A stretch of 64,000 nucleotides of DNA from Brachybacterium phenoliresistens (GTDB taxonomy: Bacteria > Actinomycetota > Actinomycetes > Actinomycetales > Dermabacteraceae), in the NCBI RefSeq assembly GCF_000576425.1, contig NZ_KK069995.1:62001-126000 (forward strand), written 5' to 3'. Position 1 is the first letter of the stretch; every line of letters starts with the position of its first letter. The translations under genes and the position numbers were made by a program. This document shows, in pieces, positions 1 to 64,000 of the stretch. The notes beneath the pieces were generated by a model that did not search any database, had not been told where the DNA came from, and was given only the letters and a program-made list of their open reading frames with translations.

Positions 1-1775
1 CCCTCGACCTGGACCTCGGCCTCGACGCCCGCCGGCAGGCCCTCGACCTGCACCGTGGAGAATCCGCCGGAGATCGATCCTGCCTCGAGCAGGGTCAGCC
101 CCTCGCCCAGCTGCGTGCCCTCGGGCAGCGTGACCTGCAGGGTCCCGCCCAGCACCGCGGTGCCCTGCACCTCGAGGACCGGCCGGCCGGAGTCGCCGGC
201 CTGCAGGGCGAGGACGCCGCCGTCCTCCTGCACGAAGCCGCCGCCGATCTCGAGCTTCTCCGGCACGGCCAGGGTTCCGCTCGTGAGCACGACGTCGCCC
301 GTGCCGAGGGCGCTGTCCGTCGCGGCCCGGAGCGTGCCGCCCTCGATCCGGGTGCCGCCGGTGTAGGCGTTGTCCCCGGACAGGGTCAGCTCGCCGGAGC
401 CGGAGAGGGTCAGCGCCCCGGCGCCCGCGATGTCGTTGCGCCAGTCGTCCTCGGCGGAGAACCCTCCGGTCGTGGCGTCCATGCTCACGGCCACGTCGGT
501 ATCGAAGGCGCCGTAGCCGCCCTGGGCGGCGAACAGGTTCAGGCGGCCCCAGCCCTCCGCATCGTCCAGCACCGGGTAGCCGGAGGCGAGGCCGGTGGAG
601 TGCAGGACCCAGCGGCGCTGCTCGGCGTCGAGGTAGGGGAAGCGGGTCTCGAGGAGGACCTCGGCGCCCTTGGGCACGCGCATCGCCTGGTCCGGGTCCC
701 CCGTCTGCTCGAAGCCGAAGGTCATGTACTCCGTGTACTGCGCGAGGTCCGCGTCGTAGTCGTCGTCCTCGTCGAGGACCCCGGCCTCCTGCTGCTGGGA
801 GAGCCATGCGGTGCCCTGCTCCGAGGCCTCCTGCTTCACGTCCGCGAGCGCGGGGTCGTTCAGCGCGCCGGCCGTGATCGCGGTGGACAGGGTGCGCCCG
901 CCCATCACGTCCAGCGGCGAATGCATGCCCAGCTGGATCCGGCTGGTCCCGATCTCGCTCGCGGTCAGCAGCATGTCGTCGTACTCCTGCGGGAAGGAGT
1001 ACGCCAGGCCGAGCGTGGCCATGCCGCCGGCGTTGGTGTGCCCCGAGGGGAACCCGCCGTCATTGGCGGCCTCCTCGACGGGCTTGCGCAGCGGATCCGC
1101 GTACTCGGGCACGTCGACCTCGTCGGACCAGCGGTAGGGGCGCGGGTACTGGTAGTACTTCTTGGCGTTGTTCGAGGTCGCCGAATGGTTGCGGATGTCG
1201 TCGACGAGCTGGACCGTCGCCCCCAGCTCTCCGTCGCGATCCGCCCAGACGCCGTTCTCGTTGCTGCCGTCGGAGTACTTGACCGTGGTGGCATCGGCCG
1301 GGATCTCGTCGGGGATGGTGGTGCCAGCGTTGACGCTCTCGCGGTAGGCCTCGGTGTACGGGCCCAGGCCCTCGGTGGCCGTGTAGTTCTGGTGGCGGCG
1401 GTCGATCACGTACGCCCGCTGCTGCTCGGGGTCGCTGGCGTCCTGGGAGATCTCGATGGCCTGGGCGATGTTGGAGTCGGCGATCCCCGGGGCGATCTTG
1501 GTGCCGTTGTCCCACTCCGTGCCCGGCTGCCACACCTCGAGCATCGGCGAGAGCACCCCGACGGCGGCGTTGCGGGTGGGGTCCAGGTCCGCGTCGGTGT
1601 TGGTGTCCCACACGTCGACGTAGTAGCCGTAGGCGCCGGCGTGCGGGGCGATCGCGGACTCGTCCAGGAGGTTCCGTCCGGGATCGGCCAGGGCGGGCAT
1701 CGCCGCACCCATGCAGGAGACGCCGAGGAGGGTGCCGCTGGTCAGCACGGAGTACAGGCGGGTGCGAGGGGACAT
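1..1775 (-). CDS. Secreted PAP2-family phosphatase with autotransporter-type beta repeats (3' end cut)
   Basis: Predicted exported acid phosphatase. The ATG at 1775 follows GAAAGG and opens a signal peptide ending near ALA-D31. The three PAP2 signatures appear in order: K-x6-RP (KKYYQYPRP), PSGHT (GFPSGHTNAG) and SR-x5-H-x3-D (SRIQLGMHSPLD). After the catalytic region comes a segment resembling autotransporter-associated beta strand repeats (AYTGGTRIEGGTLRA, ALGTGDVVLTSGTL). At least 591 codons are present; the C terminus lies beyond base 1. The role is probably release of phosphate from organic esters outside the cell. The beta-repeat tail on an actinobacterial phosphatase is unusual. Family assignment is firm; substrate is unknown. 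Confidence 0.88.
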   Translation of the reverse strand, partial: MSPRTRLYSVLTSGTLLGVSCMGAAMPALADPGRNLLDESAIAPHAGAYGYYVDVWDTNTDADLDPTRNAAVGVLSPMLEVWQPGTEWDNGTKIAPGIADSNIAQAIEISQDASDPEQQRAYVIDRRHQNYTATEGLGPYTEAYRESVNAGTTIPDEIPADATTVKYSDGSNENGVWADRDGELGATVQLVDDIRNHSATSNNAKKYYQYPRPYRWSDEVDVPEYADPLRKPVEEAANDGGFPSGHTNAGGMATLGLAYSFPQEYDDMLLTASEIGTSRIQLGMHSPLDVMGGRTLSTAITAGALNDPALADVKQEASEQGTAWLSQQQEAGVLDEDDDYDADLAQYTEYMTFGFEQTGDPDQAMRVPKGAEVLLETRFPYLDAEQRRWVLHSTGLASGYPVLDDAEGWGRLNLFAAQGGYGAFDTDVAVSMDATTGGFSAEDDWRNDIAGAGALTLSGSGELTLSGDNAYTGGTRIEGGTLRAATDSALGTGDVVLTSGTLAVPEKLEIGGGFVQEDGGVLALQAGDSGRPVLEVQGTAVLGGTLQVTLPEGTQLGEGLTLLEAGSISGGFSTVQVEGLPAGVEAEVQVE

Positions 1776-1968
1776 CGCAGCCTTTCGGGAAGGGGTCGGC
1801 CCAGGGGACGGACCGACGGCGGATAGGGCTTTCCCACAGCCTAGACAGGTCCGATGAACTCGTCATGAACCTCCGGCGGCATCCGATGCCGAAGCGCCCA
1901 GGCCGCGATGCAGGTCACAGCGCCGCCGACGGGGGGCGACGGCGAGAGGACTCGGCCTCGAGAGCGGG

Positions 1969-2040
1969 AGCGATGGAGGCGTGATCCGGAAGGACGCGAG
2001 CGATGGAGGCGTGATCCGGAAGGACGCGAGCGATGGAGGC
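1969..2040. repeat. 30-bp direct tandem repeat, about 2.4 copies
   Basis: Two identical 30-bp units lie at 1981-2010 and 2011-2040, preceded by a 12-base partial copy (AGCGATGGAGGC). They occupy the 310-bp gap between the divergent phosphatase gene (start 1775) and the repair gene at 2086, ending 45 bases before its ATG. The rest of the gap shows no gene. The unit is open in frame with the downstream gene, but no ribosome site precedes it, so I treat it as intergenic. Confidence 0.9.
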
Positions 2041-2085
2041 GACATCGACGACGCCCGCGGCGGCGCCATCGGGCATGATCGGCGC

Positions 2086-2544
2086 ATGCGACTGTGGAGC
2101 CTGCACCCCTCGATCCTCGACCGCGCTGCCCTGGTCGCGTGCTGGCGCGAGGGGCTGCTCGCGCAGAAGGTGCTGGCCGGCGGCACCCGCGGCTACACCC
2201 GGCACCCGCAGCTGACGCGGCTGCGGGCGCACCCGGATCCGGAGTCGGCGATCGGGGCGTACCTGCGCGGCCTGCAGGAGGAGGCGACGGCGCGCGGCTA
2301 CCGCTTCGATGCGAGCCGGATCCTGCGGCCCATCCCCGCCTCGGATCTCGATCCTATCCCCGTCACCGCAGGCCAGCTCGCCTACGAGCTCGAGCACCTG
2401 CGGAGGAAGGTCGCGGCGCGGGCCCCGGAATGGCTGCCGCAGCTGCCGCCCGGCGAGGACGCGGGCGGCGGCGCGATCCCGACGCATCCGCTGCTGACGG
2501 TGGTGCCCGGGGACGTCGAGGAGTGGGAGGTCCGCACCGCCTGA
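2086..2544 (+). CDS. Pyrimidine dimer DNA glycosylase (T4 endonuclease V-like)
   Basis: 152-residue protein starting MRLWSLHPSILDR. It matches the small pyrimidine-dimer glycosylase/AP lyase family by the N-terminal WSLHP motif, the ALLAQKVL-GGTRGYTRHPQL helix segment and the YRFDASRI motif. The family cuts the glycosyl bond at UV-induced cyclobutane dimers and nicks the DNA. The ATG at 2086 is chosen over in-frame upstream starts because homologues begin at this methionine. CATGAT sits six bases upstream, so the mRNA may be leaderless. A strong hairpin follows the stop. The gene stands alone between divergent and convergent neighbours. Confidence 0.82.
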   Translation: MRLWSLHPSILDRAALVACWREGLLAQKVLAGGTRGYTRHPQLTRLRAHPDPESAIGAYLRGLQEEATARGYRFDASRILRPIPASDLDPIPVTAGQLAYELEHLRRKVAARAPEWLPQLPPGEDAGGGAIPTHPLLTVVPGDVEEWEVRTA

Positions 2545-2587
2545 CGGGCGCGGCCTGGGCATGCAGAAGGGCCCGGGCATGCAGAAG

Positions 2588-2643
2588 AGGGCCTGTGAGG
2601 GCCGCCGACTGGGCGGACCATGTCGGCGGCCCTCACAGGCCCT
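2588..2643. terminator. Bidirectional hairpin terminator
   Basis: A perfect 22-bp inverted repeat (2588-2609 with 2622-2643) closes a 12-base loop between the convergent repair gene and aztD. No long T run follows, as is usual in high-GC actinobacteria. Confidence 0.8.
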
Positions 2644-2754
2644 TCCCTGCACGCGCCGCCCCGATGGGGACCGGGGCGGCGGGCAGGGAGTGCTGCCCGG
2701 CTCAGGACCGGGGCGGCGGTGCGGGGTGGGACGCAGCGCGTCAGGCGGACCGGA

Positions 2755-4197
2755 TCAGTGGCCCTCGCCCTCGGCGTGGTCGTGACCCTCGTGGGAGTCC
2801 TCGGCGCCGCCGGCGTCGGAGGCGTGGTCCTCGTGCTCGCCCTCGGCGTGGTCGTGGCCCTCATGGGAGTCCTCGGAGCCGGCCCCGGCGACGTGGACCT
2901 CGCCGGAGGGGGTTCCGGTGGTCACCTGGATCTCGTGGGGGATGACGGGCAGGTCCAGCTCGCGGTAGATCTCGCCGCTGGCGATGTCGACCATGTGCAG
3001 CTTCTTGGCCTGCGGGTCCACGACGAAGGCGGTGCCGTCGGCGACGGCCATCATCGGGCCGGCGGTCTGCCACTCCTCCGGCTCGGACCACTCGCCGATC
3101 ACGGGGACCTCGTGCAGCATCTCGCCGGACTCGGGGTCGATGATGTTGAGCTCGCCGTCGGCGGTGAGGACCAGGGCCTCGCCGTTCTCGCCGCGGTCGA
3201 TGGACCGGAACCAGTAGGTCGAGCCGAGCTCGACGGTCTTCATGGTGTCGGTGCGGGTGTCGATCAGGGCGATCGAGGTGGGGTGCTCGGTGCCGCCGGC
3301 GGGCTCGGCCTCGACCTTGTTGTCGGCCAGGACGATCGGCGAGGCCTCGGAGCCCTTCTGGTTGCCCGAGCGCTGGTAGTCGGTGGTGACCGGGACCTTG
3401 TGGAAGGCGCCGTCGCGGTAGACGACCGGCCCGTTCTCGCAGCCCAGGGTGACGACGTCGCCGGAGGCGGTGGGCTGGGCGGTGGCCTCGCCGTGGACGC
3501 CGGGGCAGTCGTCGGTGCGGGCGATCTCGTGGCCGTCGGCGTCCTCGACGAGGACGGTGGTGCGGGCGTCGGCGGTGCCCTCGGTGCGCAGCACGCCGCC
3601 GTCGGACAGCGGCACGGCGACGCCGTGGTGCGGGGCGTCGGACTCGACGGTGACGACGTCGCCGAGGGTGCCCTCGGCCAGGCCCGCCGGGTCGAAGATC
3701 GTGATCTCGCCGGTGCCGTCGGCGAACAGGGCGGTGCGGTCGCCGTGGGGGACGACGTGGCCGGGCTCGGAGGCCTCGACCTGGAGCCCGGTCAGCGCCG
3801 GCTCCACGGTGTAGAAGTGCGAGTGGTCGCCGTGGGCCTGCTCGTACAGGCCGGTGTCGAAGGCGCTGAAGCCTCCGCTGCCGGCGACCATGACGTGGCG
3901 GCCGTCGCCGGCCGGGCCCAGGCGCAGGTAGCCCTCGAGCTCGGCGCTGCCGAGGACCGCGCCGTCGGCGGAGTCGATGGTGGTCACGCCGCCGTCGTGG
4001 GCGAGCGTGATGCGGGGGGTGAGGGCGCCGACCTCGACGGGATCCGCGCGCTCGGCGGTCGCCGTGGCGCCGCCCGCGTCGGAGGCTCCCGTGGTGGTCC
4101 CCGCGTCGGTCGAGGGCCCTCCGCAGGCGGCGAGCGCGAGGACGCCCGTGAGGATCAGGGCCGATCGTTTGGTGACAACGGTTCTCATCAGATGCAT
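2755..4197 (-). CDS. aztD: Zinc metallochaperone lipoprotein AztD-like
   Basis: 480-residue lipoprotein with lipobox LAAC (Cys25). The body looks like a secreted beta-propeller, with repeated blade motifs such as LIDTRTDTMKTVELG and MVDIASGEIYREL. The C terminus is rich in His, Asp and Glu (two HEGHDHAEGE runs), typical of zinc binding. AztD hands zinc to the AztC solute-binding protein of the AztABC importer; no aztABC genes are in the window. The ATG at 4197 has TAGGTT six bases upstream, so the transcript is probably leaderless, and a Zur-like box overlaps the -35 region. Low zinc is the likely inducer. An alternative start is ATG 4188. Confidence 0.8.
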   Translation of the reverse strand: MHLMRTVVTKRSALILTGVLALAACGGPSTDAGTTTGASDAGGATATAERADPVEVGALTPRITLAHDGGVTTIDSADGAVLGSAELEGYLRLGPAGDGRHVMVAGSGGFSAFDTGLYEQAHGDHSHFYTVEPALTGLQVEASEPGHVVPHGDRTALFADGTGEITIFDPAGLAEGTLGDVVTVESDAPHHGVAVPLSDGGVLRTEGTADARTTVLVEDADGHEIARTDDCPGVHGEATAQPTASGDVVTLGCENGPVVYRDGAFHKVPVTTDYQRSGNQKGSEASPIVLADNKVEAEPAGGTEHPTSIALIDTRTDTMKTVELGSTYWFRSIDRGENGEALVLTADGELNIIDPESGEMLHEVPVIGEWSEPEEWQTAGPMMAVADGTAFVVDPQAKKLHMVDIASGEIYRELDLPVIPHEIQVTTGTPSGEVHVAGAGSEDSHEGHDHAEGEHEDHASDAGGAEDSHEGHDHAEGEGH

Positions 4198-4217
4198 AGG
4201 AAGAACCTAGCATGTAC

Positions 4218-4232
4218 TGAGAATCATCTGCA
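4218..4232 (-). promoter_or_regulatory. Zur-like operator upstream of aztD
   Basis: On the minus strand the 15-mer TGCAGATGATTCTCA matches my recollection of the actinobacterial Zur consensus (TGAAAATGATTTTCA) at 12 of 15 positions. It lies between a TAGGTT -10 element (4204-4209) and the expected -35 position of aztD. Bound Zur would therefore block polymerase when zinc is plentiful. Confidence 0.65.
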
Positions 4233-4360
4233 TTAAGCGTTCGCTGCACGTCATCGCAGGTCACAGACCATTTGCCGGCCGCCACCGACCGCGCCGACGG
4301 TCCTCGACGCGGCAGATGTGACCACTGCAACATCCGCCCCGCCGGCCGTAGGATGAGCCG

Positions 4361-5362
4361 GTGATCAGCACCGCAGCGGCGACCGACGCCGAGCATGCCG
4401 CGCTCGGGCACCGCCTCGCGGAGGCCTGGCGCTGCGGCGCCCTCGTCCCCGCCGCACCAGCCCCTGACCCCGCCGCCGTCGTCCACGTCACCCGGATGGG
4501 ACGGGGCGAGTCCTTCGAGGCCTGGGAGATCCGCCCCGAGGCCGGGCCCGTGCTCACCGTCCGCATCCCCTGGCAGGACGAGGCCCTCCACGCCCCGGCG
4601 ATGGCGGGCGAGGTCCTCGCCCTCGAGCGCACCCCCGAGGGCCTCGGCCCCCAGCCGCTGGCGCTGCACGAGGACGCCGCCCGCAGCCCCATCGGCCGCC
4701 CGTGCCTGGTCACCACCCACATGCCCGGACGCATCCTCGCCCCCGAGGCGTGGACGCCGGCGCACCTGCGCGCCCACGCCCGGCGCCTGGCGGAGCTGCA
4801 CCGCACCGATGAGCCGTGGCGGGCGCCGTCCTGGGCCGAGGAGACCGGGGCGCTGTTCGCGCAGTGGCCCGCGCAGCTCGCGCCCGGCGATCCGCACGGC
4901 CTGGCCCCGCTGATCGCGGCCGCCGGTCAGGAATGCGCCGCCGCCGCGGAGGAGATCGACGCCGCCCCGCGGTGGACGCTCTGCCACGGGGACCTGTGCG
5001 CGACCAACATCGTCTGGGAGGACGGGCGCTGCGCCTACATCGACTTCGAATGGGCGATGGCCGACGACCCGGCCCGCGACCTCGCGATCATCGGCGGGCC
5101 CGTCCACGCCGGCCCCTGGTACGTGCCGATGACCGAGGAGCAGGTGGCCGGCTTCGTCCAGGAGTACCGCGCCCGCTGCACCGAGCTGGGCGGCCTCGTG
5201 GAGGAGACCTCGGCCCTGCGCTCGCGGATGCGGGCCTGGACCGCCTACGAGCGCACCGCCATGCTCGTGCACGTGGCCGGGCGCGCCGAGCACAGCGCGC
5301 TGCATGCGCGGGTGCTGCCGCAGCTGCGCGGCACGCTCGCCGCGATGCTGGGGGTGGCGTGA
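4361..5362 (+). CDS. Aminoglycoside phosphotransferase-family kinase
   Basis: 333-residue protein of the APH/choline-kinase fold. The catalytic loop HGDLCATNIVW lies near residue 209 and is followed by the metal-binding IDFEWAMADDPARDLA block; both key Asp residues are present. The N-terminal lobe carries the glycine-poor ATP region (MGRGESFEAWEI). The start is GTG 4361, six bases after TAGGAT, with no Shine-Dalgarno sequence, which suggests a leaderless mRNA. Members phosphorylate drugs, sugars, choline or other small alcohols; the substrate here cannot be told and resistance should not be assumed. It stands alone between aztD (divergent) and gdhA (convergent). Confidence 0.8.
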   Translation: MISTAAATDAEHAALGHRLAEAWRCGALVPAAPAPDPAAVVHVTRMGRGESFEAWEIRPEAGPVLTVRIPWQDEALHAPAMAGEVLALERTPEGLGPQPLALHEDAARSPIGRPCLVTTHMPGRILAPEAWTPAHLRAHARRLAELHRTDEPWRAPSWAEETGALFAQWPAQLAPGDPHGLAPLIAAAGQECAAAAEEIDAAPRWTLCHGDLCATNIVWEDGRCAYIDFEWAMADDPARDLAIIGGPVHAGPWYVPMTEEQVAGFVQEYRARCTELGGLVEETSALRSRMRAWTAYERTAMLVHVAGRAEHSALHARVLPQLRGTLAAMLGVA

Positions 5363-5383
5363 GCCGCCGTCGCGGAACGACGG

Positions 5384-5416
5384 AAGGGCCGATGACCAGC
5401 ACGGTCATCGGCCCTT
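5384..5416. terminator. Bidirectional hairpin terminator
   Basis: A perfect 14-bp stem (5384-5397 with 5403-5416) and 5-base loop lie between the convergent phosphotransferase gene and gdhA. Confidence 0.8.
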
Positions 5417-5446
5417 CGCGTCATCGGCCCTCGGGCCGGCAGCGGA

Positions 5447-7631
<2,185 letters not shown>

Positions 7632-7635
<4 letters not shown>

Positions 7636-8993
7636 GCCGCGCGCTCGCGGTCCGCGGCGGCGGGCAGGTCGAGGCGCAGCGCGACGCCGGCGCCGCCATC
7701 GGCCCGCTCCAGGCCCGCGCCGACGGCGATCCCGACCTGACCTCCGTGGAGCTGGGCCCGCTCCCCCATCGAGCGCAGGCCGAACCCCCGGGTGATGCCG
7801 GGCGGGGCGTCCGGGCCGCCGGGGACGTCCGCGCCCCTCCCGTCGTCGAGCACGAGGAGCCGCACGGCAGGACCCTCGTGCTCGAGCCGCAGCTCGGCGC
7901 GCGAGGCGCCCGCGTGCCGTACGACGTTCGTGAGCCCCTCCTGCGCGACGCGCAGCAGGAGCAGGCCCTGCTCCCGGCCGATGCCCCCGGTCCCCTCGCG
8001 CCGGAACGCGACCTCGAGCCCGGTGGAGGCGAAGGACTGGGCGAGGGCGGCGAGGGACCCCGCGACGTCGTCCGCGTCGGTCGTGACGGGGTGCATGGCA
8101 CGCACGACGCGCCGCATCTCCTCGAGGGCGTCGGAGGCGGTCGCCCGGGCGAGGCGGACCTCGGCAGCCGCCCGCTCGGGCTCGCGCTCGCGCATCCGGG
8201 CGCTGTAGTCCAGGCTCAGCCCGATGGCGGTGAGCCGATGGCCCAGGCCGTCGTGCAGCGCGGTCGCGATGCGGGCCCGCTCCTCCGCGAGGGCGAGATC
8301 CTGCGCATGCCCCCGTTCGCGGCGCAGCTGCATGTTGGCGTCCTCGAGATCGGCGTTGGCCTCCCGCAGCTGGGCGTTCGCCGCGGCCAGATCGGCATTG
8401 GCCCGCTCGGCGGCATCGAGCGCCGCCAGACGGTCGGCATCCAGCCGTTCGGCGCTGCGCAGCAGCACCGCGAACTCGATGCCGACCACGAGCAGCAGCG
8501 TCACCCCGATACCCTCGAGCATGCCCTGGGCGAGGCCCGTGCCGAGGAGGGCGTGGATCGCCACGGTCGTCGTCGCGATCAGCGCGGCGTAGGCGAGGCT
8601 GGCCAGCACCCCGAGCTCGAGGGTGAGCACGAGCGTGGCGACCCACTGCACGCCGATGCTCGAGAGGCTGTTGGACAGCAGGTATGCCGCGGCCGCGACC
8701 ACGGCGAAGGCGATCGCCACCCGGCGGGACGAGGCCGTGCCCGCTTCGCGTCGACGCCGCCAGAGCATCCACGTGCCGATGATCGCCGCAGCCGTCACGC
8801 ACCCGAGCGCCGCCACCCCCGGAGGCGTCCTCCCGGAGAGGTCGAGGAGGAACCGGCTCAGGAACAGCACGACGGCCATCCCGAGGACCACGTCCAGCAG
8901 GGCCGGGTGATGCACGCGCCGCCGGGTCACGGCCGCTTCGGGCCGGGACGGTCCGGCGGGCACGCGCGTCGGGATCGGGGCCGGGACTGGCAT
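7632..8993 (-). CDS. Sensor histidine kinase, DesK/NarX-like (HisKA_3)
   Basis: 453 residues. About six membrane segments span residues 25-185. A long coiled coil with ADLAAANAQLREAN-type repeats follows, then the dimerisation box EERARIATALHDGLGHRL with phosphoacceptor His near 247. The C-terminal ATPase domain has the N box (EGLTNVVRHA) and DDGRG. There is no large extracellular sensor, so the signal is probably in or near the membrane. Start ATG 8993 has TACGGT six bases upstream, so the mRNA is probably leaderless. It forms an operon with the response regulator and is divergent from a CPBP protease. Confidence 0.92.
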
Positions 8994-9034
8994 GCGCCCA
9001 CCGTATCCGCGGTCGGCGGCCGCCGCGCGTGACC

Positions 9035-9090
9035 GGGGTCATGACTCCCGCGGCCCCACCGATGCCCTGCGTCATGGCGGTCATGACCCC
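9035..9090. promoter_or_regulatory. GTCATGAC inverted sites between kinase and CPBP genes
   Basis: GGGGTCATGAC (9035-9045) and GTCATGACCCC (9080-9090) form a 45-bp-spaced inverted pair, with a further GTCATG at 9071. Each lies just outside the predicted promoter of one divergent gene: TACGGT for the kinase at 9000-9005 and TAGCGT for the protease at 9120-9125. I infer binding sites for the NarL-type regulator encoded alongside. Confidence 0.5.
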
Positions 9091-9132
9091 GGGTGCTGGG
9101 GGCCGCCGGGACCGGACCCTAGCGTCGAGGAC

Positions 9133-10185
9133 ATGGATACCGCCGCCGGCTCCGCCTCGCCGACCCCGCCCCGCTCCCCGTCCGCCGACGACTCCGGCCC
9201 GCCGCGCGCCGAACGGGCCGGGGATGGCCCTGACCAGGGGTCCCGCCCCGGCTGCACCGCGCCCCGGATCCCGATCGCCTGGTGGGGTCTGCTCGTGCGG
9301 GCGGTCGCGGCGCTCGCGATCCTGCTGGGCGCCAACCTCGCCGCCGCGGCGGCGCTGACCCCGCTCGCCCTGCGCTTCGCGCCGAACAGCATGCCGCAGG
9401 GTCTGCTGGCCGTCGCGATGTGCGCCCTGGTCTGCCTCGGCGTCGTGCTGCTGGTCGGGCTGTGGATGCGGACTGTCGAGCGCCGCCCGCTGCACGCTGT
9501 GCTGCGGCCGCTGGACCCCGACGAGCCCGCGGCGGCCGGCGCCCCTGCGTCCCGGGCGCGGCGCGGTGCGCGATGGGCTGCGGCGGTGCGGGGCCTCGCC
9601 GCGGGGACGCTCGCGAGCGTGGTCGTGATGGCCGTGGTGCTCGGCATCGGCGCGCTGCTCCTGGGCGGCTCGCCCGGCTCCGACCCCGACCCCGGCGCGG
9701 CCGGCGCCGACGGCGGCGCGGCGCCCCGCACGGCCGCGTGGCTCCTGGTGCTGGTCACCGTGGCACAGGCCTACCTGCTGCAGGGCATCCCGGAGGAGGT
9801 GCTGTACCGCGGGTGGCTGTTCTCGGTCACCCGCGCCCGGCCGATGGTGACGCTGCTGTGGACGACGCTCGCCTTCACGATCATCCACCTCGTGTCCTCC
9901 GGCGGGCAGCAGAGCGCGCTGGACTTCGTCCTGTACCTGACGATCCCGCTCGGCTTCGGCGCGTTCGCGGGCGCGCTCGTGCTGGTCACGGGCTCGATGT
10001 GGGTGGCCGCCGGTGTGCACGGCGGGTTCCACATCGCCATCGCCCTTGCCTCCGCGCTGCTGCCCGCCGAGCTCTCCGGCTCGTTCGGCCCAGCCGACTG
10101 GGTGCTCACGGGATCCGTCTACCTCGCCGCGACGGCGCTCGTCCTGGCCCTGCGGGCGAGGGGCCGGCGAGCCCGCGCACGGTAG
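9133..10185 (+). CDS. CPBP-family intramembrane metalloprotease
   Basis: 350-residue multi-pass membrane protein. The CPBP/Abi motif 1 EEVLYRGWLFS (Glu221-Glu222, Arg226) is followed by motif 2 (FTIIHLVSS) and motif 3 (VHGGFHIA), the glutamates and histidines expected to bind zinc. The N-terminal 45 residues are Pro- and Ser-rich and probably cytoplasmic. ATG 9133 follows TAGCGT by seven bases. The gene is divergent from the two-component system and shares its GTCATGAC sites, so the protease is a plausible regulon member. Family roles include CAAX-type processing and bacteriocin self-immunity; its substrate is unknown. Confidence 0.88.
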   Translation: MDTAAGSASPTPPRSPSADDSGPPRAERAGDGPDQGSRPGCTAPRIPIAWWGLLVRAVAALAILLGANLAAAAALTPLALRFAPNSMPQGLLAVAMCALVCLGVVLLVGLWMRTVERRPLHAVLRPLDPDEPAAAGAPASRARRGARWAAAVRGLAAGTLASVVVMAVVLGIGALLLGGSPGSDPDPGAAGADGGAAPRTAAWLLVLVTVAQAYLLQGIPEEVLYRGWLFSVTRARPMVTLLWTTLAFTIIHLVSSGGQQSALDFVLYLTIPLGFGAFAGALVLVTGSMWVAAGVHGGFHIAIALASALLPAELSGSFGPADWVLTGSVYLAATALVLALRARGRRARAR

Positions 10186-10326
10186 CCGGTGTCGACCGGC
10201 CTTGGGCAGTGCAGAGGACGGGTCGGCCGCGGCCGAGCCGGTGCCGCCGTGCGCATCAGGCGCATCGGGCAACCCGCGTGGATCGGGCGCGCCGGCCGGA
10301 ACGGGGCGGGGTGTCGGGGCTGCAGG

Positions 10327-10884
10327 TCAGAGGGCGGGCCGCACCAGGCGGGCGATCGCCTCGCGGGCCAGACCGGGGCGGGGGCTGTGCTGATGCAGCG
10401 CCCGATGGATGCTGAGGCCCTCGTTCATCGCGTCCAGCAGCACCGCGGTGGTGCTGTCGACGAAGGGCTCGAGGGTGGCGCGGGTGCGGGCCATCCAGGC
10501 GGTGGTGATGTCGCGGTACTCGGGGCGCCGTGCGGCCAGCGTGTAGAGCTCGTGGGTGATGACGAGGTCGCGCTGGGTGCCGAAGACGTCCTCCTCGATG
10601 TTCGCGGCGAAGGCGTCCAGCGCCTCCTCGAGGGAGCCGGCGGCGGCCATGCGCCGCTCGGCGAGGGTGGCGACCTGGTCGGCGAAGCGGGTGAACGCCT
10701 CCCGCAGCAGCGCGTCCATGCCGTCGAAGTGGTAGGTCATCGACCCCAGCGGGACATCGGCCGCGGCGGCCACGCGACGGTGCGAGGTGCCGGCGACGCC
10801 GTGCTCGGCGATCACGTCCAGGCAGGCGTCGATGATCCGGTCCCGGCGGTCCGGGTCGTGACGGCGAGGGCGCGGAGTGCTCAC
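10327..10884 (-). CDS. TetR-family transcriptional regulator
   Basis: 185 residues. The N-terminal helix-turn-helix reads RRDRIIDACLDVIAEHGVAG then SHRRVAAAADVPLGSMTYHF, the typical TetR layout; the C-terminal part is a ligand domain of unknown specificity. The start is GTG 10884, six bases after TACCCT, so it is probably leaderless. It lies 139 bases downstream of an SDR gene on the same strand, behind a G-rich repeat, and faces the CPBP gene tail to tail. No matching operator or obvious target gene was seen. Confidence 0.88.
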   Translation of the reverse strand: MSTPRPRRHDPDRRDRIIDACLDVIAEHGVAGTSHRRVAAAADVPLGSMTYHFDGMDALLREAFTRFADQVATLAERRMAAAGSLEEALDAFAANIEEDVFGTQRDLVITHELYTLAARRPEYRDITTAWMARTRATLEPFVDSTTAVLLDAMNEGLSIHRALHQHSPRPGLAREAIARLVRPAL

Positions 10885-10916
10885 CCTGGCAGGGTAGCGG
10901 GCCCCGATGCTCCCGC

Positions 10917-11000
10917 CCGGCGGGGCGGGGCGCGGCAGGCCGGGGCGAGCTGGGGCTGGTCGGGGCGGGCGGGGCAGGGCAGGGCGGGGCGCGGTGGCTC
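10917..11000. repeat. G-rich degenerate repeat tract
   Basis: Runs built on GGGGCGGG, GGGGCGCGG and GGGGCAGG with an irregular 5-7 base period, starting 24 bases past the SDR stop codon (minus strand). Several GGGG runs in a row could form a quadruplex. No open gene is supported here. Confidence 0.7.
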
Positions 11001-11023
11001 GGCCGCGCCCCGCCCCGTCCCCC

Positions 11024-11779
11024 TCAGGCGCGGGCGGGGTTGCGCGGAAGCCACTCCTCGAGGGTGGTCGGGAAGATCTCGGCCCCCGCCACCGGGACGA
11101 GGGTGCGCTCGGCGATCTGCGCTCCGTAGTACGGGGCGCTGTCGTCGCGGACGACCGTGCGGCGGTCCCCGCGGAAGGCGAGGGCGCGCCGCGCGAACTC
11201 GTCCATCCCGAAGGCCTCCGGTCCTGCGATCTCTCGGTCTCCCGTGGGGGCGCCGGCGGCCGCGCGGGCGACCGCGGTGGCGACGTCCACCGCGGCGATG
11301 GGCTGGACGAGGGCGCCGGGGAGCGTGACCGTGTCCCCCTCGGTCGCGATGTCGGCGATCGCGCCGACGAACTCGAAGAACTGCGTGGCGTGCACGAGCG
11401 AGAAGCCGATGCCCGAGGCGCGGATCAGCGCCTCCTGCGCGGACTTCGCCGCAAAGTACGCGATGTCCTGCGGCCGGTCCGTGCCGACGATGGTGAGCGC
11501 GACGTGGTGCGCCACTCCCGCATCGGCCTCGGCCTCGAGGAGGTGGCGGGTCGAGGTCGTGAAGAACTCCATCACGTCCGCCGGGGCGAAGGAGGGGGAG
11601 TTCGAGACGTCCACGACGGTGTCCGCTCCGGCGAGCGCGTCGCGCAGCCCCGCGCCGGTGAACGCGTCGACCCCGGTGCGCGGCGATGCGGCGACCGCCT
11701 CGTGGCCGTGCGCGGCCAGCTTCTCGACGACCTTCGATCCGATGAGGCCGGTGCCTCCGATGACGATGATCCGTGCCAT
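11024..11779 (-). CDS. NAD(P)-binding atypical SDR (NmrA-like) oxidoreductase
   Basis: 251 residues with an N-terminal Rossmann motif GGTGLIG (8-14) after IIVI, the NmrA/atypical-SDR style DTVVDVSNSPSF and AAKSAQEALIRASGIGFSLVHATQFFEF region. The usual Tyr-x3-Lys pair of classical SDRs is not evident, as in the atypical subfamily. ATG 11779 follows GAAAGG. It is divergent from an ECF41 sigma gene, and a matching ECF-type promoter (TGTCACG, 16 bases, GGTC) lies upstream. ECF41 sigma genes are typically linked to a carboxymuconolactone decarboxylase, oxidoreductase or epimerase, so this is the probable sigma-controlled partner. Substrate unknown. Confidence 0.85.
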   Translation of the reverse strand: MARIIVIGGTGLIGSKVVEKLAAHGHEAVAASPRTGVDAFTGAGLRDALAGADTVVDVSNSPSFAPADVMEFFTTSTRHLLEAEADAGVAHHVALTIVGTDRPQDIAYFAAKSAQEALIRASGIGFSLVHATQFFEFVGAIADIATEGDTVTLPGALVQPIAAVDVATAVARAAAGAPTGDREIAGPEAFGMDEFARRALAFRGDRRTVVRDDSAPYYGAQIAERTLVPVAGAEIFPTTLEEWLPRNPARA

Positions 11780-11827
11780 GTCCCTGCCTTTCGTGAGGGG
11801 ATGCCGGTGGTGGCGTCCACGAGGAAG

Positions 11828-11854
11828 GACCGGACGGCGACCGCTGCCGTGACA
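11828..11854 (-). promoter_or_regulatory. ECF41-type promoter for the SDR gene
   Basis: On the minus strand TGTCACG (11854-11848) is followed after 16 bases by GGTC (11831-11828). The known ECF41 motif is TGTCACA, about 16 bases, CGTC. The site lies 49 bases before the SDR ATG. Confidence 0.65.
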
Positions 11855-11877
11855 GCGCGGTGAGAACGGCCACGTCC

Positions 11878-11904
11878 TGTCACGGATCGGGGCCCGGTCC
11901 GGTC
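11878..11904 (+). promoter_or_regulatory. ECF41-type promoter for the sigma gene
   Basis: TGTCACG (11878-11884), 16 bases, GGTC (11901-11904): the same two boxes and spacing as the divergent SDR promoter, 47 bases before the sigma ATG. This implies autoregulation. Confidence 0.65.
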
Positions 11905-11951
11905 ACCCCCTGAGGGCGAGGCCGGAGGGCGCGAGGACAGGAAGGACGGGG

Positions 11952-13034
11952 ATGAGGATGCTGGTACGTTCGCAGCAGCACGGAAGGGGCGGTGCGGCGA
12001 CGATGGGCGAGGACGGCGATCTCGGGACGGCGGCGGCGGTCTTCGCCGCGCAGCGGCGGCGGCTGTTCGGCATCGCCTACCGGATGCTGGGCACGGCGGC
12101 CGATGCCGAGGACATCCTCCAGGAGACGTGGATCCGCTGGCAGGGCGCGGATCGCACGCAGGTCCAGGACCCGCCGGCCTTCCTCGCGACGATCACCACC
12201 CGGCTCGCGATCACCCAGCTGCAGTCCGCCCGGGTCCGCCGGGAGACGTACATCGGCCCCTGGCTCCCCGAACCGGTGTCCACGCAGGACGACCCCGCGC
12301 TCGGGGCCGAGCGCGGCGAGGCGCTCGACCTCGCCCTGCTGCTCACCCTGGAGCGGCTCACGCCGACCGAAAGGGCGGCGTACATCCTGCGGGAGGCGTT
12401 CGACTACCCCTACGCGCGCATCGCCGAGATCATCTCCTCGAGCGCGGTCAACGCCCGCCAGCTCGTGCGCCGGGCCCGCGCGCACCTGACGTCGGGGCGG
12501 CCGGCATCGGTCGCGCCGGCGCAGCAGCGGCGGCTGCTCGACGCCTTCCTCGCCGCGGCCCGCCGCGGCGACGTCCAGGAGCTGGAGGGCCTCCTGGCCC
12601 GGGACGTCGCCAGCCGCACCGACGGCAACGGGGTGAAGCTCGCCGCGAGGATCCCCGTCCACGGGCGCGCCCGCGTCGCCCGGTTCGTGGCGGCGTTCTC
12701 CCATCACTTCTGGACCGGCAAGACGATCGGATGGATCACGGTGAACGGCCAGGCCGCCGCCACCCTGAGCGAGGGAGGGCGGGTGACGACCCTGGTCACG
12801 GTGACGGCCTCCGAGGAGGGGATCGCGCAGATCCACTGGGTGATGAGCCCCGAGAAGCTCGGGCACGTGAATGCGGCGACCCAGCTCACCGCCCCCGGCG
12901 ACTCCACCCGTCGCACCGACCGCACCGACCCGGCCGACCCCGTCGAGCCCGCTCAGCCGGTCGAGCCGGCGGACGCGAGCGAGGGTCCGGTCCCGCCCGG
13001 AAATCCGGGTGCGGCGGCGGGAGGGCCGGGCTAG
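11952..13034 (+). CDS. ECF41-family RNA polymerase sigma factor (SigJ-like) with SnoaL-like C-terminal domain
   Basis: 360 residues. Region 2 (RRLFGIAYRMLGTAADAEDILQ... W) and region 4 (LTPTERAAYILREAFDYPYARIAEII) frame the ECF41 linker motif WLPEP. A SnoaL-like domain follows, with variants of the DGGGK (DGNGVK) and NPDKL (SPEKL) motifs that set ECF41 activity. The last 50 residues are a Pro/Asp/Glu-rich tail, with period-3 and period-6 repeats such as VEPAQPVEPAD, absent from typical members. ATG 11952 has AGGAAGGA eight bases upstream; ATG 12003 is the alternative. There is no anti-sigma gene, as usual for this family. Confidence 0.9.
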   Translation: MRMLVRSQQHGRGGAATMGEDGDLGTAAAVFAAQRRRLFGIAYRMLGTAADAEDILQETWIRWQGADRTQVQDPPAFLATITTRLAITQLQSARVRRETYIGPWLPEPVSTQDDPALGAERGEALDLALLLTLERLTPTERAAYILREAFDYPYARIAEIISSSAVNARQLVRRARAHLTSGRPASVAPAQQRRLLDAFLAAARRGDVQELEGLLARDVASRTDGNGVKLAARIPVHGRARVARFVAAFSHHFWTGKTIGWITVNGQAAATLSEGGRVTTLVTVTASEEGIAQIHWVMSPEKLGHVNAATQLTAPGDSTRRTDRTDPADPVEPAQPVEPADASEGPVPPGNPGAAAGGPG

Positions 13035-13043
13035 CCTCGCCCC

Positions 13044-13265
13044 ATGCGATCGCCGGAGGGGTTCGAGTACGTCGAGCGCGGGGACGCCGTGGTGATCACC
13101 CATCACGGCCGCCCCGCCACCACCCTGCGCGGGCGCCGTGCCGCCGACTTCCTCGAGGACGTCGAGACCGAGGATCCGCAGGAGCTGATGGCGCGCCTGA
13201 CCGGGAACTACCGGCATGGCAACGAGCGGCAGGCCCGCCAGCACCCCCGAAACCGCGGGCGCTGA
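13044..13265 (+). CDS. Small conserved actinobacterial protein, function unknown
   Basis: 73 residues, basic C terminus (ERQARQHPRNRGR). The central ERGDAVVITHHGRPATTLRG reads like a short beta-rich domain that I recognise as a recurrent uncharacterised actinobacterial protein; ending in HPRNRGR is typical of it. ATG 13044 lies six bases after TAGCCT, without a Shine-Dalgarno sequence, so the transcript should be leaderless. It begins nine bases after the sigma-factor stop, yet its own promoter signature sits inside the end of that gene. No function can be assigned. Confidence 0.72.
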   Translation: MRSPEGFEYVERGDAVVITHHGRPATTLRGRRAADFLEDVETEDPQELMARLTGNYRHGNERQARQHPRNRGR

Positions 13266-13289
13266 GCCTCGAGCCTGCAGCGGCCCCCG

Positions 13290-13652
13290 TCAGAGGCGCG
13301 GCTGCAGGCGGTCCGTCGGCAGGTCCAGGCGGGTGGTCGTGGTGAGGTCGACGGTCTTCGCGACGTGGATCGAGCCGCCGTCGAGGGTGCGGGCCACCGT
13401 CACCGCGTCCCGGGTGACCTCCTGGATGCGCACGGGCACCTCGCCCTCGCCGGGCACCAGCAGCAGCCAGTCCTCGGCGAGCAGCCGCAGGCCGATGGCG
13501 TCCAGCACCGCCTCCGCCTCGTCGAGGTCCATCGGCTCGCCGCGGCGGCGTCGCAGCAGGTCGTAGGGGATGAACGCGTCGTCCTCGGTGATCTCGATGT
13601 AGCCGACGTGCTCGCCGTCGTCGCTGCGCAGATGCTCGAAGATCGTGGCCAT
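13290..13652 (-). CDS. Conserved hypothetical protein
   Basis: 120 residues, acidic, soluble, with no signal or membrane segment. The N-terminal half (HVGYIEITEDDAFIPYDLLRRRRGEPMDLDEAE) and a C-terminal beta-rich stretch ending RLDLPTDRLQPRL suggest a small globular protein. Similar proteins seem common in actinobacteria, but I recognise no named family. ATG 13652 follows TACCGT by seven bases, with no Shine-Dalgarno site. It is convergent with the 73-residue gene and divergent from the CPBP gene at 13730. Confidence 0.7.
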   Translation of the reverse strand: MATIFEHLRSDDGEHVGYIEITEDDAFIPYDLLRRRRGEPMDLDEAEAVLDAIGLRLLAEDWLLLVPGEGEVPVRIQEVTRDAVTVARTLDGGSIHVAKTVDLTTTTRLDLPTDRLQPRL

Positions 13653-13729
13653 GGCTGCGACGGTAGCAGGGGGTCGCCTCTCGGGTTTTCCCGATTCCGG
13701 CGCCGCCGGCCGGGATCTACGGTCGAGGC

Positions 13730-14536
13730 GTGAGCCGATCCCCGCACCCCGCCGTGCCCCGAGACCCCGCCGCGCCGCTCTCGCCCGCGGCTGCGCTGGC
13801 CATCGCCGCAGCGATCCATGCGGCCCGGTTCGGCGTGATCCTCGGCGCCCTGGCGCTGGGGCCGCTGCTGGGGATCAGCGGCTGGTACCTGGGGCTGTTC
13901 GCGAACCTCGCCTGCGTCGTCTTCGCGATCGTCCTGGTCACGGCGCTGCGCATGTGGTCGTCCTCGGGCATCGGCCGGCTGTGGCGCTCGCCCTGGGCGG
14001 CGCTGTGGCTGATCCCCTTCGTGGCCGAGGCGGGGATCTGGGCGCTGATCCCGGGCGGGCTCGCGGTGCCGCCGCCGGGCGTGGGCCTGTGGAGCCTGAC
14101 CCTGCTGCTGGTGGGGATCAACGAGGAGCTCACCAGCCGGGTCGCGGTGCTGGGGACGCTGCGCCGGGGCTTCGGCCGCACCGGCGCGGTGCTGGGCACG
14201 GCGGCCCTGTTCGGGCTGCAGCATCTCTCCGCCCTGGCGACGACCTCGCGCACCGTGGACGACGTGCTGGTCAACGTCCTGCTGTCGGGGATCGCCGGCT
14301 TCGCGATGGCCGCCTACCAGGCACGCTTCTCCTGGATCTGGCCCCTCATGCTCACCCATGCCGCCTCGGACTTCACGATCATCATGAGCGACTACGCGGC
14401 GCCTCTCTGGCTCGAGGTGATCGTGCACGTCGGGTTCATCGGCCTCGGCATCGCGCTGCTGCGCGGCGGCCGGGGAGGCGGCGACCCCGCTCCCCCACCG
14501 GCCGGGCCATCGCCCGGCATTGCCGAGCGGGCCTGA
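13730..14536 (+). CDS. CPBP-family intramembrane metalloprotease
   Basis: 268-residue membrane protein with about seven hydrophobic segments. Motif 1 is degenerate but usable: NEELTSRVAVLGTLRRGFG (Glu132-Glu133, Arg137); motif 2 is FGLQHLSAL and motif 3 LTHAASDF, giving the expected histidines. The start is GTG 13730, six bases after TACGGT, so it is probably leaderless. It faces the ABC operon and shares a hairpin with it. It is one of three CPBP proteases in the first 21 kb. Substrate unknown. Confidence 0.85.
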   Translation: MSRSPHPAVPRDPAAPLSPAAALAIAAAIHAARFGVILGALALGPLLGISGWYLGLFANLACVVFAIVLVTALRMWSSSGIGRLWRSPWAALWLIPFVAEAGIWALIPGGLAVPPPGVGLWSLTLLLVGINEELTSRVAVLGTLRRGFGRTGAVLGTAALFGLQHLSALATTSRTVDDVLVNVLLSGIAGFAMAAYQARFSWIWPLMLTHAASDFTIIMSDYAAPLWLEVIVHVGFIGLGIALLRGGRGGGDPAPPPAGPSPGIAERA

Positions 14537-14593
14537 CGATCGCCGGCCTGCGCGCCGGATCCGGGTCGCGGGCGGCGCGCGGGCCGGTGATCG
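14537..14593. terminator. Bidirectional hairpin
   Basis: A 12-bp outer stem with one mismatch (14537-14548 with 14582-14593), plus inner GCGC pairings, lies between the convergent CPBP gene and the ABC permease gene. Confidence 0.55.
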
Positions 14594-14601
14594 CGGCCGC
14601 G

Positions 14602-15372
14602 TCAGCGGGCCGCGCGGCGCTGGACGGCGGCGGCGCCGATCCAGGCGAGGACCAGCACGCCCACCATCCAGGCCAGGGCCACCCAGATGTCCCCGCCCAC
14701 GCTCTGCCGGGACAGCAGCGCGCGGATCGTGTCGACGATCGCGGTCACCGGCTGGTGCTCCGCGAACCAGGCGACCGGTCCGGGCATCGACTGCGTGGGC
14801 ACGAAGGCGGAGCTGATGAACGGCAGGAAGATGAGCGGGTAGCTGAAGGCGCTGGCCCCCTCGACGCTGCCGGCGGTGAGCCCGGCGATCACGGCGACCC
14901 AGGTCAGGGCCAGGGTGAACAGGGCGAGGATCCCCGCGACCGCGAGCCATGCCCCGATCCCCGCGCCGCTGCGGAAGCCCAGCAGCAGCGCCACGGCGAG
15001 GACCACCGCGACGGAGGCGAGGTTCGCGACGACGGAGGTGAGCACGTGCGCCCACAGCACCGAGGAGCGGGCGATGGGCATCGAGCGCAGCCGCTCGAAG
15101 ACGCCGCCCTGCTTGTCCATGAACAGCCGGTAGGCCGTGTAGGCGATCCCGGAGGCGATGGTGATCAGCAGGATCCCGGGGAGCATGTACGCGATGTACG
15201 AGCCGCCGGACCCGGTGTCGATCGCGCCGCCGAGCACGAAGACGAACAGCAGCAGCAGGGCGATCGGGGTGATCGCGGTGGTGATGATGGTGTCGGGGCT
15301 GCGCAGGATGTGCTTCAGCGAGCGGCCGGTGAGGATGCGGGTGTCGGCGAGGGCATGGGCGGCGGCGGTCAT
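14602..15372 (-). CDS. ABC-2 type transporter permease
   Basis: 256 residues with six membrane spans, the ABC-2 fold of drug or lipid exporters: an N-terminal cytoplasmic helix (RSLKHILRSPDTIITT), then TM segments, including the conserved FLPFISSAFVPTQSMP loop before the last pair. Its ATG overlaps the stop of the ATPase gene by four bases. It is last in the padR-DUF1048-ATPase-permease operon. The typical role is export of an amphipathic drug or self-made compound; substrate is not deducible. Confidence 0.9.
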   Translation of the reverse strand: MTAAAHALADTRILTGRSLKHILRSPDTIITTAITPIALLLLFVFVLGGAIDTGSGGSYIAYMLPGILLITIASGIAYTAYRLFMDKQGGVFERLRSMPIARSSVLWAHVLTSVVANLASVAVVLAVALLLGFRSGAGIGAWLAVAGILALFTLALTWVAVIAGLTAGSVEGASAFSYPLIFLPFISSAFVPTQSMPGPVAWFAEHQPVTAIVDTIRALLSRQSVGGDIWVALAWMVGVLVLAWIGAAAVQRRAAR

Positions 15373-16190
15373 GACGCGGTCTCCTGCGCGGTGGGGCCGG
15401 ACGGGGCCGTGGCGGGCGGGCCGTCATGGCCGATGAGGGCGAGGAACACGTCCTCGAGGGAGGGCTGCTTCTGCACCATCTCCACGGGGGCGGCGGGGAG
15501 CAGGGCGCGCAGCTCGGCGAGGGTGCCGGTGTGCACGATGCGGCCCTCGTGGAGGATCGCGATGCGGTCGGCGAGCTGCTCGGCCTCGTCGAGGTGCTGG
15601 GTGGTCAGCAGCACCGTCGTCCCGCCGGTGGCGAGCTCGCGGATGGTCCGCCACACCTCCAGGCGGGACTGCGGGTCCAGTCCCGTGGTCGGCTCGTCCA
15701 GGACGATCACCGGCGGGTCGCCGACCAGGCTCATGGCGATGTCCAGCCGGCGCCGCATGCCGCCGGAGTAGGTGCCGGCGCGGCGCCGGCCCGCCGCGGT
15801 CAGCGCGAAGCGCTCGAGCATCGCATCGGCCACGGCTGCGGGGCGGGGCAGGTGCCGCAGCCGCGCCACGAGGATCAGGTTCTCCCGCCCGGTGAGCACC
15901 TCGTCGACCGCGGCGAACTGGCCGGTCAGGCTGAGGGACTCCCGCACCTGCGGGGCCTCGGCCGCGACGTCGTGGCCGTCGACCTCGGCGGTGCCGGCAT
16001 CGGCCGCGAGCAGGGTGGCGAGGATCCGCACCAGCGTCGTCTTGCCGGCGCCGTTGGAGCCGAGCAGGGCGAGGATGCTGCCGCGGGCGACCTCGAGGTC
16101 GACCCCGCGCAGCACCGCGAGGTCCCCGAAGGACTTGGTCACCCCGCGCACGCGGAGGGCCGCAGGCGCGAGGGCGGGCGCCGCGGTCAT
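15369..16190 (-). CDS. ABC transporter ATP-binding protein (drug-exporter type)
   Basis: 273 residues. Walker A GSNGAGKTT (44-52), signature YSGGMRRRLDIAMSL, Walker B VIVLDEPTTGLDP and the switch histidine in LLTTQHLDEAEQLADRI are all intact. The C-terminal extension (LEDVFLALIGHDG) is typical of DrrA-like exporters. ATG 16190 overlaps the DUF1048 stop by four bases, and the stop overlaps the permease start, so the three products are made in step. Controlled by the PadR repressor at the operon head. Confidence 0.93.
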   Translation of the reverse strand: MTAAPALAPAALRVRGVTKSFGDLAVLRGVDLEVARGSILALLGSNGAGKTTLVRILATLLAADAGTAEVDGHDVAAEAPQVRESLSLTGQFAAVDEVLTGRENLILVARLRHLPRPAAVADAMLERFALTAAGRRRAGTYSGGMRRRLDIAMSLVGDPPVIVLDEPTTGLDPQSRLEVWRTIRELATGGTTVLLTTQHLDEAEQLADRIAILHEGRIVHTGTLAELRALLPAAPVEMVQKQPSLEDVFLALIGHDGPPATAPSGPTAQETAS

Positions 16191-16558
16191 GACGCGCCGT
16201 CCCTGCGGGAGGCGTCGTCGATGGCGGCGCGCAGGCGGGCGCGCTCCTTGTCGATCCACTCCTTGCCGGCGTAGGCGCGGGCGAAGTCCTCGGCGAAGGC
16301 CACGGGGTCCTCCCCCACGACGTCGCGCACGGGGGTGCCGTCCAGCGCGGCGCGCTCCCACAGGTCGGCGTGGTCGGTGACCATGCGGGCCAGCGTCTCC
16401 CCGTCGGTGAAGCCGCTGGAGTAGGTGAGGTAGCGGTTGACGGCCGTGGCGGCCTCCCGATAGGCGGGCGGGAGGGCCGCGATGCGCGCCATGTCCTGGC
16501 GGTACTGCTTCTTCTGCTCGAGGGAGCCGGTGATCGCTTCGATCCACTTGGCGGTCAT
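16187..16558 (-). CDS. DUF1048 protein
   Basis: 123 residues, helical and charged, matching the DUF1048 family by MTAKWIEAITGSLEQKKQYRQ, the ALPPAYREAATAVNRYLTY segment and the AYAGKEWIDKERARLRAAI end. Members are small cytoplasmic proteins encoded between PadR regulators and ABC exporters; no biochemical role is established. Four-base overlaps with both neighbours bind it tightly into this operon, so it may tune the regulator or the transporter. Confidence 0.88.
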   Translation of the reverse strand: MTAKWIEAITGSLEQKKQYRQDMARIAALPPAYREAATAVNRYLTYSSGFTDGETLARMVTDHADLWERAALDGTPVRDVVGEDPVAFAEDFARAYAGKEWIDKERARLRAAIDDASRRDGAS

Positions 16559-17004
16559 GATCGTGTCCTGTCGTCGCGGGGGTGAGGGGCCTGCGGGTTC
16601 TCGGAGGCCCCGCCGAGGGCGGCCTTGGGGCCGATGGCGGTCTCGGAGCCGAGGGGGGTCTCGGGACCGATGGGGGCCGGGGCGGGCTCTCGCAGGCGCT
16701 CGATGCTGCCGGCGAGGAAGTCCCAGGTGGTCCAGAACTCCGCGAGCGAGGCGGAGCCCTGGGGGTTGAGGGTGAAGACCTTGCGGGGCGGGCCCTTCTG
16801 GGAGGGGACCTTCTCGACGTCCACCAGGCCCTTCTGCTCGATGCGCACCAGCAGGGCGTAGATGGTGCCCTCGGCGAGGTCCTCGAAGCCCTGCTCCCGC
16901 AGGCGAGCGGTGATCTCGTACCCGTAGGCGGGGCCTGCGGCGAGGATCGCCAGCACGATCCCTTCGAGCGTGCCCTTGAGCATCTCGGTCATGGGGCTGG
17001 GCAT
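16555..17004 (-). CDS. PadR-family transcriptional repressor
   Basis: 149 residues. The winged-helix motif MLKGTLEGIVLAILAAGPAYGYEI ... EGTIYALLVRIEQKGLVDVEK is classic PadR; the C-terminal dimer helix (AEFWTTWDFLAGSIERL) is followed by a disordered, repetitive tail (GPETPLGSETAIGPK). ATG 17004 has AGGAGG eight bases upstream. It heads the DUF1048/ABC operon and probably represses it through the tandem sites at 17089-17120 until an inducing compound binds. Confidence 0.9.
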   Translation of the reverse strand: MPSPMTEMLKGTLEGIVLAILAAGPAYGYEITARLREQGFEDLAEGTIYALLVRIEQKGLVDVEKVPSQKGPPRKVFTLNPQGSASLAEFWTTWDFLAGSIERLREPAPAPIGPETPLGSETAIGPKAALGGASENPQAPHPRDDRTRS

Positions 17005-17088
17005 GGGCGGCCCTCCTCTGCGTGCGCTGCGGCCGGCCCGAGCAGCGGTCGCTACTCGGTGACGTTGACTACCGCTAGACCGTAACAC

Positions 17089-17120
17089 TGAGTACCGGTA
17101 CTTGGCAATAGTGAGTACCG
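17089..17120. promoter_or_regulatory. Probable PadR operator: TGAGTACCG repeats and AGTACCGGTACT palindrome
   Basis: TGAGTACCG occurs at 17089-17097 and 17112-17120, 23 bases (about two helical turns) apart. The first copy merges into the 12-bp perfect palindrome AGTACCGGTACT (17091-17102). A related CTACTCGGT is at 17052. The cluster lies 85-115 bases upstream of the padR ATG in otherwise gene-free DNA (17005-17363). Confidence 0.6.
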
Positions 17121-17209
17121 AGCGGGATGGGACGTCCGGTGCTGCAGGCCGCGTTCGTCTGGGGGACGTGTCCAGCAGGCTCCCCTCGCGGGGCCACGCA
17201 GATGCTCGC

Positions 17210-17264
17210 GGGACCAATACGGGGACACAGGCCCCTATAGAGCCCATGTCCCCGTATTAGTCCC
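17210..17264. repeat. 18-bp hairpin element with AATACGGGGACA arms
   Basis: Arms 17210-17227 and 17247-17264 pair with one mismatch around a 19-base loop; the loop itself carries an imperfect inverted repeat (GCCCCTATAGAGCCC). It lies downstream of the choline sulfatase gene (minus strand) and could end its transcript. The lower G+C and the GGGGACA/AATACGGGGACA word recall REP-type hairpins mobilised by Y1 transposases; no transposase gene is present. Confidence 0.6.
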
Positions 17265-17295
17265 GTGCGTCTCGGCCGGGCCGCCTCACGCCGCG

Positions 17296-17355
17296 CCCAG
17301 CGGAAGCGCACCCAGCGGAGGCGCGCCCAGCGGAGGCGCGCCGAGCGGAGGCGCC
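17296..17355. repeat. 15-bp tandem repeat, 4 copies
   Basis: Units at 17296-17310, 17311-17325, 17326-17340 and 17341-17355 are variants of CCCAGCGGAGGCGCG. They begin 8 bases past the stop codon of the sulfatase gene (minus strand). Confidence 0.88.
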
Positions 17356-17363
17356 CGGCGGTG

Positions 17364-18941
17364 TCAGCGCTGGGGGTCGGGGATCTTCCCGTGCTCGAGG
17401 GCGCCCCAGAAGTCTCCGCGCACGTAGCGCTGCTCCTCCTCGGGCACGAGGTCCCAGGGGCGGCGCCGGCCGCGGCCGAGGGCCCCGGCGACCAGGCGCC
17501 GGCGTGCCTGGCTGTCGGTGACGCTGCGCTCGAGGGCCACGAGGTCGTACCGGGCATCGACCGCCTCGCGCAGCGCGGCGAGCTGCTCGGCGCAGGCCGG
17601 GTCCTGGGCGAGGTTCACCAGCTCGTCCGGATCGGCCTCGAGGTCGAAGAGCTGGTCCGGGTCGCCCGGGCACACCACCAGCTTCCATCGGCCGCGCACC
17701 AGCGTGACCTGCGGGTGGTACGTCCCCTCGGCGAGGTACTCGAGATACAGGTCGCGGTCCTCCGGGGCGGCGTCGTCGCGGCGTTCGCGCGCCGCGCTCT
17801 CGCGCAGGGACAGACCCTCGACCTCGGCCGTCGGCCCGGAGGCCGAGGCGTCCGCGGCGGGGCCCGGAGCGCCGGCGAGGTCGCACAGCGTCGGGGCGAT
17901 GTCCAGCAGGGACACCGGGTTCGCGAAGCGTCCGCGCGGCACCAGGTGCTCGGGGCCGGACAGGATCAGGGGCACCCGCGCGGACTGCTCGTAGGGCGAC
18001 ATCTTGTACCACAGGCCCTTCTCGCCGAGCATGTCGCCGTGGTCGCTGGTCACGATCACGACGGTGCTCTCGGCCAGGCCCAGCAGCTCGAGGCGGTCGA
18101 GGATCCGCCCGACGTGGTCGTCGATGTAGCTCACGGCCGCGTAGTAGGCGCGGCGGGCGCGGGCGGTCTGCTCGGCCGTCGGCTCGCGGCGGTCGAAGCC
18201 GCTCATGGCGCGCAGCCGATGGGAGTGCGGGTCCCGCGCCGGATCGGGCACCTCGGGGTGCGCGGGCGGCGGGATGTCCACCCCGTCGAACCGGTCCCAG
18301 TGCTCGCGCGGGGGCTCGTAGGGGTCGTGGGGGTGGATGAAGGAGGCGACCATGAGGAAGGGGATCTCCTCCCCCGCCGCCCGGTTGGCGCGGACCCGGT
18401 CGTTGAGGTGGCGCAGGGCGCGGAACCCGACCTCGTCGTCGAAGTCCTGCTGCACGGTCGCCGTGGAGACCCCGGCCGTGAGGACGGCATCGGCATCGTG
18501 GTACCACTGCAGGCGGTCGTGCAGGTCGCGACCCCAGTCGGGGACCATGTCGAGATCGGCGGGATACACGTCCGTGGTCAGCCGCTGCTCGAAGCCGTGA
18601 TGCTGGTCGGGGCCGATGAAGTGCATCCGCCCCACGAGCGCCGTGTGGTAGCCCGCCATGCGCAGGCGGTGCGCGAAGGTGGGGGTGGAGGCGGCGAAGT
18701 CGTCGCCGTTGTCGACGCAGCCCAGCGCGGAGGGCATCCGGCCCGTCATCATCGAGGCCCGGGACGGGGCGCACAGCGGGGTGGTGCAGTAGGCCCGGTC
18801 GAAGACGGCGCCGCCGGCGGCGAGGGCATCGATGCGCGGGGTGAGCGCCGCCGCGTCGCCGTAGCAGCCCAGCATCTGCGGGGCCATCTGGTCGGCCTGG
18901 ATGAGGACGATGTTCGGGCGGTCGGGGCGCGGGGCGGTCAT
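17364..18941 (-). CDS. betC: Choline-sulfatase
   Basis: 525-residue type I sulfatase. The BetC-type N terminus PNIVLIQADQMAPQMLGCYG carries the metal-binding Asp; the formylglycine motif is Cys57-A-P-S-R61 with downstream TGR; FIHPHDPYEPP and TSDHGDMLGEKGLWYKM are as in choline-sulfatases. The enzyme frees choline and sulfate from choline-O-sulfate in the cytoplasm. ATG 18941 follows AAGGAG by eight bases. No choline oxidation genes or transporter are adjacent, so it may serve sulfur supply. It contains a 25-residue Ala/Ser/Gly-rich insertion (PGPAADASASGPTAE) before the C-terminal region. The symbol rests on motif similarity. Confidence 0.85.
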   Translation of the reverse strand: MTAPRPDRPNIVLIQADQMAPQMLGCYGDAAALTPRIDALAAGGAVFDRAYCTTPLCAPSRASMMTGRMPSALGCVDNGDDFAASTPTFAHRLRMAGYHTALVGRMHFIGPDQHHGFEQRLTTDVYPADLDMVPDWGRDLHDRLQWYHDADAVLTAGVSTATVQQDFDDEVGFRALRHLNDRVRANRAAGEEIPFLMVASFIHPHDPYEPPREHWDRFDGVDIPPPAHPEVPDPARDPHSHRLRAMSGFDRREPTAEQTARARRAYYAAVSYIDDHVGRILDRLELLGLAESTVVIVTSDHGDMLGEKGLWYKMSPYEQSARVPLILSGPEHLVPRGRFANPVSLLDIAPTLCDLAGAPGPAADASASGPTAEVEGLSLRESAARERRDDAAPEDRDLYLEYLAEGTYHPQVTLVRGRWKLVVCPGDPDQLFDLEADPDELVNLAQDPACAEQLAALREAVDARYDLVALERSVTDSQARRRLVAGALGRGRRRPWDLVPEEEQRYVRGDFWGALEHGKIPDPQR

Positions 18942-19027
18942 CGGGCGACTCCTTGCGGGGGTCGGTGGGGGCTCTCGCATCGTTGCACGTCCGGCGCACT
19001 CCGTCGACCGCGGCCGCGGCGCCGCGG

Positions 19028-19225
19028 TCACTCGGGGTCGGGGTGGAACAGCTCCTCGAGGGGGACGCCGAAGGTGGTGGCGAGCTTGAAGGCCAGCGGC
19101 AGCGAGGGGTCGTACTTCCCGTTCTCGATGGCGATGACCGTCTGCCGGGAGACCCCGAGCCGGCCGGCGAGCTCGGCCTGAGACCAGCGCAGCTCGGTGC
19201 GGCGCGCCTTGATGTCGTTGCGCAT
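19028..19225 (-). CDS. Short XRE-family DNA-binding protein
   Basis: 65 residues, a stand-alone helix-turn-helix: MRNDIKARRTELRWSQAELA then VSRQTVIAIENGKYDPSLPLA. Such minimal regulators usually accompany a small membrane protein gene, here ten bases upstream in the same direction. They are probably co-transcribed. The CTTGAC/GTCAAG dyads at the CPBP promoter upstream are a possible target, but this is only an inference. Confidence 0.9.
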   Translation of the reverse strand: MRNDIKARRTELRWSQAELAGRLGVSRQTVIAIENGKYDPSLPLAFKLATTFGVPLEELFHPDPE

Positions 19226-19235
19226 GCTCGGCCCC

Positions 19236-19652
19236 TCAGCGGTAGCGGATCGCGGAGACGATGGAGCCGATCATCCACGCGGCCATCATGACCACGAAGG
19301 CGATCATGCCGCTCAGGTGCGGGCCGCCGAAGGCCTCCAGCAGCCCGAGGACCAGCAGGATCGGCACGCCGATGGCGAAGGCGAAGACGAAGGACTCCCC
19401 CAGCTTGCGCTGCGCGAACTCGTCGGACTCCCGGTAGTAGGCCACCAGCGCCCAGGTGATGATGCCGACCGAGGGGAGGGTCAGCAGCATCGGCAGCCAT
19501 CCCTCGACGCCGTGATTGCGCAGGATCAGCGCGAGCACGAGGGTCACGGCGTACAGGCCCATCCCCCAGCCGAAGCGCATGCCGTAGCGGGCGCCGGGCG
19601 TCATCGTCTGCCGGCGGCGGGTCGGACGGTCGGGGGCGGGGTCGGTGCTCAT
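19236..19652 (-). CDS. Four-TM membrane protein of unknown function
   Basis: 138 residues. Hydrophobic segments lie at about 30-48, 52-72, 85-105 and 112-132, joined by a charged loop YYRESDEFAQRKLGES. ATG 19652 has GAAAGG upstream. This type of protein is habitually encoded next to a 65-70 residue XRE regulator, as here (ten-base gap). I cannot name a family with confidence; a role in membrane sensing or in controlling its partner regulator is speculation. Confidence 0.82.
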   Translation of the reverse strand: MSTDPAPDRPTRRRQTMTPGARYGMRFGWGMGLYAVTLVLALILRNHGVEGWLPMLLTLPSVGIITWALVAYYRESDEFAQRKLGESFVFAFAIGVPILLVLGLLEAFGGPHLSGMIAFVVMMAAWMIGSIVSAIRYR

Positions 19653-19689
19653 GAGGGTGCCTTTCGGAGACGATGCCGCCGGGCGGCTC

Positions 19690-19790
19690 GGGAGAGGGCG
19701 GGTCGGGACGGGACGGGACAGGACAGGACGGGCCAGGCCGGATCGGGACAGGACGGGACGGCTCGGGGCAGGACGGGTCAGGACAGGGCG
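19690..19790. repeat. Pentanucleotide-like GGACR microsatellite
   Basis: About 100 bases of degenerate GGACA/GGACG/GGGCA units span the 3' end and downstream side of the CPBP gene (stop at 19778, minus strand). No gene is supported in the tract. Confidence 0.8.
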
Positions 19791-20512
19791 ATGGCGAGGG
19801 TCGGCAGGCCCAGCAGCAGGAGGTCCAGGCCCCAGTGGCCCAGGATCAGCGGGGCGATGCGCCGCGTCCACAGCATGAGGGCGCCGAGGATCAGTCCGGC
19901 GAAGAGGGTCGCCAGGAGCTTCGCGGCGACATCGGCCGGGGAGGTGAGGGCGAAGCCCGCGTGCTGGAGGGCGAAGACCACGGCGACGGCGAGGACGGCC
20001 AGCAGGGTCCCGGTGCGGCGGGCGAGGCGGGGCTGGGCGTAGCCGCGGTAGACGGCCTCCTCGGCGACGGCGATGGTCAGGGGCGCCACGAGCACGGCGA
20101 CCAGTCCCACCCACAGCGGGATGTCGGGCATGCTGCGCGGCATCGGCGGCGCACCGCCGTACACGAGGAGGTTGGCGACGAAGCTGGAGGCCAGGAAGCC
20201 GATCAGCAGGATGACCAGCATCAGCGCACCCCAGGCGAGATCGACCCAGCGCCACGGGCGCAGCAGGTCCAGCAGGCTGCGACCCTCGGCCCGCAGCGCC
20301 GCGGCGAGGACGGCGAGCGCGGCCAGGTCCACGAGGACCACCAGGGCGTTGGCGTACAGCAGCGAGGCGTGCGCGGCCAGGAGGCCGAGCCCGAGGGCGA
20401 GGATCAGCACGGGGCGGACGGCCAGGACGCTGACGACGCGGAGCACGGGGACGAGGGGGGCATCAGGAGGGGTGCGGGTCTCGGGAGCGGTGGGGAGCTG
20501 CGTGGTGTCCAT
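19778..20512 (-). CDS. CPBP-family intramembrane metalloprotease
   Basis: 244 residues, about seven membrane spans. Motif 1 AEEAVYRGYAQPRLA, motif 2 FALQHAGFAL and motif 3 LGHWGLDLLLL carry the conserved Glu-Glu, Arg and His residues. ATG 20512 is chosen because TACATT lies exactly six bases upstream with a TTGACC -35 box 18 bases before it, so the A of ATG would be the first transcribed base. Three CTTGAC/GTCAAG inverted repeats cover the -35 region. It heads the CPBP/membrane protein/XRE cluster. The last codons run into a microsatellite. Confidence 0.87.
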   Translation of the reverse strand: MDTTQLPTAPETRTPPDAPLVPVLRVVSVLAVRPVLILALGLGLLAAHASLLYANALVVLVDLAALAVLAAALRAEGRSLLDLLRPWRWVDLAWGALMLVILLIGFLASSFVANLLVYGGAPPMPRSMPDIPLWVGLVAVLVAPLTIAVAEEAVYRGYAQPRLARRTGTLLAVLAVAVVFALQHAGFALTSPADVAAKLLATLFAGLILGALMLWTRRIAPLILGHWGLDLLLLGLPTLAIALS

Positions 20513-20518
20513 GCCTCG

Positions 20519-20582
20519 AATGTAAGGCGACCTTGACATGAAGGTCAAGGGTCCTTGACCAGAAAAGTCAAGATTCCTTGAC
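20519..20582 (-). promoter_or_regulatory. Leaderless sigma-70 promoter with overlapping CTTGAC/GTCAAG operators
   Basis: Minus strand: TTGACC (20548-20543), 18 bases, TACATT (20524-20519), then six bases to ATG 20512. Plus-strand inverted repeats are CCTTGAC-N6-GTCAAGG (20531-20550) and CTTGAC-N7-GTCAAG (20554-20572), with another CTTGAC at 20577. The first overlaps the -35 box, as expected for a repressor. Confidence 0.7.
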
Positions 20583-20590
20583 GTCGCCGA

Positions 20591-21274
20591 TCACGCCCCG
20601 GCGCGGCGCGGGCGGGCCCGCAGATGCGCCTTCTCGCCCTGCGGGCCGAACAGGCTGAGCACCTCGACGCTCTCGCCGCCCGTGGCGCCGAACCAGTGCG
20701 GGGTGCGGCAGTCGAACTCCGCCGCCTCCCCGGCGCCGAGCACCAGGTCGTGCCCGCCGAGGATCACCCGCAGCGAGCCGCTGAGCACGTAGAACCACTC
20801 GTACCCGTCGTGGACGCGCAGGTCCTCCGGGGTGGGATCCGGGCCGGGCTCGTAGATCATCTTCACGGCCTGGATGCCGCCGGGCCGATGCGTCAGCGGG
20901 ATCATCGTCATCCCCTCGTGGCGCACGGGGCGCATGTGGATGCGCGGATCACCGGTGGTGGGGGCGTCCACCAGCTCGTCCAGGCTCACTCCGTAGACCT
21001 TCGCCAGCGGCATGAGCAGCTCGAGGCTGGGGCGGCGCCCGCCGGACTCGAGCCGGGACAGCGTGCTCACGGAGATCCCGGTCGCCTCGGACACCTCGCG
21101 CAGGGTCGCCTCGCGGCGGGTGCGCAGGGCGCGCAGATGCGGGCCGAGGGCGGCCAGGGGGTCCCCGTCGCCGGCCACTGCGGCCGTCGCCGCGGTCGCG
21201 GTCGCCGGGAAGGGCGGTGCCGGGGTGCGCCGCCGCGGGGCGTGGCCGGCGTGGTCGGTGCTGCGCGGTGTCAT
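20591..21274 (-). CDS. XRE regulator with C-terminal cupin domain
   Basis: 227 residues. Helix-turn-helix at about 45-100 (LRALRTRREATLREVSEATG then VSTLSRLESGGRRPS) and a cupin barrel at about 145-215 (DGYEWFYVLSGSLRVIL ... EFDCRTPHWFG), where a small ligand may bind. ATG 21274 lies six bases after CAAACT; there is no good ribosome site. It is divergent from a CPYC flavoprotein gene, and a 14-bp palindrome lies between them, so autoregulation together with control of that enzyme is likely. Confidence 0.9.
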   Translation of the reverse strand: MTPRSTDHAGHAPRRRTPAPPFPATATAATAAVAGDGDPLAALGPHLRALRTRREATLREVSEATGISVSTLSRLESGGRRPSLELLMPLAKVYGVSLDELVDAPTTGDPRIHMRPVRHEGMTMIPLTHRPGGIQAVKMIYEPGPDPTPEDLRVHDGYEWFYVLSGSLRVILGGHDLVLGAGEAAEFDCRTPHWFGATGGESVEVLSLFGPQGEKAHLRARPRRAGA

Positions 21275-21294
21275 GCCGGCAGTTTGCCATAGCT

Positions 21295-21308
21295 GCAAGC
21301 ATGCTTGC
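21295..21308. promoter_or_regulatory. 14-bp perfect palindrome, probable regulator operator
   Basis: GCAAGCATGCTTGC sits 21 bases upstream of the XRE-cupin ATG and 60 bases upstream of the divergent flavoprotein ATG. Its symmetry and place suggest the site of the XRE-cupin protein. Confidence 0.6.
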
Positions 21309-21367
21309 CAGTACCGGGGATGCGGCGCACACTCGGGATGCTCCCGCCTCTCTCGGAAGGACTCCCG

Positions 21368-22378
21368 ATGACCGACACCTCAGCCCCCACCGCCGTCTCC
21401 GCCTCCGCCTCTGCCCCCGTGCTGGACGCCCTCGTGATCGGCGGCGGCGCCGCGGGCCTGGCCGGCGCGCTGATGCTCGCCCGCTCCCGCCGCGACGTCC
21501 TCGTGCTCGACGCCGGCGCCCCGCGCAACGCCCCCTCCCCCGGCGTCCACGCCCTGCTCGCCCTGGACGGGATCGCCCCGGCGGAGCTGCTGGCCCGCGG
21601 CCGCGAGGACGTGCGCCGCTACGGCGGCCGCGTCCTCGAGGATCCGGCGGTCGCCGCCCGCCGCGAGGAGGACGGCACCTTCACCGTCACCGCCGCCTCC
21701 GGCGCCGAGCACCGGGCGCGCCGCCTGCTGCTGGCCTCCGGGGTGCGCGACGAGCTGCCCGCGATCGACGGGCTCGCCGAGCGCTTCGGCCGGGACGTCG
21801 TCCACTGCCCCTACTGCCACGGCTACGAGGTGCGCGACCAGGCCATCGGCGTGATCGCCTCCTCCCCCATGGCCGTCCACTCCGCCCTCATGTTCCGCCA
21901 GCTGAGCGCCGACGTCGTGCTGCTGGAGAACGGCTACGAGGGGCTGGACGCGGAGGGCCTCGCGCTGCTGACGGCCCGGGGCGTGCGGGTCGAGCCGGGC
22001 CGGGTGCGGCGCGTGCTCACGGCCGTTGATGCGATCACCGGCGTCGAGCTCGAGGACGGGCGCGTGCTGCCCCGCACGGCTCTGGCCGTGCAGACGCGCC
22101 TGGCCCCGCTGCCGGCCATGGGCGAGGCGATCCTTCCGGGCCTGGGCCTGGCGCTGGAGGAGCACCCCTCCGGCATGGGCACGTACCTCGCCGCGGATCC
22201 GATGACCGGGGCGACCGCGGTCCCCGGCGTCTGGGCGGCGGGCAACCTCACCAATCCGATGGCGCAGGTCGCCCCGGCATCGGCCGCGGGCGGCATGGCC
22301 GGGGCGCAGATCAACGCGGACCTCGTGATGTCCGAGGCCCGCGCCGCCCGTCAGGCCGCCGTCCCCGCCGCCGGGTGA
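21368..22378 (+). CDS. FAD-dependent thioredoxin reductase-like oxidoreductase
   Basis: 336 residues. The FAD-binding GGGAAG (25-30) follows DALVIG; the redox pair is Cys147-Pro-Tyr-Cys150 inside VVHCPYCHGYEV; the second FAD motif ends GVWAAGNLTNPMAQV. The NADPH site is weak: GVIASSPMAVHSA replaces the usual GxGxxA, so reduction by another donor is possible. ATG 21368 follows GGAAGGA. It probably reduces a thiol or disulfide partner in the cytoplasm and is controlled by the divergent XRE-cupin gene. The 3' end lies in a 35-bp tandem repeat. Confidence 0.87.
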   Translation: MTDTSAPTAVSASASAPVLDALVIGGGAAGLAGALMLARSRRDVLVLDAGAPRNAPSPGVHALLALDGIAPAELLARGREDVRRYGGRVLEDPAVAARREEDGTFTVTAASGAEHRARRLLLASGVRDELPAIDGLAERFGRDVVHCPYCHGYEVRDQAIGVIASSPMAVHSALMFRQLSADVVLLENGYEGLDAEGLALLTARGVRVEPGRVRRVLTAVDAITGVELEDGRVLPRTALAVQTRLAPLPAMGEAILPGLGLALEEHPSGMGTYLAADPMTGATAVPGVWAAGNLTNPMAQVAPASAAGGMAGAQINADLVMSEARAARQAAVPAAG

Positions 22379-22451
22379 CCTCCCGTCAGGCCGCCGTCCC
22401 CGCGGCCGGGTGACCTCCCGTCGGGCTGCTCCCCCGACGGCCGGGTGACGT
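22347..22451. repeat. 35-bp tandem repeat, 3 copies, spanning a stop codon
   Basis: Copies at 22347-22381, 22382-22416 and 22417-22451. The first contains the flavoprotein stop codon (22376-22378), and each copy repeats GGGTGAC with that TGA. The second differs from the first at one base; the third is more diverged and holds the hairpin CCGTCGGG-N7-CCCGACGG (22418-22440), probably the terminator. Confidence 0.88.
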
Positions 22452-22503
22452 CCCCGGCCGCGACCGCCCGCGTCCGCGGCCGCGCCGGAGGACGGGGACG
22501 GCC

Positions 22504-23244
22504 TCAGAGGCCGCGGGCGTCGAGCTGCGCGGCGACCCAGGCCGGGTCGTCGGTGGTGATGGTGTCCGCGCCGCAGGCCAGGGCCACGGCGAGCTCATCG
22601 GCCCGGTTGATGGTCCAGGGGTTCAGCGCGAGGCCGGCCTCCCGGACCGCCCTCGCGGCCGCGAGGGACAGCCCGCCGATCCAGGGCCCGATGCCGACGG
22701 CGCCGAGCTCCGCCGCCGTGCGCAGCGCGTCCTCGTCCACGCGCGTGACGAGGTAGGAGATCGGCGTGGACGGGGACAGGCGGCGGATCGGCGCGATCGC
22801 CTCGGGGTGGAAGGTGATCACGCTGGAGGCCTTCGCCGGGGAGCCCTCCGGCAGCGCCGCGAGCTGCGCGGCCACGGCCTCCGCCGCCGCGGCGGCCTTG
22901 ACCTCGATGAACACCGGCACCGTGGTGAGCTCGAGCAGCTCCTCGAGGGAGGGGATCCGCTCGCCGTCGCCGACGAGGACGTCGTCCAGCTCGGCCCGGG
23001 TGAGCTCGGCGACGGCGCCGCCGCGCCGCGGCGAGTCCGGCTGCGCGGTGCGGTCGACGGTCTCGTCGTGGAGCACCACCACATGGCCGTCGGCGCTCAG
23101 GTGCACGTCGCACTCGAGCAGCTGGGCGCCGTCGGCGATCGCCCGGCGGAAGGAGGCCAGGGTGTTCTCCGGGGCGTGGGTGGCGGCGCCGCGGTGGCCG
23201 ACGATACGGGGGCGGGCGGTCGGCGGGGCGAGGACCTGGGACAT
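22504..23244 (-). CDS. Glycerophosphodiester phosphodiesterase (first paralogue)
   Basis: 246 residues. The GDPD signature is complete: GHRGA (17-21), PENTLASF, ECDVHLSADGHVVVLHDETVDRT and the later FIEVK, ITFHPEA and LNPWTIN segments that build the TIM barrel and its metal site. It hydrolyses glycerophosphodiesters to sn-glycerol-3-phosphate and an alcohol. No signal peptide is present, so it is cytoplasmic. ATG 23244 has AGGAG upstream. It lies 98 bases past the second GDPD gene and probably extends the Ugp-like operon. Confidence 0.92.
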   Translation of the reverse strand: MSQVLAPPTARPRIVGHRGAATHAPENTLASFRRAIADGAQLLECDVHLSADGHVVVLHDETVDRTAQPDSPRRGGAVAELTRAELDDVLVGDGERIPSLEELLELTTVPVFIEVKAAAAAEAVAAQLAALPEGSPAKASSVITFHPEAIAPIRRLSPSTPISYLVTRVDEDALRTAAELGAVGIGPWIGGLSLAAARAVREAGLALNPWTINRADELAVALACGADTITTDDPAWVAAQLDARGL

Positions 23245-23342
23245 CGATTCTCCTGGGATGGGGTCGTCCGGTCAGGCTAGCGGCCGGCGGTGCCGGCGCG
23301 GAGCGGTTCGGGGAGGGCGGGGGACCGGTGCGGGGAGGGCGC

Positions 23343-24128
23343 TCAGCGGCGGGCGTCCAGCTGGGCGAGGGCCCAGGCCGGATCGTCGACGGTGAGGGTG
23401 TCGCAGCCCAGCTCCAGGGCCCGGTCCAGCTCGACCTCGGAGCGCGCCGTCCACAGGTTCAGCTGCACGCCCAGGGCGAGGCAGCGCGCGACATCGGCCT
23501 GGCGGGCCTCGGCGATGCCGATGCCGATCTGGGCGACGCCCAGCTCCTCGGCCGCGGCGAACAGCTCCGGGGTGGTGCGGGTGCAGGTGAGCAGCAGCGG
23601 GACCTCGGGCAGGAGCTCCCGGACGGTGCGCAGCGCCTCCGCGTCGAAGGAGATGACCCAGGCCGGGGAGGTCTGCTCGTCGGCCAGGGCATCGGCCCCG
23701 AAGCGCTCGCGCAGCACCTGCGCGACGACTGCCGCGGCCGCGGCGGCCTTGACCTCGACCAGCAGCGGGATGCGGGTCCCGTCCTCGCGGACCGCGGCGT
23801 CCAGCACCCCGGAGAGGTCGGGGATGCCCTCCCCCTCGCCCACCAGCACGGTGTCCAGGGAGGCGCGGGAGAAGGTGGAGACGGCGCCGGTGCGCAGCGG
23901 GGAGTCCGCCTGCGCGGTCCGGTCCAGGGTGCCGTCGTGGATGACCACGTCGTGCCCGTCGGCGCTCAGATGGACATCGCACTCGAGCAGCTGGGCGCCG
24001 TCGGCCACGCCGCGGCGGAAGGAGGCGAGGGTGTTCTCGGGGGCCACCGCGGCGGCCCCGCGATGCCCGACCACCAGGGGCCGGTCGGGCATCGCGGAGC
24101 GCGGGGGCCTCGGCGGGGTCGAGGTCAC
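23343..24128 (-). CDS. Glycerophosphodiester phosphodiesterase (second paralogue)
   Basis: 261 residues, clearly paralogous to the next gene: same GHRGAA, APENTLASFRR, LLECDVHLSADGHDVVIHDGTLDRTAQ blocks, with LVEVKAAAAA and LNLWTARSE further on. The catalytic residues are intact. Its ATG overlaps the stop of the substrate-binding protein gene by four bases, so it is translationally coupled to the importer, like E. coli ugpQ in the ugp operon. It degrades imported glycerophosphodiesters in the cytoplasm. Having two paralogues in series suggests different head-group preferences. Confidence 0.93.
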   Translation of the reverse strand: MTSTPPRPPRSAMPDRPLVVGHRGAAAVAPENTLASFRRGVADGAQLLECDVHLSADGHDVVIHDGTLDRTAQADSPLRTGAVSTFSRASLDTVLVGEGEGIPDLSGVLDAAVREDGTRIPLLVEVKAAAAAAVVAQVLRERFGADALADEQTSPAWVISFDAEALRTVRELLPEVPLLLTCTRTTPELFAAAEELGVAQIGIGIAEARQADVARCLALGVQLNLWTARSEVELDRALELGCDTLTVDDPAWALAQLDARR

Positions 24129-25537
24129 TTCCAGCCCTCGAACTGCACCGACTCGTAGTCCTCCCGGTTGTCGTCCAGGGCCTCCTGCAGCTTCGGGGCG
24201 AGAGCGTCCAGGGCCTCCTGGGCCGGGGTGTTGTCGCCGTAGACGGTCGCCTGGGCGGCGCCGATCTGGGTGACCGAGCCCTGGTTCCAGTTGGTGTAGT
24301 CGGCCGTGCGGGCGTTGTCGAGCTGCGCGAGGGCGACGCCGTAGTTCGGGTTCGCGGCGACGAGGTCGGTGACCGTCTTCGTCTCGGCGGCCGCCTGGAC
24401 GATCGGCACGTAGCCGGTGGCGGCGTGCCAGGTCGCGGACTGCTCCGGACCGGCGAGGAAGCGGAAGAAGGCGGCGGCCGCGTCCTGGCGGTCCTTCGAG
24501 TCCGCGCGGACGATGGACAGGCCGGAGCCGCCGGTGGGGACGGCCTTCTCCTGGCCCTCCTTGGCGAGCATGAACGCGGCGCCGACCTCGAACACGCCCT
24601 CGGAGGCGGCGGTCAGGCCCGTCAGGCTGGCGGTGGAGCCGCGCATGCCGGCGGTGATGCCGGAGGTGAAGTCAGTGCCGGCGGACTGGGCCAGGTAGCC
24701 GAACTTGTCGTCGTGGATGAACTTCCGCTGGAACTCGAGCCACTCGACGCCGGGCGCCTCGTTGATGGTGACCTCGAAGTCCGCGTTGGAGTTCGCGCCG
24801 CCGAAGCCCCAGATGTCGGCCTGCGCGAACCAGGCGTCGTCGGAGCCGAAGGCCATCGCCGCCAGCGGCCGGCCGTCGACCTGGATCTTGGCGAGCTCCG
24901 GCGCGAAGGAGGCGAGGTCCTCCCAGGTGGAGGGTCCCTCCTCGGGCAGACCGGCCTCGAGGTAGCGGGTCTTGTTGTAGTAGAACAGCGGGTTGGAGCG
25001 GGCGAAGGGGACGACGAAGGTCTTCCCGGCGGCCTTGCCCTCGGCGACGTAGTTCTGCAGGTAGACGTCCAGGTTCCAGGAGTCGTCGAAGTAGTCGTCC
25101 AGCGGGGCGAGCGCGTCGGAGAAGTAGAACTGGAGCCACTGCATCTCGGGGAAGCAGACGATGTCCGGGACGGCGCGGGCCTGCAGCGCGGCGGTGAACT
25201 TCTGGTTGAGGTCCGCGTAGCCGCCCACCGACTCGGCGACCACGACGATGTCCTCCTGGGACTCGTTGAACTCGGTGATCAGGCCCTGCAGCGCCGCGAA
25301 GAGCTCCGCGGTCCACGGGGCCCAGAACAGCACGGGGGTGCGGCCCTCGTAGCCGGAGGGGATCTTGAGGTCGGCCTGGGAGAAGCCGTCGCGCACGGGG
25401 CTGCCGGCGTCGCCGGCGCCTCCGGCGGGGGCGCCGCAGGCGGCCAGGCCCGCGGCGGTGGCGCCGAGGCCGAGGCCGGCCAGGACGCGGCGTCGGGAGA
25501 GATCCAGGGCGCTGAGATCCAGGGGGCTGCGGGTCAT
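24125..25537 (-). CDS. ABC transporter substrate-binding lipoprotein (UgpB-like)
   Basis: 470 residues. The N terminus has both a twin-arginine stretch (LSRRRVLAGLG) and a lipobox LAAC (Cys34), so it is a Tat-exported lipoprotein. The body is a family 1 extracellular binding protein (FWAPWTAELFAALQGLITEF, PDIVCFPEMQWLQFYFSD, NPLFYYNKTRYLEAG). Linkage to two GDPD genes makes glycerol-3-phosphate or glycerophosphodiesters the likely ligand rather than a sugar. ATG 25537 follows AAGGAG. It is followed with overlap by a GDPD gene and preceded by two permease genes. Confidence 0.87.
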   Translation of the reverse strand: MTRSPLDLSALDLSRRRVLAGLGLGATAAGLAACGAPAGGAGDAGSPVRDGFSQADLKIPSGYEGRTPVLFWAPWTAELFAALQGLITEFNESQEDIVVVAESVGGYADLNQKFTAALQARAVPDIVCFPEMQWLQFYFSDALAPLDDYFDDSWNLDVYLQNYVAEGKAAGKTFVVPFARSNPLFYYNKTRYLEAGLPEEGPSTWEDLASFAPELAKIQVDGRPLAAMAFGSDDAWFAQADIWGFGGANSNADFEVTINEAPGVEWLEFQRKFIHDDKFGYLAQSAGTDFTSGITAGMRGSTASLTGLTAASEGVFEVGAAFMLAKEGQEKAVPTGGSGLSIVRADSKDRQDAAAAFFRFLAGPEQSATWHAATGYVPIVQAAAETKTVTDLVAANPNYGVALAQLDNARTADYTNWNQGSVTQIGAAQATVYGDNTPAQEALDALAPKLQEALDDNREDYESVQFEGWK

Positions 25538-25632
25538 GGTGATGCTCCTTGTGGTGGGAGGGTCGGCAGGTCTCGGGCAGGGGTGCCCGGCGGTCTCCCC
25601 GATCGGGGCGGGACCGCTGCAGAGGGGTCGGG

Positions 25633-26559
25633 TCACTTGAGGGCGCCGGCGGCGAGGCCGCCGATGATGCGCTTCTGGGCGAGGAAGAACAGGATCAGCA
25701 TCGGCAGGGAGACGAACACGGCGCCGGCCATGATGGCGCCCCAGTTCGACATGCCCTCCTGCTGGCGCAGGAACTGCAGGCCGATGGGCAGGGTGCGCAT
25801 GTCGGCGGTGCTGGTGACGATCAGCGGCCACACGTACTCGTTCCACTTGCCGACCATGACGATCAGCGTGGAGGTGAGGATCATCGGGCTGGACAGCGGC
25901 ACCACGATGGTGAGCATGCGGCGCAGGTGGCCCGCGCCGTCGATCTCCGCGGCCTGCAGGATGTCCTTGTCGATGGTGCGCATGAACTGGTACAGCAGGA
26001 ACATCGCGAAGGCGCTGGCGATCCCCGGCAGGATGATGCCCTGGTAGGTGTTCAGCCAGCCCAGGTTGGCGACGGTCATGTAGTTGACGATCAGCGTCAC
26101 GTGGCCGGGCAGCATGAGCGAGGCGACGATGAGGCCGAAGAAGATCTTCTTGTACCGGAAGTCGACGAAGACGAAGGCGTAGGCGCACATCACCGCGAGG
26201 GTGATCTCGAGGACGGTGCCGACCCCGGTGGTGATGATCGAGTTCAGGAAGAAGCGCCCGAAGGGGGCGGAGGTCCACGCCTCGACGAAGTTGTCGAGGG
26301 TCAGCCGGGTGGGGATCCACTGCAGCGGCCAGGTGTAGATGTCCGGGCGCGGCTTCAGCGCGGAGGAGAACAGCCAGTAGATCGGCACCAGGAAGACGGC
26401 GATGGTGGCGAGGACGCCCGCCATGAGCAGGGCGGTGCGCCACAGGGGCCGGCGCGGGCCGCGGGCGCGGCCGCGGTTGCGGGCGGCGGGGGCGGGGGTC
26501 GCCTCGGCGGCGGCCGGCGCGGCGGAGGGGGAGGGGGCGGGGGCGGGCAGGGTGCTCAT
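25633..26559 (-). CDS. ABC transporter permease (UgpE-like)
   Basis: 308 residues with six membrane spans after a 35-residue Ala/Pro-rich cytoplasmic tail. The EAA loop that docks the ATPase reads EIDGAGHLRRMLTIVVPLSSP. It is the MalG/UgpE class of carbohydrate-type importers. ATG 26559 overlaps the stop of the first permease by four bases. Together they form the channel for the adjacent binding protein. Confidence 0.9.
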   Translation of the reverse strand: MSTLPAPAPSPSAAPAAAEATPAPAARNRGRARGPRRPLWRTALLMAGVLATIAVFLVPIYWLFSSALKPRPDIYTWPLQWIPTRLTLDNFVEAWTSAPFGRFFLNSIITTGVGTVLEITLAVMCAYAFVFVDFRYKKIFFGLIVASLMLPGHVTLIVNYMTVANLGWLNTYQGIILPGIASAFAMFLLYQFMRTIDKDILQAAEIDGAGHLRRMLTIVVPLSSPMILTSTLIVMVGKWNEYVWPLIVTSTADMRTLPIGLQFLRQQEGMSNWGAIMAGAVFVSLPMLILFFLAQKRIIGGLAAGALK

Positions 26560-27572
26560 GCGTAGTTCACGGTCCTCTCCCCGGCACGGACCTGGATCCA
26601 GGTGATCACCAGCAGGATGATCAGCAGGATCGTCGCGGCGGAGGACGCCGTGCCGATGTCGAACGTCTTGAACGCCTCCTCGTAGACCATCCAGCTCAGG
26701 GTCGAGGAGGAGGTGCCGGGCCCGCCGTTGGTCATGATCGAGATGATGTCGAAGGCCTGCGCGGCGGAGATGATCCCGGTGATCGAGAGGAAGAACGTGA
26801 TCGGGCTCAGCAGCGGCAGCGTCATGTGGCGGAACAGGCTCCAGCCGTGCGCGCCGTCCAGGGCCGCGGCCTCGTAGAGGTCCTTCGGGAGGTCGAGGAT
26901 CGCGGTGTAGCAGATCACCGTGACGAAGCCCAGGCGCTGCCAGGTGTAGGCGATGGTGATCGCCCACAGGGACCAGTCCGAGGTGGTGGTCCAGTCCGGG
27001 GAGGCCAGGCCCAGCTGCGAGAACAGCCAGCGGGAGAGGCCGTAGTTGGGGTCGAACATGAACAGCCACAGGGTGCCGACGGCGGCGCCGGGCAGCATGT
27101 GCGGGGCGAAGGCCATGGTCTGCGCGAAGCCGGTCAGCGGGACCTTGGTGGCCATCAGGCTGCCCAGGAGCAGGCCGCCGGCGATCGAGACGACCACGCT
27201 CACCCCGGAGAAGACCAGCGTGTTCCGCAGGACCTCGCCGAAGCTCGGGTCCGTGAGCAGGCTGAGGTAGTTCTCCAGCCCGACGAACTCGGGGCGCGGG
27301 GCCACGAAGTCCCAGTCGAAGAAGCTGAGGCCGATGTTGTACAGCGCCGGGTAGTACGAGAAGACGAGGATCGCCAGGAAGTTCGGGGCGATCAGCGCGA
27401 GGAACAGCATCGCGTCCCGGCGCACGCGGCGGCGGCGCTGCGGGGAGCGGCGTCGCTGCTCGGCGGTGACGACGGGCCGGGACGGGGGCCGGGTCGCGGC
27501 CGCCGCGGGGACGGGCTTCGCGCTCACGGCCCCGGGAGCGGTCCCGGGGTCCTGGGTGATCGTGACGGGCAC
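26556..27572 (-). CDS. ABC transporter permease (UgpA-like)
   Basis: 338 residues, six membrane spans, MalF/UgpA class, with EAA loop EAAALDGAHGWSLFRHMTLPLLSP. The start is GTG 27572, eight bases after GGAGGAGG; upstream in-frame codons lack similarity. It is the first gene of the importer operon and lies 136 bases from a perfect LacI-type operator. No ATPase gene is present, so a shared ATPase (MsiK-like in actinobacteria) encoded elsewhere probably powers it. Confidence 0.9.
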   Translation of the reverse strand: MPVTITQDPGTAPGAVSAKPVPAAAATRPPSRPVVTAEQRRRSPQRRRRVRRDAMLFLALIAPNFLAILVFSYYPALYNIGLSFFDWDFVAPRPEFVGLENYLSLLTDPSFGEVLRNTLVFSGVSVVVSIAGGLLLGSLMATKVPLTGFAQTMAFAPHMLPGAAVGTLWLFMFDPNYGLSRWLFSQLGLASPDWTTTSDWSLWAITIAYTWQRLGFVTVICYTAILDLPKDLYEAAALDGAHGWSLFRHMTLPLLSPITFFLSITGIISAAQAFDIISIMTNGGPGTSSSTLSWMVYEEAFKTFDIGTASSAATILLIILLVITWIQVRAGERTVNYA

Positions 27573-27707
27573 GCCATTCGCCTCCTCCGATGGGTCCGCC
27601 GCGGGGTCCTGCCCGCGGCCGGAGCCCACGCTAGGCCCGGGATCCGGCTCTGACCAGCGCGCTCGCTGCTCAGTGAACGGGGGTTGAACAGCACGGAACC
27701 CCGCTGG

Positions 27708-27721
27708 TGGGAGCGCTCCCA
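27708..27721. promoter_or_regulatory. LacI-family operator
   Basis: TGGGAGCGCTCCCA is a 14-bp perfect palindrome with the central CG typical of LacI/GalR operators. It lies in the 401-bp gap (27573-27973) between the importer operon and the divergent lacI-type gene, 136 bases from the first and 252 from the second. A TATGCT -10-like box for the regulator is at 27939-27944. The gap holds no other supported gene. Confidence 0.8.
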
Positions 27722-27973
27722 GCATGCCGCGACGTCGCGGCCCGCCGCCCGTCCTCCCCGTTTCCGGGGGCCGGTCCACCCGATGTTCGCCCGGGCGTCG
27801 CCAGCTCGCCCCGGGACGTTCATCGGCCGCTCGCCCGGCCCGTCGGGTCCCGGACGCGATACGGCATCGGACATTCATCTCGACGTCACCCGCCGTCCGC
27901 CCTCGGATGCCTCGGCATGCGCGGGCGCCGCAGGTGGCTATGCTTCCGGCACCAGCAGGCGGAGAGGAGTCCG

Positions 27974-28978
27974 ATGGTCGCCGCACGCGAGCCCACCATG
28001 GAGGACGTCGCGCGGGCCGCCGGCGTCTCCCGCTCGACGGTCTCGCGCGTGTTCCAGGACGGCGGGAGCGTCTCCCCCGATGCGCAGATCGCCGTGCGCG
28101 AGGCCGCCGCCTCCCTGGGATACGTCCCCAACCTCGTCGCCTCCGGCCTCGCCGGCGGCAGCCGCCAGCAGCTGGGCCTGCTGATCCGCGACGCCACCAA
28201 CCCGGCCTACGGGCACCTCCACGCCGAGATGCACCGCGCCGCGACCCGCTCGGGGCGCACCCTGGTCTCGGTCACCGCGTTCCGCCACGAGTACGGCAGC
28301 GCGGAGGTCGAGGGGCTGCGCCGGCTGATCGGCCTGCGGGTGGGCGGCGTGTTCGTGGGCACCGGCGTGACCGGCCCGGAGGATCTGCACCGCGCCACCG
28401 CGGCCGTGCCCACCATGGTCCTGGGCCGCCCCAACGAGGATCCGCGCCTGGAGTCGGTCAGCTACGACGAGCGCGCCCACGGGCGGATGGTCCTCGACGA
28501 GGTCGCCGCGCGCGGCCACCGCCGGATCGGGGTGCTCACCGCGCCCCTGCTGTATTCGCGGGTGTTCGACCTGCGCTCGCGCGCGGTGCTCGAGCGGGCC
28601 CGGGAGCGGAGCGTCCATGCCGTGCCGCTGGACCTGCTGCCGGTGGAGGAGGGAGTGGTCCGCGCGCTCGACGCGGCCTGGGACCAGGGCCTGACCTGCA
28701 TCGTCTGCCCGGTGGACTTCGTGGCGCTGGACCTGCTGCGGGCCGCGGCCGTGCGCGGGACCGACATCGGCGAGGACGTGAGCGTGGTGAGCTTCGACGG
28801 GCTGGCCGACGGCCTGGACATCATCGGCCTGGCGACCGTGCGCCTTCCCGTGGCCGCGCTCGCGGCCGATGCCATGGGGCGGATGGGCGAGATCCTCGCG
28901 GCCCCGGCGCCGCTGCCGGTGCGCCACGCGCTGCACGCGGGGACCTTCGTGCCCGGGCGCACCCTCGGCACCGCCTGA
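27974..28978 (+). CDS. LacI-family transcriptional regulator
   Basis: 334 residues. The helix-turn-helix is TMEDVARAAGVSRSTVSRVFQ with hinge LGYVPNLVASGLAG; the periplasmic-binding-like core (LGLLIRDATNPAYGHLHAEM ... MVLGRPNEDPRLESVSYDE) binds the effector. ATG 27974 has GGAGAGGAG just upstream; in-frame codons further upstream have no LacI similarity. Divergent placement and the palindrome at 27708 make the Ugp-like importer and GDPD genes its target; the inducer may be a glycerophosphodiester or glycerol-3-phosphate. Confidence 0.92.
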   Translation: MVAAREPTMEDVARAAGVSRSTVSRVFQDGGSVSPDAQIAVREAAASLGYVPNLVASGLAGGSRQQLGLLIRDATNPAYGHLHAEMHRAATRSGRTLVSVTAFRHEYGSAEVEGLRRLIGLRVGGVFVGTGVTGPEDLHRATAAVPTMVLGRPNEDPRLESVSYDERAHGRMVLDEVAARGHRRIGVLTAPLLYSRVFDLRSRAVLERARERSVHAVPLDLLPVEEGVVRALDAAWDQGLTCIVCPVDFVALDLLRAAAVRGTDIGEDVSVVSFDGLADGLDIIGLATVRLPVAALAADAMGRMGEILAAPAPLPVRHALHAGTFVPGRTLGTA

Positions 28979-29008
28979 CCGCGCAGGACCGGGGCCCGGG
29001 CATGGGCA

Positions 29009-29063
29009 GACCCGCAGGCTGCGCGATGCGCGTGTCGGAGGACGAGGCCGACGCCTGCGGGTC
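29009..29063 (+). terminator. Hairpin terminator after the lacI-type gene
   Basis: GACCCGCAGGC (29009-29019) pairs with GCCTGCGGGTC (29053-29063); an inner GTCGG/CCGAC pair shortens the loop. It begins 31 bases past the stop. Confidence 0.55.
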
Positions 29064-29270
29064 CGGGCAGCTCGGTGGTATTCGCTGCGCGTCCGTCGAT
29101 TCTTCAGAACCGATGGTCGCCTCAGCGGCGAGCCACCTCACGCGTCCGATGGGAAATCACTCCTCGGATCACCTCCTCTCTGTGTGCCTCCACGCTAGGA
29201 CCGTCCCCGCGGCCGGGGCAAGGGATTAATCGACGGTGACGCGCGGGACCCGGCGCCGTAGGCTCCTGCC

Positions 29271-29681
29271 ATGGCCCACGAGGTGAAGACCGCCCCCACC
29301 GGGGAGGACCCGGCCGCGTACTGCGCCGCCCTGCCCACCGCCCGCCGGCGCGAGGAGGGAGCGCGGCTGCTGGCCCTGTTCGGCGAGGTCACCGGCGAGG
29401 CGCCCGTGATGTGGGGACCCAGCATGATCGGCTACGGCAGCCAGGAGTACCGGTACGCCTCCGGCCACGGCGGCACCTGGTTCCGCGTCGGCTTCAGCCC
29501 GCGCAGGGCCGCCCTCTCCTTCTACGGCCTGCAGGACTCCCCCGCCGCAGGGGAGCTGCTCGCGAGGCTGGGGAAGCATCGCCTCGGCGCGGGCTGCGTC
29601 TACGTCAACGGCCTGAAGGACGTCGACGAGACCGTCCTGCGCGAGCTCGTCGCCCGCGCCTGGGACGCGCCGCCGCCCTGA
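29271..29681 (+). CDS. DUF1801 domain protein
   Basis: 136 residues matching the DUF1801 (YdhG-like) fold: RRREEGARLLALFGEVTGEAPVMWGPSMIGYGSQEY, then a beta-rich half with WFRVGFSPRRAALSFYG and a final CVYVNGLKDVDETVLRELV. The family is small, soluble and poorly understood; some members are proposed iron chaperones. ATG 29271 follows TAGGCT by six bases, so the mRNA is probably leaderless. The preceding 290 bases hold a terminator and no other gene. Confidence 0.85.
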   Translation: MAHEVKTAPTGEDPAAYCAALPTARRREEGARLLALFGEVTGEAPVMWGPSMIGYGSQEYRYASGHGGTWFRVGFSPRRAALSFYGLQDSPAAGELLARLGKHRLGAGCVYVNGLKDVDETVLRELVARAWDAPPP

Positions 29682-29824
29682 GCGTCCGGCGGCCGCGCGA
29701 TCGGCCGCCTCCACCCCTCGCCCTGCGGACGGGATCCGTCCGCATCTCGCGGGACACTGTCCGTCCGCACCGTCATCCCGGGGCGGGCGCATCGGACCCC
29801 TCCGACCCGACAGCCGAGGCCGCC

Positions 29825-31462
29825 GTGAAGTCCTTCCATCACGTCCTTGTCAACACTCTCCTCGCCAACGTGACCACGAGCTTCCTGTGGTTCGCACTGA
29901 CCTTCTGGATCTACATCGAGACGCGCTCGGTGCTGGCCACCGGCATCATCGGCGGCTCGTACATGGCGCTGGTCGCGCTTTGCTCGCTGGGCTTCGGCGT
30001 GGTGGTCGACCACATGCGCAAGAAGAACGTGATGATGCTGAGCTCCGTCATCACCTTCGGCGCCTACCTGCTGGCGGGCGGGATCTTCGTCGCCCTGCCC
30101 CGCGAGTCGCTGCTGCGCGTGGACTCCCCCGCCTTCTGGCTGTTCATCCTGGTGATCCTCGGCGGCAGCGTGGTCGAGAACATGCGCAACATCGCGCTGT
30201 CGACCACGGTCACGCTGCTGGTGCCCGACGGCGAGCGCGACCGAGCCAACGGCCTGGTCGGCGCGGTGCAGGGCATCGCCTTCATGGTGACCTCCGTGTT
30301 CTCGGGGCTCGCGATCGGCCTGCTGGGCATGGGGCCGACGCTGCTCATCGCGATCCTCGCCACCGGCGGGGCGCTGATCCACCTGACCTCGGTGCGCATC
30401 CCCGAGGACCGGGTCGCCGCCGCCGCCGAGCAGCCCCACGGCGCCGCGGCCCCGGCGGCCGGCGGGACGCCCGCGGCTCCGGGTGCCGGCGGGACGCCCG
30501 CGGCTCCGGGTGCCGGCGGGACGCCTGCGGCTCCGGGGGCGCCGGTCGGCGCGGAGGCCGCGGCCGCGGCGCCCGCGCAGGTCTCGATGCTCGCGGCCCT
30601 GCGCGGCCGCGTGGACCTGGCCGGGTCGGTCGCGGTGGTGCGCAGCGTGCCCGGGCTGACCGCCCTGATCGCCTTCACCTGCTTCAACAACCTGGTCGGC
30701 GGCATCTACATGGCGCTGATGGACCCCTACGGCCTGGAGCTGCTGAGCCCGCAGGCCTGGGGCATCGTCCTGGGGGTGACGAGCACGGGATTCCTCATCG
30801 GCGGCGCGATCATCGCGAGGACGGGCCTGGGCCGCAATCCCGTGCGCACCCTGCTGCTGGTGAACGTGGGGGTGGCCGTGATCGGCGGGACCTTCGCGAT
30901 CCGCGAGTCGTGGGTCCTGTTCGCGGTGGGCATCCTCGTGTTCATGACGATGATGCCCGCCGCGGAGGCCGCCGAGCAGACGATCCTCCAGCGCGTGGTC
31001 CCCTTCTCCCGGCAGGGCCGCGTGTTCGGCTTCGCGCAGAGCATCGAATCCGCGGCGACACCGGTCTCCGCCTTCGTCGTCGCCCCGCTCGCGGAGTTCT
31101 GGGTGATCCCGTGGATGCGCGAGGGCTCCGGGCAGGAGACCCTCGGCTGGCTGCTGGGCGAGGGCTCCGCCCGCGGCATCGCGCTGATCTTCCTGGGCGG
31201 CTCGGTGGTGATGCTCGGGGCGGTGCTGGTCGCCTTCGCCTCCCCGCAGTACCGCCGGCTCTCGGCCCACTACGCGGGCGTGCGCCAGTCGATCCCCGCC
31301 GGAGGGCCGGAGGCCGCCCGAGACCCGGAGGCCGCCGGAGACCCGGAGGCCGCCGGGAGCGCCGGGGAGCCGGAGGCCGCCGGGGAGCCGGAGGCCGCCG
31401 AGGAGACCGGGGCCCGCGAGGAGACCAGGGCCCGCGGGGAGCCGGGAGCCGCCGGGGAATGA
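29825..31462 (+). CDS. MFS transporter with repeat-rich linker and tail
   Basis: 545 residues, 12 predicted membrane spans in two halves, resembling the DHA3-type drug efflux group (FWIYIETRSVLATGIIGG, VVDHMRKKNVMMLSS, RNPVRTLLLVN). The start is GTG 29825 after GAGG. The central loop between TM6 and TM7 carries three copies of GGTPAAPGA, encoded by a 27-bp repeat; the cytoplasmic tail of about 60 residues is built of PEAAGD/EPEAAGE repeats. Both are low-complexity expansions and are unlikely to be catalytic. Substrate unknown; there is no adjacent regulator. Confidence 0.85.
   Translation: MKSFHHVLVNTLLANVTTSFLWFALTFWIYIETRSVLATGIIGGSYMALVALCSLGFGVVVDHMRKKNVMMLSSVITFGAYLLAGGIFVALPRESLLRVDSPAFWLFILVILGGSVVENMRNIALSTTVTLLVPDGERDRANGLVGAVQGIAFMVTSVFSGLAIGLLGMGPTLLIAILATGGALIHLTSVRIPEDRVAAAAEQPHGAAAPAAGGTPAAPGAGGTPAAPGAGGTPAAPGAPVGAEAAAAAPAQVSMLAALRGRVDLAGSVAVVRSVPGLTALIAFTCFNNLVGGIYMALMDPYGLELLSPQAWGIVLGVTSTGFLIGGAIIARTGLGRNPVRTLLLVNVGVAVIGGTFAIRESWVLFAVGILVFMTMMPAAEAAEQTILQRVVPFSRQGRVFGFAQSIESAATPVSAFVVAPLAEFWVIPWMREGSGQETLGWLLGEGSARGIALIFLGGSVVMLGAVLVAFASPQYRRLSAHYAGVRQSIPAGGPEAARDPEAAGDPEAAGSAGEPEAAGEPEAAEETGAREETRARGEPGAAGE
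30461..30541. repeat. 27-bp coding tandem repeat, 3 copies
   Basis: Units at 30461-30487, 30488-30514 and 30515-30541 encode the nine-residue GGTPAAPGA repeat in the central loop of the MFS protein; near identity at DNA level indicates recent expansion. Confidence 0.9.
31303..31410. repeat. 15-bp coding repeats in the MFS C terminus
   Basis: Variants of GACCCGGAGGCCGCC recur and encode PEAA-D/E units in the last 60 residues of the MFS protein. Confidence 0.75.
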
Positions 31463-31473
31463 ATCCCCCTCAC

Positions 31474-31501
31474 CGCGCCCCGCGCCCCGCGCCCCGCGCC
31501 C
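31474..31501. repeat. 7-bp tandem repeat, 4 copies, after the MFS stop
   Basis: Four perfect CGCGCCC units begin 12 bases after the MFS stop codon. The rest of the 132-base gap before ferritin holds AAGGCTTTCCTT and GGGAAGCCT, too weak to call an iron-regulator box. Confidence 0.85.
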
Positions 31502-31594
31502 CGCCCAGGGAAGGCTTTCCTTGCGTGACCTGCGAGAACCAGGGAAGCCTCACCATGGGTGACAGCGCGCGGAAGCGGGTCTACTGTCGAGGTC

Positions 31595-32104
31595 ATGAAG
31601 CTCAGCAACGACCTTGAGAAGAAGTTCCAGGACCAGATCACCCTCGAGTACGCGGCCTCCGTGACCTACCGCCAGCTCGCCATCGAAGCGGAGGAGCAGG
31701 ACCTCACCGGCATCGCCGCGTGGCTGCGCAACCAGGCGGCGGAGGAGCTCGAGCACGCCGACAAGTTCATCCAGCACGTGATCGACCGCGGCAACCACGC
31801 CGCGATCGGCACCATCAACGCCCCGCACGTCGCCCCGGGCCTGACCGTCCTCGAGATCTTCGAGGCCGCGCTCGCGCACGAGCAGAAGGTCTCCGAGTCG
31901 ATCCGCGAGCTGTACCGCAGCGCCGACAAGGAGGGCGACTACGACTCCCGCCCGCTGCTGAACTGGTTCGTCGACGAGCAGGTCGAGGAGGAGTCCACCG
32001 TCTCCGAGATCATCGGCCGCCTGCGGCTGGTCGGCGAGGACGGCTCCGGCCTCCTGCGGATCGACGCCGAGCTCGGCAGCCGCGGGGAGGGCGAGGAGGA
32101 CTGA
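31595..32104 (+). CDS. Ferritin
   Basis: 169 residues, four-helix bundle of the non-haem ferritin (FtnA/BfrB-like) family. Di-iron ligands can be seen in ITLEYAASVTYRQL, AEELEHADKFIQHVIDRG and the later FVDEQVEEE helix. It oxidises and stores iron in the cytoplasm. ATG 31595 is seven bases after TACTGT, which points to a leaderless or near-leaderless transcript; the upstream in-frame GTG 31559 adds residues outside the family. A strong hairpin follows the stop. Confidence 0.92.
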   Translation: MKLSNDLEKKFQDQITLEYAASVTYRQLAIEAEEQDLTGIAAWLRNQAAEELEHADKFIQHVIDRGNHAAIGTINAPHVAPGLTVLEIFEAALAHEQKVSESIRELYRSADKEGDYDSRPLLNWFVDEQVEEESTVSEIIGRLRLVGEDGSGLLRIDAELGSRGEGEED

Positions 32105-32120
32105 CCTCCCCCACCATCGC

Positions 32121-32160
32121 GAAGGGCCCCGGAACCGTGCGGACGGTTCCGGGGCCCTTC
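32121..32160 (+). terminator. Hairpin terminator after ferritin
   Basis: A perfect 18-bp stem (32121-32138 with 32143-32160) and 4-base loop start 17 bases past the ferritin stop. The remaining 165 bases before the phosphatase gene contain one GGTGAAC word but no clear paired Pho box. Confidence 0.88.
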
Positions 32161-32325
32161 CTCGTGCCCGGACGCCCATGACGAGCGCGGGAGGAGCACC
32201 CCACCTCGGGGTGAACATCCGATGACGATGCGCGGGCGGCGCCGGGCGGCGCACCCCGCGACGGCGCGGTCGCGTCCAGGCTGGGGTCCCGCCCCCTCCC
32301 CCGCATCGCAGACAGGACCCCACCC

Positions 32326-33975
32326 ATGAGCGACCTCTCCGGCGGCCTCCTCGGCCACGACCCGCACGAGCCCACCCGCTTCATCGCCCCCGACCGCCGC
32401 GCGAACCTCGCCGCGCAGCGTCGCCTGACCCGACGGCACTTCACGGCCGCGGGCCTCACCACCCTCGCCGCCTCGGGCGTGCTGGGCGTCCTGCCCGCGG
32501 CGGCCGATGCCACCTGGAAGGCGAAGGACCCCTTCACCCTCGGCATCGCCTCCGGCGACCCGACCAGCAGCTCCGTGGTGCTGTGGACGCGTCTGGCCGT
32601 GGACCCGCACGCGACCGACGGCCGCGGCGGCATGCCCGACCAGGTGATCCCCGTGCACTGGGAGCTCTCGCGCGACGAGCGGTTCGCGGTGATCCTCCGT
32701 CGCGGCACCGAGCAGGCGCTGCCCGAGGCCGCGCACAGCGTCCACGTCGAGCTCGAGGGACTGCCCGCGGGCACCGAGCTGTACTACCGCTTCCGCACGG
32801 GCAAGCACGTCTCGGCCGTCGGCCGCACCCTGACCACCCCGGCCGACGGCGACACCCGCAGCCTGCGCATGATCCACGTGTCCTGCTCGCACTGGGAGGG
32901 CGGCTACTTCACCGCCTACCGCCGCGCCGCCGAGGACCGGCCCGACCTGGTGTTCGGGCTGGGCGACTACATCTACGAGGGCCGCGGCGTCGACGGGCGC
33001 GTGCGCCGGCACCCCGGGTCCACCTGCACGACCCTCGAGGACTACCGGCTGCGCTACGCGACCTACAAGACCGACCCCGACCTGCAGCTGCTGCACGCGA
33101 CCGCCCCGTGGATCGTCACCTGGGACGACCACGAGATCCAGGACAACTGGGCCGGCGTGTACCCCAAGGACGGCGTGCCCACCGACGCCTGGGTCGCCCG
33201 GAAGATCGCGGCGGAGCAGGCCTACTACGAGAACATGCCGCTGCGCCGCAGCAGTGCGCCCTCCGGCGGCAGCATCCAGCTGTTCCGCCGCCTGAGCTGG
33301 GGCGACCTGGCGACCTTCCATGTCCTGGACACCCGCCAGTACCGGGACCTGCAGGCCTGCCACGACGGCGGGAAGACCTGGTGGTTCACGGACTGCGCCG
33401 AGCAGGCCGACCCGTCCCGCACGCTCCTGGGGCAGGCCCAGCAGCAGTGGCTGATCGACGGCATGACGCAGTCCTCGGCGACCTGGCAGCTGCTCGCGCA
33501 GAGCGTCTTCTTCGCCAAGCGGGACAACGCCGACGGCCCGACCACGACGCTCAGCTCCGACGGCTGGGACGGCTACCGCGCCTCCCGGGACGCCCTCGTC
33601 AGCGCCTGGAGCGAGCGCGGCATCGCCAACCCGGTGGTCCTCACCGGCGACGTCCACGTCCACTTCGCCAACGAGCTCAAGGCCGACTTCTGGGAGCCGG
33701 ACTCCCCCACCGTCGGCGTCGAGCTGGTGACCAGCTCGATCACCTCCGGCGGGGACGGCTCCGACGTGGTGCGCGGCGAGGAGACGGTCTACGCCGAGAA
33801 CCCGCACATCCGGTACATCCGCGGTCGGCGCGGCTACGTCCTCTCGGAGTACTCGACCGACGCGCTGCGCGTGGACTACAAGACCGTCTCCGCGGTGACC
33901 GTTCCCGATGCGGAGGTGAGCATCGACCGCAGCTACCTCGTGCCCGCCGGGGAGCCGGGCCTGCACGAGGCCTGA
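32326..33975 (+). CDS. phoD: Secreted PhoD-like alkaline phosphatase
   Basis: 549 residues. The twin-arginine signal T-R-R-H-F (35-39) and hydrophobic stretch to VLPAAADA mark Tat export. The PhoD-family N-terminal domain begins FTLGIASGDPTSSSVVLWTRL; the metallophosphatase core shows VSCSHWEGGYFTAYRRAAEDRPDLV, LGDYIYEG, WDDHEIQDNWAG and LTGDVHVHFANE, the calcium/iron ligands of PhoD. It releases phosphate from mono- and diesters outside the cell, complementing the PAP2 phosphatase and Ugp module. ATG 32326 was chosen for the signal peptide. Confidence 0.9.
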   Translation: MSDLSGGLLGHDPHEPTRFIAPDRRANLAAQRRLTRRHFTAAGLTTLAASGVLGVLPAAADATWKAKDPFTLGIASGDPTSSSVVLWTRLAVDPHATDGRGGMPDQVIPVHWELSRDERFAVILRRGTEQALPEAAHSVHVELEGLPAGTELYYRFRTGKHVSAVGRTLTTPADGDTRSLRMIHVSCSHWEGGYFTAYRRAAEDRPDLVFGLGDYIYEGRGVDGRVRRHPGSTCTTLEDYRLRYATYKTDPDLQLLHATAPWIVTWDDHEIQDNWAGVYPKDGVPTDAWVARKIAAEQAYYENMPLRRSSAPSGGSIQLFRRLSWGDLATFHVLDTRQYRDLQACHDGGKTWWFTDCAEQADPSRTLLGQAQQQWLIDGMTQSSATWQLLAQSVFFAKRDNADGPTTTLSSDGWDGYRASRDALVSAWSERGIANPVVLTGDVHVHFANELKADFWEPDSPTVGVELVTSSITSGGDGSDVVRGEETVYAENPHIRYIRGRRGYVLSEYSTDALRVDYKTVSAVTVPDAEVSIDRSYLVPAGEPGLHEA

Positions 33976-34162
33976 TCCGTCGCGGGCCGGGCCCGGAGCG
34001 GCGCGCGGCTCCGGGCCCCGCCGCCCCGGGAGATCCTCGGGGGACGGTTCCGTCCGGGGGTGGCCCGTGCCACACTGGGCGCGCGGCGACCCGCCGCGTG
34101 CGACGAGGTGCCGACCCCGGGGACAGGCCCGGGACCCTGCACCGATCCCGAGGGAGACGACC

Positions 34163-34627
34163 ATGCCCGCTCCGCAGTTCAGCCCCTACATCAGCTTCCC
34201 CGGCAACGCCGCTGAGGCCTTCGCCTACTACGCCGAGATCTTCGGCGGCGAGCTCGAGCTCTCGAAGTACGACGACTTCCCCGACATGTCCGGGTTCCCC
34301 TTCACCCCGCCGCCCGGATCGGTGGCCCACGCCCAGCTGCACGGCGGGCTGGTCACGCTCGCCGGCGGTGACGGCATGGCCATGGAGGGCCAGGCGCTGC
34401 CGGGCCTGGAGAGCGACGTGTACTCCTACCTCATCGGTCTGGACACGGTCGAGCAGGCCGAGGCCCTCATCGAGGCGATGACCTCCTCCGGCGCCGAGGT
34501 GGCCATGCCCTTCGAGCTCGCCCCCTGGGGCGACCACTACGGCCAGGTCAAGGACCGCTACGGCGTGCTCTGGGCCCTCGTCGTCGGCGGCTCCGGCCCG
34601 GAGGGCGCGCCCGGCCAGGAGGCCTGA
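34163..34627 (+). CDS. VOC/PhnB-like protein
   Basis: 154 residues with two beta-alpha-beta-beta-beta modules of the vicinal oxygen chelate superfamily, PhnB/3-demethylubiquinone-like type: PYISFPGNAAEAFAYYAEIFGGELE, VAHAQLHGGLVTLAG and DHYGQVKDRYGVLWAL. The metal ligands of true glyoxalases are not obvious, so it is not called an enzyme. ATG 34163 has GAGGGAG upstream. Ends at a 17-bp hairpin. Confidence 0.85.
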   Translation: MPAPQFSPYISFPGNAAEAFAYYAEIFGGELELSKYDDFPDMSGFPFTPPPGSVAHAQLHGGLVTLAGGDGMAMEGQALPGLESDVYSYLIGLDTVEQAEALIEAMTSSGAEVAMPFELAPWGDHYGQVKDRYGVLWALVVGGSGPEGAPGQEA

Positions 34628-34657
34628 GCCGTCCCGGGCCCCATCGGCCCGCATCGC

Positions 34658-34694
34658 AGCGCCCCATGTCCCGACGCTCGGGACATGGGGCGCT
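34658..34694 (+). terminator. Hairpin terminator after the VOC gene
   Basis: Perfect 17-bp stem 34658-34674 with 34678-34694, loop of three bases. Confidence 0.88.
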
Positions 34695-34732
34695 CGTCGT
34701 GCGCTGACCTGCACCCTTGCGTCCCATCTGAC

Positions 34733-34754
34733 GTATACTCACCGATCGGTATAC
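34733..34754. promoter_or_regulatory. Probable TetR operator over the promoter
   Basis: GTATAC occurs at 34733-34738 and 34749-34754 around the palindrome ACCGATCGGT (34741-34750). A TATACT -10 element (34734-34739) is embedded, 45 bases before the TetR ATG, so the protein could repress itself. Confidence 0.6.
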
Positions 34755-34784
34755 CGGCGTAAGGACTGGGAAGGCAGGAGCGCG

Positions 34785-35399
34785 ATGCCCGCTGCTCTCG
34801 AGGACCTGATGCCGCTGCCCGCCCCGCGCACCACCCCGGCCGGCGCGGCGCTGCTGGAGGCGGCCTCGTCCCTGTTCGCCCAGCGCGGGATCACGGCGAC
34901 CGGGGTCGACCTCATCGCCCAGCACGCCGGGATCACGAAGCGGACCCTGTACCAGCGCTTCGGGGCGAAGGAGGCGCTCGTCGCGGCCTGCCTGGCGCAG
35001 CGGGCGCACGACTGGCAGGTCCACCTCCTCGAGGAGCTCGACGCCGCCCCGGCCGTGCCTCCCGACCAGGCCGTGCGTCTCGTGTTCGCCGCGGCCCGGG
35101 AGTGGACGCGGGATCCGCGGCGCGGCTGCACCTTCCTGGGCGCGTGGGCGGAGGTCAGCGCGCTGCCGGGTGAGGCCGCGCAGGTCGTGCAGGCGGAGAA
35201 GGCGTGGATGCGCCGCCTGTTCGTCGCCCTCGCCGGGGATGCGCGGCGCGGCGAGCTGGTCCATCAGCTGTACGAGGGGGCGCAGATGTGCGCGGCGATC
35301 GGCGGCGACCCGGAGAGCCTGGACCGCGCGGCGGAGGTCGCCGCCCGCATCGCCGGCGGCACGGACGCCGGGCACGGCTTCTCACCGATCGACGGGTGA
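34785..35399 (+). CDS. TetR-family transcriptional regulator
   Basis: 204 residues. DNA-binding domain: AGAALLEAASSLFAQRGITATGVD then HAGITKRTLYQRFGAKEALV. The ligand domain has RRGCTFLGAWAEVSALPG, seen in TetR proteins linked to flavoprotein or organic-compound detoxification. ATG 34785 has GGAAGGCAGGAG upstream. It is convergent with a DHFR-like gene, so its targets are itself and perhaps distant genes. Confidence 0.9.
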   Translation: MPAALEDLMPLPAPRTTPAGAALLEAASSLFAQRGITATGVDLIAQHAGITKRTLYQRFGAKEALVAACLAQRAHDWQVHLLEELDAAPAVPPDQAVRLVFAAAREWTRDPRRGCTFLGAWAEVSALPGEAAQVVQAEKAWMRRLFVALAGDARRGELVHQLYEGAQMCAAIGGDPESLDRAAEVAARIAGGTDAGHGFSPIDG

Positions 35400-35422
35400 T
35401 CCTGCGGGGCCCGCCGCTCCGG

Positions 35423-35980
35423 TCACCGCGCCCGTCGGTAGTGCAGGGCGACCGCCCCGCTGCTCAGCGGCTGCGCCGAGATCAGCTCCAGGCGCCGCGT
35501 CGAGGGCAGCCCGGCGCCGTACAGGGTGGGGCCGTGGCCGGCGATCATCGGGTGGACCATGAGCCGGTACTCGTCGATGAGGTCCATCCGGTCCAGCTGC
35601 GTCGCCAGCGCCCCGCTGCCCAGGAGCACGCCCTCCGGCGTGCGGTCCTTGAGCTCCTGCACCGCCGTGCGCAGGTCCCCCTGGAGGTGGTGGCTCCCGG
35701 TCCACGGGAAGTCGGACCGCGTCGAGGAGACGACGTACTTCGGCATGTCCTCGAGCGTCAGCGCCCAGTCGCGCATCGCCTGCGGGGCCTCGACCTCGCC
35801 GCGGGCGACCAGGGGCCAGTAGCTCTCCATCATCTCGTAGGTCACGCGACCCCAGAGCATCGCGCCGGCCGCCTCGATCAGGCGGGTGTAGAAGGCGTGC
35901 GACTCGTCATCGGCGACGCCCTCCCGGTGGTCGACGCATCCGTCCAGGGTGACGTTGATGCTGAAGGTCAGAAGTCCCAT
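35423..35980 (-). CDS. Dihydrofolate reductase-family (RibD C-terminal-like) protein
   Basis: 185 residues with the DHFR/RibD_C fold: TFSINVTLDGCVDHREG, GAMLWGRVTYEMMESYWP, KYVVSSTRSDFPWTGSHHL and VLLGSGALATQLDRMDLIDEYRLMVHPMIAG. It is the stand-alone actinobacterial type (YyaP/YwjB-like) and unlikely to be the cell's main folate enzyme; an NADPH-dependent reductase of unknown substrate is likely. ATG 35980 has GGGAGAGG upstream. It is divergent from the nitroreductase gene. Confidence 0.85.
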   Translation of the reverse strand: MGLLTFSINVTLDGCVDHREGVADDESHAFYTRLIEAAGAMLWGRVTYEMMESYWPLVARGEVEAPQAMRDWALTLEDMPKYVVSSTRSDFPWTGSHHLQGDLRTAVQELKDRTPEGVLLGSGALATQLDRMDLIDEYRLMVHPMIAGHGPTLYGAGLPSTRRLELISAQPLSSGAVALHYRRAR

Positions 35981-36141
35981 GGGGCGGCCTCTCCCGATCG
36001 GGGCGCCTGCCGCGGCCGCGGCGGCGCGTCGCGCCCAGCGCGCACCTCGACTATCCGGCGGGCCGGGGCACGCGTCAAGGGGCAGGCACCGCGCCCCCTG
36101 GAGCGATTCTCGCGATCTCCTGCGGGATCTATGGTGAGCCC

Positions 36142-36813
36142 ATGTCGACCTGCGAGGTTCCTGCCGTGCCCGAGCTGCATCCCGCCCTGGAGCGCAGATT
36201 CAGCCCGGTCCGCTTCGACCTCGAAGCGGCGGTGACCTCCGAGCATGTCGACACGCTCCTGGAGGCGGCACGGAGGGCACCCTCGGCCGGCAGTTCCCAG
36301 CCGTGGATGTTCATCGCCGGCATCCGCGGCGACGATGTCCACGCACGGCTCCTGCCGCACCTCGCCCGCAGCTCCTCGCAGTGGGCGCCGTCGGCCTCGC
36401 TGCTGATGGTGAACCTCGCCCAGGTCCAGGTCGAGGGGGAGCCGGAATGGGAGTACTCGGAGTTCGCCCGCTACGACCTGGGCCAGGCCGTCGCGCACAT
36501 GACCGTGCAGGGACTGTCCATCGGCCTGGAAGCGCACCAGTTCCGTGCCTTCGACCGGCAGGCGATCGAGGCGGAGTTCGCCGTCCCGACCCATTGGGAG
36601 GCCACCTCCATGACCGCCTTCGGCGTCGCGGACCATCTGCCCGGCGAGATCCGTGCCGCGGGCACCAGCCGGGAGCGCGCCGGCCGGGACGACATCGTGT
36701 GGGCGCGGGGCCGCGTCCTCTCGGGCATCGGCCACACTTCGGCTCCGCGCGCCGACTCCGCCGCAGTCACTGGTGGAATATTCAACGACCGGCTAGGGTT
36801 GGACCCATCATGA
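36142..36813 (+). CDS. Nitroreductase-family flavoprotein
   Basis: 223 residues. FMN-binding nitroreductase motifs: ERRFSPVRFD, ARRAPSAGSSQPWMFI, ARYDLGQAVAHMTVQGLSIGLEAHQF. It reduces nitroaromatics, quinones or similar with NAD(P)H. ATG 36142 lies six bases after TATGGT, so the mRNA is probably leaderless. The stop overlaps the start of the LLM flavoprotein gene by four bases, which couples two flavin enzymes in one operon. Confidence 0.88.
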   Translation: MSTCEVPAVPELHPALERRFSPVRFDLEAAVTSEHVDTLLEAARRAPSAGSSQPWMFIAGIRGDDVHARLLPHLARSSSQWAPSASLLMVNLAQVQVEGEPEWEYSEFARYDLGQAVAHMTVQGLSIGLEAHQFRAFDRQAIEAEFAVPTHWEATSMTAFGVADHLPGEIRAAGTSRERAGRDDIVWARGRVLSGIGHTSAPRADSAAVTGGIFNDRLGLDPS

Positions 36814-37877
36814 GAGCCTTCGGATTCCTCAGCTTCGGCCATTACGGCAACGGCGGCGGCGTGCACGGCGTCGACGCCCGCCGCATGCTGCACGACGCCA
36901 TCGACATCGCCCAGGGGGCGGACGACCTCGGTGTCAACGGCGCCTACTTCCGCGTCCACCACTTCGCCACCCAGTCCGCCTCGCCGATGCCCCTGCTCGC
37001 GGCCGTCGCCGCCCGCACCCGGCACATCGAGGTCGGCACCGGCGTCATCGACATGCGCTACGAGAACCCCCTCTACCTCGCCGAGGAGGCCGCCGCACTG
37101 GACCTCATCGCCGACGGCCGGGTGGCGCTCGGCGTCTCCCGGGGCAGCCCCGAGCCCGCCGAGCGCGGCTGGGAGGCCTTCGGGTACACCGGCTCGACCG
37201 ACCCGCGCGGCGCGGACATCGCCCGCGAGAAGTTCGAGATCTTCCTCGACGCGGTCCGGGGCCGGCCGATGGCCCGGGCGGCGCAGTCCCCCTACGGCGC
37301 TCCGGTCGCCCCCGGCGCCGGCCTGCGGGTGGAGCCGCACTCCCCCGGCCTCATCGACCGGATCTGGTGGGGCGCCGGCTCGCGCGAGAGCGCGGAGTCG
37401 GTGGGCCGCCAGGGCCTGAACCTCATGAGCTCGACCCTGCTCACCGAGGCCACCGGCGAGTCCTTCGGCGACCTCCAGCGCGAGCAGATCGACCGCTTCC
37501 GCGCCGCCTACCGCGAGGCCGGCCACACCGGTGCGCCGCGCGTCTCGGTCTCCCGCAGCATCTTCCCCGTGGTCACGGGCGAGGACCGCATGCTGTTCGG
37601 CATGCGCCCCGGCGAGGGCTCGGACCAGATCGGCATCATCGACGGGCTCCGCTCGACCTTCGGCCGCACCTACACCGGCGAGCCCGACGAGCTCATCGCC
37701 CAGCTGCAGGCCGATGCCGCCGTGCAGGCCGCGGACACGGTCATGCTCACGATCCCCTCGCAGATGGGCGTCGAGCTGAACCTGCGCATCCTGCAGAACG
37801 TGGCCGAGCACGTCGCCCCGGCCCTGGGCTGGAAGCCGAACACGGAAGGGCCGGTCGCAGGGCAGCCGGTCTCCTGA
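36810..37877 (+). CDS. LLM-class flavin-dependent oxidoreductase
   Basis: 355 residues with the luciferase-like TIM barrel: FGFLSFGHYG, ADDLGVNGAYFRVHHFATQSASPMPLLAAVAARTR, IEVGTGVIDMRYENPLYLAEEAAALDLIADGRVALGVSRG and RIWWGAGSRESAESVGRQGLNLMSS. It uses reduced FMN, which the coupled nitroreductase-like protein might supply. Substrate unknown. ATG 36810 forms an ATGA overlap with the preceding gene. Confidence 0.9.
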   Translation: MRAFGFLSFGHYGNGGGVHGVDARRMLHDAIDIAQGADDLGVNGAYFRVHHFATQSASPMPLLAAVAARTRHIEVGTGVIDMRYENPLYLAEEAAALDLIADGRVALGVSRGSPEPAERGWEAFGYTGSTDPRGADIAREKFEIFLDAVRGRPMARAAQSPYGAPVAPGAGLRVEPHSPGLIDRIWWGAGSRESAESVGRQGLNLMSSTLLTEATGESFGDLQREQIDRFRAAYREAGHTGAPRVSVSRSIFPVVTGEDRMLFGMRPGEGSDQIGIIDGLRSTFGRTYTGEPDELIAQLQADAAVQAADTVMLTIPSQMGVELNLRILQNVAEHVAPALGWKPNTEGPVAGQPVS

Positions 37878-37898
37878 GCGCGATGCGATGATGGACCG

Positions 37899-38357
37899 GT
37901 GAACAAGCCTGCTCCTTCTGTCGTCATCCGTCCATCGGGCGGCGCGGCGGAGCATCCGCAGCTCGTCGAGATCTGGCGCAGCGCCGTGCACGCGACCCAC
38001 GACTTCCTCGAGGAGTCCGATCTCGAGCGCATCGAGGCCAGCCTGATCCCCGTGTACTTCCCGGCCGTCTCGATGCTCGTCGCCGAGAGCCGGGGAGAAC
38101 CGGTGGGCTTCGCGGGGGTCGCCGAGGGGTGCCTGGAGATGCTCTTCGTCGCGGACGCGGCCCGCGGCACCGGCGTGGGGACGGCGCTGCTCGAGGAGGC
38201 CGTCACCCGGCACGGCGTGACCCGGGTGGATGTCAACGAGCAGAATCCGGCTGCGCTCGGCTTCTACCTCCGCCGCGGGTTCGTGCAGGTGGGCCGGAGC
38301 GCGCTCGACGGGGACGGCCGCCCCTATCCGCTCCTGCATCTCGAGATCCGCGCCTGA
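37899..38357 (+). CDS. GNAT acetyltransferase (YjaB-like)
   Basis: 152 residues. The acetyl-CoA loop is LFVADAARGTGVGTALLEEAV, with YjaB-type flanks (VEIWRSAVHATHDFLEESDLERIE and VDVNEQNPAALGFYLRRGF). It acetylates an amine of unknown identity. The start is GTG 37899, six bases after GATGAT and 21 bases past the LLM stop; it may be co-transcribed with the flavoproteins or have its own leaderless promoter. Confidence 0.87.
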   Translation: MNKPAPSVVIRPSGGAAEHPQLVEIWRSAVHATHDFLEESDLERIEASLIPVYFPAVSMLVAESRGEPVGFAGVAEGCLEMLFVADAARGTGVGTALLEEAVTRHGVTRVDVNEQNPAALGFYLRRGFVQVGRSALDGDGRPYPLLHLEIRA

Positions 38358-38419
38358 GCCGTCCCGCCCCGGGAGAGGGCCCGGACCCGATCGGCGGCGC
38401 GAGGGCATAACCTCAGGGC

Positions 38420-39361
38420 ATGCTCCGCATCGCCACCGCGAACGTCAACGGGATCCGCGCCGCGCACCGCCGGGGCTTCGGCGACTGGCTCGCGGGGCGC
38501 GACGCGGACGTGGTCGCGCTGCAGGAGGTGCGGGCGCAGGCGGACAAGCTCCCCGAGGGCGCCTTCGGGCACCTGCACGTCGCCCTGGACACCGGCACCC
38601 TCCCCGGGCGCAACGGCGTCGCGGTGCTGACCCGCACGCCGCCCGCCGCGGTGCGCACGTGGAGCGGGACGGCGCTGGTGGGCGGCCCGCCCGAGGCGAC
38701 GGGCCTGCCGGGTGCCGGCGAGCTCGCCGCGGTCCCGGCGCCCGATCGGATCCCTCTCGCGCGGGGCCTGGGGCCCTTCGCCGCCCAGGGCCGCTATCTC
38801 GAGGTCGACCTCGCCGAGGCTCCGCTGACCATCGCCTGCCTCTACCTGCCCAAGGGCGGCCTGCCGGCGGAGATGCAGCGCCCCGAGCGGATGCGCGAGG
38901 CACCCGACGGCGGCGCCCGGTACCTGCGGAAGATGGCGTTCATGGCGGCGTTCTCCCGCTACCTCACCCGCACCCGCCGGGCCGCCGCGGCGGCCGGCCG
39001 AGAGTACCTGCTGATGGGCGACCTCAACATCGCCCATACGCGCCAGGACCTCGCGGCATGGCGCCGCAACCAGGGCAGCGACGGCTTCCTGCCCGAGGAG
39101 CGCGAATGGTTCGGGCAGCAGCTCTCCCCGCGCACGCTCGTGGACGTGGTGCGGCACCTGCACCCCGATCTGGACGGCCCCTACTCGTGGTGGTCGTGGC
39201 TGGGGCAGGCCTTCGCCAAGGACGCGGGATGGCGCCTGGACTACCACCTCGCCACGCCCCGCCTCGCACGCACCGCCGTGCGCGCCGAGGTGGACCGGGA
39301 GTTCCGCGGGCAGCGGCTGTCGGATCATGCGCCGGTGGTCGTCGACTACGACTGGGGATGA
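38420..39361 (+). CDS. xth: Exodeoxyribonuclease III / AP endonuclease
   Basis: 313 residues of the Xth family: LRIATANVNGIRAAHRRGFGDWL, VVALQEVRA (catalytic Glu), YLPKGG, LLMGDLNIAHTRQDL, and the C-terminal YSWWSWLGQAF ... RLDYHLAT and SDHAPVVVDY with the active-site His. It repairs abasic sites and trims DNA 3' ends in base excision repair. An insertion of about 25 residues (VGGPPEATGLPGAGELAAVP) follows the first beta sheet. ATG 38420 is six bases after TAACCT, probably leaderless. Confidence 0.92.
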   Translation: MLRIATANVNGIRAAHRRGFGDWLAGRDADVVALQEVRAQADKLPEGAFGHLHVALDTGTLPGRNGVAVLTRTPPAAVRTWSGTALVGGPPEATGLPGAGELAAVPAPDRIPLARGLGPFAAQGRYLEVDLAEAPLTIACLYLPKGGLPAEMQRPERMREAPDGGARYLRKMAFMAAFSRYLTRTRRAAAAAGREYLLMGDLNIAHTRQDLAAWRRNQGSDGFLPEEREWFGQQLSPRTLVDVVRHLHPDLDGPYSWWSWLGQAFAKDAGWRLDYHLATPRLARTAVRAEVDREFRGQRLSDHAPVVVDYDWG

Positions 39362-39425
39362 CCGCCCCAGCGGTCATCGATGCGGTCCCTCCACGGGTGC
39401 GGGCCGCCGGAGAGGCCGGATCGCG

Positions 39426-39677
39426 TCAGCCCGGCCGCTCTCCTCGATGTCGGCGCAGTACGACGGCAGACGCCGCATACAGTCCCGCGCTGAGGAGGAA
39501 GGGGATGATCGCGCTCGGCTCGAACCGGGACCCGGCGCTGAGGAAGTTCGTCACGATCATCCATACGCCGAGCATGATGAGTAGCCAGGGCGTCGATCGG
39601 TTCGCCTGGACCGCCCACCCGGGCGGTGGCGATCCACGCTCCCCGTCCCTGACCTCTCCTGCTCCCTCTGTGACCAT
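39426..39677 (-). CDS. Small two-TM membrane protein
   Basis: 83 residues with hydrophobic segments at about 30-47 and 54-72 and a basic tail RRHRGERPG. I recognise no family. Start ATG 39677 lacks a clear ribosome site. G+C is a little lower than in neighbours. It lies downstream of the MFS gene and a small ORF on the same strand, so it may end that transcript. Confidence 0.5.
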   Translation of the reverse strand: MVTEGAGEVRDGERGSPPPGWAVQANRSTPWLLIMLGVWMIVTNFLSAGSRFEPSAIIPFLLSAGLYAASAVVLRRHRGERPG

Positions 39678-39744
39678 ATGTGCCTATCTCCCACGGTCGT
39701 GCTGCGGTTTCCGATGGTGATCTCTGCGCGGTTCATCGGCCGGA

Positions 39745-40014
39745 CTATCGACGATCCAGGATTCGACGCGCGACGTCCATCGACATGTCCATGTACCCGA
39801 CGAGGATCGGGGGCAGGGGGACTCTCGAGATGGACCCGCCGTCGTCGACGACGAGCCGCGGGCTGAAGCCATAGAGGTCGTGAGCATCGGCACGATCGAG
39901 GAAGAATTCCACGGAGAAACGAGCTTCTCGGGCATTCTTCGGGACCTGAGGACCACGGGCGGGACTCCCGCCCCCACGCACCGGGACCTGAGGACCATCC
40001 CATGACCCCGGCAT
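39745..40014 (-). CDS. Possible small protein of unknown function
   Basis: 89 residues from ATG 40014 (GAGGAC upstream), beginning eight bases after the MFS stop. The C-terminal 60 residues (EARFSVEFFLDRADAHDLYGF, then VVDDGGSISRVPLPPILVGYMDMSMDVARRI) look like real protein. The N-terminal part is odd: a 15-base direct repeat (39941-39955 and 39983-39997) gives GPQVP twice around a G+C-rich hairpin, so the true start may be later or the gene a remnant. Confidence 0.4.
   Translation of the reverse strand: MPGSWDGPQVPVRGGGSPARGPQVPKNAREARFSVEFFLDRADAHDLYGFSPRLVVDDGGSISRVPLPPILVGYMDMSMDVARRILDRR
39941..39997. repeat. 15-bp direct repeat flanking a hairpin
   Basis: GGGACCTGAGGACCA occurs at 39941-39955 and 39983-39997, with GGGCGGGA/TCCCGCCC between. 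It lies in or beside the small ORF following the MFS gene. Confidence 0.8.
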
Positions 40015-40021
40015 CCCGTCC

Positions 40022-41458
40022 TCACGACCGCCGGCGTCGCAGGGCGAGCACGGCGACGCCGATGCCCACCGCGCCGAGCGCCGCGATGCCCGCACCCATC
40101 AGCGCCGAGCCGCCGACGGCGACCAGCAGCCCCACGAGCGCGGAGGCGATCGTGGTGGCGATCAGCTCGGCGGTGTTCACGCCGGCCGCGGCCTTGGCCC
40201 CCTCGACCGGGTCGTCGCTGCTGCGCATCGCGGCGACGCTGAGGTGGGGGAAGGCGAGCCCCACGCCGGTGCCGGCCAGCACCAGGCCCACCACCCACAG
40301 GCCGATCGCCCATCCCGCGGGCGCGGCGTGCTGGGTCGCGGTGAACACGAGCAGCCCGCCGGTCACCAGCACCGGCCCGAGGATCATGAGGATCCGCCGG
40401 CTGCGCTCGCGCTCCGCGCCGACGCTGAAGATCTGCGAGAAGCTCCAGCCGATGGACACGGTGGCGCCGAAGATCCCGGCCAGCAGCGGCGTCATCCCCG
40501 CGAGCTCCTGGCCGAAGCGGGGCAGGAAGATCTCGACCATCGCGGTGGCGCTGAGGATCCCCAGCAGGATGTACAGCCACTTCAGGGGGTTGCCGCGCCG
40601 GTAGGTCATGCGCGGCAGCACGGAGGAGGGCGCCGCCCGCTCCACCACGACGAAGCCGACCAGCAGCAGCGCCCCGGCCAGCAGCCACAGCAGCATCGGC
40701 CCGCCCGACGGCGCCACCGCGGCGATGCTGAACGCCGCGGCGGCCAGGACGATCGTGATCAGGGACGGCACCGGGAGCGGGCCGACGCCGCGCGTGCGAT
40801 CACCGCGCCCGGGGAGGCTGCGCAGGGACGTCAGGCCCAGGGCGAGGGCCACGAGGGCGAGCAGCCAGAACGCCCCGCGCCACATCTGCAGCTGCGCGAA
40901 GGCCCCGCCGAGGACGGGGCCGATGAGGGTGCTCACGCCCCACATCGCCGAGACGAGCCCGGTGGCGCGGGTCCACAGGTGCGTCGGCAGGGCGTCGCGG
41001 ATCACCGCGTAGCCCAGTCCCGCCAGCAGGCCACCGCCCATCCCCTGGATCACGCGGCCGCCCAGCAGGGCCGTCATCGACGGCGCCATCGCCGCGCCGA
41101 CGGATCCGGCGGCGAACAGGAGGAACGCCAGCAGGTAGGCGCGGGAGGGGCCCAGCAGCGCGGCCGTGCGGGCGACCAGCGTCGAGGTCAGCACGCTGGC
41201 GACCATGTAGGAGGTGGTCACCCACGCGAAGTAGGCGCCGCCGCCGATGTCCGCGATCACCGAGGGCAGCAGCGCCGCCGTCACGAAGGCGCTCATGGCG
41301 TAGACGGCGACGCCGCCGGCGAGGACGAGGGAGGCGGCCAGGTGCTCGGGGCCCAGCAGCTCGCGCCAGCTGCCGGTGGGCTCCGCGGCCCGGGAGGGAT
41401 CGGTGCGCACGGCGGCGCCGGGGGTCTGCTCCGGAGGTCCGGCAGGATCGAGGGTCAT
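40022..41458 (-). CDS. MFS multidrug transporter (DHA2-like)
   Basis: 478 residues, 12-14 membrane spans. Motif A-like and motif C regions include RVIQGMGGGLLAGLGYAVIRDALP and VSAMWGVSTLIGPVLGGAFAQ, as in DHA2 drug exporters; a charged central loop (GRGDRTRGVG) separates halves. ATG 41458 lies seven bases after TAGCCT. The promoter has a 19-bp spacer covering a GACCTCA-N8-TGAGGTC dyad, the layout of MerR-family activation (SoxR-like). Likely exports a redox-active or cationic compound; no MerR gene is adjacent. Confidence 0.88.
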   Translation of the reverse strand: MTLDPAGPPEQTPGAAVRTDPSRAAEPTGSWRELLGPEHLAASLVLAGGVAVYAMSAFVTAALLPSVIADIGGGAYFAWVTTSYMVASVLTSTLVARTAALLGPSRAYLLAFLLFAAGSVGAAMAPSMTALLGGRVIQGMGGGLLAGLGYAVIRDALPTHLWTRATGLVSAMWGVSTLIGPVLGGAFAQLQMWRGAFWLLALVALALGLTSLRSLPGRGDRTRGVGPLPVPSLITIVLAAAAFSIAAVAPSGGPMLLWLLAGALLLVGFVVVERAAPSSVLPRMTYRRGNPLKWLYILLGILSATAMVEIFLPRFGQELAGMTPLLAGIFGATVSIGWSFSQIFSVGAERERSRRILMILGPVLVTGGLLVFTATQHAAPAGWAIGLWVVGLVLAGTGVGLAFPHLSVAAMRSSDDPVEGAKAAAGVNTAELIATTIASALVGLLVAVGGSALMGAGIAALGAVGIGVAVLALRRRRS

Positions 41459-41465
41459 GGCGCTG

Positions 41466-41496
41466 AGGCTAGGACCTCAGGTGAGCTTGAGGTCAA
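41466..41496 (-). promoter_or_regulatory. MerR/SoxR-type promoter with 19-bp spacer
   Basis: Minus strand: TTGACC (41496-41491), 19 bases, TAGCCT (41471-41466), with the inverted repeat GACCTCA-N8-TGAGGTC (41473-41494) filling the spacer. Seven bases separate the -10 box from ATG 41458. It overlaps the last codons of the upstream monooxygenase gene. Confidence 0.65.
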
Positions 41497-42749
41497 GGGC
41501 GGGCCGCAGGCAGGTCCCGGCGCGCGAGGGCCGCACGGGCGACCTCGTCCGGATCCGGGCGCGATTCCAGCAGGCCCAGGATCGGCCCGAGCGCCGCGCG
41601 CATGCTCAGCCTCCGGGTGATCTCCTCGCGCGCCAGGGCCACCAGCCGGCTGCGCCGGAACATCAGGCGGGCCAGGGATCGGGAGTTGCGGTGCGCGGCC
41701 TCGACGCGGGGGCGCTGGACGGCCTCCCACGCCTCCAGCAGCGCGGGCAGCTCCTCCCGGTCGGCGTGGGCGAGGATCCGCCCCAGCATCCACGCGGATT
41801 CGAGGGCCATGCCCGCGCCGATGCCGGCCGTGGGCAAGAATCCGGCGGCGGCGTCGCCCAGCAGGATCCCGGCCGGCATCACCCAGCGGGGGCAGCGGGC
41901 ATCGTCCAGCCGCCACCGGTAGGGGTCCTCCTGCGCGGCGATGGCGTCGAGGGCGCCGGTCAGCCGCGCGTCGATCCGGGGCAGTCGCGCGCGCACCGTG
42001 CGGCAGAACTCCTCGCGCCCGCGGTCGAGATCCGCATCGGGCCCGCCGAGGAAGACGCCGAGCCGGTCCCGGACGGGGTAGGCGCCCAGGAAGAACCCGT
42101 CTCCCCAGGTCTCCTCGGCCAGGCCCGGGTCGCCGTGCAGGGGCGCCCAGGCCACCCAGCCCGACCACCCGGTGCGGAGGGTCTGCGCCTGCGGCGCATC
42201 CAGGAGGCCGCGCATCCGCGAGCCGATGCCGTCGGCCCCGATGACCAGGTCGAAGGTCTCCTGGGCGACCGCCTCGCCGTCCCGGGTCACCAGCTCGACC
42301 CGGGAGCCGGTGGCGGTGCGGGCCACCGCGGCGACGGTCAGCCCGGTGGTCATCGGGCAGCCCGGCGCGGCGAGCACGTCCATCAGCGCTCCGCGGGAGA
42401 TGCCCTGGTAGTCGCCGTGCACGCGCATCAGCTCGCCCACGTCGTCGGTGCGCAGCACCGCCCCGCGGTGGGAGCGGAACCGGAAGCGCGTCAGCGGGAC
42501 GCCGGCGGCGCGGTACTGCGCGCGCACCCCGAGGTCCTCGAAGGCCTGGTCGACGGCGGGCATCAGCGCGAGCATGTAGCCGGGATGCTCCTGGATCGGC
42601 GAGCGGTCGATGAGCACGGGGTGCAGTCCGTCGCGTCGCAGCATCTGGGCGATGGTGAGCCCCGCGATCCCGGCCCCCACCACGAGGACGCGCAGGCGAT
42701 CCTCGGCCTGGTCGGCGAGCTGGGTGTCGAGCGGGACGTCGTGGATCAT
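41493..42749 (-). CDS. FAD-dependent monooxygenase (PHBH/UbiH-like)
   Basis: 418 residues. FAD motif 1 VLVVGAGIAGLTIAQMLRRDG, the DG motif DLVIGADGIGSRMR and the GD motif GILLGDAAAGFLPTAGIGAGMALESAWML are intact, as in aromatic hydroxylases and TetX-like enzymes. It hydroxylates an aromatic or polycyclic compound with NAD(P)H and oxygen. ATG 42749 has GGAGG close upstream. Two TetR-type dyads separate it from the divergent tetR gene, so it is probably induced by its substrate. Confidence 0.9.
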   Translation of the reverse strand: MIHDVPLDTQLADQAEDRLRVLVVGAGIAGLTIAQMLRRDGLHPVLIDRSPIQEHPGYMLALMPAVDQAFEDLGVRAQYRAAGVPLTRFRFRSHRGAVLRTDDVGELMRVHGDYQGISRGALMDVLAAPGCPMTTGLTVAAVARTATGSRVELVTRDGEAVAQETFDLVIGADGIGSRMRGLLDAPQAQTLRTGWSGWVAWAPLHGDPGLAEETWGDGFFLGAYPVRDRLGVFLGGPDADLDRGREEFCRTVRARLPRIDARLTGALDAIAAQEDPYRWRLDDARCPRWVMPAGILLGDAAAGFLPTAGIGAGMALESAWMLGRILAHADREELPALLEAWEAVQRPRVEAAHRNSRSLARLMFRRSRLVALAREEITRRLSMRAALGPILGLLESRPDPDEVARAALARRDLPAARP

Positions 42750-42763
42750 GGGAACCTCCGGAG

Positions 42764-42779
42764 TGGACCACCTGGTCCA
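42764..42779. promoter_or_regulatory. TetR operator 1
   Basis: TGGACCACCTGGTCCA, extended on both sides to 10-bp arms (42761-42782), 15 bases upstream of the monooxygenase ATG. Confidence 0.8.
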
Positions 42780-42796
42780 CTCCACCGTACGCCGTG

Positions 42797-42812
42797 TGGA
42801 CCACCTGGTCCA
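42797..42812. promoter_or_regulatory. TetR operator 2
   Basis: Exact second copy of TGGACCACCTGGTCCA, 33 bases from the first, ending two bases before the TAGAGT -10 element (42814-42819) of the tetR gene. The duplication implies joint repression of both genes. Confidence 0.8.
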
Positions 42813-42825
42813 GTAGAGTCGGTCC

Positions 42826-43416
42826 ATGACATCCCGCGACCTCGCCGGCCCCCATCGCCAGGCGCTCCTCGAGGCGACCGTCGAGGAGTTCGCGGCCGCC
42901 GGCTATCAGGGCGCGTCGCTGAACCGGATCATCCGGGCCGCGGGGATCAGCAAGAGCAGCTTCTACCACGCGGCGGGCTCGAAGGCCGAGCTCCTGGACG
43001 TCGTGGTCCGCGCGCTCGTCGACGAGATCCGGGCGCAGTGGTCCCCGCCTCCCGCGGAGAGCTTCGCCGACGGCGACTTCTGGCAGCAGGTCCAGGACGC
43101 GCTGGAGGGCTTCGCCGGCCTCGTGGCGGGCTCGCGGGAGGCCGCGCTGCTGGGTCGGATCCTCTACCTGCCCGCCGCGGAGGGCGACGACGCCCGCTCC
43201 GCGGTCCTCGACGACGTGGGCCGATGGATCGCCGCGGTCATCGCGGCGGGCCGCCGGGCCGGCGCCGTGGAGGATCGGCCCGACCCGGCGGTCCAGGCGG
43301 CCGCGGCGATGGGCCTGCTGCGGGGCCTGGACGAATGGGCCCTGGCCCAGGCCGAGCCCGTCCCCCTGGACGCCGCGGAGGTGGCTCGGCTGCTGCGACG
43401 CCTGCTGGGCGCCTGA
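42826..43416 (+). CDS. TetR-family regulator of the monooxygenase
   Basis: 196 residues. Helix-turn-helix HRQALLEATVEEFAAAGYQG ... IIRAAGISKSSFYHAAGSKAEL. The C-terminal ligand domain is unclassified. ATG 42826 is six bases after TAGAGT, so it is leaderless by prediction. Twin dyads in the 76-bp divergent region are its likely sites; the effector is probably the substrate of the adjacent flavin monooxygenase. Its last codons (GGCGCCTGAGCCCGC) recur 71 bases downstream. Confidence 0.92.
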   Translation: MTSRDLAGPHRQALLEATVEEFAAAGYQGASLNRIIRAAGISKSSFYHAAGSKAELLDVVVRALVDEIRAQWSPPPAESFADGDFWQQVQDALEGFAGLVAGSREAALLGRILYLPAAEGDDARSAVLDDVGRWIAAVIAAGRRAGAVEDRPDPAVQAAAAMGLLRGLDEWALAQAEPVPLDAAEVARLLRRLLGA

Positions 43417-43493
43417 GCCCGCGGTCGGCAGCGACCCGCGCCCGCCCGGGCCCGATCCGCCGGAGCTCGCGGAGCCGCGGCGCCTGAGCCCGC
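43408..43493. repeat. 15-bp direct repeat of a stop-codon region
   Basis: GGCGCCTGAGCCCGC at 43408-43422 contains the tetR stop codon and recurs at 43479-43493 in the following gap (43417-43658), which holds no other supported gene. Confidence 0.8.
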
Positions 43494-43658
43494 AGGGCCG
43501 GGCGGCGCGAGAGCGACGCAGGCGTGTGATCTCGGTGAACTTCCCGGTGGATGCGGCGTGGCACCGCGATCGGCGGGGGCCGATTCCGTACGGTGGCACC
43601 GTCGAGACGCCGCACCCCGGCGCTCCCGCCCCGCCCCTCCCCACGTCGAAGGAAGAGC

Positions 43659-44588
43659 ATGCCGCCCAACCCCGCGGGTCCCGTCCCCTCGGAGGGCGGC
43701 ACCTCGATCGGGACCTCGGCGGCATCGGACTTCTTCTCCCTCCCGCGCGACACCCGCGCCCTGACCTGCTGGGGCTCCTCCTCGATGGCCTTCGGCCGCG
43801 CCGACGAGGGCACGCCGCTGACAGCGCGCCTCTCGGACCGCCTCGCCCTGGCCCTCGCCCCCGCGCCGGTGGCCAACCACGCCGTGGGCGCCACGCTGAG
43901 CATCCACTCCCTGCTGCAGCGCGGCCTGGAGACGCCGACGGCCACGCCGGCCAGCAGCGGGGCCGGCACCGTGCGCATCGCCCTGGACCCCGAGATCCCG
44001 CCGCGCGCGGGCATCGAGTTCCCGGCGGACATCGCCGGTGTCGCCGGGCGCGTCACCTGCTCGGCATCGGCCTGGTCCTTCACCCCGGAGGATCCCGCGG
44101 CCGCCACGCCGACCGGCATCCTCACCTCGCACCTCGGGGCGGAATCCGCCGGCAGCCGCCACCTGCTGTGGATCGGCAAGAACAACATCCGCGACGTGCA
44201 GGGCGTCCTCGCCCACACCCAGGCCATGTGGGACGCGGCCGACTCCCCGGCGGAGGACACGCTGGTCCTCGGCCAGTGGCCCACCCCCTCGGACCCGCAC
44301 GGCTCGGACACCGGCGACGCCCTGCGCGCGGTCAACGCGGAGCAGGCCTCCCGCTACGGCGACCGCTTCCTCGACATCGCCGGCGCCCTGGCCGATCCGG
44401 AGGCCCTCTCCCGCGGCCCCGTCGCCGCGCTGCGGCTCATGGAGCAGGGCGGCACGCACGACGCCATCGCCCAGGGCATCGCGCCCCCGGAGCTGATGGG
44501 CTCCGACGACATCCACCTCAACGGGTGGGGGAACCTGTTCGTGCTGGACCTGCTGCTGCAGCGGATGAAGGAGCTGAGGTGGCTGTGA
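43659..44588 (+). CDS. SGNH/GDSL-type hydrolase
   Basis: 309 residues. Block I is CWGSSSMAFG (Ser nucleophile in GSSS), a WIGKNNIRD segment provides the block III Asn, and block V is SDDIHLNGWGN with the catalytic Asp and His. Probably an esterase or acyl hydrolase. No signal peptide is evident, although the next gene encodes an anchored or exported SLH-like protein. ATG 43659 has AAGGAAG upstream. The stop overlaps the next start (TGATG). Confidence 0.78.
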   Translation: MPPNPAGPVPSEGGTSIGTSAASDFFSLPRDTRALTCWGSSSMAFGRADEGTPLTARLSDRLALALAPAPVANHAVGATLSIHSLLQRGLETPTATPASSGAGTVRIALDPEIPPRAGIEFPADIAGVAGRVTCSASAWSFTPEDPAAATPTGILTSHLGAESAGSRHLLWIGKNNIRDVQGVLAHTQAMWDAADSPAEDTLVLGQWPTPSDPHGSDTGDALRAVNAEQASRYGDRFLDIAGALADPEALSRGPVAALRLMEQGGTHDAIAQGIAPPELMGSDDIHLNGWGNLFVLDLLLQRMKELRWL

Positions 44589-45514
44589 TGCGCCGGCCCG
44601 TCCCGCCGCGGATCCCCGGCGTCCGCGGCCCGGGCCCCCGCGGCATCGCGGCCGATGCCGTCCCGGGCGCCCGCGGCATCGCGGCCGATGCCGCCGCCCC
44701 GGCCGTCCGCAGCACGGGGCGCGGCGGACGCCGCATCAGCCGCCGCGTGGCCGCCGCCGGCATCGGCGCGGTGGCGCTCGTGCCCCTGGGCGGCATGGTC
44801 GCCGCCGCCCTGAACGGCACCTCCCGCGCCCCCGACGCCGCGCCGAGCACCGGCCGGGCGCCCTCGGCCGCCCCGGCGGCGTCCTCCCCGGTGCCCACGC
44901 CCGATCCGCCGATGTTCTCCGACGTCGGCGCCGCCCACCCCGCCCGCGACGCGGTCGAATGGGCGGCCGGGGCCGGGGTGCTCCCCGGCCGTGAGGACGG
45001 CACCTTCGGCCCGGACGAGACCATGTCCCGCGGCGGGTTCGCGCTGGCCCTGCACCGCTACGCCGGCGCGCCCGAGACCGCGACGGACTCCCCCGTCTTC
45101 ACCGACCTGCCCGGGGACGCGGACCTCGCCGCCGCCCTGCAGTGGGCCGGGGCCCGAGGGATCCTGTGGGGCGACGGGGACATGGCCGTGCGAGCGGGGG
45201 CCCCGCTCACCCGCTCGGACCTGGCCGCCGCGCTGATGGCCGCCTTCGCGGGGGGCCTGGCCGCCACCGGCCGCGCCGTGCAGCCGGCGGCCTCGACGCC
45301 GTTCTCCGACGTCGACGACGCGGCCGCCTCGACCGTCCCGCTGCGCTGGGCCACCGCCGCCGGGGCGCTGGAGCGCAGCACCGTCGCCGCCGACGGCACG
45401 GCGCTGGCCGACGCGACGGGCCCGGGCGAGAACCTGCTCGTCCCCCAGCGCGGCACGACCCGCGCCGAGCTCGCGGTGGCGCTGCACGCGATGCAGGAGC
45501 TGCTGCGCTCCTGA
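44588..45514 (+). CDS. SLH-domain-like surface protein
   Basis: 308 residues. A basic N terminus with two PGxRGIAADA repeats leads to a membrane segment (VAAAGIGAVALVPLGGMVAAAL, about 55-77), then a Pro/Ala linker and three S-layer homology-like repeats (FSDVGAAHPARDAVEWAAGAGVLPGREDGTFGPDETMSR; FTDLPGDADLAAALQWA; FSDVDDAAAS). Probably anchored and cell-wall facing. ATG 44588 shares a base with the SGNH stop, so the two are coupled. Confidence 0.75.
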   Translation: MRRPVPPRIPGVRGPGPRGIAADAVPGARGIAADAAAPAVRSTGRGGRRISRRVAAAGIGAVALVPLGGMVAAALNGTSRAPDAAPSTGRAPSAAPAASSPVPTPDPPMFSDVGAAHPARDAVEWAAGAGVLPGREDGTFGPDETMSRGGFALALHRYAGAPETATDSPVFTDLPGDADLAAALQWAGARGILWGDGDMAVRAGAPLTRSDLAAALMAAFAGGLAATGRAVQPAASTPFSDVDDAAASTVPLRWATAAGALERSTVAADGTALADATGPGENLLVPQRGTTRAELAVALHAMQELLRS

Positions 45515-45551
45515 GGGCTGCTGCGCTCCTGAGAGCTGATGCGCTCCTGAG
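45498..45551. repeat. 18-bp tandem repeat, 3 copies, spanning a stop codon
   Basis: Copies at 45498-45515, 45516-45533 and 45534-45551 are variants of AGCTGCTGCGCTCCTGAG; the first includes the SLH-protein stop codon and each repeats the TGA. Read in frame each copy would encode ELLRS and stop. Confidence 0.9.
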
Positions 45552-45614
45552 CATCGGCCGCCTTCTGGGAAAAGCGGGTGAGCGCTGTCCGCCTCACGTC
45601 CTAGGGTGAGGCGC

Positions 45615-48600
45615 ATGACATCGCTGCCTTCCGCGACCCCTGCAACCGCCCCGGCCCTCAGCTACCTGCGCCACCCCGACGTGCACGGCGACCTGGTGGT
45701 GTTCACCGCCGCGGACGACATCTGGCTCGCCCCGCTGGCCGGCGGCCAGGGCTGGCGCCTCACGGACGACGGCGCCCCCGTCCGCTACCCGCGCTTCTCC
45801 CCCGACGGCGAGCACGTCGCCTACGTCTCGCTGAGCACCGGCAGCCCGGAGGTGTTCGTCGTGCGCACCGACGGCTCCGGCTCCCCCGTGCGGCTGACCG
45901 TCACCGGCAACCGCAACACCCGCGTCGCCGGCTGGCTGGACGACGGCCGGGTGCTGGTGACCACCCCGCACGGCGCCCCGCTGTCCCTGCGCGACGCCCA
46001 GCTGTGGGCGATCGACCTCGAGGGCACCGCGGAGCTGCTGCCCCTGGGCCGCTCGAGCGAGGCCGCGATCCACGAGGACGGCACCACCGTGGTGGTGACG
46101 ATGTGGCGCCGCGAGCCCGCGGCCTGGAAGCATTACCAGGGCGGCACCGCCCCCAAGCTGTGGATCTCCCGCGAGCCGCTGGCCCTGGACGCCCCGCGCG
46201 AGCAGCACGCCGCGCGCCGCTGGGAGCCGCTGCTGGACGAGATCCTCGCCGGGAAGACCCGCGTGGCCTGGTACGGGGACCGCCTGATCTTCGCCTCCGA
46301 CACCCCCGGCCCCGGCGCGGAGCGCACCGACCGCGCGAGCGGGAACCTGTGGTCGGTCGACGCCTCCGGCACCGACCTGCGCCGGCACACCGACCTCACC
46401 AGCGCGCAGGGCTACCTGCGCGAGCCCGCGACCGATGGCCGCACCATCGTGTTCACCTCCCGCGGCCGGCTCTTCGCGATGGACTCCCTGGACGCCGCTC
46501 CCCGCGAGGTCGAGGTGCGCACCGCCGGCGTCGCCGCCCACCGCCGGCCGCGCCGCATCGACCCCTCGGACACGCTGCTGGCGATGCGGCCCACGCACGA
46601 CGCCCGGGCGAGCCTCGTCGAATGGCGCGGCACCGCGCACCTGCTGACCCACCGCGGGGGCCCGGCGCGGCTGCTGGCCGGGCGCTCCGGCCTGCGCATC
46701 CGCGAGGTGCGCCCGCTGGGCCGGTCGCCCTTCGCCCTGCTGGTCTCCGATGCGGCGGCGCAGTCCGATCGCACCGACGGCGGCGTCGGCTCCGATGACC
46801 TGCACGTGCGGCGCCTGGACGCCGGCGGCGAGGAGATCGCTCTCGGCATCGCCGATCTCGCCGACGGCGGGATCGGCCGGATCCTGCATGCCGTGCCCTC
46901 CCCCGACGGGTCCCGGGTCGCCCTGTCCACGCACGACAACCGTCTCTGGCTCGCCGAGCTCACCGGCGTGGCCGACCCCGCCGGGGCATCGGCCGCCGGA
47001 ACGACGACAGCCGGGGCGCCGGACTCCGGGGCATCGGGGTCCGGGACATCGGCGTCCGGAGCATCGGCGTCCGGAGCATCGGCCGCGGAGACGTCGGGCG
47101 CGCCGGCGGCGGACACCGCGCCCGCGCCGGGCACCGCAGAGCCGACGCCTCCGGTGCTCGCCTCCGTGCGCGAGGTCTCGCGCAGCGAGGGCGGCGAGAT
47201 CCGCCACCTGGCCTGGTCGCCGGACGGCCGCCACCTGGTGTGGACCGAGCCCAACAGCTGGCAGCTGGGCCGGCTGATGCTGCTGGACACGGAGGCCGAT
47301 GCGGAGACGGCGGTGCGCCCGCTGACCAGCGGCCGCACCTCGGACTTCGCCCCCGCCTTCAGCGCCGACGGCCGCCACCTGGCGTTCCTCTCGGCCCGCA
47401 CCTTCGAGACGCAGTACGACGACATGGTCTTCGACCTGTCCTTCATCGCCTCCGAGCGCCCGTTCCTGCTGCCGCTGGAGCGCACCACCCGGGACCCCTT
47501 CGGCCCCGATGCGGACGGCTGGACCACCGCGGCCGATGCCGGCTCCGGCGCAGACGCCGGGAGCGGAGGCCCTGACGGCGGCGCTGCGACCGCCGAGGGC
47601 GCGGCGGCCGAGGCCGCCTCCGCCTCGCCCGCCGGCGGGACCCACGACCTCGAGCACCCGATCCCCGGCAGCGGGGAGGACACGCGCGCCGCCGCGAGCG
47701 CCGGCCGCGCCGCCGGGGCCCGCGACGCCCACACCCCGCCGCGCACGGTGATCGACCCGGAGGACGCCGAGCAGCGCGTGGTCCCCTTCCCCGTCGAGTC
47801 CGGGCACATGAGCCACCTGCGGGCCGTGACCAGCGGATTCGTCTGGCTCCGGCATCCCGCCGAGGGCGTGCTGGGCACCGCCCGGGCCGGGGTCGAGGCG
47901 GAGCCGCCGCGGCCCGTCCTCGAGCACTGGAACCTCGCCGACCGCAAGCTCACGGTGCTCGCCGAGGGCGTGGACGACCTCGAGGTCTCCGGCAGCGGCG
48001 ACGTGCTCGTGATCCGGCAGGGCGGCTCCTGGGCCGCGGTCCCCTCCGACCGCAAGGTCGAGGACGAGGATCCGGCGCGCATCGCCATCGGCACCGACCG
48101 CCTGCGCCTGACGGTGGATCCGGTCGCCGAGCGCCGCGGCATGCTGTGGGACAACTACCGGATCATGGCGCAGCAGTACTGGCGCGAGGACATGGACGGC
48201 CAGGACTGGCACGCCATGACCAGCTGGTACGACGAGACCGTGGATCGCGTGGTCACCGACGACGACTTCGCCGACATGCTCTGGGAGACCGTCGGCGAGC
48301 TCGGCACCTCCCACGCCTACGTCATGCCTCGCGCCCTGCACACCGACCTGCCCGAGACCCCCGCCCACCTGGGGGCGGACCTGCGCCGCGACGGCGAGCG
48401 CTGGGTGATCGCCCGGATCCTCCCCGGCGAGTCGACGGACCCCGAGGCCCGCAGCCCCCTGCTGGCCCCGGGCGTCGCCGCGCAGGTCGGCGACGCGGTC
48501 GTCCGCGTGGACGGGCGCCCGGTGGATCCGCGCCGCGGCGTGGAGGAGCTGCTGATCGGCTCCGCCGGCCGGCCCACCGAGATCGTCCTCGAGCGCGAGG

Positions 48601-49313
48601 GGACGCAGCGCCGCGTGGTCGTGGTGCCGCTGGCCGATGACACCCAGCTGCGCTACCAGGCATGGGTCGCCTCCCGCCGCGAGGCGGTGCGCGAGCTGTC
48701 CGGCGGGCGCCTGGGCTACCTCCACATCCCCGACATGGTCTCCGGCGGCTGGGCGCAGATGCACCGGGACCTGCGCGAGGCGACCGCCTGCGAGGGAATC
48801 GTCGTGGACGTGCGCTACAACAACGGCGGCCACACCTCGCAGCTGGTCACCGACCGGCTGGCCCGCCGGGTGCTGTCCTGGGGCTACCCCCGCCACGAGC
48901 GCCCCGACACCTACCCGTCCTTCGCCCCGCGCGGCCCCGTGGTGCTGGTGACCAACCAGGAGTCCGGCTCCGACGGCGACATCGTCAACGCCGTCGCGCA
49001 GGCCATGCGGATCGGCCCGGTGATCGGCACCCGCACCTGGGGCGGCGTGATCGGCATCGACGGCCGCTTCGACCTGGTGGACGGCACCGGCGTCACCCAG
49101 CCGAAGTACGCCAGCTGGTTCGAGGGCGTGGACTGGTCGATCGAGAACTACGGCGTCGAGCCGGACATCGAGGTGCCCTTCCCGCCGAACGCCTGGGTCG
49201 CGGGCACCGATCCGCAGCTGGAACGGGGCGTCGCCGAGACCCTCGCCCTCCTCCAGGAGCGCCCGGCCGCCGTCGCGCCCCCGCTGCCCCCGGCCCGCTT
49301 CGGCCGGAGCTGA
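45615..49313 (+). CDS. Tricorn protease homologue (S41 family)
   Basis: 1232 residues. The N-terminal half is a beta-propeller pair (LSYLRHPDVHGDLVVFTAADDIWLAPLAGG ...); a PDZ-like region (VAAQVGDAVVRVDGRPVD) and the S41 catalytic core follow. The tetrad is visible: Ser899-His900 (ELGTSHAYV), nucleophile Ser1119 (NQESGSDGD) and Glu in EGVDWSIENYGVEPD. It degrades peptides released by larger proteases in the cytoplasm. Two long low-complexity insertions interrupt propeller 2 (near 452-515 and 635-710). ATG 45615 lies seven bases after TAGGGT, probably leaderless; GTG 45606 is the alternative. Confidence 0.92.
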   Translation: MTSLPSATPATAPALSYLRHPDVHGDLVVFTAADDIWLAPLAGGQGWRLTDDGAPVRYPRFSPDGEHVAYVSLSTGSPEVFVVRTDGSGSPVRLTVTGNRNTRVAGWLDDGRVLVTTPHGAPLSLRDAQLWAIDLEGTAELLPLGRSSEAAIHEDGTTVVVTMWRREPAAWKHYQGGTAPKLWISREPLALDAPREQHAARRWEPLLDEILAGKTRVAWYGDRLIFASDTPGPGAERTDRASGNLWSVDASGTDLRRHTDLTSAQGYLREPATDGRTIVFTSRGRLFAMDSLDAAPREVEVRTAGVAAHRRPRRIDPSDTLLAMRPTHDARASLVEWRGTAHLLTHRGGPARLLAGRSGLRIREVRPLGRSPFALLVSDAAAQSDRTDGGVGSDDLHVRRLDAGGEEIALGIADLADGGIGRILHAVPSPDGSRVALSTHDNRLWLAELTGVADPAGASAAGTTTAGAPDSGASGSGTSASGASASGASAAETSGAPAADTAPAPGTAEPTPPVLASVREVSRSEGGEIRHLAWSPDGRHLVWTEPNSWQLGRLMLLDTEADAETAVRPLTSGRTSDFAPAFSADGRHLAFLSARTFETQYDDMVFDLSFIASERPFLLPLERTTRDPFGPDADGWTTAADAGSGADAGSGGPDGGAATAEGAAAEAASASPAGGTHDLEHPIPGSGEDTRAAASAGRAAGARDAHTPPRTVIDPEDAEQRVVPFPVESGHMSHLRAVTSGFVWLRHPAEGVLGTARAGVEAEPPRPVLEHWNLADRKLTVLAEGVDDLEVSGSGDVLVIRQGGSWAAVPSDRKVEDEDPARIAIGTDRLRLTVDPVAERRGMLWDNYRIMAQQYWREDMDGQDWHAMTSWYDETVDRVVTDDDFADMLWETVGELGTSHAYVMPRALHTDLPETPAHLGADLRRDGERWVIARILPGESTDPEARSPLLAPGVAAQVGDAVVRVDGRPVDPRRGVEELLIGSAGRPTEIVLEREGTQRRVVVVPLADDTQLRYQAWVASRREAVRELSGGRLGYLHIPDMVSGGWAQMHRDLREATACEGIVVDVRYNNGGHTSQLVTDRLARRVLSWGYPRHERPDTYPSFAPRGPVVLVTNQESGSDGDIVNAVAQAMRIGPVIGTRTWGGVIGIDGRFDLVDGTGVTQPKYASWFEGVDWSIENYGVEPDIEVPFPPNAWVAGTDPQLERGVAETLALLQERPAAVAPPLPPARFGRS

Positions 49314-49363
49314 CCCGGGCGAGCGGCCGCCACCAGGCGGCTGACGGCTGACGACCAGCCCGC

Positions 49364-49480
49364 CGAGTGCCGCCTGACGAGCCAAATCCGGTCGGATTTG
49401 GCTCGTCAGTCGGCACTCGACCGTTCCTTGTCGGGCATCCGACCGGGGACCTCGGCGACGATGGTGCCCGGTCCGGCGGG
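49364..49480. repeat. Dispersed hairpin repeat, copy A
   Basis: Imperfect 27-bp arms (49364-49390 with 49393-49419, one mismatch) centred on GAGCCAAATCCG/CGGATTTGGCTC, followed by a tail to 49480 ending CGGCGGG. The core 49393-49480 aligns by eye at about three bases in four with copy B (49909-49998). It lies just 3' of the small gene at 49493-49870. Confidence 0.8.
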
Positions 49481-49492
49481 AGCCCGAGGGGC

Positions 49493-49870
49493 TCAGGAGA
49501 GCGGCTCGAGAGTGTCGTCCTCGAGGTCAGGGAGCATCTCGTGATCGTCGTAGGTCATGTAGTCCACGGAGTGCAGGTAACCGTCGACGACCCACAGATC
49601 GAGCTGGCCGAGCCCCTCTCCGGCGCGCGATACATCCACGGTGGAGAACGGGCCGCCACCGTGCCGGATTCGGGCTGCCTCCGGCAGCTGGGGAACCGAG
49701 ATGAGGAAGCAGTCGCACTCGTCGAGCTGGTACCCACCCCATGACGCGACGCGGAGCTGCTCGCGGGCCGGTTCACGGGACGGGTGATCCCCGCTGCACA
49801 GAAGGTCCAGCAACGCCATCTCCTTCGCGGAGAAAGCACTCCCCACTGCGCGACCACGACTCATCTTCAC
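49493..49870 (-). CDS. Orphan small protein bracketed by repeats
   Basis: 125 residues, acidic (ends DLEDDTLEPLS), soluble. LDLLCSGDHPSREPAREQLR, a Cys-containing strand DECDCFLISVP and the WVVDGYLHSVDYMTYDD segment suggest a small alpha/beta protein resembling uncharacterised proteins found near toxin-immunity loci, but I cannot name a family. Start GTG 49870 is six bases after TACCCT (leaderless type); ATG 49864 is an alternative. G+C is lower than around it. Related repeats lie on each side in direct orientation, which suggests mobility or duplication. Confidence 0.65.
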   Translation of the reverse strand: MKMSRGRAVGSAFSAKEMALLDLLCSGDHPSREPAREQLRVASWGGYQLDECDCFLISVPQLPEAARIRHGGGPFSTVDVSRAGEGLGQLDLWVVDGYLHSVDYMTYDDHEMLPDLEDDTLEPLS

Positions 49871-49908
49871 CCCTCGAGGGTACGGGGGCGACCGGTTGAG
49901 ACCGCCGT

Positions 49909-49998
49909 CGAATCTGGCTCATCAGGCGGCGGTCGACCGGTCCCCTTCGAGCATCCGACCGAGGACCCCGGCGACCGAGGCGCCCACGTCCGGCGGGG
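49909..49998. repeat. Dispersed hairpin repeat, copy B
   Basis: Begins CGAATCTGGCTCATCAGGCG and ends CGGCGGGG, co-linear with copy A over about 90 bases. The left inner arm of the hairpin is missing, although outer GACCGCC/GGCGGTC remain. Confidence 0.75.
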
Positions 49999-50134
49999 CC
50001 CGCGTGGCGCGTGCGGCGGCCCGAGGGGACGCGCCCGCACCGTCGGCCGTGCTGCGAAGGAGGATCAGCCGAGATGCGGCGACGGGCGCACGCCAGGACC
50101 GATCCTTCTCCCCGCTCCCCCGGTTCCTGCCGCC

Positions 50135-50188
50135 GACCGCCGGTTGACGAGCCAGATTCGGCCGGATTTGGCTCGTCAGGCGGCGGTC
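50135..50188. repeat. Dispersed hairpin repeat, copy C
   Basis: TGACGAGCCAGATTCGG (50145-50161) pairs with CCGGATTTGGCTCGTCA (50162-50178) with two G-T compatible mismatches; outer GACCGCCG/CGGCGGTC extend the stem. It shares the GAGCCARATYCGG core with copies A and B but lacks their tail. Confidence 0.75.
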
Positions 50189-50268
50189 GCCACTGCGGGC
50201 CGCGCGGCGATCGTGGCGGCGGGCCGCGGGGCGGGCCGCGCGTCGGGCCGTGGCACCGGCCGAGGGGG

Positions 50269-50535
50269 TCAGCGGAGGCCGACGAAGGTGATGGTGTGGT
50301 GCGGGAGGCCGTCGCGCTCGAGGTCGGACAGGCGCGGCATGGGCTCGCGGGCCCGACCGTCCTCGCCGACAAGGCGCGAGCGGGGCTGGAGGGCGTCGGG
50401 GCGCAGCTCGGCGGCGATCCGGCCGGGCCGCCCGCCGTCGATCCGGGCGGCGATGCGGTGGGAGAGGGCGCCGAGGGCCACGGTCACGACGGCAATGAGG
50501 AGGATGAGGGCGAGGCCGATGGCGAAGGAGGTCAT
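50269..50535 (-). CDS. Small single-TM protein
   Basis: 88 residues: an N-terminal membrane helix (IGLALILLIAVVTVALGAL, 6-24) and a charged cytoplasmic part. ATG 50535 has AGGA at suitable distance. Divergent from the LysR gene across a LysR-type dyad, so it may be regulated by it. No family recognised. Confidence 0.6.
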   Translation of the reverse strand: MTSFAIGLALILLIAVVTVALGALSHRIAARIDGGRPGRIAAELRPDALQPRSRLVGEDGRAREPMPRLSDLERDGLPHHTITFVGLR

Positions 50536-50560
50536 GTCTCGATCCTGGGCCCGGCGATGC

Positions 50561-50585
50561 GGTAGGACAAGCGAACGTTCCTACC
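50561..50585. promoter_or_regulatory. LysR-type operator dyad
   Basis: GGTAGGA (50561-50567), 11 bases, TCCTACC (50579-50585): a 7-bp inverted repeat with the T-N11-A form of LysR boxes, midway between the divergent genes at 50535 and 50641. Confidence 0.65.
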
Positions 50586-50640
50586 CCTCCGTTCAGCGAT
50601 CATGAACAGTCTCGGGTCCCATCGGACGTAGCATGGGGCG

Positions 50641-51594
50641 ATGATCGACCCGCTCAAGCTCCGCGTGCTGCGCTCCGTCGTGGAGACCGGCAGCATCCGC
50701 GCGAGCGCCGAGGCGCTGGGGTACACCCCGTCGGCGGTGAGCCAGCACCTGTCCGCGCTCAAGCGCGAGACCGGCCTGGAGCTCATCGAGCGCTCCGGGC
50801 GCGGCATCGTCGTCACCCCCGCCGGCCGGGTGCTCGCCGAGGAGGCGGGCGCGGCGCTGGAGGCGCTGGACGCCCTGGCCCGCACCGCCCGGAACCTGCG
50901 GGAGGGGCGCACCGGCAGCCTCAGCTTCGCCTATGCGAGCTCCGTCGCGGCGCAGTGGGTGCCGGTGATCGCGCAGGACGTCCGCTCCCGCTTCCCGGAT
51001 CTCGCCCTCGAGCTGACGCTGCGCGACTGCACCCGCGGCTGGCCGCCGGGGTACGTGCCGGACGTCGTCATCTGCGACGACTCGACGGACCTGCCCACCC
51101 CGCGCTACCAGGTCATCGACCTCATCGAGGAGGGGTACAGCGCCCTGGTGGGGCTCGACCACCCGCTGGCGGGCCGCTCCAGCGTGCCGATCTCCGCCCT
51201 GGCGGAGTACGCGTGGGCGACCGACGACCCGCCGGACTCGGTGTGGTTCGACCGGATCGGCTCCGCCTGCCGCGCCGCGGGCTTCTCGCCGAACATCGAG
51301 GTCAACCCGCCGGACTTCTCCGTGGTGCTGGGCTTCGTCGCCTCCGGGGACTTCGTGAGCGTGCAGCCCACGCTGATCACCCTGGGGCTGCGCCCGGACG
51401 TCGTCGCGATCCCGCTCGACGGCATGGGCCCGCGCCGCCGCCTGCGCGTGATCGTCCACGAGGGCGTCCAGCACAACCCCGCCGCGCAGCACATCATCCG
51501 CCGCACCCGGGAGATGGCCCGGGACTACGTGAGGTCCGTGCCGGACGTCCTGGATCTGACAGCTCCGCGCGAAGGGGCCACACTGGGGGCATGA
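50641..51594 (+). CDS. LysR-family transcriptional regulator
   Basis: 317 residues. N-terminal winged helix: LKLRVLRSVVETGSIRASAEALGYTPSAVSQHLSALKRETG; C-terminal effector domain: GSLSFAYASSVAAQWVPVIAQDVRSRFPDLALEL. ATG 50641 is six bases after TAGCAT. Its stop overlaps the start of a membrane protein gene (ATGA), placing it at the head of a copper/peroxidase operon. It probably regulates this operon and the divergent small membrane protein. Confidence 0.92.
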   Translation: MIDPLKLRVLRSVVETGSIRASAEALGYTPSAVSQHLSALKRETGLELIERSGRGIVVTPAGRVLAEEAGAALEALDALARTARNLREGRTGSLSFAYASSVAAQWVPVIAQDVRSRFPDLALELTLRDCTRGWPPGYVPDVVICDDSTDLPTPRYQVIDLIEEGYSALVGLDHPLAGRSSVPISALAEYAWATDDPPDSVWFDRIGSACRAAGFSPNIEVNPPDFSVVLGFVASGDFVSVQPTLITLGLRPDVVAIPLDGMGPRRRLRVIVHEGVQHNPAAQHIIRRTREMARDYVRSVPDVLDLTAPREGATLGA

Positions 51595-52241
51595 GCACCG
51601 GACGGGAGCCGCTGCGCCTCGTGCGCGGAGCGCTCGCGGCCACCCTCGCGACCGCCGTCGCGCTGCTGGGCCATGTGCTCGGCGGCGGGGATGTGCCCGC
51701 CTGGGCCGGGATCGCCCTGCCCTGGTGGCTGTCGATCACCGTCTGCACGGTGCTGGCCGGCTCGCGGTTCTCGGTGGCGCGCCTGGCCATGGCGGTCGCG
51801 GCCAGCCAGGGGCTCTTCCACCTGCTGTTCGTGGTCGGCACGCCGAGCCGCGGCGCCGCGGCCCTCTCCGACGCCCCGGGCGTGCACCTGCACCTCGGCG
51901 CCTCCCTCCCCGTCGCCTCCCAGCCCGCCGGATCGCTGGGGGCGGAGCATCTCGCCCATGCCGCCCAGCTCAGCGGGCCGATGCTGCTGGGGCACCTCGC
52001 CGCCACCGCGGCGACCGTCGCCGTCCTGCATCGCGGCGAGAGCGTGCTGCTGCGCGCCCTCGAGCTGGCCACGCTGGTGGGCGCGATCCTCGCCCGCGTG
52101 CTGACGCCGCTGCGCGTTCCCGATCTCCATCTCCCGGCGCGACGCCGCCCGTCCGCGCCGGTCTCGCATCTGCCGCGGCGCCGTCGCGCCCTGCTGCGCC
52201 CGCTGCTGCGGCGCGGTCCCCCGCAGCTCGTCGGTTCCTGA
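51591..52241 (+). CDS. Membrane protein of the copper/DyP operon
   Basis: 216 residues with about five hydrophobic segments. The middle contains a short His-rich loop (GVHLHLGASLPVA, then GAEHLAHAAQL) suited to metal binding on the outer face. The C terminus is strongly basic (RRRRALLRPLLRRG). No family is recognised. ATG 51591 overlaps the LysR stop by four bases and a copper chaperone gene follows, so a copper-related role is a reasonable inference. CACACT lies six bases upstream. Confidence 0.72.
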   Translation: MSTGREPLRLVRGALAATLATAVALLGHVLGGGDVPAWAGIALPWWLSITVCTVLAGSRFSVARLAMAVAASQGLFHLLFVVGTPSRGAAALSDAPGVHLHLGASLPVASQPAGSLGAEHLAHAAQLSGPMLLGHLAATAATVAVLHRGESVLLRALELATLVGAILARVLTPLRVPDLHLPARRRPSAPVSHLPRRRRALLRPLLRRGPPQLVGS

Positions 52242-52300
52242 AGCGGCGCCCGGACATCCTGTCCCGGCGCCATCCGACGATCCTGCGAAGGACCCCTCTG

Positions 52301-52948
52301 ATGACTGCATCCGTTCCTGCCCGCCGTCCCGTCCTGCTCGCCCTGGGCTTGCTGGGCCTGGCCGCCTGCACGGGCCCCGACGACTCCGATCCGACCCCTG
52401 CCCCGGGCTCCGCCGCCTCGGACGGCGGGGGCGCCGCCGACTCCTCCGGGGCGGGCTCCGCCCCGGCCGATGCCCCGATCGCCGTGGCCGACGCCTGGGT
52501 CAAGGCCGCCGAGTCCGGCATGACCGCCGCCTTCGCGACCCTGACCAGCACGGCCGATGCGCCGATGCGCCTGGTCGGCGCCCGCAGCGAGGCCGCGCCC
52601 ACCATCCAGCTGCACGAGACCGCGTCCGACGGCTCCGGCGGCATGTCCATGCAGGAGAAGGAGGGCGGGTTCGAGATCCCCGCCGGCGGCACCCTGGTGC
52701 TCGAGCCCGGCGGCGACCACATCATGCTCCTCGACCTCGCCGAGCCGCTGCTGGCCGGGGACGCCGTCGAGATCGTGCTGCTGTTCGAGGACGGCGCCGA
52801 GGTGCCGTGCACGGCGCAGATCCGCGACTTCGCGGGCGCCCAGGAGGAGTACGCCAGCGACATGGACGGCATGGGCGACATGGAGGGCATGGGCGGCGCC
52901 TCCGACGGCGGCGGCGAGCACGCCGGCCACGAGGGCATGGGCCGATGA
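52301..52948 (+). CDS. Copper chaperone PCu(A)C lipoprotein
   Basis: 215 residues. Lipobox LAAC (about residue 20) and a disordered Ser/Gly linker precede the PCu(A)C fold: VADAWVKAAESGMTAAFATL, IQLHE, MSMQEKEGGFEIPAGGTLVLEPGGDHIMLLDL, giving the His and Met copper(I) ligands. The tail is Met/His/Asp rich (MDGMGDMEGMGG, HAGHEGMGR), likely extra copper binding. It passes copper to secreted enzymes or cytochrome oxidase. ATG 52301 follows GAAGGA. Its stop overlaps the peroxidase start. Confidence 0.9.
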   Translation: MTASVPARRPVLLALGLLGLAACTGPDDSDPTPAPGSAASDGGGAADSSGAGSAPADAPIAVADAWVKAAESGMTAAFATLTSTADAPMRLVGARSEAAPTIQLHETASDGSGGMSMQEKEGGFEIPAGGTLVLEPGGDHIMLLDLAEPLLAGDAVEIVLLFEDGAEVPCTAQIRDFAGAQEEYASDMDGMGDMEGMGGASDGGGEHAGHEGMGR

Positions 52949-54213
52949 GCCGCGGCGACCACGACGCCGACCGTCGCCGCCTGCTGCGGGCCGGCGCGAT
53001 CGCCGGGGTCGGGGCGGGGATCGGCGCGGGGGCGGGAGTCCTCGGCGCCGGCGCCGTCCGGACCCGCGAGGACGCCCTCGGGCGCACGGCGGCCGGCTCC
53101 GCGGCGGACGCGGAGGCGGCGCCGACCGCCCTCATCGGCGAGGAGACGATCCCCTTCCACGGCACCCACCAGGCGGGCATCGCGACGCCTGCCCCGGCGC
53201 ATGCCGTCTTCCTGGGTCTGGACCTGCGCCCGGAGACGGACCGCGACGCCGTGCTGCGCATGCTGCGGGTGCTCACCGACGACGCGGCCCGGCTCACGGC
53301 GGGCACCGCGCCGCTGGCCGACACCGAGCCGGAGCTCGCCGCCGCCCCGGCCCGGCTCACGGTGACCGTCGGCTTCGGCCCGGGCCTGCTGCAGCGGGCG
53401 GGGCGGGAGGCGCCGGCCTGGCTGGCGCCGCTGCCCGCCTTCGCGATCGACGCGCTGCGCCCGGAGCTCGGCGACGGGGATCTGATGCTGCAGGTCGGAG
53501 CCGAGGATCCGCTCGCCCTCGCCCATGCCGCCCGAATGCTGCTGAAGGGCCTGCGCGGCGCCGCGACGGTGCGCTGGCGCCAGCAGGGATTCCGGCGCGC
53601 CCACGGCACCGTCCGCCCGGGGACGACCATGCGCAACCTGTTCGGGCAGGTCGACGGCACCGCGAACCCGCAGCCGGGGACGCCGGCCTTCGATCGGGCC
53701 GTGTGGATCCCGGAGGGTCCCTTCGCCGGCGGCACCTCCCTGGTGCTGCGCCGGATCCGGATGGACGTGGACACCTGGGACGAGCTGGACCGCACCGGGC
53801 GGGAGGAGGCCATGGGCCGCCGCCTCGCCGACGGCGCCCCGCTGACCGGCGGCGGCGAGCACGACGCGCCGGACTTCGCGGCGCGGACGGAGAACGGGTT
53901 CCCCGTGATCGCCGAGTTCTCCCACGTGCGGCGGGCCCGCGGCGTCGACGCGGCCGACGGCGGCCAGGTGATCTTCCGCCGGGCCTACAACTACGACGTC
54001 GCCCCGGATCCGGGCGGGGCCGAGATCTCGGAGTCGGGCCTGATCTTCGCGTCCTACCAGGCCGATCCGCGGGCCCAGTTCCTGCCCATCCAGGAGCGCC
54101 TGGCGGAGCTGGACCTGCTGAACCAGTGGACCACGCCCATCGGCTCGGCGGTCTTCGCGATCCCGCCGGGCGCGGCCGAGGGCGAGATGCTGGGGCAGTC
54201 CGTGCTGGAGTGA
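52945..54213 (+). CDS. Tat-exported DyP-type haem peroxidase (EfeB/DtpA-like)
   Basis: 422 residues. Twin-arginine signal (DRRRLLRAG then a Gly/Ala helix). DyP motifs: catalytic Asp237 in GQVDGTANPQ, proximal His in FSHVRRARG, and RAYNYD. It oxidises dyes or copper/iron-related substrates with hydrogen peroxide outside the membrane. Coupling by ATGA to a copper chaperone resembles the Streptomyces DtpA/ECuC arrangement used in maturing a copper oxidase, so a copper-protein role is as likely as haem-iron uptake (EfeB); no efeUO genes are here. A hairpin follows. Confidence 0.92.
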   Translation: MSRGDHDADRRRLLRAGAIAGVGAGIGAGAGVLGAGAVRTREDALGRTAAGSAADAEAAPTALIGEETIPFHGTHQAGIATPAPAHAVFLGLDLRPETDRDAVLRMLRVLTDDAARLTAGTAPLADTEPELAAAPARLTVTVGFGPGLLQRAGREAPAWLAPLPAFAIDALRPELGDGDLMLQVGAEDPLALAHAARMLLKGLRGAATVRWRQQGFRRAHGTVRPGTTMRNLFGQVDGTANPQPGTPAFDRAVWIPEGPFAGGTSLVLRRIRMDVDTWDELDRTGREEAMGRRLADGAPLTGGGEHDAPDFAARTENGFPVIAEFSHVRRARGVDAADGGQVIFRRAYNYDVAPDPGGAEISESGLIFASYQADPRAQFLPIQERLAELDLLNQWTTPIGSAVFAIPPGAAEGEMLGQSVLE

Positions 54214-54220
54214 GGGCACG

Positions 54221-54253
54221 CGGCCCGGCCGGGCGGGAGCTCCGGCCGGGCCG
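54221..54253 (+). terminator. Hairpin terminator after the DyP gene
   Basis: CGGCCCGGCCGG (54221-54232) pairs perfectly with CCGGCCGGGCCG (54242-54253), starting eight bases past the stop. Confidence 0.8.
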
Positions 54254-54303
54254 TGACCTCTGCCGCGCCGCGGACCCGTCGAGCAGGAGCGGCCCGGCCG
54301 CCC

Positions 54304-54342
54304 CCGGGGCGGGTCCGGCGTCACCGGGGCGGGTCCGGCGTC
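54304..54342. repeat. 20-bp-period direct repeat
   Basis: CCGGGGCGGGTCCGGCGTC at 54304-54322 and again at 54324-54342, in the 230-bp gap before the kinase gene, which holds no other gene. Confidence 0.8.
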
Positions 54343-54443
54343 CCGACGCGCCGTGGCAACAAGCGGCCAGCGCATTCCCGGCGGCGGCGAAGCTCCGTAG
54401 GCTGGGGGATCGCACGTACGACGCCGTCGACCCGGAGGATCCC

Positions 54444-55931
54444 GTGACCCCTCGCTTCCACACCCCCGCCGACGAGGCCCGCGCGCCGTACGTGATCGGG
54501 CTGGACGTGGGGTCCGGCGGCTCCCGGGCGGCGCTGTACGACGCGAGCGGCCGCGAGGTGGACCGGCGCAAGCACAAGGTCCCCCACGCCTTCACCACGG
54601 CGGACGACGGCACCTCCACCATCGACGCGGACCAGGTCGTCGAGGAGCTGCGCACCGGCATCGCCGCCGTCCTGGACGGCGCGCCCGGGCCGGTGGCCGG
54701 GATCGGCATCGACACCTTCGCCTCCTCCCTGGTGGTCGTGGACGAGGCCGGCCGCGCCATCACCCCCTGCATCACCTACGCCGACACCCGCTGCCGCGAC
54801 CAGGTGGCGCGGCTGCGCGAGCAGCTGGACACCGCCGCCCTGCACGACCGCACCGGCGCGCGGCTGCACTCCTCCTACCTGGCGCCGCGGCTGCTGTGGC
54901 TGCGCGAGCAGCACGGCGAGATCCTCGAGCGCGCCCACCGCGTGATGGCCCTGGGCGAGTACGTGGCCCTGCGCCTGCTGGGCACGGCGGCGCTGGGCAC
55001 CGCATCGGCCGCCTGGTCGGGGATGATCGACCGCCGCACCGGGCAGTACGTGCCGGAGCTGCTGGAGGCCGCGGGCGCCTCGGCCGATCTGCTGGGCGCC
55101 CCGCGCGACCCGCAGGACACGGTGGACGTCGCCGGCACGCCGCTGGCCCGGGAGTTCCCGCAGCTCGACGGCGCCCGCTGGGTGCCGGTGGTCGGCGACG
55201 GGCTCACCGCGAACCTCGGCATCGGCGCGCTGGGCGCCACCACCTGGGGCATCTCCACGGCGACGTCCGGGGCGATCCGCCAGCTCGTCGACACCGAGAT
55301 CGGCACCCTCCCCAGCGGCCTGTGGGCGTACCGCGTCGACGCCGGGCGCACCCTGGTCGGCTCCGCGATGAGCGACTGCGGGCGCCTGCTGGACTGGATC
55401 CGCACGCAGACGTCCCTGCCCGAGGATCTCTCGCAGCTGGACACCGACGCGCTCCTGTCCTCCCCGCCGAGCGCCGGGACGCCGCTGGTGGTGCCGTTCC
55501 TCTCCGGCGAGCGCGGCACGAAGTGGCGCGACGGCGCGCGGGCCGTGATCGCGAACGTCTCCGCCTCCACCACCGCGGAGGACCTGCTGCGCGGGGCGCT
55601 CGAGGGCCTGGCGCTGTCCTTCCTGCGGATCGCCGACCAGCTGCGCGAGATCAGCGGCGAGCCCGAGCGGATCGTGCTCTCCGGCGGCATGACCGACGTG
55701 GTGCCCGGCTGGCTGCATCTGCTGGCCGATGCGCTGGGCATGCCCGTGGACCACGTGGCGATCTCCCGCTCCACCATGCGCGGCACGGCGCTGCTGGCGC
55801 TCGAGCAGGTCGCCCCCGACGTGCCCCGCGCCGAGGTGCCGGTGCTGCGCCGGGTGGAGCCGGTCGCCGCGCACGCCGCCTACTACCGCGAGCGCCTCGC
55901 GCGCTTCGAGGCCTTCGGCGACCTCGCCTGA
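54444..55931 (+). CDS. FGGY-family carbohydrate kinase (gluconokinase-like)
   Basis: 495 residues. FGGY features: VIGLDVGSGGSRAALYDASG (phosphate 1), IGIDTFASSLVVVD, VVGDGLTANLGIGALG and the C-terminal IVLSGGMTDVVPGWLHLLADALG. The overall pattern is closest to gluconokinases, which feed gluconate into the pentose phosphate pathway, but xylulose or erythritol kinases cannot be ruled out. The start is GTG 54444 with GGAGG five bases upstream. It is followed by a Gfo/Idh/MocA gene, probably one operon for a sugar acid or polyol. Confidence 0.85.
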   Translation: MTPRFHTPADEARAPYVIGLDVGSGGSRAALYDASGREVDRRKHKVPHAFTTADDGTSTIDADQVVEELRTGIAAVLDGAPGPVAGIGIDTFASSLVVVDEAGRAITPCITYADTRCRDQVARLREQLDTAALHDRTGARLHSSYLAPRLLWLREQHGEILERAHRVMALGEYVALRLLGTAALGTASAAWSGMIDRRTGQYVPELLEAAGASADLLGAPRDPQDTVDVAGTPLAREFPQLDGARWVPVVGDGLTANLGIGALGATTWGISTATSGAIRQLVDTEIGTLPSGLWAYRVDAGRTLVGSAMSDCGRLLDWIRTQTSLPEDLSQLDTDALLSSPPSAGTPLVVPFLSGERGTKWRDGARAVIANVSASTTAEDLLRGALEGLALSFLRIADQLREISGEPERIVLSGGMTDVVPGWLHLLADALGMPVDHVAISRSTMRGTALLALEQVAPDVPRAEVPVLRRVEPVAAHAAYYRERLARFEAFGDLA

Positions 55932-56016
55932 GGCCGCCGCCGCGCACCGGACCACGACTCCCCTCGCGCCCGATGACCCGTCCCGCGCGCCCCGCCTGTC
56001 GAAGGAGACACCCCGC

Positions 56017-57117
56017 ATGACCTCCCCCTCCCCTGCCGTCCCCCGCCCCGACCATCCGCTGCGGGTCGCCGTGGTGGGCGCCGGGGTGATCGGCGCCCAC
56101 CACTGCCGGGTCATCGCCACCACCGACGGGATCGAGCTGGGCGCCGTCGTGGACGTCGACCTCGAGCGGGCCGGGGCCCTCGCGGCCGAGCACGACGCCC
56201 CTGCCGTCGGCTCCCTCGCCGAGGCCCTCGCCCCGGAGCACGCCATCGACATCGTCGCCGTGTGCACGCCCTCGGGGCTGCACGCCGTCCTCGCGATCGA
56301 GGCGATGGAGGCTGGGCGCCACGTGCTCATCGAGAAGCCGATCGACGTGGTCGACGAGCGGGCCGCCCGCATCGACGAGGCCCGCCGGGCCGCCGGGGTG
56401 CAGGCCGCCGTGATCAGCCAGCACCGCTTCGACGCGGCCACCGAGCAGGTCGCCGCCGCGATCGCCGCCGGCCGCCTGGGCCGCGTCACCAGCGCCGTCG
56501 CCTCGGTGCCGTGGTGGCGGTCCCAGGAGTACTACGACTCCGGCCAGTGGCGCGGCACCCTCGCCCTGGACGGCGGCGGCGCCCTCATGAACCAGGGCGT
56601 GCACACGGTGGACCTGCTGTGCGCCTTCCTGGGCCGGCCGGTCGAGGTGTTCGGCTACACGGCTCTGCTGGCCCACGAGGGCATCGAGGTCGAGGACACC
56701 GCCGCGGGCGTGATCCGCTTCGACGGCGGCGCCCTGGGGCTCATCCACGCGACCACCGCTTCCTTCCCCGGCTCCGGCGTGCGCCTGCAGGTGCACGGCG
56801 ACCAGGGCGGGGCGACCATCGAATCCGACCGTCTCATCGCCCTGACCTGCCGCGACGCCGACGATGCCGGGGCCGATGCGGGGGCATCGGACGGCACCGG
56901 CGGGACGCGCGGGACCGGCGGCGCCGCCGAGGCCGCCGCCCCCGCCCCGGACTTCGCCCACGCGCACCGCCTCCAGTACGAGGACCTGGTCCGGGCGATC
57001 CGCACCGGCGGCGCGGTGCGGGTCGGCACCCGCGAGGCCCGCACCGCCCTCGCGGTGATTAACGGGCTGTACGAGTCGGCGCGCACGGGGGCGCCGGTCG
57101 CGATCCCCGAGTTCTGA
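56017..57117 (+). CDS. Gfo/Idh/MocA-family oxidoreductase
   Basis: 366 residues. Rossmann motif VAVVGAGVIGAHHCRVIA, then IVAVCTPSGLHA, the catalytic-site EKPIDV, and the C-terminal domain with GGGALMNQGVHTVDLLCAFLG (His and Asp of the active site). It oxidises or epimerises a sugar or inositol-like substrate with NAD(P). A Gly/Ala/Asp insertion (about residues 287-312) interrupts the C-terminal sheet. ATG 56017 has GAAGGAG upstream; 85 bases separate it from the kinase gene. Confidence 0.9.
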   Translation: MTSPSPAVPRPDHPLRVAVVGAGVIGAHHCRVIATTDGIELGAVVDVDLERAGALAAEHDAPAVGSLAEALAPEHAIDIVAVCTPSGLHAVLAIEAMEAGRHVLIEKPIDVVDERAARIDEARRAAGVQAAVISQHRFDAATEQVAAAIAAGRLGRVTSAVASVPWWRSQEYYDSGQWRGTLALDGGGALMNQGVHTVDLLCAFLGRPVEVFGYTALLAHEGIEVEDTAAGVIRFDGGALGLIHATTASFPGSGVRLQVHGDQGGATIESDRLIALTCRDADDAGADAGASDGTGGTRGTGGAAEAAAPAPDFAHAHRLQYEDLVRAIRTGGAVRVGTREARTALAVINGLYESARTGAPVAIPEF

Positions 57118-57244
57118 CGACGGCGCCGGCGACCGGTCCGCCGCCGATCCGGGCTGCGGCCGGGACACGCCGGGCCGCCACGGCGATCCGGCCCTCCGCA
57201 CCGGTCCCGCGGTCGTACGATGGCACCATCGGGAGGGCGATGAG

Positions 57245-58309
57245 ATGACCAGCAGGGCCAGCCGCACGGTGCACGAGGTTCCGCTCGTGGGGCCGATGAC
57301 CCCGCGCCGGACGGCCCGCGCCTACTTCGCCCTGCAGTCCGTGGCCGGTGCCCTGTGGTGGCTCGGCGTCGCGACCGTCCCCGGCGTCCGCACCGCGACC
57401 CTCGGCGAGCTGCCCGCCCTGCCGATCGCCATCGCGGACGTCCTGCTCTTCGTGCTCGGCTCGGCGCTGGTGGCGCTGGACGTGCGGCGGGCCGTGCCCG
57501 TCGTCCTCGGCTGGACCGCGCTGGTCGCGCTGGGCATGGCCGTGTACGCGACGGTGACGACCTCGGCCGGGGCGGGCGCCGTGCTCATGATCGCGGCGAC
57601 CGTGGCGAGCGTCCTCGCCGGCGTGGTGGTGCTCCACGGGCGCCTCCCCGCGGAGCGGGTGCTCATCGGCCCCCTGGCCTTCCGTTCCGCGCCGCGACGG
57701 GATCGGCGCGAGCATCTCGCCGCGACGTTCGCCCAGATCCTCGTGTTCTGGCCGCTGTTCCTCGCGATCATCCCCCTGCCGGTGGTGCTGCTCGAGCGCC
57801 GATGGCGCCTGGATCTCACCCTCCCCGACGGCTCGACCGACGGGGCGGCTCTGGCCTGGTCGATCGCCTCCTGGTCGATCACGGCCGCCGGCGCGCTGGT
57901 GCTGATCGGCGCGAGCGCGCTGGGGCTGTGGGCCGCCTACGTCATGTCCACCCTGGGCCGCGGCACCCCGCTGCCCTCGGCGATGCCGCGCGCGCTCGTG
58001 ATCGCCGGCCCCTACCGCTGGGTGCGCAACCCGATGGCCGTGTCCGGGGTGGGCCAGGCCGTGGCCGTCGGCATGGTCGCCGGGTCCTGGATGGTGGTCG
58101 CCTACGCCCTCGCCGGCGGGGCGATCTGGCATCTGCTGGTGCGCCCGCACGAGGAGCGCGACCTCTCCGAGCGCTTCGGCGCCCCCTACGAGATGTACCG
58201 CTCGCAGGTGTGCTGCTGGATCCCGCGCCGCCGCCCGCTGCCCGGCGCGCCGATGCCCCGCGGGGCCGCCCCGCGACCGGCCGGGGGCCCGGGCCCGCGA
58301 CCGGCCTGA
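57245..58309 (+). CDS. Membrane methyltransferase-like protein (ICMT/PEMT family)
   Basis: 354 residues, eight or nine membrane spans. The C-terminal third carries the isoprenylcysteine/phospholipid methyltransferase signature: GPYRWVRNPMAVSGVGQA ... RPHEERDLSERFGAPYEMYRSQV, the SAM-binding part of this family. The N-terminal half is an extra membrane domain of unknown role. ATG 57245 has GGGAGG upstream and TACGAT further up. Substrate unknown; it may be a lipid or a small amine. Confidence 0.82.
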   Translation: MTSRASRTVHEVPLVGPMTPRRTARAYFALQSVAGALWWLGVATVPGVRTATLGELPALPIAIADVLLFVLGSALVALDVRRAVPVVLGWTALVALGMAVYATVTTSAGAGAVLMIAATVASVLAGVVVLHGRLPAERVLIGPLAFRSAPRRDRREHLAATFAQILVFWPLFLAIIPLPVVLLERRWRLDLTLPDGSTDGAALAWSIASWSITAAGALVLIGASALGLWAAYVMSTLGRGTPLPSAMPRALVIAGPYRWVRNPMAVSGVGQAVAVGMVAGSWMVVAYALAGGAIWHLLVRPHEERDLSERFGAPYEMYRSQVCCWIPRRRPLPGAPMPRGAAPRPAGGPGPRPA

Positions 58310-58411
58310 GGCTCTGCCGGGCCGGCGTCGCCGCACGTCCCGGCGATGCCACGCGTCCCGGCGCGACCGCGCCTCGCGGCACATCGGGATCGCAACCCGG
58401 CATGTCGCAGC

Positions 58412-58723
58412 TCAGACGGGCGGGACCCGCTCGAACACGAGGCGATGCACCGCGCCGCTGCTGGACGGCGAGGACTCCGAGACCAGCCGGTAGCCGCGCT
58501 CGCGCGCTCCCTGCTCGACGACCTCCCGCGGGGCGGAGGTGTGGTGCACGGTGATCTCCGCCGTCTCCCGACCGTCGAACACCTCGTCGAAGAGGGCCGG
58601 TGCATCCCGCAGGGCCTGGCGGCGCGCCCGGTCCGTCATCAGGACGACGAGGACGACGACCGCTGCCCCGACGGGGGAGAGCGGGATGGCGATCAACGCC
58701 AACAGCACCAGCAGCGACTCCAT
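58412..58723 (-). CDS. Small membrane-anchored protein
   Basis: 103 residues: a hydrophobic N terminus of one long or two short helices (LLVLLALIAIPLSPVGAAVVVLVVLM), then a soluble alpha/beta part (AEITVHHTSAPREVVEQGARERGYRL). Convergent with the methyltransferase-like gene. No family recognised and no clear ribosome site, so the ATG at 58723 is tentative. Confidence 0.6.
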   Translation of the reverse strand: MESLLVLLALIAIPLSPVGAAVVVLVVLMTDRARRQALRDAPALFDEVFDGRETAEITVHHTSAPREVVEQGARERGYRLVSESSPSSSGAVHRLVFERVPPV

Positions 58724-58937
58724 GGGGTGAGCGTGCCATGAGATGCCCCCGGCAGGGGCCGGCGGCCCGAAACCGGCAGCAGGGCCCGTTCCTCGGGCGC
58801 TGCGAGCATCGGCCGTCCGGCGGGCAGGGCCGCTACCGTGGGGACGGGCCGCTCCGCGACACGTCTGCTGGCCTGCGCCGGCCCGTCATCCGCCGTCACA
58901 CGGGAAGCCTCTGCCCCGATGCGTCGTTGCAGCGGAC

Positions 58938-59579
58938 ATGACGACAGTGGGAATCATCGGAGCAGGCAACATCGGCAGTGCGGTCGCGAAGGCCGTCATC
59001 GGCGCCGGGTACGACGTGGTCATCGCGAACTCGCGGGGCCCGGAGACGCTCGCGGAGCTCGTGGCGGAGCTGGGGCCGAAGGCCCGCGCCGCCACGGCGG
59101 AGGAGGCCGGCGCGGCCGGGGACATCGTCGTGGTGACGGTGCCCCTGCACGCCATCTCGAAGATCCCGGTCGAGCCGCTGGCCGGGAAGATCGTGCTGGA
59201 CACCAACAACTACTACTACGAGCGGGACGGGCGCATCCCGGCGCTGGACGCCGGGGAGACCACCACCTCGCAGCTGCTGCAGGAGCACCTGCCCCAGTCC
59301 ACCGTGGTCAAGGCCTTCAACCACATCGCCGCCGCGGAGATCCTCACCGACACCGCGCCCGCGGGGACCCCGGGCCGGCGCGCTCTCGCGGTCTCGAGCG
59401 ACAGCCCCGAGGCCGTGGAGCTGGTGACGCGCCTGTACGACGAGCTGGGCTTCGACGCGGTGGACGTGAGCCCGCTCAGCGAGTCCTGGCGGGTCGAGCG
59501 CGATCGCCCGGCCTATGTGGTGCGGCAGGACGCCGAGGAGCTGCGCGCGAACCTGGCGCGAGCGAACCGCCTCCCCTGA
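58938..59579 (+). CDS. NADP-binding reductase of the F420-dependent NADP reductase family
   Basis: 213 residues. N-terminal Rossmann motif VGIIGAGNIGSAVAKAVIGAGYDVVIANSRGPETL with an NADP-type NSRG, then VVVTVPLHAISKIPVE, KIVLDTNNYYYERDG and VVKAFNHIAAAEILTD, as in the FNO-like family. Many members use F420 but others do not, and no F420 genes are visible, so the hydride donor is open. ATG 58938 begins the conserved fold; upstream in-frame sequence is not protein-like. It ends 57 bases before a hairpin shared with the NlpC/P60 gene. Confidence 0.85.
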   Translation: MTTVGIIGAGNIGSAVAKAVIGAGYDVVIANSRGPETLAELVAELGPKARAATAEEAGAAGDIVVVTVPLHAISKIPVEPLAGKIVLDTNNYYYERDGRIPALDAGETTTSQLLQEHLPQSTVVKAFNHIAAAEILTDTAPAGTPGRRALAVSSDSPEAVELVTRLYDELGFDAVDVSPLSESWRVERDRPAYVVRQDAEELRANLARANRLP

Positions 59580-59635
59580 TCCGCCCGCCCCGGTGGCGGC
59601 GCGAGGGCCGGCCGCCCCGGGGGAACCGCGGACGA

Positions 59636-59675
59636 CGCACAGGGCGCCCTTCCCGGAGGAAGGACGCCCTGTGCG
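59636..59675. terminator. Bidirectional hairpin
   Basis: CGCACAGGGCG (59636-59646) pairs with CGCCCTGTGCG (59665-59675), continued by CCTTCC/GGAAGG with one bulge on each side. Lies between convergent genes. Confidence 0.85.
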
Positions 59676-59709
59676 TGGTGCTGGCGGGTGCTGCGCGGGC
59701 AGCGGCCGA

Positions 59710-60543
59710 TCAGCGGTAGGTCACGAAGGAGGGGTTGCCCCAGATGGTGCGCTCGGAGACGGAGCCCTTGGAGGAGCCCGCGTCGACGACCTTGTTGTTG
59801 CCGGCGTAGATGCCGATGTGGCCGGGCCACACGACGAGGTCGCCGGGCTGGGCCTGGGACTGCGAGATCCGGGTGCCGCCGTGGGCCTGCTTGCTGGAGC
59901 TGTGGGGCAGGTCGATGCCGAACTGGCCGTACACGTACTTCACCAGGCCGGAGCAGTCGAAGCCGCTGGGCGAGCTGCCGGCCCAGTCGTAGTCCACGCC
60001 GATGTACTGGCGGGCCGCGTCGACGATGGAGCCGCCGCTGGTGGACTTCGAGGAGGAGGCCTCGGCCTCGGCGGAGGAGTCCGAGGAGCTCACGGACACG
60101 CCGCCGGAGAGGGAGCCGCGGGTCTCGGGGCCGACACGGCCGTCGACCTGCAGGTCGTTCTCGTCCTGGTAGGCGCGGACGGCGGCGTCGGTCTTCGGGC
60201 CGAACTTGCCGTCGACCTCGAGGTTGGCGCCCTCGTCGTTCAGCAGGGACTGCAGCGCCTCGACACGCTCGCCGCTCTTGCCCTTGTAGAGGGTCTTGGT
60301 GGAGGACAGCAGGGTGGAGACCTGCGCCTGGTCGGGCGCGGTGGTCGAGACCTCGGTCGCGGTGAGCTCGGCGGGGGCCGGGGCGGCCGGCGCCGCGGGG
60401 GCGGCGGAGGCGCTCTGCGCGGCGAAGGCGGAGCCGACGACGACGGTGCCCAGCATGGCTGCGCCACCGATGCCCTTGTAGGCGAAGCGGGTGGCACCGT
60501 TGCGGGCGCGGCCGGCGGCTCGGTGGGTGTTGTGCTTGGTCAT
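59710..60543 (-). CDS. Secreted NlpC/P60 (C40) peptidoglycan peptidase with PG-binding domain
   Basis: 277 residues. A signal peptide (FAYKGIGGAAMLGTVVVGSAF ... SASA) leads to a PG_binding_1 domain (GKSGERVEALQSLLNDEGANLEVDGKFGPKTDAAVRAYQ), a Ser-rich linker and the NlpC/P60 domain with Cys197 (GFDCSGLVKYVYGQFG) and catalytic His in WPGHIGIYAG. It cleaves cell-wall stem peptides. ATG 60543 opens the signal peptide; AAGGAA lies 13-16 bases upstream. The long 5' region was checked for the c-di-AMP (ydaO) riboswitch common in this gene class; I did not recognise it. Confidence 0.92.
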   Translation of the reverse strand: MTKHNTHRAAGRARNGATRFAYKGIGGAAMLGTVVVGSAFAAQSASAAPAAPAAPAPAELTATEVSTTAPDQAQVSTLLSSTKTLYKGKSGERVEALQSLLNDEGANLEVDGKFGPKTDAAVRAYQDENDLQVDGRVGPETRGSLSGGVSVSSSDSSAEAEASSSKSTSGGSIVDAARQYIGVDYDWAGSSPSGFDCSGLVKYVYGQFGIDLPHSSSKQAHGGTRISQSQAQPGDLVVWPGHIGIYAGNNKVVDAGSSKGSVSERTIWGNPSFVTYR

Positions 60544-60954
60544 GTCTGCGGTGTTCCTTCTCTGTCGTCCGCGGGGAGGCGGGCAGTCCTGCGTCACGTA
60601 TGCGTCTGGTCCTGGGCGGTGCCTCGCGTCGGAGGGACGGGGCGCCCGCTGTCGTTCGACAACGCTATGAGCCCGCGAGCGCCGTGCCAACCGCTGTGAA
60701 CCGACCGTGCAGGGTTCTTGACCAACGCTTTAGTCGCGTTGACATTTTTCGGTCCTGGCAGGTGATCGGCCGCACTCGGCTTGCCCTCTCCTGACGAATC
60801 GGACGCTCCGGACATGACGGAGGCCACCGCCCCGGGACGAGATGCCCCGGGGGCGGTGGCCGGATAGAGGGAGGGCTCCTGCGGCGGCGCCCTCTGCCGT
60901 TCAGCCGCCCGCTGCGGCCCAGCCGCCTGCTGCAGTCCAGACGCCCGCTGCGGC
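60544..60954. other. 411-bp gap: 5' region of the peptidase gene, terminator and tandem repeat
   Basis: Holds the NlpC/P60 upstream region, an inverted repeat CAACGC-N7-GCGTTG (60723-60741) followed on the plus strand by ATTTTT, the uronate operon terminator (60822-60861) and an 18-bp tandem repeat (60902-60955). The stretch 60690-60790 is noticeably less G+C-rich. No supported gene. Confidence 0.6.
60822..60861 (-). terminator. Hairpin terminator of the uronate operon
   Basis: GGCCACCGCCCC (60822-60833) pairs with GGGGCGGTGGCC (60850-60861). Confidence 0.82.
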
Positions 60955-60955
60955 T
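60902..60955. repeat. 18-bp tandem repeat, 3 copies, abutting a stop codon
   Basis: Units at 60902-60919, 60920-60937 and 60938-60955 are variants of CAGCCGCCCGCTGCGGCC. The last unit touches the stop codon of the fructuronate reductase gene (minus strand, 60957-60955). Confidence 0.9.
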
Positions 60956-62214
60956 CAGGCGCCGGCGGAGAGCACCGCGGCCGCCAGGGCCTCCGGGTCG
61001 GTCTCCTCGCCCAGCAGGGCGACCAGGGCCCGCACCCGGGCTCCGTCCTCGGCGAGCGCCGCCGCGGCGGCGATCTCCTCGGCGCGCGGGTCGGCGATCC
61101 GGTGGCCCGCCCGGGAGCGGGCGGTGACCCAGTCGGTCCAGGCGCGCACGGCGGCGACGCCCGCCGGGGAGCGCCCGGGACCGCCGCGCTCGGCGATCAC
61201 CGGCAGGATCCGCACGCGCAGCTTCTCGGAGCCGTCGGCCGCGATGCGCAGCAGCGCATCGGCCAGCCGCGGGTTCCGGAAGCGGGTGAGCAGGGCCGAG
61301 GTGTACTCGTCGAGCTCGGCCTCCGGCAGGTCGAGGGTCGCGCGGGCCTCGGCCCAGACCTCCTCCATCGCCGCGCGCACCGCCGGGTCCGCGACGGCCT
61401 GGTCGACACGCTCGTGCCCGGCGAGCTGGCCCGCGTAGGCGAGGAAGGTGTGGGCGCCGTTGAGCAGCCGCAGCTTGCGCCGCTCGTGCAGGGCCACGTC
61501 GCCGGTCAGCTGCGCGCCCGCGGCCTCCCAGGCGGGACGCCGGCCGCGGAAGGAGTCCTCCAGGACCCACTCGTGGAAGGGCTCGGTGACGACGGTGGCG
61601 CGGTCGTGGAAGCCCAGCCGCGTGCTCGCGAGGGCCATCTCCTCCTCCCCGGCGACCGGGGTGATCCGGTCGACCATGGTGGAGACGACGTCCACGTGGG
61701 CGTCGAACCAGTCCCGGGTCCCGGCATCCAGCGCGGCGAGCACGGCCCGGCGCAGCACCTCGCCGTTGCCGACGAGGTTGTCGCAGGAGACCAGGGCGAT
61801 CGGCTCCTCGACGCCGGCCTCGCGGCGGGCGCGCAGAGCAAGCGCCAGGCGGGCCGGGGCCGATGCCGCCGGGTCGGAGCCGGCCGCGTACCCCTTCTCG
61901 GTGATGGTCAGGGTGACCACCGCGGTGGCGGGATCGGCGATCACCCGGCGCAGGGCGCGCAGGTCCTCGGCCGGGAAGGCCTCGTCGATCACGGCGATCT
62001 CCTCGACCTCGTCGGTCTCGGGGCCGCGCACCACCAGGCCGTACCGGCCGCCCTGCGCCGTGAGGGTCTGCGCGATGGTCGGGGTGCGGCCGGTGAACGC
62101 GGTGACGTCCCAGCCGCCGGCGCGGGCGGTGTAGGCCAGGGTGTGGGCGCGGGCGAAGGCGCCGATGCCGAGGTGGACCAGGCGCGGACGCGGCACCGTG
62201 CCGGCGGGGCTCAT
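60955..62214 (-). CDS. uxuB: Mannitol dehydrogenase-family protein, probable fructuronate reductase
   Basis: 419 residues. The NAD-binding LVHLGIGAFARAHTLAYTARAGGWDVTAFTG, the ITEKGY motif, SCDNLVGNGEVLR and the catalytic KLRLLNGAHTFLAYAG block are those of polyol/mannonate 2-dehydrogenases. Coupling to uronate isomerase by a four-base overlap makes D-fructuronate (to mannonate) or tagaturonate (to altronate) the likely substrate. ATG 62214. The protein is slightly shorter than E. coli UxuB. The next enzyme (dehydratase) and a transporter are not in the window. Confidence 0.85.
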   Translation of the reverse strand: MSPAGTVPRPRLVHLGIGAFARAHTLAYTARAGGWDVTAFTGRTPTIAQTLTAQGGRYGLVVRGPETDEVEEIAVIDEAFPAEDLRALRRVIADPATAVVTLTITEKGYAAGSDPAASAPARLALALRARREAGVEEPIALVSCDNLVGNGEVLRRAVLAALDAGTRDWFDAHVDVVSTMVDRITPVAGEEEMALASTRLGFHDRATVVTEPFHEWVLEDSFRGRRPAWEAAGAQLTGDVALHERRKLRLLNGAHTFLAYAGQLAGHERVDQAVADPAVRAAMEEVWAEARATLDLPEAELDEYTSALLTRFRNPRLADALLRIAADGSEKLRVRILPVIAERGGPGRSPAGVAAVRAWTDWVTARSRAGHRIADPRAEEIAAAAALAEDGARVRALVALLGEETDPEALAAAVLSAGA

Positions 62215-63641
62215 CGGGCGCCGCCGGGCAGCGTGAAGACCTCGCGGGGATGCTGGGAGGGCAGGGTCTCCGCGAGCGCGGCGGCGTCCTCGATCCGCAT
62301 GCGGTGCTCCGCGACGAGGCTCGCGAGATGGTGCGCGTCCAGGCGGCGGGACATGTCGTGGCGCGCCGGGATCGAGCAGAAGGCGCGGGTGTCGTCGATG
62401 AACCCGCTGGTGCGGGTGTAGCCGATGGTCTCCGAGACGGCCCTGCGGTAGCGCAGGATCGCGTCCGGGGCGTCGATGAACCACCACGGCGCCCCCGCGT
62501 AGACGCTCGGGTAGAACCCGGCCAGCGGGGCGATCTCCCGGGAGAAGACGGTCTCGTCGATGGTGAACAGGACCAGCCGGAACCCCTCGGCGAGGCCCAC
62601 ATCGTTCAGCAGCGGGGCGAGGCCGTCGACGAAGGTGACCGCGGTGGGGATGTCGGCGCCCACATCGGCGCCGTACCGCTCGAAGGTGCCCCGGTGATGG
62701 TTCCGGTGCACGGCGGGGTGCAGGGTCATGACCAGGCCGTCGTCGGCGGCCATTCGGGCCTGGTCGGCCAGCAGGTGACGGCGCAGGGCGAGGGCGTCGG
62801 CCGGGTCGATGGACCCGCCGCGGGCCCGGGCGAACAGGCGTGCCGCATCGGCCTCGTCCAGGCGCGCGGTGCCCACGTCGGCATGGGAGTGGTCCGAGGA
62901 CACGGCCCCGTGGTCCCGGAAGTACAGGCGGCGCGCCCGCATCGCCGCGGTGAAGCCGGCGTAGTCCCCGGTGTCCACGCCGGCGGCCTCGCCGAGCGCG
63001 TCGGCGAGCTGCGCGAAGTCCTCGCGGGCCGGCTCGAGGTACTTGTCCGGGCGGAACGTCGGGACGACCAGCCCGGCGAAGTCCGGGTCGTCGGCCAGGG
63101 CCCGGTGCGCCGCCAGATCGTCCGCGGGGTCGTCGGTCGTGGCGAGGACCTCGATGCGGAACTGGTCGAACAGGGCGCGGGGGCGGAACTCGGGGCGCGC
63201 CAGCCGCGCGGCGATGTGGTCGTACAGCTCGTCGGCCGTGCCCGGGGTCAGCACCTTCTCGATGCCGAAGACGTCATGGAACTCGTGCTCCATCCACAGG
63301 CGCGAGGGCGTGCCGGCGTAGGCGTGCCAGTGCTCGGCCAGCAGGCGCCAGGCCCGCCGGGCATCGGCCTCCTCGAGCGGGCCGCGGCCCACGCCGAGAT
63401 CCGCGAGGGAGACGCCGCGCGCATGCAGCAGGCGGGTCACGTAGTGGTCGGGGGTGATGAACAGGCTCGTGGGGTCCCGGAAGGGCGTGTCCTCGACCAG
63501 CATGGCGGGGTCGACGTGCCCGTGCGGGGAGACGATCGGCTGCGACGCCATGCGTCCGTACAGTTCGCGCGCGATGTCGCGGACCGCCGGGTCGCGGGGC
63601 AGAAGGCGGTCCGGATGGGGGACGAAGGCGTCGTTGCTCAT
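62211..63641 (-). CDS. uxaC: Uronate isomerase
   Basis: 476 residues of the UxaC amidohydrolase family: HxH motif SPHGHVDPAML (His40, His42), FRPDKYLEP, SDHSHADVG and the C-terminal GYTRTSGFIDDTRAFCSIPARHDMSRR with conserved Arg and Asp. It converts glucuronate to fructuronate or galacturonate to tagaturonate in the cytoplasm. ATG 63641 is preceded by GAGG at four bases; ATGs at 63650 and 63653 are in-frame alternatives. First gene of the two-gene operon. Confidence 0.93.
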   Translation of the reverse strand: MSNDAFVPHPDRLLPRDPAVRDIARELYGRMASQPIVSPHGHVDPAMLVEDTPFRDPTSLFITPDHYVTRLLHARGVSLADLGVGRGPLEEADARRAWRLLAEHWHAYAGTPSRLWMEHEFHDVFGIEKVLTPGTADELYDHIAARLARPEFRPRALFDQFRIEVLATTDDPADDLAAHRALADDPDFAGLVVPTFRPDKYLEPAREDFAQLADALGEAAGVDTGDYAGFTAAMRARRLYFRDHGAVSSDHSHADVGTARLDEADAARLFARARGGSIDPADALALRRHLLADQARMAADDGLVMTLHPAVHRNHHRGTFERYGADVGADIPTAVTFVDGLAPLLNDVGLAEGFRLVLFTIDETVFSREIAPLAGFYPSVYAGAPWWFIDAPDAILRYRRAVSETIGYTRTSGFIDDTRAFCSIPARHDMSRRLDAHHLASLVAEHRMRIEDAAALAETLPSQHPREVFTLPGGAR

Positions 63642-63845
63642 GGGCCTCATCATCCGGACGGCGGACGGGCCGGGCATCGTGTTGCCGCAGGTTGCCGGGC
63701 CGCGGCCGGCCGTCCCGGGGTCCGGGCGGCCCGTGCCGGGAACCGGACATCTCGGTAGGTTCGGGGCAGGCCCGCGGCGATCGACGAGGCCCGGGCGGTC
63801 CGGCGCCCGTGTCCCCCGCAGGTCCGGAGACGAGGCAGGAGCATC

Positions 63846-64000
63846 ATGCAGGAGCAGCGATTCGCGTACGCGGTGAGCGCGCGCACGGCGGTGGGCGGTC
63901 TCCTGCTGGGGCTGGTGTTCCTCGGCGCGAGCGGATGGGGGCTCGTGCACGGCTGGGGGATCTCGCTGTACCTGGCGCACTTCGGCGCGGACGTGGCCCG
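63846..64000 (+). CDS. Membrane protein, 5' part only
   Basis: The first 51 codons are present: MQEQRFAYAVSARTAVGG, a hydrophobic helix (LLLGLVFLGASGWGLV) and LYLAHFGADVA before the window ends. ATG 63846 has CAGGAG four bases upstream. Divergent from uxaC across 204 bases with no clear operator. Function cannot be judged from this fragment. Confidence 0.55.
   Translation, partial: MQEQRFAYAVSARTAVGGLLLGLVFLGASGWGLVHGWGISLYLAHFGADVA

Follow-up and report, generated by a model that had tools for sequence, protein, structure and literature searches.

A DNA-level word iterated throughout the genome

The nine-letter word GGCCGATGC, read as GCATCGGCC on the opposite strand, is iterated throughout the genome of Brachybacterium phenoliresistens, where it accumulates in coding and noncoding DNA regardless of the codons it creates. 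Its exact letters differ between related species, which thus use distinct 'dialects'. The window, a stretch of 64,000 nucleotides, holds 35 exact copies (19 on the plus and 16 on the minus strand), against a mean of 3.59 and a maximum of 8 in 100 dinucleotide shuffles of the same DNA. A preliminary description of the window had called the 9-mer strongly over-represented at about 30 copies; the enrichment is real, and the count fell a little short. It listed 23 positions, of which 22 were right to within 2 bases, and the one given as 54990 lies at 55002. The copies are:

Word copies, GCATCGGCC/GGCCGATGC (the first as GCATCGGCC)
1291..1299, plus, in gene, Ala-Asp-Ala
5472..5480, plus, in gene, Ala-Asp-Ala
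7976..7984, minus, in gene, Gly-Ile-Gly
11520..11528, plus, in gene, Ala-Asp-Ala
12098..12106, minus, in gene, Ala-Asp-Ala
13968..13976, plus, in gene, Gly-Ile-Gly
15823..15831, plus, in gene, Ala-Asp-Ala
15997..16005, plus, in gene, Ala-Asp-Ala
20883..20891, minus, in gene, His-Arg
22277..22285, plus, in gene, Ala-Ser-Ala
23689..23697, plus, in gene, Ala-Asp-Ala
28864..28872, minus, in gene, Ala-Asp-Ala
32502..32510, minus, in gene, Ala-Asp-Ala
36725..36733, plus, in gene, Gly-Ile-Gly
37709..37717, minus, in gene, Ala-Asp-Ala
40693..40701, plus, in gene, Pro-Met
44064..44072, plus, in gene, Ala-Ser-Ala
44650..44658, minus, in gene, Ala-Asp-Ala
44683..44691, minus, in gene, Ala-Asp-Ala
45551..45559, plus, noncoding
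46986..46994, plus, in gene, Ala-Ser-Ala
47076..47084, plus, in gene, Ala-Ser-Ala
47294..47302, minus, in gene, Ala-Asp-Ala
47531..47539, minus, in gene, Ala-Asp-Ala
51976..51984, minus, in gene, Pro-Met
52465..52473, minus, in gene, Ala-Asp-Ala
52552..52560, minus, in gene, Ala-Asp-Ala
55002..55010, plus, in gene, Ala-Ser-Ala
55724..55732, minus, in gene, Ala-Asp-Ala
56871..56879, minus, in gene, Ala-Asp-Ala
58806..58814, plus, noncoding
61256..61264, plus, in gene, Ala-Asp-Ala
61858..61866, minus, in gene, Ala-Ser-Ala
62845..62853, plus, in gene, Ala-Asp-Ala
63361..63369, plus, in gene, Ala-Asp-Ala

Using our own codon-based gene finder, we placed 33 of the 35 copies in predicted genes, 21 reading Ala-Asp-Ala (GCC GAT GCN), 6 Ala-Ser-Ala (GCA TCG GCC), 3 Gly-Ile-Gly, 2 Pro-Met and 1 His-Arg. 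These gene calls agree with the earlier readings of Ala-Asp-Ala with GAT, Ala-Ser-Ala with GCA and Gly-Ile-Gly at 13968, and the two copies described as intergenic, at 45551 and 58806 (given as 58805), are indeed noncoding.

Across the 4.19-Mb genome the word occurs 1681 times, or 401 per Mb (about one per 2.5 kb), compared to 177 occurrences of the reversed word. Since the reversed word is a poor yardstick (a control count in the congener G022 was only 22), codon-level null models and density per Mb were used instead. Nine-mers with at least 12 copies were ranked against a codon-shuffled model, as the preliminary description had proposed, on 464 kb (11%) of the genome. GGCCGATGC ranked first of 9646, with 164 coding copies against 39.9 expected, and again ranked first against a codon-pair model (164 vs 52.4). 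The number of coding copies expected from codon pairs was 54.2 (sd 3.9) when the model was trained on the same genome and 36.7 (sd 6.2) when it was trained on 13 congeners. Thus the excess, which the earlier account allowed might vanish genome-wide or be predicted by a codon-pair-aware model, did neither. Relative to codon-shuffle expectation, each of the six phases shows an excess of the word: W0 (GCA TCG GCC), 23 vs 0.6; W1 (Gly-Ile-Gly), 48 vs 27.9; W2, 7 vs 0.6; R0, a single copy vs 0.1; R1, 7 vs 2.0; and R2, 78 vs 6.8. In noncoding DNA, where expectations came from a second-order Markov model, 15 copies were found and 3.5 expected. Excess in every phase, in noncoding DNA and over both codon nulls supports the original view that the effect lies in the DNA and not in the protein.

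Dialects in related species

Relatives were compared using samples of 40–400 kb per genome, with densities computed from rounded genome sizes. None of the 37 Brachybacterium congeners has counts of GGCCGATGC comparable to those found here. Instead, 7 of the 13 sampled congeners over-use GGCCGACGG, by 2.4–3.6-fold within genes and as much as about 15-fold in noncoding DNA (34 copies vs 3.2 expected in G002, 28 vs 1.8 in G013). Neither word is over-used in three others, G033, G012 and G022. GGCCGATGC and GGCCGACGG have in common the letters GGCCGA and the G two on. In many species of a genus from another family of the same order, GGCCGATGC reappears at similar or higher density. Genome G130 carries 2018 copies; 10 were noncoding, against 0.1 expected, in a 60-kb sample with only 4.2 kb of noncoding DNA. 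This pattern of dialects across species points to an element resembling an uptake sequence.

The preference extends to several letters of the word. A conditional test at synonymous positions was confounded in this genome by a model of C-to-T change, and was therefore repeated with C and T pooled at the variable letter. The first G was then still favoured (127 of 167 vs 84 expected), as was the fourth-letter C (127 of 142 vs 77 expected), so that more than one mutable base is involved. In the word-less species G033, G012 and G022 the first G, with C and T pooled, was not favoured.

Inverse pairs in noncoding DNA

Between two convergent genes of the window, the word core forms a clean hairpin with a further core copy beside it:

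5383..5417, no strand assigned, hairpin of the core GGCCGATG and its inverse
5422..5429, minus, extra copy of the core GGCCGATG adjoining the hairpin

The hairpin is likely a terminator. We scored noncoding words for an inverse copy of at least 7 letters within 40 bases, with random noncoding positions as the null. Such pairs were found for 7 of 36 noncoding words in this genome (2.5 expected), 22 of 57 in G002 (5.8), 8 of 17 in G010 (1.8), 9 of 38 in G013 (3.3), 4 of 8 in G007 (0.6) and, weakly, 3 of 18 in G034 (1.5). None was seen among the 10 noncoding sites of the small G130 sample (1.3 expected). Under a strict criterion (both full cores, 8–40 apart), this genome has two overlapping noncoding pairs, both at one locus.

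A possible role in DNA uptake

The closest analogue is the DNA uptake sequence (DUS) of Neisseriaceae. As set out in passages of PMC3630211, DUS are likewise non-palindromic, are present in thousands of copies in coding and intergenic DNA, and occur in relatives as variants with a shared core, some relatives having none; they also form intergenic inverse pairs. Copy numbers of 1681 here and 2018 in G130 approach the lower end of the counts those passages give (2245–5918). In contrast to DUS, the word belongs to a high-G+C Gram-positive host, its density of 401 per Mb is lower, and its inverse pairs are only moderately enriched, with none in the small G130 sample.

The uptake signal sequence (USS) of Pasteurellaceae has a core spaced at about one per 1–2.5 kb and an AT-rich flank. 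The word shares this spacing, but its sequence and phylum are different and no AT-rich flank was seen next to it in the sampled stretches of this genome. Its nine bases match the USS core in length, given as 9 bp in the abstract of PMC1626085.

We tentatively favour an uptake-type self-recognition word, read by a putative receptor, as the most likely mechanism, at somewhat less than even confidence. DNA carrying the local word would be preferentially bound and imported during natural transformation, imported conspecific DNA would recombine into the chromosome, and this biased recombination would then spread and maintain the copies. If the putative receptor changed its specificity, a genome would move from GGCCGACGG, the dialect common in the genus, to GGCCGATGC. 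This genome does encode comEA and comEC, with comEA, comEC and holA in a row. However, ComEC is present in all 38 Brachybacterium genomes, including the word-less G033, G012 and G022, and so does not predict the word. Other points weighing against an uptake word are its near-random spacing and lack of gene-end bias in this genome, the single locus left by the strict pair criterion, and the want of inverse pairs in G130.

More broadly, at somewhat short of even odds, Actinobacteria of this order may possess uptake sequences whose dialects vary from species to species, with GGCCGATGC here and in the genus of the other family and CGGCCGACGGGG in the sister species G002. The presence of GGCCGATGC in both families would then reflect an independent origin or a shared receptor. 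We are aware of no earlier case of sequence-specific self-recognition in Gram-positive transformation, so this would be the first, and we know of dialect-forming genome-wide words only from Neisseriaceae, Pasteurellaceae and cyanobacteria. Passages of the review literature describe uptake sequences for Neisseria only. In one open-access collection, no literature joining uptake sequences and Micrococcales was found, no title among the matches listed concerned uptake words of Actinobacteria, and the matches listed for the letters of the word were only primers or unrelated papers. If the reading is right, sister species separated by a dialect switch would face a barrier to exchanging genes, and adding the word to DNA might ease transformation of organisms that are hard to engineer. 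With word-rich and word-less sisters and one word in two families, the origin and switching of such words become directly testable.

Alternative explanations

An orphan methyltransferase or similar marking enzyme might instead act at the word, its mark directing mismatch repair or other housekeeping; we consider this unlikely. Accumulation through mark-directed repair or housekeeping has been proposed for cyanobacterial HIP1, and HIP1 and its alternates are likewise short, high-frequency words that replace one another in some lineages (passages of PMC4390886). This genome has one open frame whose C5-methyltransferase match falls in two pieces, and a word with a palindrome inside it, CACCGGTGC, is over-used by the congener G017 (37 vs 4.2 expected; 37 vs 7.4 in a repeat). 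HIP words, however, are palindromes tied to methyltransferases (same passages), whereas GGCCGATGC is not self-complementary and the tabulated flanks add no palindrome. The search covered two methyltransferase families, PF00145 (C5) and PF01555 (N6/N4). Among ten GGCCGATGC-rich genomes, PF00145 was found in six and PF01555 in two; G130, G221, G089 and G252 lack PF00145, and G221 and G089 lack PF01555 as well. Three genomes with many GGCCGACGG copies (G010, G034 and G011) also have neither. Two word-rich genomes without either family argue against a simple methylation cause, and the suggestion that the word is a modification target is weakened as regards C5 methylation.

A second alternative, which we judge unlikely, is a non-polar site for a nucleoid, replication-repair or recombination protein, scattered for architecture or repair. 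The word's presence in all 21 sampled stretches, in coding and noncoding DNA alike, with near-random spacing and no strand bias, would suit such a site. Its dialects vary within one genus, however, and GGCCGATGC recurs in another family; housekeeping DNA-binding proteins rarely switch specificity between sister species.

Chi and KOPS are 8-mers over-represented in coding DNA, as the word is, and strand-biased along replichores, as it is not. Strand skew, which the preliminary description advised testing about ori and ter, was tested between stretches. Copies split 92/88 between strands here, with no heterogeneity (p 0.47), nor was there any in G002 (p 0.29; 20 stretches along one contig) or G013 (p 0.58). 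Strand balance in these three genomes argues against the Chi-like or segregation role once suggested, and such sites are disfavoured.

It is also quite improbable that the word arose in this lineage from an older GGCCGACGC word by context-specific C-to-T mutation, for example through deamination of a methylated C within that older word. There is a strong lineage-specific T excess at synonymous C/T sites in CCGA[Y]G variants, led by GCCGA[Y]GC (T makes up 0.73 here and 0.17 in six congeners; z 12.1), and GGCCGACGC is depleted (37 vs 64.8 expected). The T letter is mostly lineage-specific in 158 clean alignments of 262, after exclusion of 62 gapped within the word and 42 with a flank gap. Among words aligned without gaps, in-word GAT was shared with congeners in 11 of 97 cases vs 160 of 624 outside. 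This counts against the uptake reading, because a context bias could produce it too. Conversion cannot, however, raise the sum of both forms, and GGCCGAYGC reaches 201 in genes, where 103.8 are expected, and 22 in noncoding DNA, where 8.6 are, although G002, G010 and G013 also show a 1.4–1.5-fold sum in genes. Other letters stay favoured with Y pooled, GGCCGATGC-rich genomes lacking PF00145 exist, and 34 of 46 words aligned without gaps differ from their best congener match in at least one further letter (BLAST on the sampled DNA, orthology by similarity). The pooled letters, the sum and the other-letter differences reject single-base conversion as a full account; it may be a secondary step.

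An ordinary preference for certain codons, dicodons or amino acids in a genome of 73.6% G+C is a hardly credible cause: the Gly-Ile-Gly phase is partly expected and many other words exceed the shuffle null 1.5–2.5-fold, but the rare-codon phase GCA TCG GCC, the noncoding excess and the failure of both codon-level models to predict the count reject it.

Minor features of the distribution

One stretch, L013, had 1 word in 20 kb, which by rough estimate is not significant among 21 stretches. The word showed no bias toward gene ends in this genome; a weak bias, in the opposite orientation only, was seen in G002 (p 0.024). Words were sparser in genes whose third-position G+C fell in the top quartile, at 0.28 per kb vs 0.44–0.46.

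The word exceeds codon and codon-pair expectation

The window contains 35 copies of the nine-letter word GCATCGGCC (GGCCGATGC on the other strand), 19 on the plus and 16 on the minus strand, compared with 3.59 expected from dinucleotide shuffles. The whole Brachybacterium phenoliresistens genome (4,188,165 bases in 35 contigs) carries 1681 copies (824 + 857), about one per 2.5 kb, while the word read backwards occurs 177 times. Of 24 named loci coding for relatives of one protein from the window, 19 carry a Brachybacterium label, which fits this genus. The enrichment claimed in the preliminary description is thus not lost genome-wide and is real.

For codon-based analysis, 20 stretches of 20 kb were combined with the window (464 kb, 180 word copies), and a codon-based finder called 404 genes (88% coding, third-position G+C 96%). 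When synonymous codons were shuffled within genes, 38.0 coding copies (sd 5.9) were expected and 164 were observed. All six phases exceeded this null: GCA TCG GCC (23 vs 0.6), the Gly-Ile-Gly phase (48 vs 27.9), the CAT CGG phase (7 vs 0.6) and the three phases of the opposite strand, with 1 vs 0.1 (a single copy), 7 vs 2.0 and 78 vs 6.8, the last being GCC GAT GC. Among 9646 nine-mers, restricted to words with at least 12 copies, the word ranked first, and it kept this rank under a codon-pair null, which predicted 54.2 copies when trained on the same genome or 36.7 when trained on 13 congeners. Codon preference, even with pairs taken into account, therefore falls short of the observed count, which bears out the earlier claim of more than a codon effect. 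Noncoding DNA held 15 copies vs 3.5 expected. In the same sample (L009–L028 and the window), CTCGCGCAG (112 vs 59.3) and GAGGATC (290 vs 110.2) likewise exceeded the codon-shuffle null, and CCCCCC was far rarer in genes than expected (52 vs 627).

Core, flanks and the C/T letter

The core of the word is GGCCGATG; C is favoured after it and mildly favoured before it. In Asp codons, T was used in 78 of 100 cases when all six other letters matched, in 6–12% with three or fewer matches, and in 4 of 41 when G followed the core. Among synonymous C/T choices, the contexts strongly unlike six congeners were CCGA[Y]G variants, the strongest being GCCGA[Y]GC (0.73 in B. phenoliresistens vs 0.17 in the six congeners). 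Across 158 clean alignments, the A at position 3 of the word agreed with congeners in 9%, and the other letters did so in 61–92%; congeners shared the GAT in 11 of 97 cases inside the word and in 160 of 624 outside it.

A single mutable base can be rejected as the sole cause. With the C/T letter pooled, the other letters remain favoured in B. phenoliresistens and in the congener G002, and the GGCCGAYGC sum still reaches 201 vs 103.8 in genes; letters other than C/T also differ from the best congener in 34 of 46 aligned words. Under the same pooling, the first G shows no preference in species without the word. A C-to-T tendency may still contribute to the word, given how seldom the position 3 A and the in-word GAT are shared with congeners.

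Dialects within Brachybacterium

The 37 other Brachybacterium genomes carry 150–391 copies of GCATCGGCC, at most about 129 per Mb, compared with 401 per Mb in B. phenoliresistens. Many of these genomes have a different word. Of the sister-species dialect CCGTCGGCC (GGCCGACGG on the other strand), G002 has 2241 copies and G034 has 1899, compared with 655 in B. phenoliresistens and 369–468 in G022, G033 and G012. In genes, GGCCGACGG was enriched 2.4–3.6-fold in seven of 13 sampled congeners, which also carried it in noncoding DNA: G002 (34 vs 3.2), G010 (10 vs 1.7), G013 (28 vs 1.8), G034 (15 vs 1.0), G007 (7 vs 0.6), G004 (4 vs 1.2) and G006 (2 vs 0.7). The 1.65–1.79-fold values in three further congeners (G017, G009 and G019) are not taken as a dialect, because many G+C-rich words are 1.5–2.5-fold in these genomes, and the remaining three (G033, G012 and G022) gave 0.91–1.19-fold. 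Genes of G002 (400 kb sample) also over-use the longer form CCCCGTCGGCC (71 vs 6.6) and CCCGTCGGCC (121 vs 15.9).

Other words were seen in these congeners. In G017 genes (L098–L107), the palindrome-containing CACCGGTGC was enriched (37 vs 4.2; 37 vs 7.4 in a repeat), along with further 9–10-mers such as ACCCGATCT, and G033 showed CACCGGTGCC (12 vs 1.1).

The word across the order

A sample of 297 genomes from the order showed GCATCGGCC above about 200 per Mb only in B. phenoliresistens and in f10/g15, a genus in another family, where 14 of the 22 genomes passed this density. The maximum in that genus was G130 (2018 copies in 2.7 Mb); low genomes were G291 (134), G242 (201) and G318 (203). The word was also the top nine-mer in a 60 kb sample of G130, with 39 copies in genes vs 7.4 expected (8.6 in a repeat) and ten in 4.2 kb of noncoding DNA vs 0.1. 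In 40 kb of the word-poor G318, GGCCGACGC was over-used (12 vs 3.8). Word-rich and word-poor species occur together in this one genus, and their C/T difference resembles that within Brachybacterium. The longer form CCCCGTCGGCC outnumbered its reversal in G002 (829 vs 8) and in two members of the same family, G043 (324 vs 13) and G040 (158 vs 10); every sampled genome outside this family had at most 91 copies.

Possible roles of the word

Of the roles considered, one like that of a DNA uptake sequence fits the behaviour of the word best, although we think it slightly less likely than not. The uptake sequence dialects described in Neisseriaceae (PMC3630211) show the same behaviour: they are non-palindromic and unpolarised, dense inside and between genes, and altered by a few letters among sister species, with no over-use in others. 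In B. phenoliresistens, comEA (SLBB plus HHH_3), comEC and holA lie adjacent in a row, and ComEC was found in 38 of 38 Brachybacterium genomes. Micrococcus luteus belongs to the same order as Brachybacterium. Natural transformation with ComEC and Flp pili has been described in M. luteus (PMC4322843). However, the presence of ComEC has no predictive value for the word, inverted pairs by a strict criterion are uncommon in B. phenoliresistens, and the accessible text of two reviews (PMC12236230 and PMC6370729) mentions uptake sequences for Neisseria only; for these reasons we do not file the word as a member of that class. Among the matches listed from one open-access collection, no paper title was on such a word in Actinobacteria, and the searched core letters were not found in a 2010 survey of abundant octamers (PMC2843746), neither of which is proof of absence.

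DNA marking of the kind modelled on cyanobacterial HIP1 is a less likely explanation. A PF00145 methyltransferase was not found in four of ten GGCCGATGC-rich genomes, in two of which PF01555 was not found either, and neither family was found in G010, G034 and G011, which use the other dialect. That the word is a site for an architecture or repair protein is about as likely as such marking. Chi and segregation sites are disfavoured by balanced strands in B. phenoliresistens (92/88; heterogeneity p = 0.47), G002 (112/109; p = 0.29) and G013 (40/38; p = 0.58).

Inverse copies and local arrays

Noncoding sites with an inverse copy within 40 bases were above random in B. phenoliresistens (7 of 36, 2.5 expected), G002 (22 of 57, 5.8 expected), G010 (8 of 17, 1.8 expected), G013 (9 of 38, 3.3 expected) and G007 (4 of 8, 0.6 expected), and weakly so in G034 (3 of 18, 1.5 expected); they were not above random in G130 (0 of 10, 1.3 expected) or G033 (0 of 7, 0.4 expected). 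One hairpin of such copies lies in the window:

5383–5417, hairpin of two inverted cores in a convergent gene gap

The slightly longer stretch 5383–5429 holds three cores, inverted or direct, in this one gap, with A rather than C after the first two. Noncoding DNA of the B. phenoliresistens sample has nine copies of GGCCGATGA vs 1.6 expected, some of them coming from this stretch. G002 forms local word arrays, as judged from 30 intervals shorter than 50 bases vs 6.2 expected; at L141:12418–12554, a single convergent gap packs six cores of the GGCCGACGG dialect into about 140 bases.
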